Assembly (NCBI RefSeq): GCF_024436055.1
Contig: NZ_JANFNH010000041.1
Coordinates: 1 to 64,000 of the forward strand
Direction: 5' to 3'
DNA from: Streptantibioticus rubrisoli
Lineage (GTDB): Bacteria > Actinomycetota > Actinomycetes > Streptomycetales > Streptomycetaceae
DNA: 64,000 bases
Every line of letters begins with the position of its first letter. The first letter of the stretch is position 1. Shown piece after piece: positions 1 through 64,000 of the stretch. Below the pieces are notes generated by a model. The model did not search any database. It worked only from the letters and a program-made list of their open reading frames with translations, and had not been told where the DNA came from. The translations under genes and the position numbers were made by a program.

Positions 1-58
1 GGGAAAAACACGCGCACGGAGCCGTGCGACAGGGGCAAAGCGCCCGTAGCGTAAGCGC

Positions 59-1036
59 ATGATCGAGCTCACCGGCTTGACCAAGCACTACGGCGAGAAG
101 GTGGCCGTAGACCACCTCACCTGCACCGTCCGCCCAGGCATCGTCACCGGCTTCCTCGGACCCAACGGCGCCGGCAAGTCCACCACCATGCGGATGATGC
201 TGGGCCTGGACCGCCCCACCGCGGGCGACGTCCGCATCGACGGCAAGCACTACGCCGACCTGCACGACCCCCTCACCTACATCGGCGCCCTGCTGGAGGC
301 CGAGCCCTGGCATCCGGGCCGTAGCGCGTACCACCACCTGCTCTGCCTGGCGCAGTCCAACCGCATCCCGGCCCAGCGGGTGCACCAGGTGCTGGACACC
401 GTCGGCCTGACCTCGGTCGCCAGAAAGCGCACCAAGGGCTTCTCGCTCGGCATGGGCCAACGCCTCGGCATCGCCGCCGCCCTGCTCGGCGACCCGCGGG
501 TGCTGCTGTTCGACGAACCGGTCAACGGCCTCGACCCCGAGGGCATCCACTGGATCCGCAACCTGATGAAGGACCTGGCGGCCCAGGGCCGCACCGTCTT
601 CGTCTCCAGCCATCTGATGAGCGAGATGGCGCTGACCGCCGACCACCTGGTGGTCATCGGCCAGGGCCGCCTGCTCGCCGACACCTCGATGGCCGAGTTC
701 ATCGCGCGCAACTCGCGCTCCTTCGTACGCGTCCGTACCCCGCAGCCGGAAGCCCTGCGGGACGCCCTGCACTCCGCCGGAATCACCGCGCAGTCCTCCG
801 CCGACGGCGCGTTCGAGATCCGCGACGTGGGCGCGGCGCGCCTCGGCGATCTGGCCGCGGAACACGGGATCGTGCTGCATGAACTGTCACCGCAACACGC
901 CTCGCTGGAGGAGGCGTTCATGCGGCTGACGGCGGAGACGGTGGAGTACCACGCACATGACGGCGAGCCGCTGCCGGAGGAGAAGCAACCCGCCTGGGGT
1001 GCGGACTGGCGACAGCGGCGGGGCAAGGGAGCGTGA
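59..1036 (+). CDS. ABC transporter ATP-binding protein (ABC-2 exporter type)
   Basis: This 325-aa protein is the nucleotide-binding subunit of an ABC-2 type exporter and would energise the permease encoded next. The Walker A motif GPNGAGKST lies at about residues 34-42 and Walker B VLLFDEPVNGLDP at about 148-160, followed by an H-loop histidine in SSHLMSE. The signature motif reads FSLGMGQR instead of LSGGQ, a variant usual in this subfamily. About 100 residues follow the ATPase core, as in BcrA/YhaQ-type ATPases. Its TGA overlaps the GTG of the next gene in a GTGA arrangement, so the two are translationally coupled. The exported substrate cannot be read from the sequence. Confidence 0.93.
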   Translation: MIELTGLTKHYGEKVAVDHLTCTVRPGIVTGFLGPNGAGKSTTMRMMLGLDRPTAGDVRIDGKHYADLHDPLTYIGALLEAEPWHPGRSAYHHLLCLAQSNRIPAQRVHQVLDTVGLTSVARKRTKGFSLGMGQRLGIAAALLGDPRVLLFDEPVNGLDPEGIHWIRNLMKDLAAQGRTVFVSSHLMSEMALTADHLVVIGQGRLLADTSMAEFIARNSRSFVRVRTPQPEALRDALHSAGITAQSSADGAFEIRDVGAARLGDLAAEHGIVLHELSPQHASLEEAFMRLTAETVEYHAHDGEPLPEEKQPAWGADWRQRRGKGA

Positions 1037-1809
1037 CCATGGCGGCGACGGCGGCGGTTGTTCGGTCGGAGTGGACCAAGATCCGGTCAGTGCGGTCCAC
1101 GGGGTGGACACTGTCACTGGCGGCGGTCATCACGGTGGGGCTCGGCCTACTGATCTCCTTGCTCACCAACAACGAGTTCACCAAGATGCCGCTCAACGAG
1201 CGGATCACCTTCGACCCGACGTACACCAGCTTCGCGGGCATGCGCATCGGCCAGCTGTTGATGATCGTCTTCGGGGTGCTGGTGGTGTCCAGCGAGTACT
1301 CCACCGGAATGATCCGCAGCTCGCTGGCGGCGGTACCGCAGCGCGGCAGGTTCCTGTTCGGCAAGATCGCGGTCGCCACCGCGCTGGCCCTGGTGGTCGG
1401 CGAGGTCACCTCGTTCGTCTCGTTCTTCGTCGGCCAGGCGGTACTGGGCAGCCACCGCACCGGGATCGGCAGCCCCGGCGTGCTGCGCGCGGTGGTCGGC
1501 GGTGGGCTGTACATGACGTTGATGGCGGTGTTCGCGATGGGATGTGCGGCGATGCTGCGCAGCCCGCTGCTGTCGTTGTCGATCCTGATGCCGTTCTTCT
1601 TCCTGATCTCCAACATCCTCGGCGGGGTCAGTGCCACCAAGAAGATCGCCCGCTATCTGCCCGACCAGGCGGGCCAGAAGGTCATGATGGTGGTCACCCG
1701 CAACGACGGCCGCCCGTACGGGCCTTGGCTGGGCCTGCTGATCATGGTGGCTTGGGTGGCCGCCGCACTGGTCGGCGGCTACGCGCTGTTGCGGAAGCGG
1801 GACGCCTAG
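1033..1809 (+). CDS. ABC-2 type transporter permease
   Basis: This 258-aa integral membrane protein has about six hydrophobic segments and is the membrane partner of the upstream ATPase. The cytoplasmic stretch SSEYSTGMIRSSLAAVP after the second segment is typical of ABC-2 permeases paired with BcrA-like ATPases in Streptomyces. The GTG at 1033 overlaps the upstream stop codon; an ATG at 1039 is an equally possible start and would shorten the protein by two residues. The two genes form a compact operon. The substrate is unknown. Confidence 0.9.
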   Translation: MTMAATAAVVRSEWTKIRSVRSTGWTLSLAAVITVGLGLLISLLTNNEFTKMPLNERITFDPTYTSFAGMRIGQLLMIVFGVLVVSSEYSTGMIRSSLAAVPQRGRFLFGKIAVATALALVVGEVTSFVSFFVGQAVLGSHRTGIGSPGVLRAVVGGGLYMTLMAVFAMGCAAMLRSPLLSLSILMPFFFLISNILGGVSATKKIARYLPDQAGQKVMMVVTRNDGRPYGPWLGLLIMVAWVAAALVGGYALLRKRDA

Positions 1810-1827
1810 GCGCGGTACCGTGGCGGT

Positions 1828-2640
1828 GTGGTGACACGGAGCCTTGAGGCGCTCGGGCTGGACGCCATCGCCGCCCAGCAGCCGCTGCGCTACCCGGGCG
1901 GCCGGGTGTCGGAGCCCGCGCTGCTGCACCGCGACAAACTGCTGCCGCTGCGCCCGCTGGCCGGACCGCTGGGCGGGTGGCAGGTCGATGGTTCGGGGCG
2001 CCAACTGGATGAGTTCCTCACCGAGTTGGACCTGCCGCCGACCGGCAAACGCGTTCCGGTCATGGCCGTCGGCTCCAACGGCTCCCCCGGCCAGATGCGG
2101 CACAAACTCACCTCGACCGGACTGACCGCGACGGTTCCCATGGTTCCGGTACGCGTCACCGGCATCGCGGTGGGCGTCTCCGCGCACGTCAGCGTGCACG
2201 GGTACGTGAGCGCTTCGCCGTATCTGGACGGCGCGCGGGAATCGACGCTCGTCACCTCCTGGCTCGACGCCGATCAGCTCAGGGCGATCGACGCCTCGGA
2301 AGCGCTCAACTTCCGCCGTGTGAAGATCACTTGTGACCGTTTCCCCATGCGGCTGGCGAGCGGCACCCCGCTGCCGGTCGCGTATCTGTACGCCAACATC
2401 CACGGCGTCCTGGCCCTGGACGGCCGCACCCCCCACCCCACCACGGACCAGCACACCCTGCTGACCGAACTCCTGGCCGCCTCCCCCCAGTTGCACGAGC
2501 TGCTGGGACCGACTCCCCAGTCCTGGGTACAACGCGCCGCCGCCACCCCGCAGGCTCGCACCCAGGCCACCCAGCTCTTCAAGTCCCAGGGCTGGACCCT
2601 CCCGCAGCCCGAACTCCTCTCCCACCAGGTCCACACCTGA
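1828..2640 (+). CDS. conserved hypothetical protein
   Basis: A 270-aa soluble protein with no signal peptide or membrane segment and no motif I recognise. Codon use is typical of the genome, with G/C at nearly every third position, so it is a real gene. GTG codons at 1828 and 1831 are both possible starts. It follows the exporter pair by 18 bp and may be co-transcribed. A central part contains the phrase MAVGSNGSPGQMRHK. I do not assign a function. Confidence 0.75.
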   Translation: MVTRSLEALGLDAIAAQQPLRYPGGRVSEPALLHRDKLLPLRPLAGPLGGWQVDGSGRQLDEFLTELDLPPTGKRVPVMAVGSNGSPGQMRHKLTSTGLTATVPMVPVRVTGIAVGVSAHVSVHGYVSASPYLDGARESTLVTSWLDADQLRAIDASEALNFRRVKITCDRFPMRLASGTPLPVAYLYANIHGVLALDGRTPHPTTDQHTLLTELLAASPQLHELLGPTPQSWVQRAAATPQARTQATQLFKSQGWTLPQPELLSHQVHT

Positions 2641-2729
2641 CCAGCACGGACCGCGCACCCAGCGCCGGAACGCCCGGGAGCGAAGCCCCCAGGGAAACCC
2701 CCACTCCGGGAACCCGCGCGGAGTCCCGC

Positions 2730-3044
2730 CTAGTGGCGCGGAGCGTTCCGGGATCGCAGGAGCTTCGCGCTCCGACGGTCCCTGGCCTCCCAGCAGGAGC
2801 GGTGCCAGTGGCGCCGGTCGTCCACTCCCCCGTACTCCGGCCAGGCCACGACATGGCCGACGCCGGGCGGAATCTCCTGGTCACAGCCGGGGCACCGGTA
2901 CGTCTTGCCGCCGGTGCCCGCGACAGGGCGCATCACCCACTCCTCGCCCTGCCAGGTCTCCACCCGCTCCAGGCCGTGCCGGTCGCCCTCCGGCCGCGGT
3001 TCGAACTTGTCGGCCCGGTACGGGCGGTTTCGGCGCGGCGACAC
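2730..3044 (-). CDS. small zinc-ribbon-like protein
   Basis: A 104-aa protein with a CPGCDQEIPPG segment and a downstream HWHRSCW segment. The CxxC plus His/Cys pair could bind one zinc ion, giving a treble-clef or HNH-like fold without obvious catalytic residues. Homologues are widespread in Streptomyces and often carry the vague label ATP/GTP-binding protein (from memory). The GTG at 3044 is preferred because GAGGTG precedes it at good spacing and the protein then begins SPRRNRPYRADK; an in-frame ATG at 3074 is possible. Function unknown. Confidence 0.7.
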   Translation of the reverse strand: MSPRRNRPYRADKFEPRPEGDRHGLERVETWQGEEWVMRPVAGTGGKTYRCPGCDQEIPPGVGHVVAWPEYGGVDDRRHWHRSCWEARDRRSAKLLRSRNAPRH

Positions 3045-3250
3045 GGGACACCTCACGGACGGGTGGCTTGCCAAGGGTCACCACCAGCGTACGCGGCGCG
3101 CTCGCCCTCGGGTAACCGCCGGATTCCGGGGTGGACGCCTGTCCGACAATCACGCAGTCACGAAATAACGGCGCCACCCCGTGCCTTCGGCACGTGTCGC
3201 GCGTTATTGCCAATGGGGAGCCTCGCCGGGCGAGGAGAGGTGAATCAACA

Positions 3251-4276
3251 ATGCGCGTAGGGCTGTTCGCGCTCTCGGCCCAGTTCCCGGGCCAGGGCCA
3301 CACCGAAGCGCTGCACCGTACGCTGCGCACCGCGGACGCCGCCGAGGCCGCCGGGCTCGACGCCGTGTGGCTGGCCGAGCACCACTTCATGCCGTACGGG
3401 GTGTGCCCGCAAGGCGCCACGCTGGCCGCGATGCTGCTCGGCCGTACTCGCCGGATCGGCGTCGGCACCGCCGTCAGCGTGCTGCCCACCGCCCACCCGG
3501 TCACCCTCGGCGAGCAGGCCGCCCTGCTGCACCTGACCTCCGGCGGCCGCTTCACCCTGGGCGTCGGGCGTGGCGGCCCCTGGCAGGACCTGGAGGTCTT
3601 CGGTACCGGCCTGGCCGCCTACGAGGAGGGCTTCCCCGAGGCGCTCGACCTGCTGCTGCGCTGGCTGCGCGAGCCACGGGTCGGCGCGGACGGGGCGCGC
3701 TACCGGTTCCGTGAGGTCCCCGTGGTGCCCCGCGCCGACGAGTTGGAGGACTCGCCCGGACCACCGGTGGTGCTCGCCTGCACCTCACCGGCGAGCGTAC
3801 GGCTCGCCGCGCGGCACGGTCTGCCGATGCTGCTCGGCATGCACTGCGGCGACGAGGAGAAGGCGGAGATGACCGCGCTGTGGCGCAACACCGCGCTGGT
3901 GCTGGGGCGTTCACCCGAAGAGGTGGACCGGGTAGCGCATGTCTCCGCCGGAGTGGTGCAGTTGGCGGACACCGAACAGGACGCCGTGGAGACGCTGACC
4001 AAGGCCATGCCGGAGTGGCTGCGTCAGGGCCTCGCCGCACATGTGACGGTGGACGGCCGGCCCCGCCGAATGCGGGACGCGGACGCGTACACCGAGTTGC
4101 TGTGCCGACTGCACCCGGTGGGCACCCCCCGGCTGTGCGCCGACCGACTCGCCGCGACCGCGGAGCGCACCGGTATCAGCCGCTTCGCGCTGCTCGCCGA
4201 GGGCTCCGGCGATCTGACCGGTACCGAACTGAACGTGGCGCGGTTGGGCAGCGAAGTGCTCCCGCTGCTGACGTAG
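3251..4276 (+). CDS. LLM-class flavin-dependent oxidoreductase
   Basis: A 341-aa bacterial luciferase-like monooxygenase with a TIM-barrel fold that binds FMN or F420. The N-terminal RVGLFALSAQFPGQ, the segment WLAEHHFMPYG at about residue 40, and LGVGRGGPWQDLEVFG at about 110 are typical of the family. The ATG at 3251 is preferred over upstream in-frame codons because it has a GAGGAGAGG ribosome-binding site and starts exactly at the conserved first beta strand. It stands alone between oppositely oriented neighbours. The substrate is not predictable. Confidence 0.9.
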   Translation: MRVGLFALSAQFPGQGHTEALHRTLRTADAAEAAGLDAVWLAEHHFMPYGVCPQGATLAAMLLGRTRRIGVGTAVSVLPTAHPVTLGEQAALLHLTSGGRFTLGVGRGGPWQDLEVFGTGLAAYEEGFPEALDLLLRWLREPRVGADGARYRFREVPVVPRADELEDSPGPPVVLACTSPASVRLAARHGLPMLLGMHCGDEEKAEMTALWRNTALVLGRSPEEVDRVAHVSAGVVQLADTEQDAVETLTKAMPEWLRQGLAAHVTVDGRPRRMRDADAYTELLCRLHPVGTPRLCADRLAATAERTGISRFALLAEGSGDLTGTELNVARLGSEVLPLLT

Positions 4277-4311
4277 CAGCGGGAGACCCAAGTCGGCGTC
4301 GGTAGGTACGC

Positions 4312-4704
4312 TCAGCAGTCCCTCAACTCGGGGGACTGATTGAGCAGTTGGGCCCGCACGGAAGTGAAGCGGGCGTACGTCGGGTCGACGGAGGAGTCGA
4401 GTGGGAAGACGGCGACCCGATGGCAGTTCTGGAATGCGAGCCGGACCCCGAAGTGCCGCTGCAGAGCGCCGCGTATGGCGTCGCTGGCGAGTGCGCGCAG
4501 CAACTGGCCGCGCGCCTGCTCGTCCGGCGGCGGGACCTGGTTGTCGGCGAACTCTCCACCGTCCACCTTCAGTTCGGCCACCAGTGAGCTGATCAGCTCC
4601 CATGCGTACGGCAGGGAGGTCCGGACGCAGTCGACGAATTCCGCTTCGTCAACCTCGCCTCGCTCGGCCTGTTCGAGGAGGGCCGGTGAGACGTCGAGCG
4701 ACAT
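4312..4704 (-). CDS. SCO5389-family conserved protein
   Basis: A 130-aa soluble protein whose residues are highly conserved in Streptomyces (from memory, the SCO5389 family). It has a mostly alpha-helical N-terminal half (DVSPALLEQAERGEVDEAEF) and a C-terminal mixed region. The ATG at 4704 has GGAGAA just upstream and fits the conserved start. It converges on the LLM gene with only about 35 bp between them and is divergent from nucS. No catalytic motif is seen and the function is unknown. Confidence 0.8.
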   Translation of the reverse strand: MSLDVSPALLEQAERGEVDEAEFVDCVRTSLPYAWELISSLVAELKVDGGEFADNQVPPPDEQARGQLLRALASDAIRGALQRHFGVRLAFQNCHRVAVFPLDSSVDPTYARFTSVRAQLLNQSPELRDC

Positions 4705-4994
4705 GGGGTTCTCCTCTCGCGACCCCGCGCGGCGCACGGGGCCTAACGGATGTCGGAGGGAAGCCACCGAAATATCTCCCGCACGGCGGACTCCCGCTAC
4801 CCACGGTATGGGGATCGGTACTGCCGCACCAGAAGCTTGCGCCCACAACCAGCCAACCTCGGTTGCCCGCCCTGTCCCCGAATGCGCCTCCTGTCGCGCG
4901 ACCGGCGCGGATCCAGCACAGGTAGGGGTACGGGTTCCGGGACAGCCAAGATCAGAATGCGCGGCGGGGGCAGGTTCGAGTAGCGTTGCGGACC

Positions 4995-5654
4995 GTGCGT
5001 CTCGTCATTGCTCGTTGCTCCGTGGACTACGCGGGTCGGCTCACCGCCCATCTGCCGTCGGCGCCGCGACTTCTCCTGATAAAGGCCGATGGCAGTGTGT
5101 CGATCCATGCGGATGACCGCGCCTACAAACCCCTCAACTGGATGTCGCCGCCGTGCACCCTCAAGGAGGGGGACGGTGTGTGGACGGTGGTCAACAAGGC
5201 GGGGGAGAAGCTCATCATCACCTTGGAGGAGGTGCTGCACGACTCCTCCCACGAACTGGGCGTCGACCCCGGTCTGATCAAGGACGGTGTGGAGGCACAC
5301 CTCCAGGAGCTCCTCGCCGACCGCATCGAGACCCTCGGTGCGGGCTGGACGCTCATTCGACGCGAATACCCCACGGCCATCGGCCCGGTGGACATCCTGT
5401 GCCGGGACGCCGACGGCGGTACGGTCGCGGTGGAGATCAAACGGCGCGGCGAGATCGACGGTGTTGAACAGCTCACGCGCTATCTGGAACTACTCAACCG
5501 CGATCCGCACCTGGCCCCGGTGAAGGGCGTCTTCGCCGCCCAGGAGATCAAGCCGCAGGCCCGCGTACTGGCCACGGACCGTGGCATCTCCTGCGCGGTC
5601 CTGGACTACGACGGCCTGCGCGGCATCGAGGACGACAAGCTACGCCTTTTCTAG
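4995..5654 (+). CDS. nucS: endonuclease NucS (EndoMS), mismatch repair
   Basis: NucS is the mismatch-specific endonuclease that replaces MutS/MutL in most actinobacteria; it makes a double-strand break at mismatches together with the sliding clamp. The 219-aa product starts [16 protein letters not shown], and its C-terminal RecB-like nuclease core shows [18 protein letters not shown] and the helix VEQLTRYLE, supplying the D...ExK catalytic residues. The GTG at 4995 is chosen because the protein family begins there; a TTG at 4986 is also in frame. It is divergent from the SCO5389-family gene and converges on the large NTPase gene, separated by a perfect hairpin. Confidence 0.95.
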
Positions 5655-5702
5655 GGCTTCGGGGCAACGCGCCCTCGCCCTGCACTTGGGAGCTCCGCTC
5701 CC

Positions 5703-5735
5703 CGAACCCCCGGTGCCAAACGCTCCGGGGGTTCG
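5703..5735. terminator. bidirectional hairpin terminator between nucS and the NTPase gene
   Basis: CGAACCCCCGG at 5703-5713 and CCGGGGGTTCG at 5725-5735 form a perfect 11-bp stem with an 11-nt loop. It lies between two converging genes and can serve both. There is no long T-tract, as is usual in Streptomyces. Confidence 0.7.
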
Positions 5736-5784
5736 TCTTCCCTTGGGTTTCTTTGGGCGGCTTCGCCGCACATCCCCAACTCTG

Positions 5785-8268
5785 TTACGCGGTGCTGCCG
5801 CTGCGGGTCGCGCTGGGCGTCGCTGAACCGCCGCGGGAAGCTGGCCCGCTGACCGACTCGCTGGGTGCCGCCCCGCTGGCCGCCGTGGTCGTGCCGCTCG
5901 GAGGGACCGGGGACTTGGACGACGGCGAGGTCGCTGACGAACTCGGCGATGGCGAGGTCGACTTGGTCGGCGATGTCGTTGGCGATGACGGCGGCGCCTG
6001 GGTAGGTGGCGTCGTCGTCGGCGAGGTCGTCGACCCGGTACCGCCCGGCCAGGTCGCCCCGGTGGGCGGTGCCGCCGGTGCCGGGCTCTGCGACCTGGCC
6101 GCACGGTGGCTCGGCGAGCCGGACGGCGCCGCGTGCCGTGGGGTACCGCTCCTGGTCGACGGCTGCCCGGCGGGCAGATCACCGTCGTTGTTGGTGTCCT
6201 GGGTGGCCGATTCCGAGGTGTTGACATTCATCGGCGCGTTCTGCTCCGGATTGTGCCCGGAGGTCGCACCGATCGTCACCACGGTCCCGAGCACGGCGAC
6301 CAGCACCGCCCCCGCCCCCGCGGCGACGAGGTTGCGCTTCGACCCGGCGAGCGCCCCGAACCGGCGGCGGCCCGGCGCCTCCTCGGCGGCGACGGCCCTC
6401 GGGGTCACCACGGTCGGCGCCGTCTGTTCCAGCGCGGACAGCGGCCGAAGGGTCAGCGGAGACGGCGACGCCTCACTACGGGAGACCGGGATCTCCTCCG
6501 CGGACTGGGTGCGCACCGGTGACGGCCCGGCCGCCCGGTCGGTGACCAGCGCGAGGGTGCGCCGCCCGACGATGGTGCCCTGCCGATCGGCCAGCACACC
6601 GCGCATCCCGATGGACGCCTCCAACTCGGTGCGGGCCCGCTCCAGATTGCCGGTGCACAGCGCGAGTACGCCCAACTCATGGTGGAAATAGGCCTCTTCG
6701 CCCACCTCACCGGCGAGCCGCGCGGCCTCCTGCCCGATCCGCAGCGCGCGCTCCCACGCGCTCCAGTTCAACGCGGCGGCGAACGCCGGTGCCGCGGTGT
6801 GCGCCAGCAGCACCGCCGCGCTGGGGTGGCCGCCGTCGCGGCTGGCGGACATCGCGGCGAGGATCGCGTCCGCCTCGGCGGCGACCCGTTCCGCGTCGAC
6901 CGACGGATGCCCCGCCCACCACGCGTAGTGCTGTGCGGGCGCCTGGGAGCGTTCCCGCTGCCCGGCGTCGCCTCCGGCGGTGAGCTGCTGGAGCACCCCG
7001 GCGGCCAGCCGGAAGTGCGAGCCGACCGGGGTGGCCAGCCCGGCCTCGACGAGTTCGGCGAGCGCCGCGTCGGCGTGCGTGTCCCCGACCAGCGCGGGCA
7101 GGTGCGACTGGTGCGGGCACTCGCCGCCGAGCGCGATGGCGAAGGCGAGCGCCTCGGCGGCGTTCTCGCTCAGCCGGGAGGCGAGTAGCTGGGCCGGGGC
7201 GGCGCTCTCCGCCAGCGACGGCAGCGCGGTACGGCCGGATATCGCGTTGGGGTCGAACGGGTTGTCATCCACCCGTTCCGCGGACCGCTCGGCGTCCTCC
7301 GTCGCGGGCTGTAGCGCCACCTCGCGGTGCCGCAGCAGGGCGGCGGCCTGGACGAAGCGCAGCGGCAGGCCCTCGGACTCGAACCACAGGTCCGCCGACC
7401 AGGCTGTCTCCTCGTCGGTGAGCGGACGCTCGACGGCCCGCTCCAGCAGTTCCGCGCAGGCGGCCTTGGACAGGCCGGACAGGAAGACCTCTTCGAGGTG
7501 CGAGTCGGGCGAGGGGGCGGCCACCTCGGGGGTGGCGGAGATCAGGAAGGCGCATTCGGGAGCCGAGGCGAGGAACTCCTCCAGCGCCGCGCCGCCGAAC
7601 TCGATGTCGTCCAGGACGACGACGGCGCCGACATCGGCCACCAGCTCCCGCAGCCGCGGCCGGTCCGGACGGTGGCCGTCCGCACGGTAGACCGCGGTGT
7701 AGAGGTCGTACAGCAGGTCGGCGGGGGTGCGCCGGTAGCCGGACAGCCGTATGACGCCGTCGGGCGCGAGGCCCACGCACCGGTCGGCTGTCACGGCCAG
7801 CAGCGCGGTGCGCCCGGAACCGGAGGGTCCGGTGACCCGTACCGAGCGGCCCCGGCCGAGCAGCCGTACCAGCCGCTCGATCTCCTCCGACCGCTCCAGC
7901 AACGGCCGTTCGGGCACCGGCGTACCGGCGGTGGCCACCGGACGCGCGGAGGGGGTACCTCCCATGCCCTTGAGGCTATGGGGCAGATCTCGGGCCGCCC
8001 GCTCCTCCGGGGTTCGGCGAGCGGCCGCGGGTATCCGGTCGGGCGGGCAGAGGACGACCTCGCTGCCGTCTATCGGGTTGACGGTCAGCAGGTACTCCCC
8101 CGCCACCACCTGGACGACCCGCGCGGCGGTCTGGCCGCCGGTGGCCGCTTCGCCGAGCGGGGTGCGCGGCGGGCGCCGGGTCGACAGGGTGTCCTCACTA
8201 CCCGTCACCGGTGGTCCCGGCGTACCGGATGCCTCGTGGTCCTCGGGGCCACGGTTGTGTGGTTCCAT
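5785..8268 (-). CDS. large membrane-anchored NTPase (STAND-like ATP-binding protein)
   Basis: An 827-aa protein with four parts: an N-terminal proline-rich segment, a P-loop NTPase core starting near residue 120, a helical repeat region resembling TPR, and one membrane segment (about LVAAGAGAVLVAVLGTVV) followed by a Ser/Thr/Pro-rich tail probably outside the cell. The P-loop is GPSGSGRT at 147-154, with arginine where the catalytic lysine normally sits; Walker B is VVVLDDIEF. The ATG at 8268 has a GGGGCGGA ribosome-binding site. The architecture suggests a signalling NTPase with an external domain. It is convergent with nucS, an arrangement conserved in Streptomyces from memory. Its role is unknown. 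Confidence 0.85.
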   Translation of the reverse strand: MEPHNRGPEDHEASGTPGPPVTGSEDTLSTRRPPRTPLGEAATGGQTAARVVQVVAGEYLLTVNPIDGSEVVLCPPDRIPAAARRTPEERAARDLPHSLKGMGGTPSARPVATAGTPVPERPLLERSEEIERLVRLLGRGRSVRVTGPSGSGRTALLAVTADRCVGLAPDGVIRLSGYRRTPADLLYDLYTAVYRADGHRPDRPRLRELVADVGAVVVLDDIEFGGAALEEFLASAPECAFLISATPEVAAPSPDSHLEEVFLSGLSKAACAELLERAVERPLTDEETAWSADLWFESEGLPLRFVQAAALLRHREVALQPATEDAERSAERVDDNPFDPNAISGRTALPSLAESAAPAQLLASRLSENAAEALAFAIALGGECPHQSHLPALVGDTHADAALAELVEAGLATPVGSHFRLAAGVLQQLTAGGDAGQRERSQAPAQHYAWWAGHPSVDAERVAAEADAILAAMSASRDGGHPSAAVLLAHTAAPAFAAALNWSAWERALRIGQEAARLAGEVGEEAYFHHELGVLALCTGNLERARTELEASIGMRGVLADRQGTIVGRRTLALVTDRAAGPSPVRTQSAEEIPVSRSEASPSPLTLRPLSALEQTAPTVVTPRAVAAEEAPGRRRFGALAGSKRNLVAAGAGAVLVAVLGTVVTIGATSGHNPEQNAPMNVNTSESATQDTNNDGDLPAGQPSTRSGTPRHAAPSGSPSHRAARSQSPAPAAPPTGATWPGGTGSTTSPTTTPPTQAPPSSPTTSPTKSTSPSPSSSATSPSSKSPVPPSGTTTAASGAAPSESVSGPASRGGSATPSATRSGSTA

Positions 8269-8452
8269 CGTCTCCGCCCCCCATAGCGACTCGCGTACGG
8301 GATGTCGTACCGGAAGCCCGTACGCCCGAACATGGGACCGGCCCGGTTGCCTTGCGACGGCGTGCCGGACGGCACGCCGGGACCGAACCCTACTGTGTTC
8401 TCCCCCAGACCGTGACACCCCCGGTCGGCATCAGCGGAACCGGCCCCCGGCG

Positions 8453-8776
8453 CTAGGAGCGTGGCGACGGGTCCGCCGTGACACCGCGCTCGATGGTGAG
8501 GATCCGGTGCAGCCTGGTCGCCACCAGCAGCCGTTCCATCTGCGGGGGCACACCCCGCAGCACCAGCCGTCGATTGGCCCGTCCGGCGCGCCGGTGCGCG
8601 CCCATGATCACGCCAAGGCCCGTGGCGTCCCACGAGTCCAGTTCGGTCAGATCCAGCACCAGGTCCCCGTGGCCGGAGTCGACAGCGGAATGCAGGACGG
8701 TACGGGCGTCCGCCGCGCTCCGGACATCGAGGCGGCCCCCGACGCTGAGCTGGGCATGGTCGCCCCTGATGTGCAT
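8453..8776 (-). CDS. STAS-domain anti-sigma factor antagonist-like protein
   Basis: A 107-aa single STAS domain of the SpoIIAA/RsbV class. The predicted phospho-acceptor loop reads LDSWDATGLG, with threonine where serine is usual. Such proteins bind anti-sigma kinases or act as regulatory domains. The ATG at 8776 has GGGAG seven bases upstream and gives a protein starting MHIRGDH; an in-frame start at 8857 would add 27 residues without domain content. It is read in the same direction as the NTPase gene, with a gap of 184 bp that holds nothing else I recognise. Confidence 0.85.
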   Translation of the reverse strand: MHIRGDHAQLSVGGRLDVRSAADARTVLHSAVDSGHGDLVLDLTELDSWDATGLGVIMGAHRRAGRANRRLVLRGVPPQMERLLVATRLHRILTIERGVTADPSPRS

Positions 8777-8965
8777 GCGCGCTCCCAAGGTGTGTGGATC
8801 CCCGTTGTCCGTACCGATCGTCTCTCCAGTCTCACCGCAACTGACGATTCGTCGCATCCGAGGGTTGCCGTCCGTGAGCGAACCGATACCGAATTCACTC
8901 GTCGGGGTGAAGGCGTGAGTACCAGCGCGGTTGTCGGCGCTGGTACTGACGCGCCGTTCGCCGCT

Positions 8966-9814
8966 TCAGTAACGGTAGAAGCCCTGGCCGCTCTTTCGGC
9001 CGATGTCACCAGCGTCAACCATGCGCCGCATCAGCTCCGGCGGGGCGAACTTCTCGTCCTGGGACTCGGTGTAGATGTTGCCGGTGGCGTGCAGCAGGAT
9101 GTCGACACCGGTCAGGTCGGTGGTGGCCAGCGGTCCCATGGCGTGGCCGAACCCGAGCTTGCAGGCGGTGTCGATGTCCTCGGCGGAGGCGACGCCGGAC
9201 TCGTAGAGCTTGACGGCCTCGACCACCAGGGCGGAGATCAGCCGGGTGGTGACGAAGCCCGCGACATCGCGGTTGACGACGATGCAGGTCTTGCCGACCT
9301 CCTCGGCGAAGGCCCGGGCGCGGGCCAGCGTCTCGTCGCTGGTCTTGTAGCCGCGCACCAGTTCACACAGCTGCATCATCGGCACCGGCGAGAAGAAGTG
9401 CGTACCGACCACGCGCTCCGGCCGCTCGGTCACCGCGGCGATCTTGGTGATCGGAATGGCGGAGGTGTTGGAGGCGAGCACCGCCTCCTCGCCCACCAGC
9501 TTGTCGAGGGCGCGGAAGATCTCCTGCTTGACCTCGATCTTCTCGAAGACCGCCTCCACCACGATGTCCGCGTCGGCGGCGGCGTCGAGGTCGGTGGTCG
9601 TGGTGATACGGGCGAGTGCGGCCTCGGCGTCCTCGGCGGCGAGCTTGCCCTTGGTGACGAACTTCTCGTACGACGCCTGGATCCCGCCCTTGCCACGGGC
9701 CAGCGCCTCGTCGGTGACATCGCGCAGGATGACCTCGTAGCCCGCCTGGGCGGATACCTGTGCGATGCCGGAGCCCATCAGACCGGCCCCGATGACGGCG
9801 AGCTTCTTCGCCAC
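8966..9814 (-). CDS. 3-hydroxybutyryl-CoA / 3-hydroxyacyl-CoA dehydrogenase
   Basis: A 282-aa NAD(P)-dependent dehydrogenase that interconverts 3-hydroxyacyl-CoA and 3-oxoacyl-CoA, used in acetoacetyl-CoA reduction or beta-oxidation. The Rossmann motif GAGLMGSGIAQVSAQAGYEV is at the N-terminus. GTHFFSPVPMMQLCELVRG provides the catalytic His-Glu region, and VNRDVAGFVTTRL marks the C-terminal helical domain. The length matches the short single-function Hbd/PaaH type. The start is a GTG at 9814. It sits 81 bp downstream of the TetR gene and may be read with it. Confidence 0.93.
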   Translation of the reverse strand: MAKKLAVIGAGLMGSGIAQVSAQAGYEVILRDVTDEALARGKGGIQASYEKFVTKGKLAAEDAEAALARITTTTDLDAAADADIVVEAVFEKIEVKQEIFRALDKLVGEEAVLASNTSAIPITKIAAVTERPERVVGTHFFSPVPMMQLCELVRGYKTSDETLARARAFAEEVGKTCIVVNRDVAGFVTTRLISALVVEAVKLYESGVASAEDIDTACKLGFGHAMGPLATTDLTGVDILLHATGNIYTESQDEKFAPPELMRRMVDAGDIGRKSGQGFYRY

Positions 9815-9895
9815 GACACACCCCTCTATTTGACGTCTTTGGGCGGACCTTAACGCCCGTTCACCACTGCGCGCAGTATGAAGAGGCTCGCGTCA

Positions 9896-10537
9896 CTATG
9901 TGTTCTTCACCGCATAGTTGAGGACCCGCTCGCCCAGCAGGTCCTCCATCTCGTCCAGCAGGGCGAGCGCCTCCCGGGAGACCTCGGCGGGCTTGCGGCC
10001 CGCCACCATCTGGCGGCCGACGTATGCCATCAAGGTGGCCTGCAGCCAGGCCAGTTGGGAGCCGACGAGGAGCGGCAGCGGATCCCCGGCATCGGCCGCC
10101 GTCTCCTCGCGCAGGGCCCGCTCGGCGGCTTCGATGACCTCCTGTTGCAGGTACCACAGGCGCGCCTTGAGGGCGTGCGAGCCCTCGATGACGCGCATGA
10201 AGCGGTCATATCCGTCGAACAGCCCGACCGACGGCGACACTTCCTCCACCTGTCCGCGCAGTTCGCGCAGTACGGCCGCGGCGGCCGACTCCCCCCTGTC
10301 GCGGCCCCGCACATACCGGGGGAGACGGTCGATGACGCCCTTGCTCCGGTCGAAGAAGAGGTCCTCCTTCGCGGGGAAGTAGTTGTAGACGGTGTTGACG
10401 GAGACATCGGCCGCGGCGGCGATCTCCGCGATGGTCACCGCGTCGAACCCGCGCTCCAGGAACAGCCCGGTCGCGATGTCCGAGATGTTCTGCCGGGTCT
10501 GCCGCTTCTTCCGCTCCCTGAGCCCCTCTTCCGCCAT
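9896..10537 (-). CDS. TetR-family transcriptional regulator
   Basis: A 213-aa regulator with an N-terminal helix-turn-helix (RQNISDIATGLFLERGFDAV...VSVNTVYNYFPAKEDLF at about 15-55) and a helical ligand-binding domain. It is divergent from the exporter gene pair at 10617-12164. The 79-bp gap holds a long perfect inverted repeat, so it most likely represses the exporter and itself and is relieved by an exported compound. The ligand cannot be predicted. Confidence 0.93.
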   Translation of the reverse strand: MAEEGLRERKKRQTRQNISDIATGLFLERGFDAVTIAEIAAAADVSVNTVYNYFPAKEDLFFDRSKGVIDRLPRYVRGRDRGESAAAAVLRELRGQVEEVSPSVGLFDGYDRFMRVIEGSHALKARLWYLQQEVIEAAERALREETAADAGDPLPLLVGSQLAWLQATLMAYVGRQMVAGRKPAEVSREALALLDEMEDLLGERVLNYAVKNT

Positions 10538-10564
10538 GCACCCATCCTAGCTTCGCTGACCTCT

Positions 10565-10595
10565 CTTAAATTTTGGAGCCGTTGCAAAATTTAAG
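10565..10595. promoter_or_regulatory. 31-bp inverted repeat, probable TetR operator
   Basis: CTTAAATTTTG at 10565-10575 and CAAAATTTAAG at 10585-10595 are perfect inverted 11-bp arms around a 9-bp spacer. The site is strikingly A/T-rich for this genome and lies midway between the divergent TetR gene and the exporter ATPase gene. Size and symmetry fit binding by one or two TetR dimers. Confidence 0.75.
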
Positions 10596-10616
10596 CGTCC
10601 CTGGTTTTCTTGCACC

Positions 10617-11399
10617 ATGGCAGTCATCAGCACGGCCGGGCTCGCCCGGACCTTCGACACCAAACGCGGCCCGGTCCACGCGGTACGCGGCATCGACCTC
10701 ACCGTGGAAGCGGGCGAGATCCTCGGCTTCCTCGGCCCCAACGGCGCCGGGAAGACCACCACCTTGCGGATGCTCACCACGCTGCTCGCACCGACCGGCG
10801 GAGCCGCCACCGTGGCGGGCTGCGACCTGCTCCGCGACCCGGTCGGGGTGCGGCGGCAGACCGGGTACGTCGCCCAGTCCGGCGGCGTCGACCCGAGCAT
10901 CCGCGTACGGGAGGAACTGGTCACCCAGGGGCGGCTCTACCGGCTGTCCAAGGCCGAAGCCGAGGCGCGCGCCGAGGAGTTGGCCCACGAGCTGAACTTG
11001 ACCGGACTCCTGGAGCGCAAGTGCGCGGCGCTGTCCGGCGGGCAGCGGCGGCGGTTGGACATCGCCATGGGCCTCACCCACCGGCCCGCGGTGCTCTTCC
11101 TGGACGAGCCGACCACCGGACTCGACCCGGGCAGCCGCTCCGACCTGTGGGACCTGGTCCGGCGGATCCGCGCGCAGTGGGGCACCACCGTCTTCCTCAC
11201 CACGCACTACCTGGACGAGGCCGACGCGCTCTCCGACCGCCTGGTCGTCGTCGACCAGGGCCGGGTCGTCGCGGAGGGCACCCCGACCGCCCTCAAGACG
11301 CGGTACGCGGGCTCACCCGACGCGAGCTTGCAGGACACCTTCCTCGCCATCACCGGGCGCGGGGTCGCGCCGCAGGACACTACCCCCATCGCCGTCTAG
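10617..11399 (+). CDS. ABC exporter ATP-binding protein, DrrA-like
   Basis: A 260-aa ATPase of the daunorubicin-resistance (DrrA) type that pairs with the permease encoded 10 bp downstream. It has Walker A GPNGAGKTTTLRML, signature LSGGQRRRLDIAMGL, Walker B VLFLDEPTTGLDPGSR and the H-loop TTHYLDEAD. It lacks the long DrrA-specific C-terminal domain and ends soon after the TFLAITGRG segment. It is divergent from the TetR gene. Efflux of a lipophilic compound is likely by family; the substrate is unknown. Confidence 0.93.
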   Translation: MAVISTAGLARTFDTKRGPVHAVRGIDLTVEAGEILGFLGPNGAGKTTTLRMLTTLLAPTGGAATVAGCDLLRDPVGVRRQTGYVAQSGGVDPSIRVREELVTQGRLYRLSKAEAEARAEELAHELNLTGLLERKCAALSGGQRRRLDIAMGLTHRPAVLFLDEPTTGLDPGSRSDLWDLVRRIRAQWGTTVFLTTHYLDEADALSDRLVVVDQGRVVAEGTPTALKTRYAGSPDASLQDTFLAITGRGVAPQDTTPIAV

Positions 11400-11408
11400 G
11401 AGCCCACG

Positions 11409-12164
11409 TTGACCACTCTCGTCTCCGACACCGCGCTGGTCTTCGGGCGCTACGCGCGGCAGACGCTGCGCTCGAAGATGCAGATCTTCTTCGGCGCCCT
11501 GATGCCGGTGCTCTATCTGTTGTTCTACGGACCGCTTCTGACCGCTATGCCGCTTGCCTCCCGCGGCAGCTCCTGGCAGGTACTGGTGCCCGGGCTGCTG
11601 CTCCAACTCGGGCTGTTCGGCGCCGCGTTCTGCGGTTTCGCCATCATCATCGAGAAGCAGCACGGCGTCGTGGAGCGGATGCGGGTCACCCCGGTCAGCA
11701 GGCTCGCGCTGCTGCTGGGCAGGGTGCTGCGGGACGCGGCGCTGTTCGTCTTCCAGGCCGTGCTGGTGATCCTCGTCGCGCTGGCCATGGGGCTGCGCGC
11801 ACCGCTGCCCGGCATCCTGATCGGCTTCGGGTTCGTCGCCGCGATGACGGTCTCGCTCGCCTCGCTGTCGTACGCGCTGGCGCTGCGGGTGTCCACCCCG
11901 CAGTCGTTCGGCCCGCTGGTCAACGCGGTCAACATGCCCGCGATGCTGCTGTCCGGCCTGATGCTGCCGATGTCCCTCGCGCCCGGCTGGTTGAACGTGC
12001 TCTCGCACTTCATGCCGTTCCGCTACCTGGTCGACGCGGTCCGCGCCGCCTTCGTCGGCGACTACGGCGGCACGGCGATGCTGTACGGGGTCCTGGTGAC
12101 GGCAGCGTTGCTGCTGGCCTCCGTGGCCACGGGGACGCGCCTGTTCCGCCGAGCGGGGGCGTAG
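11409..12164 (+). CDS. ABC-2 exporter permease, DrrB-like
   Basis: A 251-aa membrane protein with about six transmembrane helices, the partner of the DrrA-like ATPase. The segment FAIIIEKQHGVVERMRVTPVSR is the cytoplasmic loop characteristic of DrrB-type ABC-2 permeases, and a P-x-x-x-L-P region (SGLMLPMSLAP) precedes the last helices. The start is a TTG at 11409 preceded by AGGAGCC, which overlaps the end of the ATPase gene. Its stop lies 2 bp from the stop of the convergent Uma2 gene. Confidence 0.92.
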   Translation: MTTLVSDTALVFGRYARQTLRSKMQIFFGALMPVLYLLFYGPLLTAMPLASRGSSWQVLVPGLLLQLGLFGAAFCGFAIIIEKQHGVVERMRVTPVSRLALLLGRVLRDAALFVFQAVLVILVALAMGLRAPLPGILIGFGFVAAMTVSLASLSYALALRVSTPQSFGPLVNAVNMPAMLLSGLMLPMSLAPGWLNVLSHFMPFRYLVDAVRAAFVGDYGGTAMLYGVLVTAALLLASVATGTRLFRRAGA

Positions 12165-12166
12165 GG

Positions 12167-12724
12167 CTAGCGCGGGGGGTAGAGCTTGAAGGCCGAGGTG
12201 TCGAGCACGAAGTCAAAGGGCGCGGGAAGCGGGATGGGCTCGCCGAACTGGCTTTGGTGGATGGTCCGGTAGGTGCCGCCACGGGGTTCGGAGTGGAGTT
12301 CGCAGGAGCCGTCGTTGGGGTCGATCAGCAGGTAGAGCGGAATGTCACTGGCGGCGTACCACAGGCGCTTCTTGAAGTAGTCGGGACCCTTGTCGGTCGA
12401 CACGATCTCGACGACCAGTTCCACACGGTCGGCGGGCAGGGGATTGGCGTTGTCGTCGGCCTTCCCCATGGCGGTGACCACCACGTCCGGTTTGGGCTCG
12501 AAGCCGGGTCGCGGCGACATGAGCGCCTGCTCGGTCATGGACCACCAGCCGCGCGTGACGAACGCGGCCGTCACGTGGGACTGGATGAAGTTGTGAATCG
12601 GAGGCGCCGATGCCTGCATCACGATGTTCCCGTCGATGAGCTCGATCTTGTAGCCGTCGAGCTCGGGAATCTTCTCCAGCAGGCGTACCACGTCGTGGGT
12701 GCTGCCCAGTTCCATCACCGTCAT
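12167..12724 (-). CDS. Uma2-family (DUF820) putative endonuclease
   Basis: A 185-aa protein of the Uma2 family, a restriction-endonuclease-like fold with PD-(D/E)XK residues. Visible core elements are the strand YKIELIDGNIVM, the segment KPDVVVTA supplying the Asp, and ELVVEIVS followed by the helix of YFKKRLWYA. The in vivo substrate of this very common actinobacterial family is unknown. The ATG at 12724 has a strong GGAGG ribosome-binding site; upstream in-frame codons lack one. Confidence 0.85.
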   Translation of the reverse strand: MTVMELGSTHDVVRLLEKIPELDGYKIELIDGNIVMQASAPPIHNFIQSHVTAAFVTRGWWSMTEQALMSPRPGFEPKPDVVVTAMGKADDNANPLPADRVELVVEIVSTDKGPDYFKKRLWYAASDIPLYLLIDPNDGSCELHSEPRGGTYRTIHQSQFGEPIPLPAPFDFVLDTSAFKLYPPR

Positions 12725-12791
12725 GGCACCTCCTCGCCTCCCCATCGTAGCCACGGCCCCTCAGCCCGAGGCTGACAGATAGCCTGACCCC

Positions 12792-13364
12792 ATGGTTCAC
12801 CTCACGCGTATCTACACCCGGACGGGTGATGACGGCAGCACCGCCCTCGGGGACATGAGCCGGGCGCCCAAGACCGACCCGCGGATCGCGGCGTACGCCG
12901 ACGCCAACGAGGCGAACGCCGCGATCGGCGTGGCGATCGCGCTCGGCGCACTGCCGGACGAGGTCACCAAGGTCCTGGTCCGGGTGCAGAACGATCTGTT
13001 CGACGTGGGCGCGGACCTCGCGACCCCGGTCGTGGAGAACCCCAAGTACCCGCCGTTGCGCGTCGAACAGGGTTACATCGACAAGTTGGAGGCGGACTGC
13101 GACCGCTTCCTCGCCGACCTGGAGAAGCTCCGCAGCTTCATCCTCCCCGGCGGCACCCCGGGCGCCGCCCTGCTCCACCAGGCCTGCACAATCGTGCGCC
13201 GCGCCGAACGCACCACCTGGGCCGCACTGGAGTCACACGGCGAAACGATGAACCCGCTGACGGCGAAGTACCTCAACCGCCTCTCGGACCTGCTGTTCAT
13301 CCTGGCCCGCACCGCGAACAAGGAACGTGGCGACGTGTTGTGGGTTCCAGGCGAGAACCGCTGA
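12792..13364 (+). CDS. cob(I)alamin adenosyltransferase, PduO type
   Basis: A 190-aa ATP:cob(I)alamin adenosyltransferase that makes adenosylcobalamin from cobalamin and ATP. The N-terminal TRTGDDGSTALGD is the PduO-type nucleotide-binding loop, and the C-terminal helices include FILPGGTPGAALLHQACTIVRRAER and LNRLSDLLFILAR, both family hallmarks. It is divergent from the Uma2 gene with 67 bp between them. No cobalamin riboswitch is visible upstream. Confidence 0.93.
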   Translation: MVHLTRIYTRTGDDGSTALGDMSRAPKTDPRIAAYADANEANAAIGVAIALGALPDEVTKVLVRVQNDLFDVGADLATPVVENPKYPPLRVEQGYIDKLEADCDRFLADLEKLRSFILPGGTPGAALLHQACTIVRRAERTTWAALESHGETMNPLTAKYLNRLSDLLFILARTANKERGDVLWVPGENR

Positions 13365-13391
13365 GCGCTCCGCTGGCAGTGCGGGGAATGT

Positions 13392-13480
13392 GCCGTCGCT
13401 CATCTGCGGAATCATCGTGGCTGGTCGCGCCCACGCGACGGTGCCGCACATGAACACAGCCCCGCGCCCCTTCGGGGCGC
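13392..13480 (+). repeat. dispersed intergenic hairpin repeat, copy A
   Basis: This 89-bp segment matches the one at 59916-60004 over its full length. The last 64 bp (from GTGGCTGGTCGCGCCC) differ at only three positions, and the first 25 bp are more divergent. It ends in the hairpin GCGCCCCTTCGGGGCGC. Both copies lie just past the 3' end of a leftward gene, so they may act as terminators. Repeats of this kind are common between Streptomyces genes (from memory). Confidence 0.8.
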
Positions 13481-13510
13481 TGCCGACCGTGGCTGACTTC
13501 GCCCGGTCTA

Positions 13511-13957
13511 TCAGGCCACGTTGACCCGCTGGCCCGGAGGCGCGGCCTCCAGCCAGGCCAGGAAGCCCGTGAGGGCGTCCTCGCTCATCGCGAGTTCGAG
13601 GCGCGCGCCTCGATGCGTACAGACCAGCACCACCGCGTCGGAGAGCAGCGCCAGCTCCTCCTCGCCCTGCGGGGTGCGTCGCTGGATGACCTCGATCGCG
13701 GAGCGTTCCAGAACGCGACGCGGCCGCGGGGCGTAGGAGAAGACCCGGAACCACTCGACCCGGTCACCGCTGTACCGGGCCACGCCGTACACCCAGCCCT
13801 TGCCGGTCGGCTCGACGGCCGTCTCCTCGGCGGCCCGCAGACTGCAGTCGAAGGTGCCGCCCGGCCGCTGGATCAGCCTGCGGCGAAGTCCGAAGACGAA
13901 AAGGCCGACCGCGGCCACCGCGACGGCCAGTCCGAACAACTGCAAGGCGAGGACCAC
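13511..13957 (-). CDS. DUF2550 membrane-anchored protein
   Basis: A 148-aa protein with one N-terminal transmembrane helix (LFGLAVAVAAVGLFVFGLR), a basic patch RRRLIQRPGG, and a conserved domain containing GWVYGVARYSGDRVEWFRVFS. This matches the DUF2550 family, which follows the atp operon in many actinobacteria. It would sit in the cell membrane with its domain inside. Its function is unknown. It is read in the atp direction, but a strong terminator separates it from atpC, so it probably has its own promoter. Confidence 0.88.
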   Translation of the reverse strand: MVLALQLFGLAVAVAAVGLFVFGLRRRLIQRPGGTFDCSLRAAEETAVEPTGKGWVYGVARYSGDRVEWFRVFSYAPRPRRVLERSAIEVIQRRTPQGEEELALLSDAVVLVCTHRGARLELAMSEDALTGFLAWLEAAPPGQRVNVA

Positions 13958-14026
13958 GCTGACTGACCTCCTCGCCTTCAGGTCCGGGGTGCCCGGACAC
14001 CTTTACAGACTGTTCCTACTGCGGCG

Positions 14027-14061
14027 GGGCCGCGGACCCCCGGTTCGGCGGTCCGCGGCCC
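14027..14061 (-). terminator. terminator of the atp operon
   Basis: GGGCCGCGGACC at 14027-14038 and GGTCCGCGGCCC at 14050-14061 form a perfect 12-bp stem with an 11-nt loop, 10 bp past the atpC stop codon. The position fits the end of the nine-gene operon. Confidence 0.75.
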
Positions 14062-14071
14062 AGCTCGCGTT

Positions 14072-14443
14072 TCAGTACGTGCCGGTGGCGACACGCAGTC
14101 GCGCCGCGGCCTTGAGTTCAGCCTGCGCGTCCGCGTCCGCCTTGGCGACCTCAAGCTCACGCTCGGCGCGCTCGACGTCGATCTCCTCCGCGAGCTCGGC
14201 GATCTCCGCGAGAATCGAGAGCTTGTTGTCCGCGAACGAGATGAACCCACCGTGCACCAGCGCGACGACCGGGCCGTCGGCGGTGCGGATGGTCACCGGA
14301 CCGAACTCCAACACACTGAGCAGCGGCTGGTGGCCCGGCATGATGCCTACGTCGCCCGACACCGTGCGCGCGACGACGATGGTGGCCTCACCGGTCCAGA
14401 CCTTGCGGTCGGCGGCGACCAGCTCGACGTGCAGCTCGGCCAA
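14072..14443 (-). CDS. atpC: ATP synthase F1 epsilon subunit
   Basis: A 123-aa epsilon subunit of the F1 sector, which couples rotation of gamma to catalysis and can inhibit ATP hydrolysis. It shows the N-terminal beta-barrel (LHVELVAADRKVWTGEA, GIMPGHQPLLSVLEFGPV) and a C-terminal helical hairpin rich in Glu/Ala. The TTG at 14443 is chosen because GAGGAG precedes it and the family begins at AELHVE; the only upstream ATG would add seven non-conserved residues. It is the last gene of the operon, 118 bp after atpD. Confidence 0.95.
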   Translation of the reverse strand: MAELHVELVAADRKVWTGEATIVVARTVSGDVGIMPGHQPLLSVLEFGPVTIRTADGPVVALVHGGFISFADNKLSILAEIAELAEEIDVERAERELEVAKADADAQAELKAAARLRVATGTY

Positions 14444-14561
14444 GATGGCTCCTCGGGTCTCCACCCACCGCTGCCGGCAGGTGTTGGGTCACAGGATAAC
14501 GGGGTGCGAGACGGGGGGCGGGACCAGCCCGCCCCCCATCACACGTGCGAAGCGTCAGGCG

Positions 14562-16936
<2,375 letters not shown>

Positions 16937-16938
16937 GC

Positions 16939-18510
16939 TCAGCCCTCACCCAGCAGCTTGCCGTCCGAGGTCTCGAACTGCTTCTTGAAGGTGTCGACCG
17001 CCTCGGAGATCGCCTCGATGGTCGCGTCGGACATCTTGCCGCCCTCGCGGATGCTGTTGAGCAGCTCCTTCTTCTCGCGCTCCATCCAGTCCAGCAGCTC
17101 ACGCTCGAAGCGGCGGATGTCCTCGACGGGCACGTCGTCCAGCTTGCCGTTGGTGCCGGCCCAGATGGAGACGACCTGCTCCTCGACCGCGTACGGCGCG
17201 TACTGGCCCTGCTTGAGCAGCTCGACCATGCGCTTGCCGCGCTCCAGCGACGCCTTGGAGGCCGCGTCCAGGTCGGAACCGAAGGCGGCGAACGCCTCCA
17301 GCTCGCGGTACTGGGCGAGGTCGACCCGCAGGCGGCCGGAGACCTGGCGCATCGCCTTGTGCTGCGCGGAGCCACCGACACGGGAGACCGAGATACCCAC
17401 GTTCAGCGCCGGGCGCTGGCCCGCGTTGAACAGGTCGGACTCCAGGAAGCACTGGCCGTCGGTGATGGAGATGACGTTGGTCGGGATGAACGCCGACACG
17501 TCGTTGGCCTTGGTCTCCACGATCGGCAGGCCCGTCATGGAACCCGCGCCCATGTCGTCGGAGAGCTTGGCGCAGCGCTCCAGCAGCCGCGAGTGCAGGT
17601 AGAAGACGTCACCCGGGTAGGCCTCACGGCCCGGCGGGCGGCGCAGCAGCAGGGAGACCGCGCGGTAGGCGTCGGCCTGCTTGGACAGGTCGTCGAAGAC
17701 GATCAGGACGTGCTTGCCCTGGTACATCCAGTGCTGGCCGATGGCCGAACCGGTGTACGGCGCAAGGTACTTGAAGCCCGCCGGGTCGGACGCCGGGGCG
17801 GCGACGATGGTGGTGAACTCCAGGCAGCCCGCCTCCTCCAGCGCGCCGCGCACGGACGCGATGGTGGAGCCCTTCTGGCCGATGGCGACGTAGATGCAGC
17901 GGACCTGCTTGTTCGGGTCGCCGGAGCGCCAGTTGTCGCGCTGGTTGATGATCGTGTCGACGGCGAGCGCGGTCTTGCCGGTCTGCCGGTCGCCGATGAT
18001 CAGCTGACGCTGACCGCGGCCGATCGGGGTCATCGCGTCGACGGCCTTCAGACCGGTCTGCATCGGCTCGTGCACCGACTTGCGCTGCATGACCGTGGGG
18101 GCCTGCAGTTCGAGGGCGCGGCGGCCGTCCGTCTCGATCTCGCCGAGGCCGTCGATCGGGTTGCCCAGGGGGTCGACAACGCGGCCGAGGTAGCCCTCGC
18201 CCACCGGTACGGACAGCACCTCGCCGGTGCGGCGAACGGTCTGCCCCTGCTCGATGCCGCTGAACTCACCGAGGATGACGGCACCGATCTCCCGCTCCTC
18301 GAGGTTGAGGGCGAGGCCGAGGGTGCCGTCCTCGAACTTCAGCAGCTCGTTCGCCATGGCCGAGGGCAGGCCCTCGACGTGCGCGATGCCGTCACCGGCA
18401 TCGCTGACCGTACCGACCTCCTCGCGCGAGGCCGCGTCCGGCTTGTACGCCTGGACGAAGTCCTCCAGCGCGCTCCGGATCTCCTCCGGCCGGATCGTGA
18501 GCTCCGCCAT
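16939..18510 (-). CDS. atpA: ATP synthase F1 alpha subunit
   Basis: The 523-aa non-catalytic nucleotide-binding subunit of F1. Walker A is [15 protein letters not shown], and the arginine finger lies in the [12 protein letters not shown] segment. The ribosome-binding site AGGAGAGCAGG is present upstream of the ATG. It is separated from atpH by a 114-bp gap that contains two hairpins. Confidence 0.99.
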
Positions 18511-18591
18511 CTGGGTTCCCTGCTCTCCTTGTTGGGCCCTAAGTATCTTTACGGCCCAACTCGGGCCGCTTCAGTGCTAAGCGTGTTCTTC

Positions 18592-18611
18592 GGGGGCTGT
18601 CGCCAGCCCCC
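18592..18611 (-). promoter_or_regulatory. intercistronic hairpin between atpH and atpA
   Basis: GGGGGCTG at 18592-18599 and CAGCCCCC at 18604-18611 form a perfect 8-bp stem with a 4-nt loop, 13 bp past the atpH stop. A second weaker stem (GGGCC...GGCCC) lies nearer atpA. All other gaps from atpE to atpD are small or are overlaps, so this 114-bp gap stands out. It may affect mRNA processing or stability and so F1 stoichiometry. Confidence 0.5.
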
Positions 18612-18624
18612 CATCGGTGGCTGG

Positions 18625-19440
18625 TCAGCCGGTCAGCCGCCGGGTCGCCTCTTCGAGGCGGCTGGCGACCGTGCCGTCGATGACCTCGTCGCCGACCCGC
18701 ACGCTGATCCCGCCGAGGACCTCGGGGTCCACGTCCAGGTTCAGGTGCACCTGGCGGCCGTACAGCTTGGCCAGCGCCGCACCGAGACGCTGCTTTTGCT
18801 GGTCGGACAGCGGCACCGCCGACGTGACCACCGCGACCAGCCGACCGCGACGCTCCGCTGCCAGCTTGGAGAGGGCGTCGAGCCCTGCTTCCAGGCTACG
18901 GCCCCGCGGAAGTGCCACAAGACGCGCGACCAGACGGACGGTGACGTCGTGCGCCCGGCCGCCCAGCAGCGTGGTGATCAACTCCGCCTTGGCCGAGCCG
19001 CTGGTCGCGCCGTCGGTCAGTGCGGCGCGCAGCTCGGTGGACGAACCGACGATCCGCGCGGTGCGGAACAGCTCGTCCTCCACGTCGTCCAGCGCACCGG
19101 AGCGCTGGGCGCCGATGAGCTCCGCGGTGTCCGAAAGGTTCTCGACCGCGTCGACCAGGTCGCGCGACGCCGACCAGCGCGACCGGACCATGCCCGCGAC
19201 CAGGTCGACGGCCTCGCCGCCGACCTGCCCGGCCAGCAGTCGCCGGACCAGTTCCGCCTTCTCCTCGCCGCCCTGTGCGGGGTCGGTGAGGAGTCGGCGC
19301 AGCGACACCTCTCGGTCGAGCAGTGCCGTTACGGCAGCCAGTTCCTCGGCGAGCTGCGCCGCGTCGACGGAGGTGTTGTCCGTCAGCGCGTCGAGCCGCT
19401 CGCGTGCGGCGGCCAGTGCCTCGCGGCTCGCTCCATTCAT
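18625..19440 (-). CDS. atpH: ATP synthase delta subunit
   Basis: The 271-aa delta subunit, which links F1 to the b-subunit stator. It is longer than the about 180-residue E. coli protein, as is normal in actinobacteria. The conserved C-terminal part VHLNLDVDPEVLGGISVRVGDEVIDGTVASRLE is clear. The ATG overlaps the atpF stop codon by 4 bp. Confidence 0.97.
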   Translation of the reverse strand: MNGASREALAAARERLDALTDNTSVDAAQLAEELAAVTALLDREVSLRRLLTDPAQGGEEKAELVRRLLAGQVGGEAVDLVAGMVRSRWSASRDLVDAVENLSDTAELIGAQRSGALDDVEDELFRTARIVGSSTELRAALTDGATSGSAKAELITTLLGGRAHDVTVRLVARLVALPRGRSLEAGLDALSKLAAERRGRLVAVVTSAVPLSDQQKQRLGAALAKLYGRQVHLNLDVDPEVLGGISVRVGDEVIDGTVASRLEEATRRLTG

Positions 19441-19976
19441 CGCGTGGCCTCGGCCTTCTCCTCAAGCTCGTCAAGGAAGCGGTCGATGACACGGCTCTGC
19501 CGGGCGTGCTCTTCGAGCGACTCGCCGACCAGCTTGGCGGCCAGTTCGGTGGCGAGCTTGCCCACGTCCTGGCGCAGTGCGAGGGCGGCCTGCTTGCGGT
19601 CGGCCTCGATCTGGGCGTGGCCCGCGGCGATGATCTCCTCGCGCTGGCGCTGGCCTTCGCTGCGCATCTCGGCGATGAGCGCGGCACCCTGCTCCTGTGC
19701 CTCCTGGCGCAGGCGGTTGGCCTCGTGGCGAGCCTCGGCGAGCTGCTGGCGGTACTGCTCCAGCGTCGCTTCGGCCTCGGCCTGGGCGGCCTCGGCCTTC
19801 TCCATGCCGCCTTCGATGGCCTCGTGCCGCTGCTCCAGCACCTTGTTGATGCGCGGCAGCAGCACCTTGCCGAGGAAGCCGAAGACGATGAAGAAGGCGA
19901 CCAGGCCGATGACCAGCTCCGGCAGCGGCGGAACGAGCGGATTCTCCGCCTCCGCAGCAATCTGAAGGAGAGTCAC
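19437..19976 (-). CDS. atpF: ATP synthase F0 b subunit
   Basis: The 179-aa stator subunit: one N-terminal transmembrane helix (LPELVIGLVAFFIVFGFLG), then a long charged coiled coil rich in Ala, Glu, Arg and Gln that reaches to delta. It is 41 bp downstream of atpE and overlaps atpH by 4 bp. Confidence 0.98.
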   Translation of the reverse strand: MTLLQIAAEAENPLVPPLPELVIGLVAFFIVFGFLGKVLLPRINKVLEQRHEAIEGGMEKAEAAQAEAEATLEQYRQQLAEARHEANRLRQEAQEQGAALIAEMRSEGQRQREEIIAAGHAQIEADRKQAALALRQDVGKLATELAAKLVGESLEEHARQSRVIDRFLDELEEKAEATR

Positions 19977-20017
19977 ATCGGGACCTTTCGTCGGTTAAGG
20001 GCTGTCGATCGGCTCGG

Positions 20018-21179
<1,162 letters not shown>

Positions 21180-21452
21180 GGGCTCCTTCGGCGGCTTGAC
21201 GCATGGTTACGGCAACCTCGGTGTGTCGGCGTGACGCGTGGCCACGGTGCGGCACTGGACTGGTCTCACTGATCAGGGGGTGGGACCGCAGCGGGCCAAG
21301 AGGACCGGCGGTCAGCGGCAGCGGGGGCCGTCGCACCGGGTGGTGGCGCGACGCAGCCCGGATCCGCACGTCCGCGTGCTGGCACGGACCATAGCAGGAC
21401 GTGAGGAACAGATAAGAACGGGGGATCACCGTACGGAAGCGGCTCACCATGA

Positions 21453-21863
21453 TCACGGCTTGCGCTCCACCACGGGCTGTACGTAGAAGGTCTTCGCCTT
21501 CAGGTGCCCACGGGTCTGCCCGATGAGCCAGACCACAGTCGCGGCGATCACGGTGAAGGCGAACGCCCGGGGGCTGAGGAAGCTGACGCGCTGGAAGACG
21601 GCGATCAGGACGGCCATGGCCAGCAGCTGGGTCATGTACATCACCAGCCCGGCGGCCATGAACATCTCGGGGAACTTCTCCGCCGCCTTGTTCAGGCCGA
21701 CCACGGCGAGGCCGAAGAACAGCCCGGCCACGGCGACTCCGATCACGGAACCGATCGCACCTTTGCCTCCGGCGAGGACGGTGCTGAGGACGACCGCGAT
21801 GACTCCCACGGCGAACGTGGGAATCGCGGCGCTCCGCAGGATCCGGGCGTCGTTGGACTGCAT
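21453..21863 (-). CDS. atpI: AtpI-like membrane protein
   Basis: A 136-aa protein with four predicted transmembrane helices, at the atpI position as first gene of the operon. AtpI helps c-ring assembly in other bacteria, and sequence conservation is always low; position and topology support the call. The ATG at 21863 starts MQSNDARILRS. The upstream region holds a Rex-like site and a 16-bp palindrome. Confidence 0.88.
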   Translation of the reverse strand: MQSNDARILRSAAIPTFAVGVIAVVLSTVLAGGKGAIGSVIGVAVAGLFFGLAVVGLNKAAEKFPEMFMAAGLVMYMTQLLAMAVLIAVFQRVSFLSPRAFAFTVIAATVVWLIGQTRGHLKAKTFYVQPVVERKP

Positions 21864-21931
21864 GGGGGCGGCTCCGAAGCTGGAGTCGGGGGCGGAAGTT
21901 CGGGGCGATCGTACAACCGGGCGGAAGGCAT

Positions 21932-21947
21932 TCTTCCGGCCGGAAGA
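21932..21947. promoter_or_regulatory. perfect 16-bp palindrome upstream of atpI
   Basis: TCTTCCGGCCGGAAGA is a perfect palindrome centred 76 bp upstream of the atpI start codon, between the start and the Rex-like site. It could be a second operator or a leader hairpin. I know no matching regulator. Confidence 0.4.
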
Positions 21948-21984
21948 CCGTCTCGGCGGGGTCTTTCGGCTGTCGTCCCGTGTT

Positions 21985-22002
21985 TCGTGAACGGTATCAC
22001 AA
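21985..22002. promoter_or_regulatory. candidate Rex operator upstream of the atp operon
   Basis: TCGTGAACGGTATCACAA matches the Streptomyces Rex consensus TTGTGAANNNNTTCACAA at all but two positions and keeps the GTGA-6-TCAC core. It lies 122-139 bp upstream of atpI. Rex senses NADH/NAD+ and represses respiratory genes in S. coelicolor, which fits control of ATP synthase by redox state. Confidence 0.6.
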
Positions 22003-22133
22003 ACTATTTGATGAGGTCTTTACCTACATCGTGTGCTCACAATCACACCTAGGGGTGACAGATGAGCGCGACCGGCTGACAGTCGTCCCAGTGCCTGCTA
22101 TGCGAGGAAACGGGTCGTTCTGTCGGGTGGAAA

Positions 22134-23492
22134 TCAGCGCGCGCTGCTGACCCGGCGCCGGTCCGGCAGCCGCGAGCGGTCGCCGATCGCCGTCGAGCCG
22201 TTCAGCCCGGCATGGGGCAGCGGCTGCTCCGCGGCGGTCGTCGCGGCGAGCGCCGAGTCGGCCTCGGCCACCATCGCGGCCTCGGGAGCCCGGGCCGCCT
22301 TCGCCGCCCGCGCGGCCTGCCGCCGACTGCTGCGGTAGCGCGGCGGAACGAAGGACTCCGCCCAACGCGGCGCCCGCGGCTTGAACCGCGGCAGCAGCAG
22401 CACGATCAGCCCGACCGCGCTGAGCGCCACCACCACCAGCACGGTCCACAGGCTGGACTCGGGCACCGAGAACGCCACCGTGCCGAAGGCGATCAGCGCC
22501 GACCAGAAGTACATGATCAGCACCGCCCGGCTGTGCGAGTGCCCGATCTCCAGCAGCCGGTGGTGCAGATGGCCGCGGTCGGCGGCGAACGGCGACTGGC
22601 CGTTCCAGGTGCGCCGCACGATCGCCAGCACCAGGTCGGCGGCCGGAATGGCGATCAGCGTCAGCGGCAGCAGCAACGGGATGTACACCGGCACCATCTG
22701 GTGCACCGCCTCGCGCACCGAACCCGCGTTGCTGGTGATCACGTCCGGGTCCACCTGGCCGGTGATCGAGATCGCGGAGGCGGCCATCACCAGGCCGATC
22801 AGCATGGATCCCGAGTCGCCCATGAAGATCCGCGCCGGGTGGATGTTGTGCGGCAGGAAGCCCATGCAGATGCCGACGAGGATGGCGCTGAACAGGGTCG
22901 CCGGAGCGGCGTTCTCCACCCCGTACCCGAACCACAGCCGGTAGGCGTACATGAAGAACGCGATGGCCGCGATGCCCACCATGCCCGCGGCCAGACCGTC
23001 GAGCCCGTCGACGAAGTTGACGGCGTTGATGGTGATGACCACCAGCGCCACCGTCAGCAGGGTGGACTGCGTCGGGCTGAGCGCGACCGGGCCGATGCCG
23101 GGCACCGGCAGGTAGAGGATCGTCAGTCCCTGCATGACCATCACGCCCGCGGCGATCATCTGGCCGCCGAGCTTGATCAGCGCGTCCACGCCCCACTTGT
23201 CGTCCAGCACGCCGAGCAGCCAGATCAGCCCGGCGCCCGACAGCAGCGCGCGCGGCTCGTTGGAGAGGTTGAACACATCGCCCAGGTTGGGCAGCGCCGA
23301 GGCCACCAGCAGCCCCGCGCACAGCCCGCCGAACAGCGCGATGCCCCCGAGCCGCGGGGTGGGCTCCCGGTGCACGTCACGTGCCCGGATCTCCGGCATC
23401 GCGCCCGCGGCGATGGCGAATTTCCGCACCGGGCCGGTCAGCAGATACGTGACCGCCGCTGCGACGCACAGTGTCAGCAGGTATTCGCGCAC
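22134..23492 (-). CDS. WecA/TagO-like undecaprenyl-phosphate glycosyl-1-phosphate transferase
   Basis: A 452-aa polytopic membrane enzyme of the MraY/WecA superfamily that transfers a sugar-1-phosphate, probably GlcNAc-1-P, from UDP-sugar to undecaprenyl or decaprenyl phosphate. It starts teichoic-acid or arabinogalactan-like wall polymers. Motifs are in order: VLDDKWGVDA, NFVDGLDGLAAG, FMGDSGSMLIG and the WecA-type HLHHRLLEIGHSH. The GTG at 23492 starts REYLLTLCVA, exactly at the first membrane helix. An Ala/Arg-rich tail of about 90 residues is extra. It is not MraY itself, judging from the histidine motif and the locus. Confidence 0.9.
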   Translation of the reverse strand: MREYLLTLCVAAAVTYLLTGPVRKFAIAAGAMPEIRARDVHREPTPRLGGIALFGGLCAGLLVASALPNLGDVFNLSNEPRALLSGAGLIWLLGVLDDKWGVDALIKLGGQMIAAGVMVMQGLTILYLPVPGIGPVALSPTQSTLLTVALVVITINAVNFVDGLDGLAAGMVGIAAIAFFMYAYRLWFGYGVENAAPATLFSAILVGICMGFLPHNIHPARIFMGDSGSMLIGLVMAASAISITGQVDPDVITSNAGSVREAVHQMVPVYIPLLLPLTLIAIPAADLVLAIVRRTWNGQSPFAADRGHLHHRLLEIGHSHSRAVLIMYFWSALIAFGTVAFSVPESSLWTVLVVVALSAVGLIVLLLPRFKPRAPRWAESFVPPRYRSSRRQAARAAKAARAPEAAMVAEADSALAATTAAEQPLPHAGLNGSTAIGDRSRLPDRRRVSSAR

Positions 23493-23609
23493 AGCGTCAC
23501 ACCTTATTCGCCTCCGAGCCGGGAGCGTGAACAAAGATGAGGACACACAGGAACCCCGAACGGTTCCACCGCGTCTTCACACTGTTCACAGTGGTGATCG
23601 GCTGCCGCA

Positions 23610-24905
23610 TCACAACCGGGTGTACGGCGGAAAGGCGGCGGCCAGCTCGGCGACCTCCCCCGCGACTCCTTCCTCTCCGCGCAGCGCCCGCCCCAGCAGT
23701 TTCGCGATCCGCTCCATCTCCGGCTCCCGCATGCCCTGCGTGGTCACCGCCGCCGTGCCCAGCCGGATCCCGGTGACCGAACCGGCCGGGGCCGGATCGG
23801 TCGGCAGCGCGCACTTGTCCAGCGAGATCCGGGCGGCGGCGCACCGCCCGCGGGCCTCCAGCCCGGTCAGGCCGAGCGCCGAGACGTCGGCGGCGATCAG
23901 GTGGGTGTCGGTGCCGCCGGTCTGCGGGGTCAGCTCCTGGGCGCCGAGCGCGGCCGCGAGCACCTGGGCGTTGGCGACGACCTGGTGCGCGTACGCCGCG
24001 AACGCGGGCGTGGCGGCCTCGCCGAGGGCCACCGCGGTGGCCGCCACGGTGTGCATCTGCGGGCCGCCCTGGGTGAACGGGAAGACCGCGCGGTCGACCC
24101 GGTCGGCCAGCTCCGGGCCGCACAGGATGAGGCCGCCGCGCGGGCCGCGCAGCGTCTTGTGCGTGGTGGCGCACACCACGTCGGCGTACGGCACCGGGCT
24201 GGGCGCGGCACCGCCCGCCACCAGGCCCAGGGTGTGCGCGGCGTCCACGATCAGGTAGGCGTCCACCTCGTCGGCGATCTCCCGGAACGCGGCGTAGTCG
24301 ATGTGCCGGGGGTACGAGGTGGAGCCCGCCACGATCGCCTTGGGGCGGCGGGCACGGGCCAGGGCGCGCAGCCGGGCGTAGTCGATCAGACCGGTGGCCG
24401 GGTCCACCCCGTACCCGGTGAAGTCGAACCACCGGCCGGAGAAGTTCGCCGGGCTGCCGTGCGTGAGGTGGCCGCCGTGCGCCAGCGACATGGCCAGCAC
24501 GGCGTCGCCGGGCACCAGAAGGGCCGCGTAGACCGCCAGGACGGCCGAGGAGCCCGAATAGGGCTGCACGTTCGCGTGGGCGCAGCCGAACAGCGCACAG
24601 GCCCGTTCGACGGCCAGCCGCTCGGCCAGGTCCACCAGCTCGCAGCCGCCGTGGTGCCGGTGGCCCGGGTAGCCCTCGGCGTACTTGTTGGCGAACGGGG
24701 AGCCGAGCGCCGCCAGGACGGCGGGAGAGGCGAAGTTCTCGGCGGCGATCAGTTGGAGCCCGGCGGTCTGCCGCTCGTACTCGGCGAGCAGCACGCCCGC
24801 CATCTGCGGGTCCTGGCGGCGCAGCACGTCGAAGTCGGCGGCGTGCGCGGCGGCGTGCGGCGCCGTTGTGGCGTCCGTCTTGGGAGGGGTTCCGGCAACC
24901 GCCAT
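23610..24905 (-). CDS. glyA: serine hydroxymethyltransferase
   Basis: A 431-aa PLP enzyme converting serine and tetrahydrofolate to glycine and methylene-tetrahydrofolate. AAENFASPAVLAALGS, HHGGCELVDLAE and the PLP-binding TTHKTLRGPRGG (Lys250) are all present. Streptomyces often has a second glyA elsewhere, so this may be one of two; I use the symbol on family grounds. It is 118 bp upstream of the WecA-like gene. A small inverted repeat, CACTGT-tc-ACAGTG at 23580-23593, lies in that gap. Confidence 0.9.
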   Translation of the reverse strand: MAVAGTPPKTDATTAPHAAAHAADFDVLRRQDPQMAGVLLAEYERQTAGLQLIAAENFASPAVLAALGSPFANKYAEGYPGHRHHGGCELVDLAERLAVERACALFGCAHANVQPYSGSSAVLAVYAALLVPGDAVLAMSLAHGGHLTHGSPANFSGRWFDFTGYGVDPATGLIDYARLRALARARRPKAIVAGSTSYPRHIDYAAFREIADEVDAYLIVDAAHTLGLVAGGAAPSPVPYADVVCATTHKTLRGPRGGLILCGPELADRVDRAVFPFTQGGPQMHTVAATAVALGEAATPAFAAYAHQVVANAQVLAAALGAQELTPQTGGTDTHLIAADVSALGLTGLEARGRCAAARISLDKCALPTDPAPAGSVTGIRLGTAAVTTQGMREPEMERIAKLLGRALRGEEGVAGEVAELAAAFPPYTRL

Positions 24906-25014
24906 AAACCCACGATAGGCGCGCTGTCACAACGGCGCGCCCCGGCGACGGTTCCTTTTGGGTCCGCGGGCCCGTTGGCAGCCGGGCGTTGCGGGGCGCG
25001 GCCGCCGAAAGGGG

Positions 25015-25038
25015 GTCTGGGGGGCGCGGCCCCCAGAC
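25015..25038 (-). terminator. terminator after the tyrosine phosphatase gene
   Basis: GTCTGGGGG at 25015-25023 and CCCCCAGAC at 25030-25038 form a perfect 9-bp stem 8 bp past the stop codon at 25046. It separates the phosphatase gene from glyA. Confidence 0.65.
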
Positions 25039-25045
25039 GAAACCC

Positions 25046-25693
25046 TCAGCTCACCGGGGACGGTACGCCCGTCAGCGCCGTCACCACGGGATCGAGCGCG
25101 GAGTGGATCTCCGCGCCGATGTGCCGGAAGACGGTGACCGGCGCCCCGTACGGGTCGTAGACCTCGTCGTCCTCCGCGTTGGGCGCCTGCAGCCAGCCGC
25201 GCAGCGCCGCCGCCGCGCGGACCAGCGCACGGGCACGGTCGATCACGCAGCCGTCCGGCAGCGTCGCCGGGTCTATCGCCCGCACCAGCCGGGTGAACTC
25301 CTTGAGCGTGAAGGTGCGCAGGCCCGCCGCGTGCCCCATCGACACCACCTGGGCGCGGTGGTCACGGGTGGCGGTGAGCACCAGGTCGGCCTCGATGACG
25401 TGGTCGTCGATGAGTTCCCGGCCGCGGAAGCCGTCCGGGTCCGCGCCGTACTCGGTCAGCACGGTCGCGGCGTGCGCCTCCATGGGCGCGCCGACATGGC
25501 CCCAGGTGCCCGCGCTGCGCACGGCGATCTGCGACGCTCCGTCGCCCAGCCTGCGGTCGAGCTCCAGCCGGGTCAGCCGCTCGGCCATCGGCGACCTGCA
25601 GACGCTTCCGGTGCACACATACAGCACGCGGAAACGGTCCTCCGTGTTGCTGCCGCCCGTTATGCCCCGCTCCTCAGGGCTGGTCAGCACCAT
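25046..25693 (-). CDS. low-molecular-weight protein tyrosine phosphatase
   Basis: A 215-aa protein of the LMW-PTP/Wzb/arsenate-reductase fold. The catalytic loop is C27-TGSVC-R33 followed by SPMAE, and the general-acid Asp is probably in EVYDPYG near the C-terminus. This puts it in the phosphatase class, often linked to exopolysaccharide or wall-polymer control, which fits the nearby WecA-like gene. The ATG at 25693 avoids overlap with tsaC; an in-frame codon at 25789 would overlap it by 59 bp. Insertions of about 50 residues relative to minimal 150-aa PTPs are present. Confidence 0.85.
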   Translation of the reverse strand: MVLTSPEERGITGGSNTEDRFRVLYVCTGSVCRSPMAERLTRLELDRRLGDGASQIAVRSAGTWGHVGAPMEAHAATVLTEYGADPDGFRGRELIDDHVIEADLVLTATRDHRAQVVSMGHAAGLRTFTLKEFTRLVRAIDPATLPDGCVIDRARALVRAAAALRGWLQAPNAEDDEVYDPYGAPVTVFRHIGAEIHSALDPVVTALTGVPSPVS

Positions 25694-25730
25694 GGGTCCG
25701 CCCCGCCGCGGAAACAGCCGGTGGTACCGC

Positions 25731-26378
25731 TCACTGCGCTTCCTCCAGCTCCGGTACGACCTCGCGCAGCTGCGCGGCGCTGAGCGCACCGGCCCGCAGC
25801 AGCACCGGGACCTTGCCGGTGACGTCCACGATGGAGGACGGCACGTTGTCCGGGGTCGGGCCGCCGTCGAGGTAGACGGAGACCGAGTCGCCGAGCATGT
25901 TCTGGGCGGCGTCGCAGGTCTGCGGGGACGGCTGGCCGGTCAGGTTGGCGCTGGAGACGGCCATCGGCCCGGTCTCGGTGAGCAGTTCGATGGCGACCGG
26001 GTGCAGCGGCATCCGGATGGCGACGGTGCCGCGGGTGTCGCCCAAGTCCCACTGCAGCGACGGCTGGTGACGGGCCACCAGGGTCAACGCGCCCGGCCAG
26101 AAGGCGTCCACCAGTTCCCACGCCTGCTCGGAGAAGTCGGTGACCAGGCCGTGCAGCGTGTTCGGGGAGCCGACCAGCACCGGTGAGGGCATGTTGCGGC
26201 CCCGGCCCTTGGCCTGCAGCAGATCGCCGACCGCCTCGCCGTTGAAGGCGTCCGCGCCGATGCCGTACACGGTGTCGGTGGGCAGCACCACGAGCTCGCC
26301 ACGGCGCACCGCCGAGGCGGCCTCGCGCAGCCCGGTGGCGCGGTCGGACGCGTCGGAGCAGTCATAACGCCGAGCCAT
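25731..26378 (-). CDS. tsaC: L-threonylcarbamoyladenylate synthase (TsaC/Sua5 family)
   Basis: A 215-aa enzyme that makes threonylcarbamoyl-AMP from threonine, bicarbonate and ATP, the first step of t6A modification at position 37 of ANN-decoding tRNAs. LPTDTVYGIGADAF, KGRGRNMPSPVLVGS and SSANLTGQPSPQT are the YrdC-domain motifs. It is the short TsaC form without the Sua5 C-terminal domain. It lies downstream of prmC in a conserved order, with a 165-bp gap upstream. Confidence 0.95.
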   Translation of the reverse strand: MARRYDCSDASDRATGLREAASAVRRGELVVLPTDTVYGIGADAFNGEAVGDLLQAKGRGRNMPSPVLVGSPNTLHGLVTDFSEQAWELVDAFWPGALTLVARHQPSLQWDLGDTRGTVAIRMPLHPVAIELLTETGPMAVSSANLTGQPSPQTCDAAQNMLGDSVSVYLDGGPTPDNVPSSIVDVTGKVPVLLRAGALSAAQLREVVPELEEAQ

Positions 26379-26543
26379 TAGCTGTCCTCCATCTGATGGG
26401 CCTGGGGGTTGTACGGGCGAAGCGGGTTCACGGCATCGGGGAGACCCGGCACCATCATGGCGTCGCCTGACGGGCCGTGGTACCGCGATCTACCGGGGGA
26501 CAACCCCCGGACCCCCGGCCGAACGCGAGGGAACCCAGCATCA

Positions 26544-27389
26544 TCATGGCGCCGCCTTACGGGCCGTGGTGAAGCGCGGGCGGTTGTTCAGGTCGCGGTG
26601 GTCGGCCGCGTCGGCCCAGCCGGTCTCCTCGTTGAAGATCCACGGGACCTGGTGGCCCTGGGTGTCGGCGTGTTCCACCACCACGACACCGCCGGGCCGC
26701 AGCAGCCGGTGCGCGGCGCGCTCCAGGCCGCGGATGGTGTCCAGACCGTCCTCGCCGGAGAACAGCGCAAGCTGCGGATCGTGGTCCCTGGCCTCGGGCG
26801 CCACGTGCTCCCACTCGGTCAGCGGGATGTACGGCGGGTTGCTGATCACCAGGTCGAACTGGCCGTTCATCTCCGGCAGCGCGGTCAGCGCGTCCCCCTG
26901 GTGCAGCGTCACCCGGGAGCCCTCGACGTTCTTGCGCGTCCAGTACAGCGCGCCCTCGTCCAGCTCGACGGCGTGCACCCGGGACCGCGGCACCTCCTGG
27001 GCCAGCGCCAGCGCGATGGCGCCGGAGCCGGTGCACAGGTCCACGATGAGCGGCTCGGCGACATCCATCGCCCGTACCGCGTCTATCGCCCAGCCGACCA
27101 CCGACTCGGTCTCCGGCCGGGGCACGAACACCCCTGGCCCGACCTGGAGTTCCAGGTACCGGAAGAAGGCGCGGCCGGTGATGTGCTGGAGCGGCTCGCG
27201 GTTCTCCCGCCGGGCGACCGCCTCCCAGTACCGGGCGTCGAAGTCGGCGTCGGCGACGTTGTGCAGCTCACCGCGCTTGACCCCGTGCACGTACGCGGCC
27301 AGTTCCTCCGCGTCGAAGCGGGGCGAGGGCACACCGGCATCGGCCAACCGCTGGGTGGCCTGGGCCACCTCCGCGAGCAGCAGGTTCAC
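26544..27389 (-). CDS. prmC: peptide chain release factor N5-glutamine methyltransferase
   Basis: A 281-aa SAM-dependent methyltransferase that methylates the glutamine of the release-factor GGQ motif. Motif I is [15 protein letters not shown], and the substrate motif is [15 protein letters not shown]. The N-terminal helical domain is complete. It lies 39 bp after prfA, whose product is its substrate. Confidence 0.96.
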
Positions 27390-27428
27390 GCGCGATCCGT
27401 CCTTCTCGGTGAGCCGCCTGGGGCGGGC

Positions 27429-28499
27429 TTACTGTGCCGCGGCCAGCTTCGCCGCGGCGTCCGCGTCGACGCACGCCTGGATGACGGCGTCGAGGTCCCC
27501 GTCGAGTACCTGGTCCAAGTTGTACGCCTTGAAGCCCACCCGGTGGTCCGAGATCCGGTTCTCGGGGAAGTTGTACGTCCGGATGCGCTCGGAGCGGTCC
27601 ACGGTGCGCACCTGGCTGCGGCGCGCGTCCGAGGCCTCCCGCTCGGCCTCCTCCTGGGCGGCGGCCAGCAGCCGCGAGCGCAGGATGCGCATCGCCTGCT
27701 CCTTGTTCTGCAGCTGGCTCTTCTCGTTCTGGCAGGAGACCACGATGCCGGTGGGCAGGTGGGTGATGCGCACCGCGGAGTCGGTGGTGTTCACCGACTG
27801 GCCGCCGGGTCCCGACGAGCGGTAGACGTCGATGCGCAGGTCGTTGGCGTTGATCTCCACCTCGACCTCCTCGGCCTCCGGGGTGACCAGCACGCCCGCG
27901 GCCGAGGTGTGGATCCGGCCCTGGGACTCGGTGGCGGGCACCCGCTGCACCCGGTGCACCCCGCCCTCGTACTTCAGCCGGGCCCAGACGCCCTGCCCGG
28001 GTTCGGCGTTGCCCCTGGCCTTGACCGCTACCTGTACGTCCTTGTAGCCGCCGAGGTCGGACTCGTTGGAGTCGAGGATCTCGGTCTTCCAGCCGACCCG
28101 CTCGGCGTACCGCAGGTACATCCGCAGCAGGTCTCCGGCGAACAGCGCGGACTCCTCGCCGCCCTCGCCCGCCTTGACCTCAAGGATCACGTCCTTGTCG
28201 TCGCTGGGGTCGCGCGGCACCAGCAGCAGCCGCAGCCGGTCGGTGAGCTGCTCGCGGTGGTGCTCCAGGTGCTTGACCTCCGCGGCGAACTCCGGGTCGT
28301 CCTGGCCGAGTTCGCGGGCGGTCTCGATGTCGTCGCCCGCCTGCTTCCACTCCCGGTACGTGCTGACGATGGGGGTCAGCTCGGCGTATCGCTTGTTGAG
28401 CTTGCGTGCCTCGGCCTGGTCGGCGTGGACCGCCGGGTCGGCAAGCCGCTTCTCGAGGTCGGCGTGCTCGCCGATCAGTTCCTCGACCGCCTCGAACAT
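27429..28499 (-). CDS. prfA: peptide chain release factor 1
   Basis: A 356-aa class I release factor that ends translation at UAA and UAG. The tripeptide anticodon PAT is at 188-190 and the catalytic GGQ at 232-234. The ATG at 28499 begins [16 protein letters not shown], the family start; upstream in-frame codons would run into the rpmE terminator region. It precedes prmC. Confidence 0.98.
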
Positions 28500-28542
28500 C
28501 TTCGGTTCCCTTGGTACGTACGGGATTGGGGGGTAGGACGCC

Positions 28543-28590
28543 AAAAAAGCCGGTCCGGCCGCCCCTGGCAAGGGGCGACCGAGGACCGGC
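28543..28590 (-). terminator. intrinsic terminator of rpmE with T6 tract
   Basis: On the minus strand, GCCGGTCC pairs with GGACCGGC around an inner hairpin (GCCCCTTGCCAGGGGC), and six T residues follow. A run of six Ts is unusual in this genome and makes this a textbook Rho-independent terminator between rpmE and prfA. Confidence 0.85.
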
Positions 28591-28601
28591 GTACGGACCC
28601 G

Positions 28602-28826
28602 CTACTTCTTGGCGGAACCGGCGTTCTTGCCGAAGCGGGCCTCGAAGCGGGCGACGCGACCGCCGGTGTCGAGGATCTTCTGCTTGCCGGTGTAGAAGGG
28701 GTGGCACTCGGAGCACACGTCGGCGCGGATGGTGCCGCCGGCGACGGTGCTACGGGTGGTGAACGACGCGCCACAGGTGCAGCTGACCTGGGTCTCGACG
28801 TACTCCGGGTGGATCTCGCGCTTCAA
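28602..28826 (-). CDS. rpmE: 50S ribosomal protein L31, zinc-binding form
   Basis: A 74-aa ribosomal protein. Cysteines in SCTCG and [13 protein letters not shown] make the C+ zinc-binding form, which is replaced by the C- paralogue under Zur control in zinc limitation. GGAGAA lies just upstream of the ATG. A strong intrinsic terminator follows. Confidence 0.98.
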
Positions 28827-29019
28827 GGGATTCTCCTAGGTTCGGGAGGGCACCGGGTCGTACCGCGGGATTGCGGGACGTGAACCGGGGCCGACGTACC
28901 AGTCTGCCAGCACTGGCCCGTACTCCCAAAACCGGGGAGCGAGGTCCCGTTATTCCCCGGGCTGGCCGCGGCCCCGGTGCCCGCTTTCCCGGCCCGGTCG
29001 CGTTGGGTTCGGGCCGCCG

Positions 29020-30114
29020 TCATCTGACCCAGCCGCGCGCCAGGGCCTCGTCCCCGGCGGAACCCCGCACCGCGCTGGCCGGGACCGGCCGGTCCGCCCG
29101 GAGCGCGGCCCAGACCTGCTGCGCCTTGGCGTCCATCGGAACCACCCGGTTCGGGTCGGCCTGGTCGTACTGGACCGGCATGGTCACCATGTCCAGATCG
29201 CCGGACCTGATGTCCTTCAGGCCCGACGCGAAGCCCACCAGCGCGTTGACCGACGCCAGCTCGGAATCGGTGGTGAGGGCCTTGGTCGCGGTGTCCGCGA
29301 CGTCGTACAGCTTGGCCGGGTTGGTCAGCAGCCCCACGCTGTGCGCCTGGCCCAGCAGCGCCTTGACGAACGCCTGCTGCAACTGGATGCGGCCCAGGTC
29401 GCTACCGTCCCCGACGCCGTGCCGGGTGCGCACCAGGGCCAGCGCCTGCTCGCCGCCCAGGGTGTGGGTACCGGCGGGCAGGTCGAGGTGGCTGTCGTTG
29501 TCGTTGATCGGCTTGGTGGTGGTGACCGGCACCCCGCCCATCGCGTTGATCAGGTTCTTGAAGCCGGTGAAGTCGACCTCGACGTAGTGGTCCATCCGGA
29601 TCCCGGTCATGGACTCGACCGTCTTGACCGCGCAGGCCGGGCCGCCCACCGAGTAGGCGTCGTTGAACATGCCGCGCGAGGCGGGCACCGTGGTGCCGTC
29701 GGGCTTGGTGCAGGCCGGGCGGTTGACGAGGGTGTCCCGCGGAATGCTCACCACCGTGGCCTTGCGGTGGCCCTTGTACAGGTGGACGATCATCGCGGTG
29801 TCGGACCGGGCGCCGCCCTCATCGCGGCCGTACTCGCCGTTCTTTCCGGCCCGCGAGTCGGAGCCGAGGACGAGGAGGTCCATCGAGCCGTTGTCGATGT
29901 TCTTCGGGCGGTCCTTGCCCAGCTGGGCGTTGATGTCGACGCCGGTGATGTTGCCGTTCAGCCTGAAGTAGGCGTACCCGAACCCCACGCCGCTGAGCGC
30001 GACGGCTCCGGCGAGCGTCCAGGCGGTGATCCACACCGCCTTGCGGCGCGGTTTGCGGCGGCGGCCCGGGCCGCGCGGTATGCGGCCGGTCGTCGACTGG
30101 TCGTTGTCGCCCAT
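29020..30114 (-). CDS. LytR-CpsA-Psr (LCP) family wall-polymer ligase
   Basis: A 364-aa membrane-anchored enzyme that transfers lipid-linked wall polymers to peptidoglycan. A basic cytoplasmic N-terminus (RGPGRRRKPRRKAVW) precedes one membrane helix and an outside LCP domain with VLGSDSRAGKNGEYG, ARSDTAMIVHLY, ATVVSIPRDTLV, HYVEVDFTGFKNLI and LALVRTRHGVGDGSDLGR. The ATG at 30114 is favoured over 30180 because it starts at the short cytoplasmic tail. It acts downstream of the WecA-like enzyme in wall polymer assembly. Confidence 0.93.
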   Translation of the reverse strand: MGDNDQSTTGRIPRGPGRRRKPRRKAVWITAWTLAGAVALSGVGFGYAYFRLNGNITGVDINAQLGKDRPKNIDNGSMDLLVLGSDSRAGKNGEYGRDEGGARSDTAMIVHLYKGHRKATVVSIPRDTLVNRPACTKPDGTTVPASRGMFNDAYSVGGPACAVKTVESMTGIRMDHYVEVDFTGFKNLINAMGGVPVTTTKPINDNDSHLDLPAGTHTLGGEQALALVRTRHGVGDGSDLGRIQLQQAFVKALLGQAHSVGLLTNPAKLYDVADTATKALTTDSELASVNALVGFASGLKDIRSGDLDMVTMPVQYDQADPNRVVPMDAKAQQVWAALRADRPVPASAVRGSAGDEALARGWVR

Positions 30115-30280
30115 GCTGTCCTCGCTTCTTCCTCCGGGTACCCCCAATCGCCCGCGGGAAATGCCGTCGGAACGGTCCATTCCGGTGTGTCAGACGTCTG
30201 CTCGCTCCACACCAGTTCCAGTCCGGGACGTGGCGAACGTCTCGTATGCCGCCAATGCACCGGTACACAGCGAGGACAGA

Positions 30281-30324
30281 AGAAGGGCCGCCCCCGTCAC
30301 CGAAGTGACGGGGGCGGCCCTTCT
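30281..30324 (-). terminator. 20-bp perfect hairpin terminator after rho
   Basis: AGAAGGGCCGCCCCCGTCAC at 30281-30300 and its exact reverse complement at 30305-30324 enclose CGAA. In the rho mRNA the loop is C(UUCG)G, an exceptionally stable tetraloop. It starts 16 bp past the rho stop codon and separates rho from the LCP gene. Confidence 0.85.
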
Positions 30325-30339
30325 CCGACAACTCGCCTG

Positions 30340-32298
30340 CTACTCGCCGCCGTTGCCCGGCGTCGTCTTGGCGATCTGCATCAGGAACTCGGCGTTGGAC
30401 TTGGTCTGCTTCATCTTGTCCAGCAGCAGCTCGATCGCCTGCTGCGAGTCCAGCGCGTGCAGCACCCGGCGCAGCTTCCAGACGATGCTGAGCTCCTCCG
30501 ACGCCAGCAGGATCTCCTCCTTGCGGGTGCTGGACGCGTCCACGTCCACCGCCGGGAAGATCCGCTTGTCGGAGAGCTTGCGGTCCAGCCGCAGCTCCAT
30601 GTTGCCGGTGCCCTTGAACTCCTCGAAGATCACCTCGTCCATCCGCGAGCCGGTCTCGACCAGCGCGGTGGCCAGGATGGTCAGCGAACCGCCGTCCTCG
30701 ATGTTGCGCGCGGCACCGAAGAACTTCTTCGGCGGGTAGAGCGCGGTGGAGTCCACACCACCGGACAGGATGCGGCCGGAGGCTGGCGCCGCCAGGTTGT
30801 AGGCGCGGCCCAGACGGGTGATCGAGTCCAGCAGCACGACCACGTCGTGACCCAGCTCCACCAGGCGCTTGGCGCGCTCGATGGCCAGCTCCGCGACCGT
30901 GGTGTGGTCCTCGGCCGGGCGGTCGAAGGTCGAGGAGATGACCTCGCCCTTGACCGACCGCTGCATGTCGGTGACCTCTTCCGGACGCTCGTCGACCAGG
31001 ACGACCATCAGGTGGCACTCGGGGTTGTTGTGGGTGATCGCGTTGGCGATCGCCTGCATGACCATGGTCTTACCGGTCTTCGGCGGGGCCACGATCAGAC
31101 CGCGCTGGCCCTTGCCGATCGGCGCGACCAGGTCGATGATTCGCGGGGTCAGCTGGTTCGGCTCGTTCTCCAACCGCAGCCGCTCCTGCGGGTACAGCGG
31201 GGTGAGCTTGCCGAACTCCGGCCGCCCACGGCCGGTTTCGGGCGCCATGCCGTTCACCGAGTCGAGCCGGACGAGGGCGTTGAACTTCTCCCGCCGCTCG
31301 CCGTCCTTCGGCTGCCGCACCGCACCGGTGACGTGATCGCCCTTGCGCAGGCCGTTCTTGCGGACCTGGGCCAGCGAGACGTACACGTCGTTCGGGCCCG
31401 GCAGGTAGCCGGAGGTGCGGATGAACGCGTAGTTGTCCAGGATGTCGAGGATGCCCGCGACCGGGATCAGCACGTCGTCCTCAGCCAGCTGCGGCTCGCC
31501 CGCGAAGTCCTCCCGGCCCCGGCGGCCGCGGCGGTCGCGGTACCGGCCCCGGCGGCCACGGCGGCCGCCCTCGAAGTCGTCGTCGCCCTGGCCCTGGCGG
31601 TCCTGACGGTCCTGGCGCTCGCCCTGGGCGGCACCCTCCTCACCACGGCGGCGGTCGCGCTGGCGGTCCCGGCGGCCCTCGCGGTCGCCCCGCTCGCCGC
31701 GCTCCTGGCGGTCGCCCTTCTGGCGGTCCCGGCGGTCCTGGCGGTCGCCCTGGCCCTGCTCGGCGGCCTCGCCCTTGCCCTGCTCGGCGGGCGCCGGAGC
31801 CTTGGGCTCGACGGTGGCGGTGGCGGTGGCGGCGGGCTGCTCGGCGGCCTTCGGCTCGGCCTTCTCAGCGACGGCCTTCTCGGCCGCGGTACGGCGGCCA
31901 CGGCGCTCGGCGGCGGGCTTCTCACCGGCCGGCTGACCCGGGATGTCGATCTGCTGCTGGCCCTCGGCGGACGCGGCGGCCTTCGGCTCGGCGGCGGCCT
32001 CGCCGGTGCGCGCCCGCGAGGTGGCGCGGCGCTTGGGCTTCTCGGCGGCGGGCGCGGCGGTGGTCGAGCCACCGCCCGCCTGCCGCTCCTTGATGACCTC
32101 GATCAACTGGCCCTTGCGCATGCGCGCGGTGCCCTTGATTCCGAGTGCCGAGGCCACCTGCTGGAGCTCAGCGAGGACCATGCCCTCAAGGCCGGTGCCA
32201 GACCGGCGACGCCTGGTGGCAGTACCGCTGGCAGGCGCGGCGGCATCGGATGCGGCGGCAGCGCTGTCTGCGCGCATCAGATCGGTGGTGTCGCTCAC
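30340..32298 (-). CDS. rho: transcription termination factor Rho
   Basis: The 652-aa hexameric RNA helicase that terminates transcription. After an N-terminal helical domain (residues 30-75) comes a long insertion rich in Arg, Asp, Gly, Gln and Ala (about 75-250), typical of actinobacterial Rho and thought to bind RNA. Then come the cold-shock RNA-binding domain ([20 protein letters not shown]) and the ATPase with Walker [17 protein letters not shown] and [16 protein letters not shown] 509-bp leader with no gene precedes it, and a strong hairpin follows. Confidence 0.97.
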
Positions 32299-32807
32299 GA
32301 AGGGTCCTTCCCTGGAGCGGGCGTCGGCCTGATCGGCTCGGCGACCGGTTGTGCTGTCCGGATTCCGGGCTTTCGTTGCGGTGCCCGGATCCGGGGCGGT
32401 GGTCCGCCTGATGGCGGGCGAAATAACTGCGTGGTGGTTCGGTGCGATGAGGTCACACGGAGGTGGCCGGTCCTTCGCACCTAACTCCGGAGCGTGCTCG
32501 GCACTGCAAAGGCAGGCTGCTCAGGCAGTGTGGGAGGCTCCCGGAAGAATGGCGATCCCGCGACGGAAATCCCCGATACGGGACACACAGCACCGCGGCA
32601 CCATACGTGTGCATGGTCCGTCGAGTGCAGACTTGAGGTTAACACTACCTGATCCAACAAATATTCCCCCTCTCCGCGCCCGGCATTCGTGCTTCGGGAC
32701 TGTGCCGGTCGTACCACCGCCGGTGCGGCGGGTACGGGGCGCGGTGCTGCCGCGCGCAGTTCTTCCCTTGTCGCCCATTGGCTCAAACCCCCGCCTTGTC
32801 CCCCGGG
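32299..32807 (-). other. gene-free 509-bp region upstream of rho
   Basis: No supportable ORF. A locally A/T-rich stretch at about 32638-32666 (containing AATATTTGTTGG and TAGTGTTAACC on the minus strand) probably holds the rho promoter, which would give a 5' leader of over 300 nt. Rho leaders are often autoregulated; no specific element can be defined by eye. Confidence 0.4.
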
Positions 32808-33758
32808 TCATTGGACGGCCGCCCCCGAGGCGTCCGTACCCGCACTGGTCAACGGGAGCACACTGGCCCCCGCGGCGTCCATCGTCAGCCGGTTGGCCGC
32901 CCAGCCCACTCCGGCCACCGCGGCCACCTTGTCGGCCGTACCGTCCTCCGCCAGCGCCAGTACGGTCGGTCCGGCGCCGGAGATGACCGCGGGTACGCCG
33001 TCCGCCCGCAGCCGGTTGACCAGCGCCACGCTCTCCGGCATCGCCGGTTCCCGGTACTCCTGGTGCAGCCGGTCCTCGGTGGCCGCCAGCAGCAGTTCCG
33101 GGCGCCGGGTGAGCGCCTCCACCAGCAGCGCGGCGCGCCCGGCGTTGACCGCCGCGTCCACGTGCGGGACGGTGCGCGGCAACAGCCCCCGCGCGGTTTC
33201 GGTCAGCACCGGCTTGGCCGGTACGAAGACCACCGGGACGACGGACGCCGCCGGGTCCATCCGGATCGCTCTGGCCGCCCCGGACTCGGTCCAGGCCAGC
33301 GTGAATCCGCCGAGCAGGCAGGCCGCCACGTTGTCCGGGTGGCCCTCGATCTCGGTGGCCAGCTCCAGCATCGCGGCGTCGTCCAGCCGCTCGGGCCCGC
33401 CTATGGTCACCGCGCGCGCGGCCATGATGCCCGCGCAGATGGCGGCGGACGACGAGCCGAGGCCGCGGCCGTGCGGGATGCGGTTGGCGCAGACCACCTC
33501 AAGGCCCCGCGGCTGGCCGCCGAGCAGGTCGAACGTGGTGCGCAGGGACCGTACGACCAGGTGCCGTTCGTCGCGGCTGAGGCTGTCGGCGCCTTCACCG
33601 GCGATGTCGACGTGCAGCCCGGAGTCGGCGACCCGGACCACGACGTCGTCGTACAGCCCCAGGGCCAGGCCGAGGGCGTCGAAGCCCGGTCCGAGGTTGG
33701 CGCTGGTCGCGGGGGTGCGCACTCGGACGGCGGCTGCGCGGAAGGCTGGACCGGCCAT
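32808..33758 (-). CDS. thrB: homoserine kinase
   Basis: A 316-aa GHMP kinase phosphorylating homoserine for threonine synthesis. VRVRTPATSANLGPGFDALGL is the N-terminal substrate motif and PHGRGLGSSSAAICAGIMAA the phosphate-binding loop. The ATG at 33758 has GGAGA upstream and fits the family start. It is separated from thrC by 418 bp with a hairpin, so it may have a separate promoter. Confidence 0.96.
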   Translation of the reverse strand: MAGPAFRAAAVRVRTPATSANLGPGFDALGLALGLYDDVVVRVADSGLHVDIAGEGADSLSRDERHLVVRSLRTTFDLLGGQPRGLEVVCANRIPHGRGLGSSSAAICAGIMAARAVTIGGPERLDDAAMLELATEIEGHPDNVAACLLGGFTLAWTESGAARAIRMDPAASVVPVVFVPAKPVLTETARGLLPRTVPHVDAAVNAGRAALLVEALTRRPELLLAATEDRLHQEYREPAMPESVALVNRLRADGVPAVISGAGPTVLALAEDGTADKVAAVAGVGWAANRLTMDAAGASVLPLTSAGTDASGAAVQ

Positions 33759-34176
33759 CGGTCGAAGAGTCTCCTTGTGTGGCAAGTGCAGTTGCCTGAC
33801 GGGCCTTGGCGGCATCAGCCGAAGGGCAACGCGAGGGCTTGTCCGTCGCCCGGAGGCGACGACGGTGGCGACGGGGGCCAATGCCAATGGCATGGGCCGG
33901 AGCGGCACACGACGGCGCCGATGGGTGCAAGCCTATCGAAGGAAGGTTCTGCTGCGACATAGGGCGCACACACGGCGCGCGATGCGTGTCGCACGCCGTG
34001 CGGTGCGCTCCCGCAGGTCGGGGGGCGTTCGCGGGTTACGGTGCCCGCGGCCGGGGGCCGCTGACGGATGGAGCGGCACCGCCGGGCTCCGGCGTCGCGG
34101 TCGCTCACCGCTGCGGCGGCTGTCAACCGGGGGCAAGCCCCCCAGACCTGGGGGCTTCACGCTCCCGGAACGGCCG
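33759..34176 (-). other. thrC-thrB intergenic region with terminator-like hairpin
   Basis: A 418-bp gap with no supportable ORF. At 34135-34157, AAGCCCCCCAG and CTGGGGGCTT form a near-perfect stem 20 bp past the thrC stop, likely a terminator or attenuator. The rest contains further G/C-rich inverted repeats, one around 34060-34130. A thrB promoter probably lies close to 33780-33900. Confidence 0.5.
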
Positions 34177-35265
34177 CTAGGCCAACCCCAGCCGCTCCGC
34201 CGCCGCGTCAGCGTCCACCGGAACGGTGATCGGCTGCGGGGCACCCGCCACCGCCCAGTCCGGGTCCTTCAGGCCGTTTCCGGTCACCGTGCAGACGATC
34301 CGCTGGCCCGGGTCCACCCGCCCCTCCTCCGCCGCCTTGAGCAGACCGGCCACCGAGGCGGCCGACGCGGGCTCCACGAAGACGCCCTCGCGCGCGGCCA
34401 ACAGCCGGTAGGCGGAGAGGATTTGACGGTCGGTCACCGCCTCGATGAGCCCGCCGGACTCGTCCCTGGCCGCCTCCGCGAACTTCCAGGAGGCGGGGTT
34501 GCCGATCCGGATCGCGGTGGCGATGGTCTGCGGGTCGCGCACCGGCGCACCGGTCACGATCGGCGCGGAACCGGCCGCCTGGAAGCCCCACATCCGCGGG
34601 GTGCGGGTCGACATCCCGTCGGCCGCGTACTCACGGTAGCCCTTCCAGTAGGCGGTGATGTTGCCCGCGTTGCCCACCGGCAGCACATGGATGTCCGGTG
34701 CGTCGCCGAGCGCGTCCACGATCTCGAACGCGGCGGTCTTCTGGCCCTCGATGCGCACCGGGTTGACCGAATTGACCAGCGCCACCGGGTACTTCTCGGA
34801 CAGTCCGCGGGCGAGATCGAGACAGTCGTCGAAGTTCCCGTCGACCTGCAGGATCCGCGAGCCGTGCACCAGGGCCTGGCCCATCTTGCCGAGCGCGATC
34901 TTGCCCTGTGGGACCAGTACCGCGCAGACCATCCCGGCGCGTACCGCGTAAGCGGCCGCGGACGCCGAGGTGTTGCCGGTGGACGCGCAGATGACCGCCT
35001 GGGCACCGGCCTCCTTGGCCTTGGAGATGGCCATGGTCATGCCGCGGTCCTTGAACGAGCCGGTGGGGTTGGCCCCCTCGACCTTCAAGTAGACGTCACA
35101 TCCGGTGCGTTCGGAGAGCAGCTGCGCGGGAACGAGCGGAGTGCCACCCTCCAGCAGCGTGACCACGGGGGTCTCGGCGGTCACCGGGAGCCGGTCCCGG
35201 TACTCCTCGATGATGCCGCGCCACTGGTGGGTGCCGGACATTCGAGGGTTGTCCATGACGGTCAT
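34177..35265 (-). CDS. thrC: threonine synthase
   Basis: A 362-aa PLP enzyme converting O-phosphohomoserine to threonine. The PLP lysine is Lys72 in [11 protein letters not shown], followed by [16 protein letters not shown] and the phosphate loop [14 protein letters not shown]. The ATG at 35265 lies 6 bp after the hom stop, and its ribosome-binding site GGGGAG is formed by the last hom codons, so the two are translationally coupled. Confidence 0.97.
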
Positions 35266-35271
35266 CTCGGG

Positions 35272-36600
35272 TTACTCCCCTTCCACACGCATGATGCTCG
35301 CGACGCCCCGTACGGTGTCGAGTTTCCGCAGGGCCGCGACGGTCGCCGACAGGGCGGCGTCGGGCGCGCGGTGGGTGACGACGACGAGGGAGGCCTCGCC
35401 GCCCTCAACGGCGGCGCCTTCGGCGCCGGTGCCACGGTCCCTGCTCTGCTGACGAACGGTGTCGATCGACACCTGATGCTCCGCGAAGACCGTGGCGACC
35501 TGGGCCAGTACGCCGGGTTTGTCGGCCACGTCCAGGCTGATGTGGTAGCGCGTGACCACCTCGCCCATCGGGCTCACCGGCAGCTGGGTGTACGCGGACT
35601 CGCCCACGCCGGTGGTGTTCGCCAGCTTGTTGCGGCAGGCCGCCACCAGGTCGCCGAGGACCGCGGAGGCGGTCGGCGCGCCGCCCGCGCCGGGACCGTA
35701 GAACATCAACTGCCCGGCCGCGTCGGCCTCCACGAAGACCGCGTTGTACGCCTCGCGGACGCTGGCCAGCGGGTGGTTGAGCGGGATCATCGCCGGGTGG
35801 ACGCGCGCGGTCACCGACTTCCCGTCCGCGCTGCGCTCGCAGATCGCCAGCAGTTTGACCGTGCAGCCCATCCGCTTGGCCGAGGCGATGTCGGCGGCGG
35901 TGACCTCGGTGAGGCCCTCACGGTGCACGTCGTCGATGGTGACCCGGGTGTGGAAGGCGATCCCGGCCAGGATCGCGGCCTTGGCGGCGGCGTCGAACCC
36001 CTCGACGTCGGCCGTCGGGTCGGCTTCCGCGTAACCCAGCGCGGTGGCCTCGTCCAGCGCCTCGGAGTAACCGGCGCCGGTGGTGTCCATCCGGTCCAGG
36101 ATGAAGTTGGTGGTGCCGTTGACGATGCCCAGCACCCGGTTGACCTTGTCACCGGCGAGCGACTCGCGCAGCGGCCGGATCAGCGGGATGGCACCGGCCA
36201 CCGCGGCCTCGTAGTACAGGTCCACGCCGTGCTGGACGGCGGCGGCGTGCAGCGTGGCGCCGTCGGCGGCGAGCAGCGCCTTGTTGGCGGAGACCACGCT
36301 GGCGCCGTGCTCGAACGCGGTGGTGATCAGGGTGCGCACCGGCTCGATGCCGCCGATGACCTCCACCACCACGTCGATGTCACCGCGTTTGACCAGGGCG
36401 GTGGCATCGGTGGTGATCAGCTCGGCGGGTACGCCCCTGCGCACCCGGTCCGGGCGGCGCACCGCGATCCCGGCGAGCTCCACCGGGGCGCCGATCCGGG
36501 CCGTGAGGTCGTCCGCGTGCGTCGTCATGATGCGCGCCACCTCTGAGCCGACCACTCCACAGCCCAGCAGCGCCACCTTCAGCGGACGCGTACGCATCAT
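35272..36600 (-). CDS. hom: homoserine dehydrogenase
   Basis: A 442-aa enzyme reducing aspartate semialdehyde to homoserine, the branch point to threonine and methionine. The Rossmann motif is VALLGCGVVGSEVARIM, the catalytic core includes GIVNGTTNFILDRM and YAEADPTADVEGFDAA, and the C-terminus is an ACT domain (SLDVADKPGVLAQVATVF) for feedback by threonine. It precedes thrC in an operon. Confidence 0.97.
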   Translation of the reverse strand: MMRTRPLKVALLGCGVVGSEVARIMTTHADDLTARIGAPVELAGIAVRRPDRVRRGVPAELITTDATALVKRGDIDVVVEVIGGIEPVRTLITTAFEHGASVVSANKALLAADGATLHAAAVQHGVDLYYEAAVAGAIPLIRPLRESLAGDKVNRVLGIVNGTTNFILDRMDTTGAGYSEALDEATALGYAEADPTADVEGFDAAAKAAILAGIAFHTRVTIDDVHREGLTEVTAADIASAKRMGCTVKLLAICERSADGKSVTARVHPAMIPLNHPLASVREAYNAVFVEADAAGQLMFYGPGAGGAPTASAVLGDLVAACRNKLANTTGVGESAYTQLPVSPMGEVVTRYHISLDVADKPGVLAQVATVFAEHQVSIDTVRQQSRDRGTGAEGAAVEGGEASLVVVTHRAPDAALSATVAALRKLDTVRGVASIMRVEGE

Positions 36601-36679
36601 CCGACCTCGTCTCTCGACAAACCCTTGAACAACTTTTTGATTTTAGGGTGAAACCAGCCTGCCCAGTCTCACCCACCGA

Positions 36680-36700
36680 ACGGGAGTTTCTACTCCCCGT
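36680..36700 (-). terminator. hairpin between lysA and hom
   Basis: ACGGGAGT at 36680-36687 and ACTCCCCGT at 36692-36700 form a stem with one bulge, 25 bp past the lysA stop. It probably ends the nrtL-lysA transcript. The hom promoter would lie in the A/T-rich TTTTTGATTTTAGGG stretch around 36635-36650. Confidence 0.55.
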
Positions 36701-36724
36701 CCAGCATCCGAGACCAAGATCTTG

Positions 36725-38116
36725 CTAGCCGATATCGAGCCGCAGAAGATCCTCCTCCGTCTCCCGCCGCACGATCACCCTGGCCTGCCCGTCCTTGACC
36801 ACCACCACCGGCGGCCGCAGCGCGTGGTTGTAGTTGCTGGCCATGGAACGGCAGTACGCGCCGGTGGCGGGCACCGCCAGCAGATCACCCGGCGCCAGGT
36901 CCGCGGGCAGGAACGCGTCGCGCACCACGATGTCACCGGACTCGCAGTGCTTGCCGACCACCCGCGAGAGCATCGGCTCCGCGTCGGACGACCGGGACAC
37001 CAACGCCACGCTGTACTCGGCGTCGTAGAGCGCGGTACGGATGTTGTCCGACATACCGCCGTCCACGCTGACGTAAGTGCGCAGCCCCTCAAGCGGCTTG
37101 ATGGTCCCGACCTCGTACAGCGTGAACGCCGTCGGCCCGACGATCGCCCGGCCGGGCTCCACCGACAGCCGCGGCACGGACAGCCCGGCGGCCGTGCACT
37201 CGCGGGTGACGATCTCGGCCAGCGCCTTGGCGATCTCGTGCGGCTCGCGCGGGTCGTCCTGCGAGGTGTAGGCGATGCCCAGACCGCCGCCGAGGTCGAT
37301 CTCCGGCAGTTCCACACCGTGCTCGTCCCGCACCTGCTTCAGCAGCCCGACCACGCGGTGCGCCGCCACCTCGAAGCCCGAGGTGTCGAAGATCTGCGAG
37401 CCGATGTGCGAGTGGATGCCGATGAGTTCGAGACCGTCCAGCATCAGCGCCCGGCGCACCGCCTCTGCGGCCTGGCCGTCGGCGAGCGCCAGGCCGAACT
37501 TCTGGTCCTCGTGCGCGGTGGCGATGAACTCGTGGGTGTGCGCCTCGACGCCCACGGTCACCCGGATCTGCACCCGCTGCCGCCTGCCGAGCCGCTCGGC
37601 GACGGAGGCGACCCGGACGATCTCCTGGAACGAGTCGAGCACGATCCGGCCGACGCCCGCCTCGACCGCCCGCTCGATCTCCCGGACGCTCTTGTTGTTG
37701 CCGTGCAGCGCGATCCGCTCGGCGGGCATACCGGCGGACAGCGCGGTCGCCAACTCGCCCTCGGAGCACACGTCGAGGTTGAGCCCCTCCTCGTGCAGCC
37801 AGCGCACCACCGCGCGGGAGAGGAAGGCCTTGCCCGCGTAGAAGACGTCGGCGTCCGGCCCGAACGCCTCCCGCCAGGCCCGGCAGCGGGCCCGGAAGTC
37901 GTCCTCGTCGAGTACGTAGGCCGGAGTGCCGAACTCCGCGGCCAGCGACCGGACATCGACCCCGCCCACCTCGACCGCGCCGTCGGCGTTGCGGGTGACG
38001 GTACGGGACCAGACCTTCGGGTCGAGCGCGTTGAGGTCGGCGGGCGGCGCGGTGTAGTGCCCTTCCGGCAGTACGTCGGCGTAGCGGGGCCCAGCGGGGT
38101 GTGCGGAACGGGACAT
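36725..38116 (-). CDS. lysA: diaminopimelate decarboxylase
   Basis: A 463-aa PLP enzyme making lysine from meso-diaminopimelate. The PLP lysine is Lys96 in [25 protein letters not shown] and the C-terminal [17 protein letters not shown] and [12 protein letters not shown] are family motifs. It follows nrtL by 16 bp, the same order as the argS-lysA operon of Corynebacterium. Confidence 0.97.
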
Positions 38117-38132
38117 GGTGCTGCAGAACTCC

Positions 38133-39146
38133 TCAGAGGTGTTCGGGCGCGGAGATGCCGAGCAGGGTCAGGCCACCGGCGAGCACCGTCCCGGCCGCTT
38201 CGGCGAGCGACAGCCGGGCCCGGTGGGCGGCCGAGGGTTTCTCGTCACCGCGCGGCAGCTGGGGACACGCGTCGTGACAGGCGAAGAAGGCGTCGGCGGT
38301 CAGCTCCAGGTGCCGGGCGACCCGGTCCGGTGAGCGGTGCCGGGCGGCGGCCTGGACGATGCGCGGGAAGTCGGCGATCACACCGAGCAGCCGGTGCTCC
38401 GCCGGATGCCCGTAACGGCCGTCGGGATCGGGCGCGATGCCCAGGTCCCGGGCGTTGCGCAGCAGCGCGCGGGTACGGGCGTGGGCGTACTGCACACGGA
38501 AAAGGGGGTTCGACTCGCGTTGCGTGAGGAGTTCGGCGGGGTCGAGCCGGGGGGTGTCGCCGGGCGGCGGGCGCAGCAGCGCCCAGCGGGCCGCGTCGCG
38601 GGTGAGGGCGGGGAAGTCATCGCAGGGTCTGGCCGGGGCGCCGGGGGCGTCCGGCCGGGTACCTACCGGGCGCACCCGTACCGCCTCCGGCGGCCCCGGC
38701 CGTGCCCCGCAGGCCCGCAGCAGCCGGTTGCCCGCATCGGCGACGGCGGCGGCGCGCGGTTCGCCGTTGTGCGCCAGGGTGACGCGGGTGGCGGCCAGCG
38801 AGTCGTTGTGGCCGTAGGCCGCGCCCTGCGCCAGCACCTCCCGGACCAGTCCGGCGTGCGCGGCGGCTTCGAGCGTGATGTTCAAGAACCCCGGGTCGGC
38901 GATCTCCACGCGGGCGATGCCCGGGCACCGGGCGAGCCGCCCGGCGAGGATCTCCGCGACCTGCCGTGGCTGCCGACCGGCGGCCCTGGCCAGCCGCAGC
39001 GCGACGTTGGTCGCGTAGTCCCCCTGCCGCGGCCCGCGCGGCCGCTCCACCACCACCCGCTCGGGCACGGCGACGCTCAGCTCATCAGCCTCGACGGCAC
39101 GGCGCACCGTGCTCAGCACGGTACGGGAGAGCTCAGCGGGGGTCAC
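38133..39146 (-). CDS. nrtL: ArgS-related anticodon-binding protein, catalytically degenerate
   Basis: A 337-aa relative of arginyl-tRNA synthetase, much shorter than the about 550-590 residues of ArgS. The N-terminal tRNA-binding part ([25 protein letters not shown]) and the C-terminal DALR anticodon-binding domain ([19 protein letters not shown]...[11 protein letters not shown]) remain. The catalytic core is almost gone: the HIGH region reads [19 protein letters not shown] and no KMSKS is present, so it cannot aminoacylate. The name NrtL is from memory of current annotations. The GTG at 39146 starts at the conserved first helix. It is upstream of and coupled to lysA. Confidence 0.88.
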
Positions 39147-39233
39147 AGGGAAAGCGTAGGCGAGAAGGGGGGTGGTCCCGCGAATGGGTTTCACGTACTG
39201 GGCACTCGGTGCGTCGGCCCCGGGCACGAACAA

Positions 39234-39270
39234 GACCCCGCTTCCAGCGTCACCGTCTGGCAGCGGGGTC
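39234..39270 (-). terminator. ancestral terminator of tRNA-Arg(CCG), now separated from its gene
   Basis: GACCCCGCT at 39234-39242 and AGCGGGGTC at 39262-39270 form a perfect 9-bp stem with an inner CCAG/CTGG pair, followed on the minus strand by TTGTT. It begins 20 bp past the displaced tRNA 3' end at 39290, where a tRNA terminator would sit before the island inserted. Confidence 0.65.
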
Positions 39271-39289
39271 CTTCGGCACCTCATCCAAG

Positions 39290-39336
39290 GTGCCCCCGGC
39301 AGGATTCGAACCTGCGCACACGGCTCCGGAGGCCGT
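39290..39336 (-). repeat. attachment site (displaced 3' part of tRNA-Arg(CCG))
   Basis: This 47-bp sequence is identical to 55548-55594 and covers the anticodon stem-loop, variable region, T-arm and 3' acceptor strand of tRNA-Arg(CCG), but the 5' half of the tRNA is absent here. It is the far end of an element that integrated into the tRNA 3' end. Confidence 0.9.
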
Positions 39337-40242
39337 CGGGTTCTCGCGCGTTTTCCCAGGCCAGACACTTACCTGACGGATTGCCAGGTCCGTCGTCCCG
39401 CGCATGTCCCGCGGAAATGAAATGCCCTATTTGCTCGCCTTGCCTCGATCATTCCCTGCGGCGGTCGATCTGTGTATCGTGATGTGGATCACGACCTCTC
39501 GGGCAAGCGTAGGGGGTGTATGTTGCGCCCTTCAATCGAACAGCGGGGCGTTCCGGAGTGCCCGGGCAAGCGGAGTGAGCGGGTTGCGCGCCTGGTTCGC
39601 TGGGGACGCTCGCCGGGGGCGAACGGTGGTCGGTGGCCGTGTCCCATGGCTTGTCGTTCGGATGTGCTGGGGGCGTGTGTCCATGTTGAGTTTCCGGCTT
39701 CCAGCGAGGGCTCGGCGAGCCGCTGGTCGCCGACGCTTTGCCCGCGGGCTGGCGCTGCGGCCCTGCCCTGCATGGTGAGTGGCGTTGGCCGGAGGGCGGG
39801 ACTCTAACGGGCCCCGACGGCGAACGTGCGAGTCGGACGCCGGGCGGATTGCCGACGGCTGCAGGCCGGCAGGCGAAGGCCGGCTCGGGCCGGTCAGTGC
39901 ATTCCGACGCCGGGACGTACAGTCGGGATGCGCGGTGGGGGCTGTGAGCCCTTTTGTGTCGTAGCCCTGGGTACGCGGACCACTGGTGAGTCGACGGTGC
40001 CCCGGAAGGCTTGGCCGCACCTGGTCGTGAATGCAGGCGGCTGTTATGTGAAGTTGTGGGCTTGGTTCGGGGTGCGGCCTTTCGACGTGCGGGCATGTAG
40101 TGGCGGTGGACTATTGATCCGCATGATCGCCGGTTTGGCTAACCGGCGATCCCGGGCTATGTTGCGCTGCTCGAAGCGGAGAACGTGACCGAGGGCGGTC
40201 TTCTGAACTCCCGTGCTGGACGGTGCGTTGTCGGGAGTTGAT
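39337..40242. other. gene-free 906-bp stretch inside the left end of the island
   Basis: ORFs here on both strands are rich in Pro, Arg and Ser and lack domain content, so I call none. The stretch contains an inverted repeat CGTGAT-gtgg-ATCACG at 39478-39493 and ends with a strong hairpin at 40125-40151. It may include arm-type integrase sites and remains of lost genes. Confidence 0.5.
40125..40151 (-). terminator. terminator of the unknown island gene
   Basis: GATCGCCGGTT at 40125-40135 and AACCGGCGATC at 40141-40151 form a perfect 11-bp stem with a 5-nt loop, about 90 bp past the stop codon of the leftward gene. Confidence 0.65.
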
Positions 40243-41643
40243 TCAGGGCGCGGACCTTCTGCGGATGGGCAGGATGCTCAGGGCCATGACGGTGCCGTCG
40301 TCGTGGAACGAGATCGGGCCGTTCCATTTCCCGGCTGCATCGGCGGTACTTATTTTCGAGCGGAGTTCGTAGGCCGCTTGCCGGTATTCTTCCACGCGGC
40401 CTTTCTTGATGAGTTCGTACAGTTCTGGGACCATGCCGGAGAATGCCTCGATGCGTACGGTCTCCATGCGGAAGACGTGGTCCGTGCCGACGAATTTCGT
40501 GTCGCCGACCTCGATGTCTGCGTCGTGGAAGCTGGAGGTGGCGGCGAACGTGGGCGCGGCGTAGTGCTTTTGTCCTTGGCGGGCGGTGAGGTATTGGGCT
40601 GTGTTTGGTCCTCCGCCCGCGAACGCGGTCAGGCCGGCTGCCGCGGTGCGGGCCAGGAGCTGGCCGAACCAGCTGAGGTCCTTCTCGGGCACCTGGAAGC
40701 CGTCGACAGTCCGTGCCCTTTTGCTTCTGCTGGCTGGTATGTGAATGGCGTTGGGGTAGGGGATGCCTGGCTTGTCTCGGATCTCTTCGTCGGCGTTTCC
40801 CGGGGCGCCCGGTGCGCGGACGGGGAGAAGCGCTTCGCCGGGTGATTGCAGGACGTTGACCACGACTCCGCCCTGGCCCATGAGTTCGGTGGACAGCATC
40901 AGGCACGGCGTGGTGTTCCACGGGCCGATCTGCATGCCCTCGGTCAGCTCGGAGCCCTTGACCAGCTGCTGGATCGTGGTGCTGCGGGTCCGGCTGGTCC
41001 GCTTGCTCGGCTTCTGGTGGTTTCCTCGGCAGACCGCGAACGTGACCTTCGACGGCTCGCCGGGCTTCCATGCCTCGATGAGGTAGTCAGGGCGGGGCCG
41101 TGAGCCCTTGTCCCGTTGGAAGCCGCCCAGGGCCCAGCCGGCTCGCAGTACCGTGCTCGTGTCCACGACCGAGACGATGTGGTCGGGGTAGCGCTGTTGC
41201 ACGATGTGTTCTGCTGCGGCGAGTCCGAAGCCGACGGCCAGCTCCCGCGCTTGCATGGCCTTGTACCACCGCTCGGAGCTGCGGCCTTTCTCGGTGAGAT
41301 CCATGGAGCCGGCGCGATTGCTGTCCAGTGCCTCGCAGTACTTCAGGCTCAGCCAGTGCTCCGCGAGTCCGCGTCCCATTCCCTGGCTGGCCAGCACGTA
41401 GCCCCGCGCCAGGGCGTGCAGTACCTGCCACGGTGTCAGTTCGATGGACCGGGCGCACTCGGCCTGTGTGACGGTGCGCAGTTCGGGTTTCCTGCGTAGT
41501 GCTTCCTGGCCCTTTTCCCGGCGTTTCTTGTCGATGGTCACCGCTGCGGAGTCGACATGGTCACAGAGTTCTGCCGTCGACCGGATGTGAACGCTCCTTT
41601 GGTGGCTGAGTGCGTTCAGGATCTGTCGCGCGGTTCTTGCCAT
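40243..41643 (-). CDS. unrecognised 466-aa island protein, possible degenerate PD-(D/E)XK-like fold
   Basis: I do not recognise this protein with certainty. The N-terminal third is helical (TVTQAECARSIELTPWQVLHA, VGFGLAAAEHIVQQRYPDH). The middle contains VSVVDTSTVLRAGWALGG, then RPRPDYLIEAWK and VTFAVCRGNHQ, then TTIQQLVKGSELTEGMQIG. The spacing resembles restriction-endonuclease-like proteins of Streptomyces in which PDY is followed by a LLECKG strand; here that strand reads FAVCRG, so the Glu and Lys would be lost. The C-terminal third is not typical of any family I know. Codon use has visibly more A/T than the core genes. The ATG at 41643 has GGGGGG upstream. It is divergent from the integrase. 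Confidence 0.75.
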   Translation of the reverse strand: MARTARQILNALSHQRSVHIRSTAELCDHVDSAAVTIDKKRREKGQEALRRKPELRTVTQAECARSIELTPWQVLHALARGYVLASQGMGRGLAEHWLSLKYCEALDSNRAGSMDLTEKGRSSERWYKAMQARELAVGFGLAAAEHIVQQRYPDHIVSVVDTSTVLRAGWALGGFQRDKGSRPRPDYLIEAWKPGEPSKVTFAVCRGNHQKPSKRTSRTRSTTIQQLVKGSELTEGMQIGPWNTTPCLMLSTELMGQGGVVVNVLQSPGEALLPVRAPGAPGNADEEIRDKPGIPYPNAIHIPASRSKRARTVDGFQVPEKDLSWFGQLLARTAAAGLTAFAGGGPNTAQYLTARQGQKHYAAPTFAATSSFHDADIEVGDTKFVGTDHVFRMETVRIEAFSGMVPELYELIKKGRVEEYRQAAYELRSKISTADAAGKWNGPISFHDDGTVMALSILPIRRRSAP

Positions 41644-41704
41644 GCATCCCCCCCACGGTGTCCGCGTGCCCTGGCCGACCGAGAACGGTAGTTCGGAGCA
41701 TTGG

Positions 41705-41731
41705 GGCGCATACAAGTGCGCATGATGCGCC
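41705..41731. promoter_or_regulatory. cluster of GCGCAT half-sites between the divergent island genes
   Basis: GGCGCAT at 41705-41711, then the palindrome GCGCAT-g-ATGCGC at 41718-41730 extended to ATGCGCC. Three half-sites lie in the 263-bp region between the unknown gene and the integrase gene, where both promoters must be. This looks like an operator, but the regulator is unknown. Confidence 0.45.
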
Positions 41732-41906
41732 ATGGTGCAGAACCGGCCACATGGTGACCGGGTAGGACCAGCGGCGGCGGAATCCATGCTGAACGTCCGA
41801 AAATCCGCACTCGTCAACCGGGCACCGCCCGAGTGCCCTCTTGCCGGGGGATGTTCGAGTGGATGAGCCGGGCAGTCATGCCCCCGCCGATCAGAAGGAG
41901 GCGAGC

Positions 41907-43289
41907 ATGGACCCGAACGAACGTCACGACGGAGCTACACCGGAGCCCGCACAGCCGGCGGACCAATCCCCGGCACAGCCGCACGGTGATGGACAGCCCG
42001 GCCGCCGCAGCGCGGTCGCGGACTTGGCGGGCGAGTTCGGTGCGGAGCTGGTGCGGGCCATCCGCGCGGGCCTGAGCCAGGGCGCCAGCCCTATGTACGG
42101 TCCCCGGGGTCCGTCACAGCTGACCTGGTATGCCTTCGCGACCGAGTACGCGCGGGCACACTGGCCCGGCCGGGCGGCGAAGACCCGGGACGAGGTCAGC
42201 GAAGCGCTGACAGCCGTCACTCTGGCGATGCTCTTCGACCTTCCTGGCCGGCCGAAGGAGCAGCTGCTGCGCCGTGCCCTGCGGCACTGGGCCTTTGTCG
42301 TGCCTGGGCCGGGGCAGGGGGAGATGCCGGCGGAGGACCGGCTGCTGCTGCAGTGGGTGGCGAAGGCGTCCCGGCCACTGGCCGACCTGCACGATCCGGT
42401 CCTGGCGCGCGATGTGCTGGAGTCACTGCGCCGCAAGCTCGACGGCGGAGAGGCGGCGGTGGAGACGATGCGCCGCAAGCGCAAGGTGTTGGTGCACGCG
42501 CTCCACTACGCCGTAGAACGGGGCGAGTTGGGCAGCCACCCGCTGAACAGGGTTCGCTGGCGGGTGCCCAAGCCGGCGGTGGCAGTGGATCCGCGGGTGG
42601 TGGCCAACCCCCACCAGGCACGGGATCTGCTGAGTGCCGCCTCCTACGTGGGCGGCTACCGCCGGGCCCGTGGCCGTCGGCTGGTCGGGTTCTTCGCCGG
42701 CATGTACTACGCGGGCTTGCGCCCGGAGGAGGCGGTCGCGGTGGCGCTGCCGGACTGCCGCCTGCCCCGAACCGGTTGGGGGCGCTTGATTGTGCACCGC
42801 ACGCTGCCTCAGGCGGGCAAACGGTGGACCGACACCGGCGAGTACCACGATGACCGCGGGCTGAAGAACCGCCCGCCGGGAGAAACACGGGTGGTCCCGC
42901 TGCCGCCGCACCTGGTGACCCTGTGGCGCGAGCACGTCGCCACGTTCGGCACGGCCGACGACGGCCGGCTGTTCTTCACCGAACAGGGCCGGATCATCAG
43001 CTACACCACCTACCACCGGGTCTGGCACGAGACCCGCGACCTCGCCCTGCCACCCGCACTCACCAGCACCCCGCTCGCGAAACGCCCTTACGACCTGCGG
43101 CACTCGGCGCTGTCCACGTGGCTGTGCGCGGGTGCGGACCCGGCCGAGGTCGCCCAGCGGGCGGGGAACAGCGTCGAGGTCCTGCTGAGCCGGTACGCAA
43201 AGTGTCTCTATGACCGGCAGTCCATCAACAACCAGCGCATCGAAGGGCTGTTGAGTGCCTACGACCGGCCACCCGACCTGGATCAGTAG
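41907..43289 (+). CDS. tyrosine-type site-specific integrase
   Basis: A 460-aa tyrosine recombinase, presumably the enzyme that inserted the island into tRNA-Arg(CCG). The catalytic domain shows the first Arg in YYAGLRPEEAVAV, the second box as YDLRHSALSTWL (Tyr in place of the usual first His), QRAGNSVEVLL, and the nucleophile Tyr in LLSRYAKCLYD. The N-terminal about 60 residues are low-complexity, and a core-binding domain lies in the middle. AAGGAGG precedes the ATG at 41907. It lies 2.6 kb from the nearest att site, farther than usual, with the unknown gene between. No excisionase gene overlaps it. Confidence 0.92.
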   Translation: MDPNERHDGATPEPAQPADQSPAQPHGDGQPGRRSAVADLAGEFGAELVRAIRAGLSQGASPMYGPRGPSQLTWYAFATEYARAHWPGRAAKTRDEVSEALTAVTLAMLFDLPGRPKEQLLRRALRHWAFVVPGPGQGEMPAEDRLLLQWVAKASRPLADLHDPVLARDVLESLRRKLDGGEAAVETMRRKRKVLVHALHYAVERGELGSHPLNRVRWRVPKPAVAVDPRVVANPHQARDLLSAASYVGGYRRARGRRLVGFFAGMYYAGLRPEEAVAVALPDCRLPRTGWGRLIVHRTLPQAGKRWTDTGEYHDDRGLKNRPPGETRVVPLPPHLVTLWREHVATFGTADDGRLFFTEQGRIISYTTYHRVWHETRDLALPPALTSTPLAKRPYDLRHSALSTWLCAGADPAEVAQRAGNSVEVLLSRYAKCLYDRQSINNQRIEGLLSAYDRPPDLDQ

Positions 43290-43331
43290 CGGCTGGGCCG
43301 AGAGGCGCCGCCCGATTGAGGATGGGCCGGG

Positions 43332-43745
43332 TCAGACTTTGATCATCGTGGCGTGTCCGCTGCACAGCGCGGTCAGGTCTTCGGGGTCCGAGGTGAGGAT
43401 GGTGACCGGGCCGGGGGCGGCTAGGGCGGTGGCGCTGAGCATGGCGTCGATGGCGTACTTGTGGCCGTGCAGGCCGGCGTCGGCGAGGAGAGCGGCGGCG
43501 TCGCGGGCGATCGGCTCGGTGACCGGTTCGACGACCAGGCGGGACAGCGTCCACTCCAGCGCCGGGCGGTTGATCCGAGGGTGGACCACCTCCACCAGGG
43601 TGGCCGCAGACGTGATCACCCGGAGGTCGTCGGCGCGGGCCAGGGCGAGCCAGCCGGTGACCGTACGGTCGCGCAGCACGGCCTTGGCCAGCCCCTCGCT
43701 GTCCAGGACCAGGGTGCCGCCGGGAACAGTGCGGGAGCGGGTCAC
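43332..43745 (-). CDS. PIN-domain toxin (VapC-like)
   Basis: A 137-aa PIN-domain ribonuclease. The acidic residues expected for metal binding are in LVLDSEGLAK, TLVEVVHPR, KYAIDAMLSATAL and LTSDPEDLTAL. It would cleave RNA, commonly tRNA, when free of antitoxin. Its GTG start overlaps the antitoxin stop codon in GTGA, so the pair is translationally coupled. It is convergent with the integrase gene and probably stabilises the island. Confidence 0.88.
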   Translation of the reverse strand: MTRSRTVPGGTLVLDSEGLAKAVLRDRTVTGWLALARADDLRVITSAATLVEVVHPRINRPALEWTLSRLVVEPVTEPIARDAAALLADAGLHGHKYAIDAMLSATALAAPGPVTILTSDPEDLTALCSGHATMIKV

Positions 43746-44002
43746 GCGGCGCTCGCCCCACCCGTCTGCTGCTGTCGGGCCTGGTGGAGCTGGTCGCGCA
43801 GCGCCTGGATCTCCTCGTCGGTGACGGGACCGTGCTCGGCCTCGGCGACCTGGATGAGTTCGTTGAGATTGTCGCGCTCGATCTGCCGGGCCACGGCGGC
43901 GGCGACGTAGGCGGACAGGCCGGAAGGGCCGCTGCGGGCCTTGGCGGCCTCGGCGATGTCGCGCGGCATGGTGATCGAGTACTTGCCGGTAGGCTCGCTC
44001 AT
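43742..44002 (-). CDS. VapB-like antitoxin, ribbon-helix-helix type
   Basis: An 86-aa antitoxin with an N-terminal ribbon-helix-helix (KYSITMPRDIAEAAKARSGPSGLSAYVAAAV) that binds DNA and a charged C-terminal tail (TDEEIQALRDQLHQARQQ) that would wrap the PIN toxin. The ATG at 44002 is preceded by the direct repeat AGGTAG-gat-AGGTAG, which contains a TAGGAT -10-like element. The mRNA may therefore be leaderless, and the repeat may be the autoregulatory operator. Confidence 0.88.
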   Translation of the reverse strand: MSEPTGKYSITMPRDIAEAAKARSGPSGLSAYVAAAVARQIERDNLNELIQVAEAEHGPVTDEEIQALRDQLHQARQQQTGGASAA

Positions 44003-44418
44003 GCTACCTATCCTACCTCTGATCCTCCCATCCGAGGCAGGGATGTAGAGATCGTCGCGCTGCTTGCCCCGCTGTGCGCTCGGGCGTCGCCCGAGTTGGC
44101 CAACGGGGCAGGTGATCCGGACGCCATCGACTCGGGCTCGTTCAGCCCGGAGCGGTATGAGGAATACGAGCAGCACACACCCTGGAAGATGATCTTCTTG
44201 AACGTGTCCGTCAGGAAGATGCGCGCACTGGGAGATGTATCAACGGCCCATCTCGGCCGAGACCTTGCGCAAGCGATTTCGTATCGGAGCGGCCAGGTCC
44301 AGGACGCTGGTGGAAATGGTCCGGAAGGACGGTTCGCCGTGGGCAACGTAGGCGGGGCTCGGAACGGCCAGCCCTCCACCCCGCTCGTTCGCGCCTCGGC
44401 GATGAAGGGGAGTAGGCC
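44003..44418. other. 416-bp gap upstream of the toxin-antitoxin pair
   Basis: It holds the antitoxin promoter (AGGTAG direct repeats at 44004-44018) and otherwise no ORF I can support. A minus-strand reading ending at 44240 (with FRTISTSVLDLAAPIRNRL) could be the tail of a lost gene, but it has no start or domain. Confidence 0.4.
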
Positions 44419-45270
44419 CTACCCGGATTCCCCTGCTCCGGGCGGTGCGGGGCCGGGGCCGGCTTTGGTGATGTCGGCGGGCTTTTGCGGGGATGCGGCT
44501 GCGGCCGTTTCCTGGGCGAGGAAGGATCCGAGTTCGCCGATGGTGCTCATGAGGGGGGCCGGGAAGACGACGGTGGTGTTCTTGTCCAAGCCGATCTCCA
44601 CCAGGCTCTGAAGATTGCGGAGCTGCAGTGCGAGTGGGTGGGCCATCATCGTGTCCGAGGCGGCGCCGAGGGCTGCGGCGGCGAGCGATTCCCCTTCGGC
44701 ATTGATGATCTTGGCGCTCTTCTCCCGCTCCGCCTCTGCCTGGCGGGCCATCGCGCGCTTCATACTGTCGGGTAGCTGGATGTCCTTCAGTTCGACCAAG
44801 GTGACCTCGACGCCCCATTCGGCGGTCGTACCATCGAGAATCTCGCGGATGCCCAGGTTGATACGGTCCGTCTCCGACAGCGTCTCGTCCAGCGTGTGCG
44901 GGCCGACGACCTTGCGCAGCGTGGTCTGTGCGATCTGGTTGGTCGCCGCATGGACATTCTCGATCGCGATGACTGACTTCACGGCGTCGACAACCCGGAA
45001 GTAGGCGACCGCCGAGACGTCGACACTGACGTTGTCCCGGGTGATGATGCCCTGGGACTGGATCGGCATCGTGACGATCCGCAGTGACACCCGGTGCAGG
45101 ACATCGACGACCGGGATGATGAACCGCAGCCCGGGGGAACGTGCTCCTACGAGCCGGCCGAACCGGAACAGCACTCCTTTCTCGAACTGCCTGACGACCT
45201 TCACGGCCATGGCGAGTACCAGCAGGACGAGAAGTGCGACGATAACCACAAGGAAGATCAGAACTCCCAT
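44419..45270 (-). CDS. slipin / stomatin-like SPFH-domain membrane protein
   Basis: A 283-aa protein with one N-terminal hydrophobic hairpin (VLIFLVVIVALLVLLVLAMA) and an SPFH domain: QFEKGVLFRFGRL, SPGLRFIIPVVDVLHRVSLR, ITRDNVSVDVSAVAYFRV and WGVEVTLVELKDIQLPDSMKRAMARQAEAEREK. Slipins form large oligomers on the membrane and are linked to membrane microdomains and stress. The ATG at 45270 has GAGGAG upstream. No NfeD-type protease partner is next to it. Confidence 0.93.
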   Translation of the reverse strand: MGVLIFLVVIVALLVLLVLAMAVKVVRQFEKGVLFRFGRLVGARSPGLRFIIPVVDVLHRVSLRIVTMPIQSQGIITRDNVSVDVSAVAYFRVVDAVKSVIAIENVHAATNQIAQTTLRKVVGPHTLDETLSETDRINLGIREILDGTTAEWGVEVTLVELKDIQLPDSMKRAMARQAEAEREKSAKIINAEGESLAAAALGAASDTMMAHPLALQLRNLQSLVEIGLDKNTTVVFPAPLMSTIGELGSFLAQETAAAASPQKPADITKAGPGPAPPGAGESG

Positions 45271-45857
45271 GGCGTTGCTCCTCAGGATGAGGGCCGCATC
45301 GTTCCGCACGAGGCCCTGAAAATGCGTCGGCGGAGGAGGGGTACTGAGCGCTCCGCTCGCCGGGCCCGTTTTGCGTGGCCCTGATGCTACGTCTGTTACG
45401 TGCCGGGGTGGTTGGCCCCGATAGGTTCGGGGACGGTGGTTTTTATAACAAGCATTGCTCGTTTTTCAGGCGCCGAATGGTCCCAAGCGCACCGTAGTCG
45501 ACATTCCAAGTCTGACCGGCATCCGCCGGTACAGTCCCCGCCAGCAGATGGGCGAGCGCCGTGACTGCGGTGCCCATCCATGCGCGTGAAGAAACCCGCT
45601 GGCCCCCCGCGACCGGTGTCTCGGCGTCGGGCGGTTCTCCTCTCCCGACCACGCCTCTCGAAGGCCGGTGGCGCGTCTGGTGGCCGCATCGTTGTCCTGG
45701 CCGCTGACCTCTCTGTAGCCGCTGTGCGGCTTCGCGGAGGAGTAGGCGCCCCACCTCTGGGGCCCGATCTCCGACGTGTTCACAGTGCACGGTAGCCCCA
45801 CGTGGTGATTGCGATCGGGACCACCGTCGGGCGCTGGTCAAGAAGGCCGAGGTGCGT
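45271..45857. other. 587-bp gap between slipin and transporter genes, with a possible gene remnant
   Basis: No intact gene. A minus-strand segment at about 45443-45577 reads VTALAHLLAG...WNVDYGALGTIRRL, which resembles the C-terminal end of a histidine phosphatase family protein, but the upstream part is not readable in one frame. The rest must hold the promoters of the two divergent genes. Confidence 0.35.
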
Positions 45858-48158
45858 ATGGGTCGAGTCCGCGATCGGCGGGCCTGGCGGTCGGAGCCGG
45901 ACCCGGGAGTGACACTGAGTGGTATGCCGGGCACGGATCCGAACCTGAGTCGAAACAGCGGAGAGCGGGACGTCGGTGCGCCGGGCCCGTCCGCCATGCT
46001 GCCGACACTGGATGAGGAGCAACTTCGGGTTCTGCGACGCGTCGGACGGGAGTGGGATCGGGTGTCCGGCGATCCTGGGTTGTGGCGGCGTGCGTTGCCT
46101 GTGGATCCCGACCTCGGGAGTTACCCCGCTCCTGGGGAGATTCGGCCGGCCCGCTTCGGCCGCTTCGTGCCCATCACCCCGCCCGGTGGTCGGCCGCCCG
46201 CCGTCGAAGCGGCCGGTGAGGCCGAGATCCCGGCGTCGTTGCCTGGGCGCGTCGGCTACAACGTGCGTCGCGTCGTGCTCGGGGCTCCGCTGAAGAGCAC
46301 GGCGATCGCCCACGAGCGGATGCGCAAGTTGGTGGCGTTGCCGGTGCTCTCCGCCGACGCGCTCTCGTCGGTCGCCTACGGTCCCGAGGCGATGCTCGCC
46401 ATCCTCGTCCTCGGCGGCACCGCCGGGCTGCGCTACTCACCCCCCGTCGCAGCGACCATCGTCTTCCTGATGCTTGCCGTCGGCGTGTCCTACCGCCAGA
46501 CGATCCGTGCGTACCCGCACGGCGGCGGGTCGTACATCGTGGCCAGCGACAACCTCGGCCGCGTCCCCGGACTGGTGGCCGCCGCCGGGCTGATGACCGA
46601 CTACATCCTGACGGTCGCCGTCTCGATCGCCTCGGGCATCGCGGCGATCACCTCGGCGGTTCCGTCCCTGGTCCCAGACACCGTCCCGATCGGAGGCGCA
46701 GTGATCGCCGTACTGCTCGCAGGAAACCTGCGCGGCGTACGCCAGGCAGGCGCACTGTTCGCCGCACCCACGTACGCGTTCATCATCGCGGTCTTCGCCC
46801 TCGTGGCCGTCGGCCTGTACGACGCCGCAGGCCGCGGCTTCCACCCCACACCCACCCCGCACCTGACCGCCACGGAGGGGATCAGCGTGCTTCTGGTGCT
46901 CCGCGCCTTCGCCTCCGGATCGACGGCCATGACCGGCATCGAGGCGATCTCCAACGCCGTACCGGCCTTCACACCCGTCGAATGGCGCAACGCCCGAACC
47001 ACACTGACCTGGATGGTCGGCCTGCTCATCGCCTTGTTCGCAGGCACGATCGCCATGGTCCAGCTCGACGGCGTCGTCCCCAACACCACCGAGACCGTGC
47101 TCTCCCAGCTCGCCCACCGCAGCTTCGGCACCGGCTTGATGTATGTCTTCACGCAAGCGGCGACGGCGGCGATCCTGCTGCTCGCGGCGAACACCGCCTA
47201 CAACGATTTCCCCCGCGTCCTGTTCCTCCTGGCCCGCGACCACCACGCACCGCGGATCTTCCTGCGGCTGGGTGACCGCCTCGCCTTCAGCAACGGCATC
47301 ATCGTGCTCTCGGCGGCGGCAGCCGTCGTCTACGTTGCGTTCGGCGGCAAGACCGAACCTCTGATCCCGCTGTTCGCCGTCGGCGTTTTCCTGGCCTTCA
47401 CGATGTCGCAGGCCGGAATGGTGGTCCACTGGTGGCGTCTGCGCGACCGCCACTGGCGCAAGAGCCTGTTCTTCAACGCCACCGGAGGCTTGCTCTCGGC
47501 GATCGTCTTCATCACCGCCGGCATCACCAAGTTCACCGCCGGAGCGTGGGTCGCCATCCTCGCCGTCGCGTTGTTCATCCTTGTCACGATGCGGATCCGG
47601 CACCACTACGCCAGGGTCGCCAAGGCTGTCGCGCTGCATCCCCACGCCATCGAGGTGCCCCAGCAGACACTGGCCCTGCGGATCGGCGAGCAGCAGGCGG
47701 CTCGGGCCGCTTCGCAGGCAGGGGAGAGCGAGGCGGAAGCGGAGGAGACCCCGGAGGAGGTCCAGCACCTGGTGGTCGTGCCGGTCGCTGCGTTGGACCT
47801 TGCCGGTATGCGCGCGCTCGCCTACGCGGCCTCGCTCCAGCAGCCCGTCCTCGCGCTCCACGTCAGCCCCGACGAGGACGAGGCCGAACGCTTCCGCGCA
47901 TACTGGCGCCTGTGGGGCGACCACCTACCGCTGGAAGCCATCCTCTCCCCGTACCGGGCGATCGTCGTACCACTCGTCAACTACATCGAGTCCTTGCACC
48001 GCCAACGCCCCGATGTCACCCTGACGGTCATCCTCCCGGAGATCGTCGTACGGCACTGGTGGCACCGTGTCCTGCACAACCACATCGCCGCACGCCTGCG
48101 CCGCGCACTCCGGCCCCTGCCGAAGATCGTCGTCACGACCGTCCCCTTCCACGTGTAG
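45858..48158 (+). CDS. APC-superfamily transporter, KimA-like K+ uptake protein
   Basis: A 766-aa membrane protein. After an unusual about 130-residue N-terminal extension comes a 12-helix APC core that starts VLGAPLKSTAIAHERMRKLVALPVLSADALSSVAYGPE, the signature of the KimA/YdaO family of c-di-AMP-controlled potassium importers, and continues with YPHGGGSYIVASDNLGRVPGL. The C-terminal about 150 residues form a soluble domain with a universal-stress-like fold (HLVVVPVAALDLAGMRALAYA). The ATG at 45858 has GAGG upstream; starts at 45924 or 45996 are possible. I prefer K+ transport to amino-acid transport on family grounds. Confidence 0.85.
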   Translation: MGRVRDRRAWRSEPDPGVTLSGMPGTDPNLSRNSGERDVGAPGPSAMLPTLDEEQLRVLRRVGREWDRVSGDPGLWRRALPVDPDLGSYPAPGEIRPARFGRFVPITPPGGRPPAVEAAGEAEIPASLPGRVGYNVRRVVLGAPLKSTAIAHERMRKLVALPVLSADALSSVAYGPEAMLAILVLGGTAGLRYSPPVAATIVFLMLAVGVSYRQTIRAYPHGGGSYIVASDNLGRVPGLVAAAGLMTDYILTVAVSIASGIAAITSAVPSLVPDTVPIGGAVIAVLLAGNLRGVRQAGALFAAPTYAFIIAVFALVAVGLYDAAGRGFHPTPTPHLTATEGISVLLVLRAFASGSTAMTGIEAISNAVPAFTPVEWRNARTTLTWMVGLLIALFAGTIAMVQLDGVVPNTTETVLSQLAHRSFGTGLMYVFTQAATAAILLLAANTAYNDFPRVLFLLARDHHAPRIFLRLGDRLAFSNGIIVLSAAAAVVYVAFGGKTEPLIPLFAVGVFLAFTMSQAGMVVHWWRLRDRHWRKSLFFNATGGLLSAIVFITAGITKFTAGAWVAILAVALFILVTMRIRHHYARVAKAVALHPHAIEVPQQTLALRIGEQQAARAASQAGESEAEAEETPEEVQHLVVVPVAALDLAGMRALAYAASLQQPVLALHVSPDEDEAERFRAYWRLWGDHLPLEAILSPYRAIVVPLVNYIESLHRQRPDVTLTVILPEIVVRHWWHRVLHNHIAARLRRALRPLPKIVVTTVPFHV

Positions 48159-48518
48159 AGGAGAGGCTGCCCCCGTCCGACGCGGGTGTAGGGAAGCGGT
48201 CACGTCACCCCTGGCGTTCTACGGCCGCCCCGGTGCCAGGTGTCTGGTAGCTGCGGCCCGCGCGACCCAGGCCGACGTCGCCCTTGCCGACTCGCGTCAC
48301 GACATCCGTGCCACCCGGACCGGCGCAGGCGAGAACCCCTGCCACCGGGCTGCGCCGCCCGCTCACCCATGGCTCATGCAGCGGGCCCCGACCGCGAAAT
48401 CCACCGCCAGGCGCGGTTTCGCGGCGCCTGCCCACGGCGCCCCACCCCCGCTTGCCCGTGGCACCCGCGAGGAGGCGCGCTCAGCCCGTCGTGACAGAAC
48501 ACCCGTCCAAGGAGGACC
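48159..48518. other. 360-bp gap, nothing recognised
   Basis: Several ORFs cross this stretch but are low in domain content. It ends with a strong ribosome-binding site AAGGAGG at 48507-48513 for the next gene. No clear promoter or repeat can be named. Confidence 0.4.
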
Positions 48519-49424
48519 ATGGAGGCCAGGGCGCACTGCCAGGAGTCAGCCATGTCCGATCATGCCTCGGCCTACATCTCGGTCCACTTCAACGACGAAG
48601 CCCCGGAGGCCGCTCGGCAAGCAGTCCGGGATGTTGTGTTGGCCGCCTTCACCGAAGCCGGAGAGGGCGCGCAAGCAGACCAGGATCCGATCAGGTGGTT
48701 CATTGTGGAAGCCTCCCGAGCCGCGGACCCCTCGCTCGACCACGCGAAGCCGCGACCCGGAACCAGCCCGGTGCAGGTCTTGCTGCGCGGTGAGTCCCTT
48801 CCCGCCTCGCGCGTGGCCGATGTCATCGCGCGGAGTTTCCTGACCGAGCAGGACACCACGCACACCGTCGCCAACGTCTACGCCCAGCTCACCGTGGACC
48901 CCTCACGCCCACCCGGGGGGAAGTTCGCCTTCACCTCCGAGGTTCGAAGCCGAGGCCGACTGAACAGCGAAGCTCCTCTCCCGGCCACGGGGCAAGGCGC
49001 GGGGCGCGATGGGTCTGGTTGCCGCCGGCATCACGACTCGTGTCACCACTGGGTACGAACACCAGACCGAAGCGAACGGAAAACGGCCCCGGTGCGTGTA
49101 CGCATCGGGGCCGCCCCTTTCGGGCCGTCACACGTGAGAGTGCTCGACCCACGCCAAACTTACCGCAGAAGATGTCCACTTTGCCAGGTAATCATACGAT
49201 TTAAAGGAGTTTATCGGTCTCAAGCGCGGCCTCTCCGGGGGGTGCTCGGTCCGTCCGCCGCCCGTTGTCGGATCCGTGGGTACTTCGTCAGGCCGGCGCA
49301 CCAGCTACGCACACCACGAGAGCCAACGATGAGGCGTGGTGGGGGAGCGGCTGCCGTCACAGTGTGGTGCCGTGCCAGAGGCCCTCGACCCGGAACCAAA
49401 GACCTGGTGCGAGGACCGAGTTGA
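48519..49424 (+). CDS. hypothetical protein; only the first half looks authentic
   Basis: The ORF is 301 aa, but only residues 1 to about 135 look like a real protein (DHASAYISVHFNDEAPEAARQAVRDVV, PIRWFIVEASRAADPSL, TVANVYAQLTVDPSRPP). After FTSEVRSRGRLNS the sequence becomes Arg/Gly/Pro-rich, and a G/C-rich hairpin at 49086-49112 lies inside, which suggests that a deletion or insertion fused the gene to intergenic DNA. The ATG at 48519 has AAGGAGG; 48552 is an alternative start. I do not recognise the family. Confidence 0.5.
   Translation: MEARAHCQESAMSDHASAYISVHFNDEAPEAARQAVRDVVLAAFTEAGEGAQADQDPIRWFIVEASRAADPSLDHAKPRPGTSPVQVLLRGESLPASRVADVIARSFLTEQDTTHTVANVYAQLTVDPSRPPGGKFAFTSEVRSRGRLNSEAPLPATGQGAGRDGSGCRRHHDSCHHWVRTPDRSERKTAPVRVRIGAAPFGPSHVRVLDPRQTYRRRCPLCQVIIRFKGVYRSQARPLRGVLGPSAARCRIRGYFVRPAHQLRTPREPTMRRGGGAAAVTVWCRARGPRPGTKDLVRGPS
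49086..49112. terminator. hairpin GGCCCCG...CGGGGCC
   Basis: GGCCCCGGTGCG and CGCATCGGGGCC pair around TGTA with one mismatch. On the minus strand it is followed by GTTTT, so it could terminate the leftward gene at 49357 or the original end of the rightward gene. Confidence 0.5.
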
Positions 49425-49605
49425 CGATGGGCCCCGCTCCCTGTGGCACCCGCAGGATCCTCAGTGCCCCACTGGGGAGTACGTCGTACTGGTAGGTGAC
49501 CGCCGACTCGCCTTCGGTGATATCGGTGAAGACGATGTCTGTCGCAGGCTCGTCCGCGTACTCCTTGGGTGTGCGGTTCTCGACCAATTTGATAAAAACG
49601 CCCAT
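49357..49605 (-). CDS. small hypothetical protein
   Basis: An 82-aa acidic protein (KLVENRTPKEYADEPATDIVF, SAVTYQYDVLPSGALRILRVP, LAPGLWFRVEGLWHG) predicted as mostly beta strand. There is no clear ribosome-binding site before the ATG at 49605, so it may be leaderless. Codon use is plausible and nothing better competes on the other strand. I do not recognise the family. Confidence 0.55.
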   Translation of the reverse strand: MGVFIKLVENRTPKEYADEPATDIVFTDITEGESAVTYQYDVLPSGALRILRVPQGAGPIVNSVLAPGLWFRVEGLWHGTTL

Positions 49606-50215
49606 GTTTCAACGTTAGGGCCATCTTGTGGTTCGCGCTCGCCACGGGCATGCCGAAGTGGCGTGACCGACTGGAAAGGGTGCGATGTGCCTGCTTTCGC
49701 GCAGGTCGGCAGCACCCACGTTACGCCGCTGAGGCGTCGGAGTGGTGGGTCCGTCCGTCTGCCGAACCGGATCACAGGCCACTCGTCGCCCCGGGGCGTC
49801 GACCGGCATCGACGGGCAGCCGCCTACCGGCGGCATATCCTTTGATCATCACGTCGATACGGTCGAACATCCCAGGTGCACGCCAAAGTCACGGAACGAC
49901 CGACAGGTAGAGAAAATCATGAATTGTGCAGCGGTGGATACGTTCATCGCCTGAAATGTCGCAACGACACGCGCCAGCCGCCGACCTGACGAGATAGCCA
50001 GAAGAACGGTGGCGAAACCTGGAAAGCACGACGGTCCGAGCCGAAATCGGTGAGTGCGGAGAAAACCGAGCCCCGTCGATGGACCCGTCCGGCCTCCGGT
50101 CGGAGTAACCTTAAGGAATACCGGGATCATTTCGTATATCGACTTCCGTGTCGGTGTCGCTCTCGGCGCACAAAAATCCCGGGCACTGGAATACGCCCGG
50201 GGGCAGGTCTGCATC
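49606..50215. other. 610-bp gap upstream of the DUF5994 gene
   Basis: No supportable gene. The last 100 bp are A/T-richer with a possible promoter and end in the hairpin CCCGGGC (50178-50184) / GCCCGGG (50195-50201), which overlaps the G-rich translation start region. A short reading frame, MNCAAVDTFIA, at about 49919-49954 may be chance. Confidence 0.4.
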
Positions 50216-50791
50216 ATGACCATGACCACCGACCACACGTCGGCAACAAACGAGCGCCTCTTCCCGCCACCGGCCCGAGTGTCCCTGACCCCGGCGAACG
50301 CCGCCCTCGGCCTCCTCGACGGCGCCTGGTGGCCCCACTCCCGCGACCTCACACGCGAACTCCCCGCTCTGACAGAGGCGTTGGACCGCCTCTGGGGGCG
50401 AATCACCCGCGTCACAGTCAACCCTCATCTCTGGCCGGTCATCCCGCGGAAGGTGTCCGTGGGCGGGCATGTGGTGAAGGTAGGTTGGTTCATCGCCGAG
50501 CAGGACCCGCACAAGCTGCTGCTCATCTGCGAGGACGTCGGCCGAAGGGACCTGCTGGTGGTCCCGCCGCAGACCGGTGTGACCGCGGCCGCCCGGCTGA
50601 TGTCCGCCGCAGCCGACCCGCACAACACGCTCACCGCCACCGGACTCATGGCGCAGGAAGCGGCTCGGAACGCCGCAGAGATCGACCGCACCCTGGAAGA
50701 AGAGTGGGAGTCCGAAGGCGGACTCCTGGCAACCTCTCCCGAACTCCCTGGGACGCCGACAGGCTTTCCGCGCCAGGCCGTAGGGGTGTGA
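50216..50791 (+). CDS. DUF5994-family protein
   Basis: A 191-aa soluble protein with RVSLTPANAALGLLDGAWWPHSRDLTRELPALTEAL and VTVNPHLWPVIPRKVSVGGHVVKVGWF, features of the actinobacterial DUF5994 family (from memory), which is usually found near stress genes. Function unknown. The ATG at 50216 follows a small hairpin that could mask the ribosome-binding site; 50222 is an alternative. Its stop codon overlaps the next start. Confidence 0.8.
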   Translation: MTMTTDHTSATNERLFPPPARVSLTPANAALGLLDGAWWPHSRDLTRELPALTEALDRLWGRITRVTVNPHLWPVIPRKVSVGGHVVKVGWFIAEQDPHKLLLICEDVGRRDLLVVPPQTGVTAAARLMSAAADPHNTLTATGLMAQEAARNAAEIDRTLEEEWESEGGLLATSPELPGTPTGFPRQAVGV

Positions 50792-51090
50792 GAGTGATGG
50801 GGACCATCGTCACCGTGGCGGTCATTCTCGCGATGATCGCCGCGGGAGGGATCCTGATTCATCTACTCAACGTTCAGCACGACGAGCGCGTCGCCGTCTA
50901 CCCCTACAGCCGCTTCCGAATGGGGCGCCGCGGCCGGACACCCGCCAAGCCGATGGCTCCGACCGCGCAGCATCCCGGGCTCGTCGGCACTCCGCCCGCC
51001 CGCGACACGCGCCGCGACCACCGTGACGGCGGCCGAGGGCGGCTGCGCCCGCGACGCCGCATGGTGCGCGCCCGGCGCCAGAATGCGTGA
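50788..51090 (+). CDS. small basic membrane protein coupled to the DUF5994 gene
   Basis: A 100-aa protein with one N-terminal transmembrane helix (VTVAVILAMIAAGGILIHLL), then an Arg/Pro-rich cytoplasmic tail (RFRMGRRGRTPAK, RGRLRPRRRMVRARRQ). The GTG at 50788 overlaps the upstream TGA by GTGA; an ATG lies nine bases further on. The coupling implies that it works with DUF5994. Confidence 0.65.
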   Translation: MRVMGTIVTVAVILAMIAAGGILIHLLNVQHDERVAVYPYSRFRMGRRGRTPAKPMAPTAQHPGLVGTPPARDTRRDHRDGGRGRLRPRRRMVRARRQNA

Positions 51091-51320
51091 GCCCGCTTAC
51101 CCGCGGGCGCCTGCGCCGGTAAGCCACGTCCTGCGTTGCCGTCGGTCACCTGTAAAAGCACACCGACTCCGGTACCGACTCCGTCCGGCCCGAGGACGCG
51201 CAAGTGCCGGAAGGTCGGGTGAGGTGACGCTCCTTGGCGGAGTTCGCCCTTGATCGTCTTGTTCTCTCCCGTGCGCTCACCGGGAAATCGGAAGCCCGTG
51301 GCCAGCGCCAAGTGGTGGTC

Positions 51321-52562
51321 CTAGGGCACGATCGCCAGGTGGTCGGCGGTGCCGCCCCGCCACTCGATGAGGAAGACCGTCGCGTCGTCGCTGGTGATCC
51401 CGCCCCGCTCCTGCTTTAGCATGTGGGACAGCGTACGAACCATCGCGCGCACCCCTGTCTCCGCACGCCCGACGCGCATGACGACGTCGACCAATTGTTC
51501 CAGACCGAACTGCTCCCCACCGACCTCGTGCTCTTCGATGAGACCGTCGGTGAAGCACAGCACCCGATCGCCGGGCTGCAGCATCTGCTCGCTGACGCGG
51601 GGCTCCTCACCACCGAAGCCGACCGGCAAGGTCGTCCGGCTCTCCAGCACCCGGATGACATCGTGGTTCCGGATCAGCAGTGGAGCCGGGTGGCCGGCGT
51701 TCACCCACTGCAAGTGTCCGGTCGCGGTGTTCAGGCGCATCATCTGCGCGGTGACGAAGTGCTCGGGCCCGAACTGCTCCGCGATGACCTGGTCCATGAA
51801 CGCGTAGATCTCGGACAGACCGACATCGGCGCGCCTGGAGTGGCGGTAGGCACCAATGGCAGCCGTCGCCATCACAGCAGCGCCCAGGCCGTGGCCCATC
51901 GCGTCGATCACGGCAACGTGCAGGACGTCGTCGTTGAGTGCGTAGTCGAAACTGTCGCCCGCGACCTTGTAAGCGGGCTCCAGGATCCCCGCCACCTCGA
52001 CCTGCGGGACGGACAACCTCAGCGGCGGCAGCAGTGACCACTGGATCTCCGCGGCCACGCTCATCTCGCCACAACGCCGGGCCTGGAGGAACTGGTCGGT
52101 GTAACTGCCCTTGGTGACCAGCAGGTCCGCGACCAGACGCGTGAGCCGCCGCAGCAGCCGCCGGTCGTCGTCATCCAGGGTGTCCACGGTGAGGGCCAGC
52201 ACCCCCACCTGGTCGCTGCCGTCCAACAGCGGCAGGTACATCCGAACGCCGTCGGCCTGCGGTACCTCGACCACAGCCGCGCCCAGGAATGCCCTCCCGG
52301 CGTGGGAGTCGTCAATCGGTTCGGGCTCACCGGCCACGAGCCGCCTGCCGGGCAGCGGCACCAGCGTCAGCTGTTCGTAGTCCTGCAGGAGCACCGACAC
52401 GTCACGGCCGCCGATCTTGCCCACTTCCTCCGCGATCAGCGGAGCGATCAATTGCGGAGGCAGCTCGTGAGCGCGATCCAGCAGCAGACCCAGCAGCCGC
52501 TCACCGAACCCTTCGGACCGATCAACCGCGACTTTACCGGGTTTCCGCGCACCCTCCGCCAT
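51321..52562 (-). CDS. SpoIIE-family PP2C phosphatase with GAF-like sensor domain
   Basis: A 413-aa protein. The N-terminal half is a GAF-like domain (DVSVLLQDYEQLTLVPLPGRR, GVRMYLPLLDGSDQVGVLAL); a linker helix with SVAAEIQWSLLPPL leads to a C-terminal SpoIIE-type Mn-dependent phosphatase domain with AGDSFDYALND, HVAVIDAMGHGLGAA and GDRVLCFTDGLIEEH. Such enzymes dephosphorylate STAS anti-anti-sigma factors and activate stress sigma factors. The ATG at 52562 has GAGGGG. The STAS partner is not encoded in the island; the chromosomal STAS protein at 8453-8776 is one of many candidates. Confidence 0.92.
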   Translation of the reverse strand: MAEGARKPGKVAVDRSEGFGERLLGLLLDRAHELPPQLIAPLIAEEVGKIGGRDVSVLLQDYEQLTLVPLPGRRLVAGEPEPIDDSHAGRAFLGAAVVEVPQADGVRMYLPLLDGSDQVGVLALTVDTLDDDDRRLLRRLTRLVADLLVTKGSYTDQFLQARRCGEMSVAAEIQWSLLPPLRLSVPQVEVAGILEPAYKVAGDSFDYALNDDVLHVAVIDAMGHGLGAAVMATAAIGAYRHSRRADVGLSEIYAFMDQVIAEQFGPEHFVTAQMMRLNTATGHLQWVNAGHPAPLLIRNHDVIRVLESRTTLPVGFGGEEPRVSEQMLQPGDRVLCFTDGLIEEHEVGGEQFGLEQLVDVVMRVGRAETGVRAMVRTLSHMLKQERGGITSDDATVFLIEWRGGTADHLAIVP

Positions 52563-52580
52563 AACCCCTCATACCATCAC

Positions 52581-52703
52581 GTGCCCCTCCATCCCGCGAA
52601 CCGCACACATGCGGGGGTGGCTCCGCTCGCCGTGGCGGTGCTCATCCCCGCTGGCGCGCACGCCTTCAATGCCGACGTGGCCCTGGTACTGGTCGTGGTC
52701 ATC
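52581..52703 (+). pseudogene. remnant of a DUF4118 (sensor-kinase-like) membrane domain
   Basis: About 40 codons read VAPLAVAVLIPAGAHAF and NADVALVLVVVI, which matches the two first membrane segments of actinobacterial DUF4118 proteins (from memory). After that the reading becomes Arg/Pro-rich with no domain, so only the start of the gene remains. Confidence 0.4.
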
Positions 52704-52829
52704 CGGCAGTCGGTGCACCCGAACGAGCGGCCGTGCGCCCTGGACGGACGCACCCACCGGGCGGGTAGTTGGTGCCCGCAGGCTCGCGCAGGAGGCTGGA
52801 GCAGACGTCCCACAAGGAAAGGTGCCACC

Positions 52830-53384
52830 GTGGCGATCACCCCCGCCCGTCCAGCGGAACCCCTGGCCGTGCGGCCGTACTCGGTCGCTGACCAGGACGC
52901 GGTGCTCGCCCTGGTGGAGGGCGACCGGCTGCCTGGGCAGCCGCAGGCGACGCCCGGGATGCTCGACCAGGCGCTGGCCGGACACTCGCCGGTGGACGGC
53001 GACTGGTGGGCCGAACTGGACACGCCCCGCACCGATGTCGTGCACGATCCGAACGGGCGAGTGCGGGGAGTCGTCTCCTAGGCGACGCGCCCCCGGGACG
53101 GGGCCGGGCTGATCCTGTGGCTGCACGCCGAGGAGGAAGACCAGACGGTCGCCGAGACGCTGGTCGGCCGCGCCCTCGACCAGCTTGGGCCACGCACCGT
53201 GCACGCGTTCGAGTTCGCCTCCGCGCTCACCCTTGGGATGGAGGGCCTGCCGGTACGCAACCGCCCGGCATTGGAAGCAGCCGGGTTCACCGGTCGCGAC
53301 CTGTGGCGCTATGTCCACCGCGGCCTCGACGGCCCGCTGCCGACCACCACCTACCCCGTCGCGACTATAGGAGGTGCGCCGTGA
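52830..53384 (+). pseudogene. GNAT-family acetyltransferase interrupted by one amber codon
   Basis: The reading frame starts at a GTG with AAGGAAAGG and runs LAVRPYSVADQDAVLALVE to GRVRGVVS, meets TAG at 53079-53081, and continues in the same frame with ATRPRDGAGLILWLHAEEED, LGPRTVHAFEFASALTLGM and ALEAAGFTGRDLWRYVHRGL up to TGA at 53384. The two halves together make a normal GNAT of about 184 residues. From family alignments in memory the interrupted codon is normally Tyr, so a single TAC or TAT to TAG change explains it. The frame after the stop is otherwise perfectly intact, suggesting recent loss. Confidence 0.85.
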
Positions 53385-53795
53385 CCGTGCTGCCCCGCCT
53401 ACTGCTGGGCGACGTCGAACAACTGGTGGACCGAACCCCGCCGATTTCGCTACGCGCGGCGGTGCACACCGTCTGGGAGGACCGTGGGCAGACTCGCGTG
53501 CGCGCGTTGCTCACCCAGGCCCCCGATGCCCCGCGTGGAACTGGTGAGCCTGCGCTCCCATGACACAGACACCGGGGCGGCGGCCCTTGAGGCAACCGTC
53601 GCCATCACCGGCCCCGCCACCGCACGGCTGGGACGAGTCCTCACCCTCGTATGGCTTAACCCTGCTGTCCATGCCGTCCGCTGGACCCTGCCGCCCGGAG
53701 CGCAGCGCAGTACCGGAGCATGCCCTGGCCTGAAGAGGGCCGGGTGTCCTTTGATCGTGCATGGCGTCCGGGCCCATATTGGGAAAGGAAGCTGA
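53381..53795 (+). pseudogene. frameshifted gene coupled to the GNAT gene, family unknown
   Basis: A GTG at 53381 with AGGAGG overlaps the GNAT stop. The first frame gives VEQLVDRTPPISLRAAVHTVW and RVRALLTQAPDAPR and stops at 53563. A different frame then continues at about 53528 with PRVELVSLRSHDTDTG, AALEATVAITGPATARLG and LTLVWLNPAVHAVRWTL up to 53795. The two parts are probably one protein broken near 53525 by a +1 insertion or 2-nt deletion. I do not recognise the family. Confidence 0.7.
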
Positions 53796-53808
53796 AGGGG
53801 GCTTCGAT

Positions 53809-54245
53809 ATGAAAGTGCCAGCGCGCCCACAGACTGAGGACGGCGTCCTGGGAGCTCTTCTCCTGATCGTCTTGGAAGGTGTCGCGCTCGTCATTGCCCG
53901 AGCCCGGTACGTACCGCTGGTCAGCAGTGCTCTGGTCGGTGGCGCGACCTGCACGGTGATCGTCGTACTCGCCGTGGCGCACCACCACCGGACAGCCACC
54001 CGGAAGGCCCGCCAGCGATTGCCGGAAGCCGTGGACGAGCCGCTGTTCAGCGCCGACGCGTTGGCAGGCTTCCCTATGGAAGCCTTCCGCCCGCTCTTGC
54101 TCGCCCCGGACCCCCTGACTTGAACCGCCTGTACACCGCCTGGATCTTCGCCACCCACGGTTACGACGCGGCCTGATCGAAGGGCACCCAGACCTGGCCG
54201 CTGACATCGTCCATACGCTGATCAAGGCGGCACATCAGCGAGGCC
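53809..54245 (+). pseudogene. gene with two frameshifts, small membrane/helical protein
   Basis: The ATG at 53809 starts a protein with two membrane helices (GALLLIVLEGVALVIARA, LVGGATCTVIVVLAVAHH) and then DALAGFPMEAFRPLLLAP. That frame stops at 54123, and a second frame continues DLNRLYTAWIFATHGYDAA up to TGA at 54174. A third frame continues IEGHPDLAADIVHTLIKAAHQ. The second break fits loss of one G from TGGATC (Trp-Ile), leaving TGATC. The combination reads as a single decayed gene. Confidence 0.65.
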
Positions 54246-54568
54246 AATACCGCACCGCGTTGACGGCTCCGCACGCCAGGACGAAGTTTCCCGACTGCCT
54301 CGATGCCTGCCAACACACAGGGATGCGCGCAGGTCGGCGAGTTGGGCGGTGTGGCCCAGGCCGGGGATTTTCGACCTGCAGACCCCGACAGACGGTGACG
54401 GTGCAGCGGGCGGCGCTGCGGACCAGGCGGTCATGACCCACCGAGGCAATGACCAGTCCTGGCGGAACATGCTCATGCGCTGGCGGAGGAGAACTAGGCA
54501 CGGTATCTGTCCGAGTATTCGACCCTCGGTGTAGCCGATGACATCGACCCGTATGCCATGGAGGCAAA
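54246..54568 (+). other. remnant region upstream of the coupled small genes
   Basis: The last 25 codons before 54570 read ARYLSEYSTLGVADDIDPY-AMEAK, preceded across an in-frame TAG at 54495-54497 by HAHALAEEN. The phrase looks like the C-terminal end of a real protein, coupled by GTGA to the gene at 54569. Upstream the frame is not readable. This is probably another inactivated island gene. Confidence 0.4.
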
Positions 54569-54775
54569 GTGACCGCCCACGACGAGCTCCACAAGTGGCT
54601 GACGAAGTCCATCAGCACGCCCACCGCTGAGCGACTGCTGCGTGACTACGCCCACGAGCTGGCGGAGGAGATCCGGGGCGCCGCAACAGGCGTGAACGGC
54701 GGCACCGCCGATTTCCCGCGTGGCATGCGTGAGGCCGCCGACCTGATCGATCCATGCCCTCAGGAGGAGGAGTGA
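54569..54775 (+). CDS. small AICE/phage-type hypothetical protein
   Basis: A 68-aa protein starting TAHDELHKWLTKSISTPTAERLLRDYAHELAEEI, a pattern typical of small proteins of Streptomyces integrative elements and phages. Function unknown. The GTG at 54569 overlaps the stop of the upstream remnant, and its stop codon overlaps the next GTG, so three frames are coupled. Confidence 0.65.
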   Translation: MTAHDELHKWLTKSISTPTAERLLRDYAHELAEEIRGAATGVNGGTADFPRGMREAADLIDPCPQEEE

Positions 54776-54972
54776 CCGACCACACTCACCCGCACAGCGA
54801 CTCCGAGGGCTGGTGCTACTGGCGGTGCGCGGAGGGCATCACGGCTGAGACCGGCGCAACGTCGGTGTGCCGCTGCACGGCGGCCCCTGCCTCGTCAAGG
54901 GTGGGGCGGGCGCTGGTCCCGCCCCACCCGCCGCGGGAGCCACCGTGTGATCGCTCGACATGGCGGGGCTAG
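54772..54972 (+). CDS. small Cys/His-containing hypothetical protein
   Basis: A 66-aa protein with HTHPHSDSEGWCYWRC and SVCRCTAAP; the Cys and His residues could bind a metal. The GTG at 54772 overlaps the upstream stop codon. The Pro/Arg-rich C-terminus may not be native. Family unknown. Confidence 0.5.
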   Translation: MTDHTHPHSDSEGWCYWRCAEGITAETGATSVCRCTAAPASSRVGRALVPPHPPREPPCDRSTWRG

Positions 54973-55547
54973 GTGTAATGCCAGAGGCCAGTGACTTTGC
55001 GGCTGCCGGGACCGCCGGAGGACAGTGCTTCCGCAGGTGAGACGGTCGAACGGCCTATGTCACTGGTATTGCCTCTAGGCCGCCTCGTCGCGCACCCGCG
55101 ACGCATCCACAGCTGTGGACAGCTGACCCACGCTTCACCATGGGCGGCATGCACCGAGGGCGCAGGGGCCGGTGCCGTCACGCCGGCGGCGACGATCAGC
55201 CACCTGAACCGGCTCGGTAGTGTCAGGCCGAACGGTAACGACCCACCAGACCGTTTGCATTTCCGTGTGGCGTCAGCCACATTCAGGCAGGTCGCACGCG
55301 GTTTTCGGGAGTCTACGATGCTGGGTTCCCCGGCCTGAGGTGCGTCGGTATATTTGGCCGTGAGTACGGCCAACGAGCGTTAACGAAGGACCCTTGACCT
55401 GCAGTTATATGTCAGCAGAAGGGGTCAGACCTAGCGTCGGGGACGCCGCGCGGCTCGAAAGAGCAACGGTCAATAGACCGTGTGCGTTTTGGCATGAACG
55501 CAAGAAGCCCTGATCTGCATTCCTGCAGGTCAGGGTCTTAGTCCGGA
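54973..55547. other. 575-bp right end of the island
   Basis: No gene can be supported; ORFs on both strands (54991-55338 and 54969-55373) overlap each other and lack domains. It contains TGACCTGCAG at about 55393 and its inverted partner near 55523, which could be arm-type integrase sites, and a hairpin next to the tRNA. Confidence 0.4.
55508..55535 (-). terminator. element-supplied terminator of tRNA-Arg(CCG)
   Basis: CCCTGATCTGCA at 55508-55519 pairs with TGCAGGTCAGGG at 55524-55535 with one G-T mismatch. On the minus strand it begins 13 nt after the tRNA 3' end and is followed by CTTCTTG. It replaces the original terminator now at 39234-39270. Confidence 0.7.
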
Positions 55548-55594
55548 GTGCCCCCGGCAGGATTCGAACCTGCGCACACGGCTCCGGAGGCCGT
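55548..55594 (-). repeat. attachment site within tRNA-Arg(CCG)
   Basis: Identical over 47 bp to 39290-39336. It corresponds to the anticodon stem-loop through the discriminator base of the intact tRNA, so integration preserved tRNA function. Confidence 0.9.
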
Positions 55595-55620
55595 TGCTCT
55601 ATCCCCTGAGCTACGGGGGC
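55549..55620 (-). tRNA. tRNA-Arg, anticodon CCG
   Basis: A 72-nt cloverleaf on the minus strand: acceptor GCCCCCG/CGGGGGC, D-arm GCTC-AGGGGATA-GAGC, anticodon stem ACGGC/GCCGT with loop CTCCGGA (anticodon CCG), and T-arm GCAGG-TTCGAAT-CCTGC with discriminator A. CCA is not encoded. It decodes CGG, a frequent codon in this genome, so an intact copy is needed. A TAGGGT -10-like element lies upstream at about 55651-55656. Confidence 0.97.
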
Positions 55621-55806
55621 TTGTCGGCCGTTGTTTCGGCGACGGGTAGAACCCTACCAGCTTCCGGAGGGTGGGCGTGTACAGGGTTTTCACCGGCCTA
55701 CCGCATGGTCCGCGGGGGTGTCCCGGCCACGGGGAAAGCTCCCTCGCACGGGGAAGAAGTGGGTAAAACGCGGACGCAACCGGTGGTGCGCGCCTAGGCT
55801 TCAGAT

Positions 55807-56241
55807 GTGCAGGGCGCGTCCGGGCGGGTTCTTGTTGTCGACGACAACAAGGTCATCCGACAGCTGATCAGGGTCAACCTCGAACTGGAGGGCTTCGAGG
55901 TCGTGACCGCGGCTGATGGTGCGGAGTGCCTGGACATCGTGCGGCAGGTGCGGCCCGATGTGGTCACCTTGGACATGGTCATGCCGCGGATGGACGGACT
56001 GCGGGCCGCCGCGCTGCTGCGGGCGGATCCACGCACCCGGCACCTGCGGATCGCGATCGTCAGTGCGTGCAGTCGGCCGGAGATCGAGGGCGGGGAGCGG
56101 GCCGCGGTCGATGCCTTCCTCGCCAAGCCGTTCGAGCCCGCCGAGTTGGTGCGACTGGTACGGCGGCTGATGCACGCCGGTCCCGTGGCCGCCCCCGAGC
56201 AGCCGGAGGGACTTCCGGCGTCCAGCCCGCGCTGCTCGTAA
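55807..56241 (+). CDS. single-domain response regulator
   Basis: A 144-aa CheY-like receiver with no output domain. VLVVDDNKVIRQLIRVNLE supplies the acidic pair, VVTLDMVMPRMDG the phospho-acceptor Asp, and AFLAKPFEPAELV the conserved Lys. A Pro/Ser-rich tail of about 20 residues follows. It is the first chromosomal gene next to the tRNA and has no histidine kinase beside it. Confidence 0.92.
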   Translation: MQGASGRVLVVDDNKVIRQLIRVNLELEGFEVVTAADGAECLDIVRQVRPDVVTLDMVMPRMDGLRAAALLRADPRTRHLRIAIVSACSRPEIEGGERAAVDAFLAKPFEPAELVRLVRRLMHAGPVAAPEQPEGLPASSPRCS

Positions 56242-56281
56242 CCTCCGCACCCGCCGACCGGCCCCGGCGTACCCTCGCCCC

Positions 56282-56884
56282 ATGTTGCTGTGGATCAACG
56301 GACCGTTCGGTGGCGGGAAGACGCAGACCGCCTATGAGCTGCGGCGGCGGTTGGCGGGGGGTGTGGTGTGCGATCCGGAGCATGTGGGGTTCGGGTTGCA
56401 CCGGATGATGCCGGACGGGATGCGGGGGGACTTCCAGGATCTGGTGAGCTGGCGGCGCGGGGTGCGCGAGGTGTTGGACCTGGTGCTGCGCCGACATGAC
56501 GGGCCGGTCATCGCGCCGATGACGCTGGTCGAGCCGCGCTACTTCACGGAGATCGTCGGGCGGTTGCGGGCGGACGGGCATGACGTGCGGCACTTCGCGT
56601 TGCTCGCCGAGCGGCAGACCGTGCTGCGGCGGCTGAGGGAGCGTGGTTGGGGCCGCGGGATCAAATGGGAGAGCTTCGCGGTGCGGCGGCTCGACGAGTG
56701 CCTGGAGCGGCTGCGCGGCGAGGAGTTCGCCGAGCACATCCACACGGACGCGCTGACGGTTCCGCAGGTGGCCGACCGTATCGCCAGGTCAGCCGGGCTG
56801 CCCATCGCTCCCGACACCGACGGGCCGCTGCGCGGACGGCTGCGCCGGAACGCCGTCAAGGTTCGGCACATCCGGTTCGGCTGA
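56282..56884 (+). CDS. TmrB-like P-loop ATPase
   Basis: A 200-aa P-loop protein with Walker A INGPFGGGKTQTAYELRRRL at the N-terminus and VCDPEHVGFGLHRMM, resembling the tunicamycin-resistance protein TmrB of Bacillus and many uncharacterised actinobacterial kinase-like proteins. A lid-like Arg-rich segment is RRLRERGWGRGIKW. Resistance is not implied by sequence alone. It begins 40 bp after the response regulator, and its 3' end overlaps the convergent membrane-protein gene by 96 bp. Confidence 0.85.
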   Translation: MLLWINGPFGGGKTQTAYELRRRLAGGVVCDPEHVGFGLHRMMPDGMRGDFQDLVSWRRGVREVLDLVLRRHDGPVIAPMTLVEPRYFTEIVGRLRADGHDVRHFALLAERQTVLRRLRERGWGRGIKWESFAVRRLDECLERLRGEEFAEHIHTDALTVPQVADRIARSAGLPIAPDTDGPLRGRLRRNAVKVRHIRFG

Positions 56885-57277
56885 GGCCACCGGGTGGGCC
56901 AGTCTGGAGGTGTCCACGAACAGCCCCGCGAACGCCAGCACCGCCGCCGTCAGGGCGGGCACGCTGTTGGGATGGCTTCCGTGCACCGTGACCGCGACCC
57001 CGGTGACGACCACCCCCGCCAGGCCCGCCACGGTCAACGCGACCCACACCCATGTCTCGAAGTCCCGCCAACTGCCTTGTGTCCGCTTGCTGGTGGGGTT
57101 GATCACCGCTCCGAACAGTGCCGTCGCCACGATGGACAGGTCCCGGGTCAAGGTCGACAGATCGGTGTTCGCCGTCTTCCAGGCGGTGACGCTGAGGAAC
57201 ACCATCAGCGCCAGGAACCCCAGGGCCAGCACGATCGCGGTGGCCGCGCGCTGCGCGGCGTTGAGCGAGGTCCTCAC
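56789..57277 (-). CDS. small membrane protein, conserved
   Basis: A 162-aa protein with four hydrophobic segments (ATAIVLALGFLALMVFLSVTA, LSIVATALFGAVI, WVWVALTVAGLAGVVVTGVAV, VPALTAAVLAFAGLFV) and a Pro/Glu-rich C-terminal tail. The GTG at 57277 overlaps the TGA of the oxidase gene upstream (GTGA), so it is translationally coupled to it. The last 32 codons overlap the convergent ATPase gene. Function unknown. Confidence 0.65.
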   Translation of the reverse strand: MRTSLNAAQRAATAIVLALGFLALMVFLSVTAWKTANTDLSTLTRDLSIVATALFGAVINPTSKRTQGSWRDFETWVWVALTVAGLAGVVVTGVAVTVHGSHPNSVPALTAAVLAFAGLFVDTSRLAHPVASAEPDVPNLDGVPAQPSAQRPVGVGSDGQPG

Positions 57278-58236
57278 TTGCGCACCGCCTCCGCAGCCTC
57301 TTCCGCACAGCCCCAGCAGACGGTGATGCCCGCGCCTCCGTGGCCGTAGTTGTGGACGCACACCGCGCCGCCGGGCAACTCCTCGCGCTCCAGGCGCACT
57401 TCGTCACGCACCGGGCGCAGGCCCGCGCGGTGCTCCAGGACCCGGGCGGTGGCGACCCGGGGGTCGACCGCGGCACAGCGGTCGATGATGCCCTTGGCCA
57501 CCGCGGGATCGGGGGTGGTGTCCCACACCCCGTCGTGGGCCGTGCCGCCCAGCAGCAGGCCGTACGGCTGCGGGAAGAGGTAGACCGCTTCCGCGCCCTC
57601 CTCGCCCGCGCGCACGAACCACTCGGTCACGCCCGGGTTCTCCACGACCACCAGTTGGCCCTGGACCGGGCGCACCCGCGGGTCGGGGACGAGGTCGCGG
57701 GCCGCCAGGCCGGTGCAGTTGACGATCCGCGGGGCGTGCTCGGCGGCCTGGCCGAGACTGGTGGCCGTGCGGTGTTCCAGCGTGCCGCCCGCCGCGACCA
57801 GGCGCCGCGAGAGGTAGCGCAGATGCGTGGGCATGTCGACCAGCGGGAGGCGGGCGCGGAAGCCCGATGTGTAGCCGGGCGGCAGTTCATCCGGCTCGGC
57901 CCGCCGCAGCTCGCGGACGGTGTCCGCCCAGTACGGCAGCGGAAGGTCGCCCTCCAGGGCCTGGACGCCCGGTACCAGCCGGACGCCGGTCTTCTCCGGG
58001 CGCTCCGCGAGTTCGCCCAGCACCTCGAAGGTGCGGCGTGACCAGGCGGCGACGCGTTCCCGCGGCTCGATGCGGTACGGCTCCCACAGCGCCCCGGCGA
58101 TCGCGGAGGTGGTGCGGTCCACCGGGTCGCGGCTCCACACCCGTACCCGCGCGCCGGACTCGGCGAGCCGGATGGCCGTGGTCAGTCCGATGACCCCGCC
58201 GCCGATCACGATCGCATCGCATGATTCGGGTGACAT
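57274..58236 (-). CDS. FAD-dependent D-amino-acid oxidase
   Basis: A 320-aa flavoenzyme of the DAO family that deaminates D-amino acids to keto acids, ammonia and hydrogen peroxide. The dinucleotide motif is AIVIGGGVIGLTTAIRLAE; the C-terminal signature is VCVHNYGHGGAGITVCWG, and NCTGLAARDLVPDP marks the middle. The ATG at 58236 has GAGGA just upstream. It lies 17 bp after the glycosidase gene, so it probably shares its transcript. Confidence 0.93.
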   Translation of the reverse strand: MSPESCDAIVIGGGVIGLTTAIRLAESGARVRVWSRDPVDRTTSAIAGALWEPYRIEPRERVAAWSRRTFEVLGELAERPEKTGVRLVPGVQALEGDLPLPYWADTVRELRRAEPDELPPGYTSGFRARLPLVDMPTHLRYLSRRLVAAGGTLEHRTATSLGQAAEHAPRIVNCTGLAARDLVPDPRVRPVQGQLVVVENPGVTEWFVRAGEEGAEAVYLFPQPYGLLLGGTAHDGVWDTTPDPAVAKGIIDRCAAVDPRVATARVLEHRAGLRPVRDEVRLEREELPGGAVCVHNYGHGGAGITVCWGCAEEAAEAVRK

Positions 58237-58253
58237 TCCTCGGGCGCTGCCTC

Positions 58254-59717
58254 TCAGTCGGTCTGGTCGGACACGTCGGTCGTCACCCGCTCGCCCGGGC
58301 GGGCGTGCAACGGCAACACCCTTGCCAGGCCGGGGTGTTGGCGGGTGGGCTGTTCGATGAGTACCACCGATCGGGTGGAGACGGTGACACACACGCCGTG
58401 CGGGAAGGCGACGGGTGGAAGGACGATGTCGGTTTCCGGTCGGCCGGTGGTCCGGCGCAGGGTCGCCGTCAGGCGGTACGTGCGGTGTGCCGGGTCGTAC
58501 GACTCGGTGTCCGGGGTACCGGCCACCGCCGCCGCGTACGGCCAGAACGCGGGGTGTTTGCCGGGGGCGGGGCGGCCGTCTGAGTCGTACGCGCAGTAGC
58601 CGACGCCGTGTGCGGCGCGGCAGTCGTACCACATGGTCCAGCCGGTCGCGAACCGCCGCATGGACGCGACCTGTTGGGCCACCAGCCGGGCGTTGCCGAC
58701 GGTGGTGGCGGACGGCGGGCCCCACTCGCCGACCAGCACCGGGAGGTGGTGGGCGGCCGGGTAGCGGGTGATGGCGGACTCGTACCGGGTGATGAAGCCG
58801 TCCCCGGGGTTCCAGTCGGCGCCGGACTCCACCGCGGTGTCGTAGTAGTGCGGGGCGTAGCCGAGGCGGGAGGGTCCGCCGCGCGGGTCGGTGAAGCCGG
58901 GCAGCCGGGTCGGTACGCCCTCGCCGACCAGGACGGTCGGCTCGACGAACAGCCAGGCTCGCTGGTCCACGGTGCGGATCGCGGCGATCGCCCTGCGGTA
59001 CATCGCGGCGAGCCGTCCGCGCTCCAGCGCGGCGGAGGCGGCGAGTTGCACCGTGGGGTCGGTGGGGTCGCCGCGGAACGGCCCGCTCGGCTCGTTGAAC
59101 AGGTCGTACCCGAGCAGTGAACGGTGCCCGCGCAGCGCTTCGGCCACCGTCCGGTACGCGGCCGACTGGGCGGCGCGCAGGTCCTGGTCGTCGTACAGGT
59201 GCCGGAAGGCGGCCTGGACGGCGGGCTGGAAGTAGTCGGCGAACCAGTCGGCGGGATCGTGGTGGAACGGCAGGCCGTCGGTACGGGTGGCCCAGCGCGG
59301 CAGGCCGTCGCCGCCGAACCGGGGGCCGTAGACGTCCTGGTGCCAGTCGGCCAGTACCAGGACGTGGTAGCGGTCGGCCCAGCTCAGGACGTGGTCGAGA
59401 TAGCGCAGGTACGCGGTGTCGTAGCGGCCCCTGCGTGGTTCCACGCGGCTCCACTGGATGTCCAGGCGCACGAGGTCGAAGCCGCTGGCGGCGAGCCCGG
59501 CCACGGCGGACTCGGTGACGGTTTCGGTCTTTCCCAGGTTGAGGCCGTGGAGTTGCAAGGCCCGGCCGCGGGCGTCGGCCAGGTAGGTGTGGCCGTGCGT
59601 GGTCACGGTGCCCACGGGCGCCGTGGTCGCCCCGGGCGCGTCGGCGGGCGCGGCCGCGCCCAGCACACATAACGCCGCCACGCACGCCACGACGGTTCGA
59701 ACCAGCCCCAGCCGCAT
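58254..59717 (-). CDS. secreted glycoside hydrolase family 5 (endoglycoceramidase-like)
   Basis: A 487-aa GH5 enzyme with a signal peptide (RLGLVRTVVACVAALCVLGAAAPADA). The acid/base Glu is in YDLFNEPSG and the nucleophile Glu in LPVLVGEWGPPS. The start HTYLADARGRALQLHGLNLGK and the C-terminal beta-sandwich fit endoglycoceramidase-like GH5 members, which cut glycans from sphingolipids, but cellulase-like activity cannot be excluded. A second C-terminal beta domain starts near residue 390. Located outside the cell. Confidence 0.9.
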   Translation of the reverse strand: MRLGLVRTVVACVAALCVLGAAAPADAPGATTAPVGTVTTHGHTYLADARGRALQLHGLNLGKTETVTESAVAGLAASGFDLVRLDIQWSRVEPRRGRYDTAYLRYLDHVLSWADRYHVLVLADWHQDVYGPRFGGDGLPRWATRTDGLPFHHDPADWFADYFQPAVQAAFRHLYDDQDLRAAQSAAYRTVAEALRGHRSLLGYDLFNEPSGPFRGDPTDPTVQLAASAALERGRLAAMYRRAIAAIRTVDQRAWLFVEPTVLVGEGVPTRLPGFTDPRGGPSRLGYAPHYYDTAVESGADWNPGDGFITRYESAITRYPAAHHLPVLVGEWGPPSATTVGNARLVAQQVASMRRFATGWTMWYDCRAAHGVGYCAYDSDGRPAPGKHPAFWPYAAAVAGTPDTESYDPAHRTYRLTATLRRTTGRPETDIVLPPVAFPHGVCVTVSTRSVVLIEQPTRQHPGLARVLPLHARPGERVTTDVSDQTD

Positions 59718-59915
59718 GGCCCATGAGCATGGCGGCGAATCATGCTCCCGACAAGGTGGTGAACACAGGGACTTTGCCCGTCCTTCACTCCGCCTCCCCT
59801 CTGTCGTCTACAGCCGTGTAGTAGGTTGAGGGGACTCGGTCCGGGCGCGGCAGCACCCCCCGGATGCGCCCGGGCCGAGATACCGCCTCGCAGTTCGCTG
59901 AGGGTGCGGCGATGG

Positions 59916-60004
59916 GCCGTCGTTCGTCCGCCGCGTCGTTGTGGCTGGTCGCGCCCGCGCGGCGGAGCCGCACATGAACACAGCCCCGCGCCCCTTCGGG
60001 GCGC
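59916..60004 (+). repeat. dispersed intergenic hairpin repeat, copy B
   Basis: Matches 13392-13480 over 89 bp, with 61 of the last 64 bases identical. It ends in GCGCCCCTTCGGGGCGC directly against the stop codon of the ybdK-like gene at 60005, so it probably serves as that gene's terminator. Confidence 0.8.
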
Positions 60005-61159
60005 CTACAGCGTTCCGGTCGGGGTTTGGGCCAGCAGGTAGTCCACCACGTCGGTCAGCCGTCCGCGGCGGGTGTACGCGGCGCGCTGCCGTACCGCGCC
60101 CGGGCCGACCGCGCGCAGTCGCCGCAGCGCTTCGGTCACCGTCTGTTCGTCGCCGAGTTCCTCCAGCGCCGGACGGATGTGCCGCAGCAGGGCGTCCGCC
60201 AAGGTGCCCGGCGCGGTGGCCCGCCCGGTGCGCGGATCCACACCGGCGGCCGCCAGTTCGTCGCGCGCCGCCCGCCAGCAGGCGGCGCGCAGCAGCGCGG
60301 CGGGCAGGTCGGGACCGGGGTCGCCGCGCTCCACGGCGCGTACCGCGGTGACCACCAGCGCCCTGATCACGGCGGCGAGCAGTGCGCTCTCCTCGGCGGT
60401 CACCGGCACGTCGCAGGCGCGTACCTCCAGGGTCGGGTAACGGGTGGAGAGCCTGACGTCCCAGAAGACGGTCCGCCGGTCGGCCAGCGCCCCGGCATCC
60501 TGCAGGGCGTCCACCAGGTCGTCGTGCTCACGCAGCGAGCGGAAGTACGGCGGCGGACCGGACACCGGCCAGCGCTGCCAGTGCGGCCAGCGCCAGCTCG
60601 CGTACCGGGTGTCGCGGCCCTCGTGGAACGGGGAGTTGGCGGACAGCGCGATCAACGCCGGTATCCAGGGCCGCAGATGGTTGCTGACCAGTACCGCCTG
60701 CTCCCGGTCCGGGACGCAGGTGTGCACCTGGCTGGCGCACAGCACCTGCTCGTCCACCAGCGCGCGGTACGTCTCCAACTGCGCCCGGTAGCGGCGGTTC
60801 TGGGTGATCTGCTGCGGTATCGCGCCGCTGAGCACGGCCGTCGCGGTGGCGACCGCGCCGAGGCCCTCCGTGGCGGCCGCCGCCGCGACCACCGCCCGGT
60901 TCTTCCTCAAGTGCCGCAGGAGGTCGGCCTGTTCGGCGCACGGCGGGGTCCGCGTCTCCACCTGGACCAGGCCCATCTCCGGGGTGACGGCGTCCCCCAG
61001 GTCCACCGCGGCCCGTTTCACCACCATCGCCGAGCCGGTGGCGACGGCGCGCGTCGCGGGGTCCACCACCAGGTACTCCTCTTCCACGCCCATCAGCGGC
61101 TTCGCGGACGGGCGGAACCCGGGTTCTGTCATCAGCGCCTGCCGTTCGGTGAGGGTCAT
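60005..61159 (-). CDS. carboxylate-amine ligase, YbdK/GCS2 family
   Basis: A 384-aa ATP-grasp-like enzyme related to glutamate-cysteine ligase. The conserved motif [14 protein letters not shown] supplies the Mg-ligand glutamates, followed by [31 protein letters not shown] and [18 protein letters not shown]. Substrates of YbdK proteins are often unknown; weak glutamate-cysteine ligase activity is reported for E. coli YbdK. The ATG overlaps the stop of the Clp gene by ATGA, so the two are coupled. Confidence 0.92.
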
Positions 61160-63660
61160 GACGTCTGCTTCATGGAACTCGCCTGCCCGGTCTGCTCGGG
61201 GTGGCGGACCGCGCAGCTGAGGGTGCCGTCGACCACGTCCACCACCACCGTGTCCCCGGCTTCCGCGGCACCGGACAGCAGCAACGAGGCGATCCGGTTG
61301 TCCAGTTCGGTCTGGATGACCCGGCGCAGCGGACGGGCGCCGAACTCCGGCTGGTAGCCGGTGTTGGCCAGCCACTGCTTGGCCTCTTCGGTCAGCTCCA
61401 GCTCCAGTTCCTGGGCGCGCAGCCGTCGGCGGCTGCGCTCCAGCAAAAGCTCCACGATGACCGACAGATGGCCCCGGCTGAGCGGGTGGAAGACGATGGT
61501 CTCGTCTATCCGGTTGAGGAACTCCGGCCGGAACTGGCCGCGCAGCTCCGGCTCGATGGCTTGGCGGATCTCGGCGACGGGCCGCTCGGCCATGTCCTGG
61601 ATGCGGCGCGCGCCGATGTTGCTGGTCATGGTGACCACGGTGTTGCGGAAGTCGACGGTACGGCCCTGGGCGTCGGTCAACCGCCCGTCGTCCAGCACCT
61701 GAAGGAGCAGGTTGAACACGTCCGGATGGGCCTTCTCCACCTCGTCGAACAGCAGCACGCTGTACGGCTTGCGGCGCACCGCCTCGGTGAGCTGACCGGC
61801 CTCCTCGTGGCCGACGTAGCCGGGCGGGGCGCCGACCAGGCGGCTTACGGTGTGCCGCTCCTGGTACTCGCTCATGTCGAAGCGGATCAGCCGGTCCTCG
61901 TCGCCGAACAGCAACTCGGCCAGCGCCTTGGCCAGTTCGGTCTTGCCGACCCCGGTGGGCCCCAGGAACAGGAACGAGCCCACCGGCCGATTCGGGTCAC
62001 CCAGGCCCGTGCGGCTGCGGCGCACCGCCTCGCAGACCGCGGTGACCGCCTCGTCCTGGCCGACCACCCGGGCGTGCAGCGCCTCCTCCAGCTTCAGCAG
62101 CCGCTCCCGCTCGCTGGCGGTGAGCTTGTCCACCGGGATGCCGGTGCGGGTGGAGACGATGGCGGCGATGTCGTCGGCGGTGACGGCGGCCACGCCCTCG
62201 CGCCGCTCGCCGATCCGGGCCAGTTCCTCCTCGGCCCGGGCGATCTCCGCCTTCAGCTCCTCGGCGCGGGCGTACGCCTCGTCGGCCACCGCCTCTTCCT
62301 TCTCGCGGCGCAGCCTGGTCAGCCGGTCCTCGGCGGCCACCGACTCGGTGCTGCGGCCCAAGGAGCGCAACCGGACCCGGGCGCCCGCCTGGTCGACCAG
62401 GTCGATGGCCTTGTCGGGCAGGAACCGGTCGGCGATGTAGCGGTCGGACAGCTCGGCCGCGGCGACCAGCGCGTCGTCGTAGAACCGCACCTGGTGGTGG
62501 GCCTCGTACGCGTCCCGCAGCCCCTCCAGTATCTGCACGGTCTCCTCGACGGTGGGCTCGCGGATCAGCACCGGCTGGAAGCGGCGCTCCAGCGCCGGGT
62601 CCTTCTCCACGTACCTGCGGTACTCGTCGATGGTGGTGGCGCCCACCAGGTGGAGTTCGCCGCGGGCCAGCGCGGGCTTGAGGATGTTGCCCGCGTCCAT
62701 CGCGCCCTCGCCGCCGCCCGCGCCGACCACGGTGTGCAGCTCGTCCACGAACAGGATCAGGCCGCCCTCGGTGGACTTGACCTCGTCCAGCACCTTCTTG
62801 ATCCGCTCCTCGAACTCGCCGCGGTACTTCGAGCCCGCGACCATGCCGACCAGGTCGAGCTGGACGACCCGCTGGTCGGCGAGCGACTCGGGTACGTCGC
62901 CGCCCACGATCCGCTGGGCCAGGCCCTCGACGATGGCGGTCTTGCCGACGCCGGGCTCGCCGATCAGCACCGGGTTGTTCTTGGCCCGGCGGGAGAGGAC
63001 TTCCACGGTCTGTTCGATCTCGTCGGCCCGGCCGACCACCGGGTCGAGGCGGCCCGCCCGCGCCTCCTCGGTGAGGTCGCGCCCGTACTCGTCCAGGGTC
63101 GGGGTCCTGCTGGCGGCGCGGCCAGTGGTCTCCCCCGCGGCGCGCAGCGCTCCGGGGGTGCGGGCGTGGCTGGCCAGGGCCTGGGCCGCGGCGCTGTCCG
63201 GCTGCTCCACCAGGGCGCTGAGGATGTGCTGTGGCCCGATGTAGGAGGCGCCGCCGGTCTGGGCGAGGGCGTGGGCGGTGATCAGAGTGCGTTTGGCGGC
63301 CGGGGTGAGCTGCGGCCGCCCGCCCTCGGCGAGCGTCCCGGTGGGCAGCGCCTCAGCCAGTTCGGCACCCAGCCGGTCGGGGTCGGCGCCCGCCCTGGCC
63401 AGCGTGGTACGGGAGGGTTCGACCTGGGTCGCCGCCCACAGCAGGTGGTCGGTGTCCAGGTCGGCGCTGCCGTCCTGCTCGGCCCGCCGTACCGCCGAGG
63501 CCAGCAGTTCCCGGGCGGAGTCGCTGAGCAGCCGTCCGATCGGTACCCGTTCCATGGCGGGCGGCGCGGACTGCGGGCTCAATCCGAGGAATCTGCCCAG
63601 CAGGTCGAAGGGATCGGGGAACTGGTCGCGGCCCGGGTCGCGAGGGGTACCTGGCAGCAT
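61156..63660 (-). CDS. Clp/Hsp100 AAA+ ATPase (ClpC/ClpB-type)
   Basis: An 834-aa two-domain AAA+ unfoldase. Clp N repeats (residues about 40-175) precede D1 with Walker [16 protein letters not shown] and D2 with Walker [17 protein letters not shown] and sensor EFLNRIDE. The linker ([29 protein letters not shown]) is short as in ClpC, not the long ClpB middle domain. No typical ClpP-binding LGF loop is obvious. The ATG at 63660 has AAGGAG at good spacing; 63669 is too close to it. It is a paralogue of the housekeeping clpC, transcribed with the ligase gene. Confidence 0.9.
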
Positions 63661-63862
63661 GGGCTTCATCTCCTTCGGCCCTGCGGCGGAAGGCGCGGCG
63701 AGCCGCACTGGAGCACGTCGTGCGCACGTACGACTCCCAGTCTCACCCGGCGCGCCGCGGCCCGCTAGGCGGGCACTCGCCATGCCCCGGGGGGCCTGGT
63801 CGGGCCACCGCGGCGGTGCGAGAGGATGCGCTCGTCATCCGTCGCAGGGGGGACCTGTCACC

Positions 63863-64000
63863 GTGAGCACGCCACCACCGCAGCAGCCGTACGGGCAGCA
63901 GCCGCCGTACGTCCAGCACCCGTACCAGCAGCCCTATCCGCAGGGGCACTACCCGCCCTACGCCCAGCCGCCGCAGGCCGGTTGGGCGGTACCGCCGCCG
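63863..64000 (+). CDS. N-terminus of a Pro/Gln/Tyr-rich protein, cut by the window end
   Basis: Forty-six codons from a GTG at 63863 encode repeated QQPYG, QHPYQQPYPQ, PPYAQPP units. Such N-termini usually precede membrane domains in Streptomyces, but nothing beyond is visible. It is divergent from the Clp gene across about 200 bp. Confidence 0.7.
   Translation, partial: MSTPPPQQPYGQQPPYVQHPYQQPYPQGHYPPYAQPPQAGWAVPPP

Follow-up and report, generated by a model that had tools for sequence, protein, structure and literature searches.

A 16.3-kb island at tRNA-Arg(CCG) of Streptantibioticus rubrisoli, a probable non-autonomous relative of AICEs

Typical IMEs carry a relaxase and an oriT. Defective AICEs (DAICEs) by definition keep traB and are without other modules (PMC9513070). 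The survey of actinobacterial elements takes TraB as signature, therefore a lineage possessing an integrase but neither TraB nor RepSA would be missed (PMC9513070).

Here we describe an island of 16.3 kb in the soil actinobacterium Streptantibioticus rubrisoli, which occupies the 3' half of tRNA-Arg(CCG) and has restored the tRNA gene, as seen from empty sites and from attL and attR. The window, that is the whole stretch of DNA analysed, comprises 64,000 nucleotides (contig NZ_JANFNH010000041.1, positions 1 to 64,000); the features are collected in Table 1. We interpret the locus as a non-autonomous, AICE-derived integrative island of a rep-less lineage, the movement of which would depend on another element, and give this reading a probability of about 0.7. 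The lineage is widespread and seems to have split from self-transmissible elements that use the same tRNA gene.

Table 1. Features of the island and its borders (positions in the window)
Feature	Position	Strand	Evidence
Native tRNA-downstream sequence (hairpin), outside the island	39232..39289	-	Aligns to the post-tRNA region of the empty-site genome G001
attR, 47-bp copy of the tRNA-Arg(CCG) 3' end	39290..39336	-	Exact repeat
Non-coding attR arm	39337..39598		Alignment with ISL-100, TRM49041, S. caeruleatus and A3M-1-3
CoreB, 466 aa, unnamed actinobacterial family, divergent from the integrase gene	40243..41643	-	Homologue survey, dN/dS
Tyrosine integrase, AICE-type	41907..43289	+	Conserved boxes, profile, tree, dN/dS 0.16-0.21
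PIN-domain toxin (VapC-like)	43332..43745	-	PF01850 above cut-off; recurs in sister islands
Putative antitoxin overlapping the PIN gene	43742..44002	-	Overlap and co-conservation
Slipin (SPFH/Band 7), cargo	44419..45309	-	PF01145, E 2e-37
APC/KimA-like K+ or amino-acid permease, cargo	45852..48158	+	PF13520, PF02705
DUF5994 protein, cargo	50054..50791	+	PF19457, E 1.5e-37
SpoIIE-type phosphatase, cargo	51321..52562	-	PF07228, E 4.5e-43
GNAT-like frame with in-frame stop, decayed	52835..53384	+	Frame translation; name by eye only
MgtC/SapB C-terminal fragment, decayed	53484..53795	+	Partial PF21770 match just below cut-off
attL arm and substitute hairpin adjoining the tRNA	55446..55547		Alignment with sister islands
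attL core within tRNA-Arg(CCG)	55548..55594	-	Exact 47-bp repeat
tRNA-Arg(CCG), intact	55548..55620	-	ARAGORN; Rfam 69 bits

The attachment site

The initial annotation had reported an intact tRNA gene at the right end and exact 47-bp repeats, and both were recovered: ARAGORN delimited the tRNA on the minus strand, and a search allowing up to 3 mismatches found the repeat in two copies only, at these two sites, in the 7.26-Mb genome. By chance about 1e-13 pairs with an exact 47-bp match are expected. The left repeat is a true attR, since in G001, a genus-mate with an empty site, the 3' end of the tRNA and the native sequence following it align to 39232-39336 (89%). Besides the tRNA itself, the only Rfam match was a borderline one to tRNA over the attR repeat, with 29.8 bits against a cut-off of 29, and it is taken to be the tRNA fragment. 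At the right end a substitute hairpin stands beside the tRNA, and it is kept in most sister islands. The comparison with relatives lacking the insert, suggested earlier as a check, was made, and tRNA-Arg(CCG) is empty in both genus-mates (G001 and G002). AICEs are recognised by site-specific insertion into the 3' end of a tRNA gene with direct repeats, together with an integrase of the tyrosine type, and all of these features could be detected here.

One feature of the surroundings was overlooked in the initial annotation: compared with every relative examined, the block formed by attR, the island, the tRNA and a response regulator stands in reverse orientation between its flanks.

Integrase, replication and transfer genes

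The integrase lies inside the island, as had been claimed. Its conserved boxes (AGLRPEE, DLRH and GNSVEVLLSRY) are all present, the protein appears intact, and it is under purifying selection (dN/dS 0.16-0.21, in a comparison that leaves out the S. caeruleatus integrase rows). It has no Pfam match, matches XerC only weakly, and has no match among 50,697 phage records. Integrases at least 66% identical to it form one clade (support 100/99) with no RepSA or Xis alongside, and the rep-less state is common to several genera in the integrase tree. The sister clade (support 99/99) consists of 18 AICE integrases, all with RepSA and Xis alongside and nearly all at tRNA-Arg(CCG). The sequence data show that this integrase and the RepSA-type AICEs inserted at the same tRNA have a common ancestry.

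The earlier statement that replication initiator, TraB and excisionase are missing was borne out for the profiles applied. In whole-genome searches neither the RepSA nor the FtsK/TraB profile matched the island contig, nine RepSA matches being located elsewhere in the host genome; the HTH_17-type Xis profile, which covers only HTH_17-type excisionases, did not match this contig either. The island contig is without the RepSA initiator, the FtsK-like TraB and the HTH_17-type excisionase that are looked for in an AICE; for Prim-Pol, the initiator of other AICEs, the search extends to selected island frames scanned with Pfam. The same profiles did find RepSA, FtsK/TraB and HTH_17 in AICEs at the same tRNA elsewhere (G019 and G029), and found none of them in the mapped sister islands, some of which stand on short contigs. 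In 11 further genomes with related islands no RepSA was present near the integrase, and none of the seven tested for a TraB-like gene had one there; all three AICE controls had both genes near the integrase. A TRS-like 8-mer array (TraB recognition, clt-like) was not found in the island, and there was no relaxase among the selected island frames scanned with Pfam.

CoreB, the conserved module and the cargo

The cargo named in the initial annotation was confirmed (PIN toxin with antitoxin, slipin, K+/amino-acid permease, DUF5994 protein, SpoIIE phosphatase), and the "unknown protein" mentioned there is most likely CoreB. The PIN toxin and the gene overlapping it have the arrangement of a VapBC pair and are co-conserved in sister islands; the partner, which has no Pfam, NCBIfam or PADLOC match, is a putative antitoxin. 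The pieces of the GNAT-like frame had no Pfam match.

A 4-kb module composed of attR, CoreB and the integrase is 80-85% identical between islands that differ in other cargo; in the subclade it contains attR, the non-coding arm, CoreB, the integrase and often the PIN toxin-antitoxin pair. It was shown by sequence alignment that this block is conserved in the subclade and that the remainder is exchangeable cargo. In several sister islands the integrase or CoreB is broken or missing. CoreB was also considered as a marker of all rep-less islands and was rejected, being absent beside several such integrases; several genomes with rep-less integrases have no CoreB match at all.

CoreB homologues were found in 75 of 395 family genomes, approximately one fifth of the sample, and the protein is under purifying selection (dN/dS 0.24-0.28). 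No Pfam, NCBIfam or PADLOC model matched it among those tested, and there was no match to plasmids or in viral contigs. Its sequence profile had no significant match among solved structures, nor had its structural model in Foldseek, whether the whole protein or the domain was used. A second-look structure list for this predicted model contained mostly PD-(D/E)XK nucleases with Z values up to 5.5, Foldseek itself giving no significant match. The 64 members compared all have E134, E190, H209 and Q226, and no invariant ExK lysine was seen at the strand expected for PD-(D/E)XK, a strand assigned by eye. Large SF1 helicases lie within 6 kb of CoreB homologues in 33 of 79 loci. Since in other species CoreB adjoins helicase-nuclease and helicase-caspase genes, it may have a role in immunity, as a component not described so far. 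Nothing specific to a CoreB-like helicase/caspase system was found in the literature.

Nature of the island and comparison with known elements

Judging from homology, the island was most likely inserted into tRNA-Arg(CCG) by its own tyrosine integrase, and the toxin-antitoxin pair would penalise its loss. Movement would need another element: an AICE in the same cell may supply Xis and TraB in trans, or the island could be excised jointly with a neighbouring AICE that occupies this tRNA in tandem with it (cis-mobilisation).

The inversion could suggest that the 47-bp repeat arose by local rearrangement and not by integration. This origin was rejected as highly improbable, because related islands lie between the same repeats without inversion in SCUT-3 and R302, the islands of ISL-100 and S. 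pyxinae are likewise located between such repeats, and the breakpoints of the inversion are outside the repeats. The initial annotation had offered a choice between a decayed element and a satellite. Decay is visible in parts of the cargo (the stop in the GNAT-like frame, the MgtC fragment), and together with the common ancestry of the integrase with AICEs it would agree with a plain AICE whose repSA, xis and traB were deleted in the present host, leaving a fixed remnant. We regard this as unlikely: the rep-less state is a clade trait across genera, other species keep the 4-kb module between the same ends, and purifying selection acts on the integrase and CoreB. The term "decayed" therefore suits a part of the cargo, but not the intact integration module, and an old loss followed by diversification would fit better than a recent local loss.

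The satellite alternative is possible, since potential helpers are abundant (the nine RepSA matches) and canonical AICEs at this site are the carriers of the sister integrases. A true IME-like conjugative satellite, mobilised specifically by same-tRNA AICEs via their Xis and TraB, would be consistent with these helpers and sister AICEs, with the several tandem att fragments at tRNA-Arg(CCG) in G332 and G394, and with the accretion and possible cis-mobilisation described at tRNA-Arg (PMC9513070). Nevertheless this stricter version is tentative and more probably wrong than right, as the clt-like array was not found in the island and the host-genome AICEs adjoining related integrases sit at other tRNAs. 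Still less probable is an undescribed actinobacterial family of conjugative satellites derived from tRNA-Arg(CCG) AICEs, with AICE-compatible att sites and one subclade carrying CoreB, which would represent a new immunity family with several helicase-nuclease and helicase-caspase partners. It is also doubtful that we deal with a defence island having phage resistance as its main role and CoreB as immunity protein. The sister islands of SCUT-3 and R302 do carry IetAS-like and PDC-S37-like genes, and the frequent helicase neighbours of CoreB point in the same direction; however, in this island CoreB stands without helicase-type partners, none of the four genes given to PADLOC (CoreB, integrase, PIN toxin, antitoxin) was recognised as a known defence gene, and the remaining cargo looks stress- or envelope-related.

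The preferred non-autonomous, AICE-derived island resembles the RepSA/TraB AICEs in tRNA-Arg of Streptomyces in its tRNA-Arg(CCG) site, its integrase (60-63% identity) and its similar size, but these have repSA, HTH_17 xis and traB beside the integrase and the island is without all three. Key modules are missing in DAICEs as well, and these can stand in tandem with AICEs at tRNA-Arg (PMC9513070); however, they keep traB, which was not found in this island, and the rep-less lineage forms a separate clade. With IMEs the island has in common its own integrase, cargo and the lack of a transfer machinery of its own, whereas their relaxase and oriT were not recognised in the Pfam-scanned frames and by the 8-mer array search, respectively. 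A phage satellite of the PICI type would be expected to have an integrase of phage type and genes for packaging or interference; the integrase of the island had no counterpart in the phage records, nor CoreB in viral contigs. PAISt of Streptomyces turgidiscabies (PMC4057263) is likewise a Streptomyces island with modular excision by site-specific recombination, but its site is an 8-bp palindrome at the bacA 3' end and it is far larger. Relatives of the large SF1 helicases of PADLOC PDC-S37, Hhe and Mokosh-type systems adjoin CoreB homologues, whereas CoreB itself is in none of the models tested; being encoded by roughly one in five family genomes sampled, without Pfam model and beside immune-type helicases, it is therefore a concrete candidate for defence screens. 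The rep-less integrase clade and the RepSA/TraB clade at the same tRNA offer a clean natural comparison by which the existence of AICE satellites can be examined.

Insertion site and gene content of the island

The exact 47-bp repeats and the intact tRNA gene reported by the initial annotation were confirmed; a whole-genome search permitting up to 3 mismatches detected only two copies of the repeat in the 7.26-Mb genome, and in both available genus-mates (G001 and G002) the tRNA is present without the island and native sequence follows it directly. The left repeat represents an authentic attR, since 39232-39336 aligns at 89% with the tRNA 3' end and native downstream hairpin of G001. At the right end an island-supplied hairpin, kept in most of the related (sister) islands, adjoins the tRNA; the island is inserted at the tRNA 3' half and the tRNA is restored.

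Features of the island and its insertion site
Feature	Position	Strand	Remark
Left repeat (attR)	39290-39336		copy of the tRNA 3' end
CoreB	40243-41643	-	466-aa protein, divergent from the integrase
Integrase (int)	41907-43289	+	tyrosine recombinase, conserved boxes present
tRNA-Arg(CCG)	55548-55620	-	intact

For the attR copy together with 25 bp of island DNA (39291-39361) Rfam gave a full-length tRNA match of marginal score (29.8 bits against a cut-off of 29), and ARAGORN called no tRNA there. Relatives have the AAA gene first, then the tRNA, the response regulator and an NrtL-like gene; in the window the segment running from attR through the island and tRNA to the response regulator lies in inverted orientation between the NrtL and AAA genes (39208-39232 and 56240-56278). 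The same inversion was absent from the other genomes examined, and no repeats were evident at these breakpoints.

A Pfam search of the integrase gave no match. Beyond it the island carries a PIN toxin with overlapping antitoxin, a slipin, an APC/KimA-like permease, DUF5994 and a SpoIIE phosphatase. Three of these genes, those for the permease, slipin and SpoIIE, have DNA relatives (about 80-88%) at scattered positions in the genomes of other genera and only weak matches in G001 and G002, therefore they are not core at this locus.

The absence of replication, transfer and excision genes also held for the three types searched. The RepSA profile had nine matches and the FtsK-domain profile 21 in the whole host genome, none of them on the window contig, and no HTH_17 domain, typical of the excisionases of actinomycete integrative elements (AICEs), was detected on that contig. 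All three profiles matched in control AICEs at the same tRNA in G019 (C1 2942075, 2942356, 2944397) and G029 (C16 4393, 8601, 9940), and none matched in the sister islands mapped in G014, G319, G419 and G422. Recognised self-transfer genes are absent from the island. The nine RepSA matches of the host genome (G000) lie on contigs C7, C11, C28, C41, C54, C60, C61 and C82, thus several AICEs are probably present there; the C41 RepSA adjoins tRNA-Arg(TCT), where the integrase is 37% identical to that of the window.

A rep-less integrase lineage with a conserved module

The window integrase was searched against 298 family genomes and the best 30 places were inspected with 1.5 kb on each side. Among these, the 12 integrases of at least 66% identity (the window's included) had no adjoining RepSA or Xis, whereas both genes accompanied all 18 integrases of 60-63% identity (L199, at 61%, included), 16 of which had a tRNA-Arg(CCG) gene or fragment within the flanks. 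In the maximum-likelihood tree the rep-less integrases formed one clade (14 rows, support 100/99), its sister was a clade of AICE integrases (18 rows, 99/99), and further AICE integrases fell outside both; one more rep-less integrase, L024, was placed elsewhere. The island integrase shares ancestry with AICEs at the same tRNA site. In 11 further genomes with related islands RepSA was near the integrase in none, and a TraB-like (FtsK) gene in none of the seven tested, some short contigs limiting both counts; three of three AICE controls had both genes.

The 4-kb integration module is conserved between islands. From attR to the integrase end the window shares 84% identity over 4.1 kb with Streptomyces sp. 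ISL-100, 81% over 4.0 kb with TRM49041 and 80-85% over nearly the whole length with S. caeruleatus, and SCUT-3 and R302 retain int and CoreB at 79%. The cargo beyond the module varies: in SCUT-3 and R302 it includes a gene pair with a match to the IetAS defence system, together with a helicase-nuclease similar to PADLOC PDC-S37, and in ISL-100 a TarS-like glycosyltransferase and exported proteins. The toxin-antitoxin pair is present again in TRM49041, in G296 and, twice, in S. caeruleatus.

A decayed element, as had been suggested, agrees with only a part of these data. The cargo is partly decayed, since an in-frame stop interrupts a GNAT-like reading frame and MgtC is reduced to a C-terminal fragment, and int or CoreB is broken or missing in ISL-100, A3M-1-3 and S. 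pyxinae. Nevertheless, dN/dS between the window and intact sisters is 0.16-0.21 for int and 0.24-0.28 for CoreB, so both genes are maintained, and the rep-less integrases form a clade: the rep-less state is a lineage rather than one broken copy.

The CoreB family

CoreB homologues occurred in 75 of 395 sampled family genomes, and searches found none in viral contigs or plasmids. Not every member of the rep-less clade has CoreB; it adjoins int in the window's subclade and lies within the same att-bounded stretch as int in G105. Short tRNA-Arg 3' fragments stand 120-450 bp downstream of CoreB in the more distant loci L121, L128, L129, L131 and L134, therefore CoreB is located at island ends there too.

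Pfam gave no convincing family match for 64 members. The AlphaFold model is confident (pLDDT 86), and its core points weakly to a restriction-endonuclease-like fold, with Z up to 5.5, below the trust level advised by the tool; an invariant ExK lysine was not seen among the members. In 33 of 79 loci fetched by name a large SF1 helicase lies within 6 kb of CoreB, in three kinds: with an MTES_1575 nuclease, with a caspase, or as a DUF4011 helicase-nuclease. Since the helicase-nuclease, a ~280-aa protein and CoreB stand together in 15 loci, an immunity role of CoreB is suggested by association.

In L122 (4488-11326), and also L129, L146 and others, the SF1 helicase with MTES_1575 nuclease, the ~280-aa protein (no Pfam match) and CoreB make up a candidate immune-type operon of three genes. 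In L110 (9992-15646), L102, L114, L115, L117, L120 and L132 CoreB is followed, mostly after a small gene, by a large SF1 helicase, which in L110 forms a fusion with a caspase-like peptidase.

Possible mode of action and relation to known elements

Int would integrate the island, and its excision and transfer would need help, either from an AICE acting in trans or from a tandem AICE with which the island would be excised as one composite. At tRNA-Arg(CCG) G332 and G394 have several att fragments, consistent with tandem insertion. Some att fragments in G332 (C3 232719, 380899, 414501) and G105 (C2 6118216, 6138606, 6314842) lie at a distance of 148-196 kb from this tRNA gene, suggesting very large insertions or accretion there. 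Accretion at tRNA-Arg with possible cis-mobilisation is described in Streptomyces (PMC9513070), and AICEs in tandem within a tRNA-Arg in S. avermitilis (PMC3218068).

The island has no RepSA, no TraB and no HTH_17 xis and is not an AICE by the tested features. Neither is it a defective AICE (DAICE) as defined in PMC9513070, since that class keeps traB and the island has none. It may work like an integrative and mobilizable element, and it was filed as a non-autonomous, AICE-derived island.
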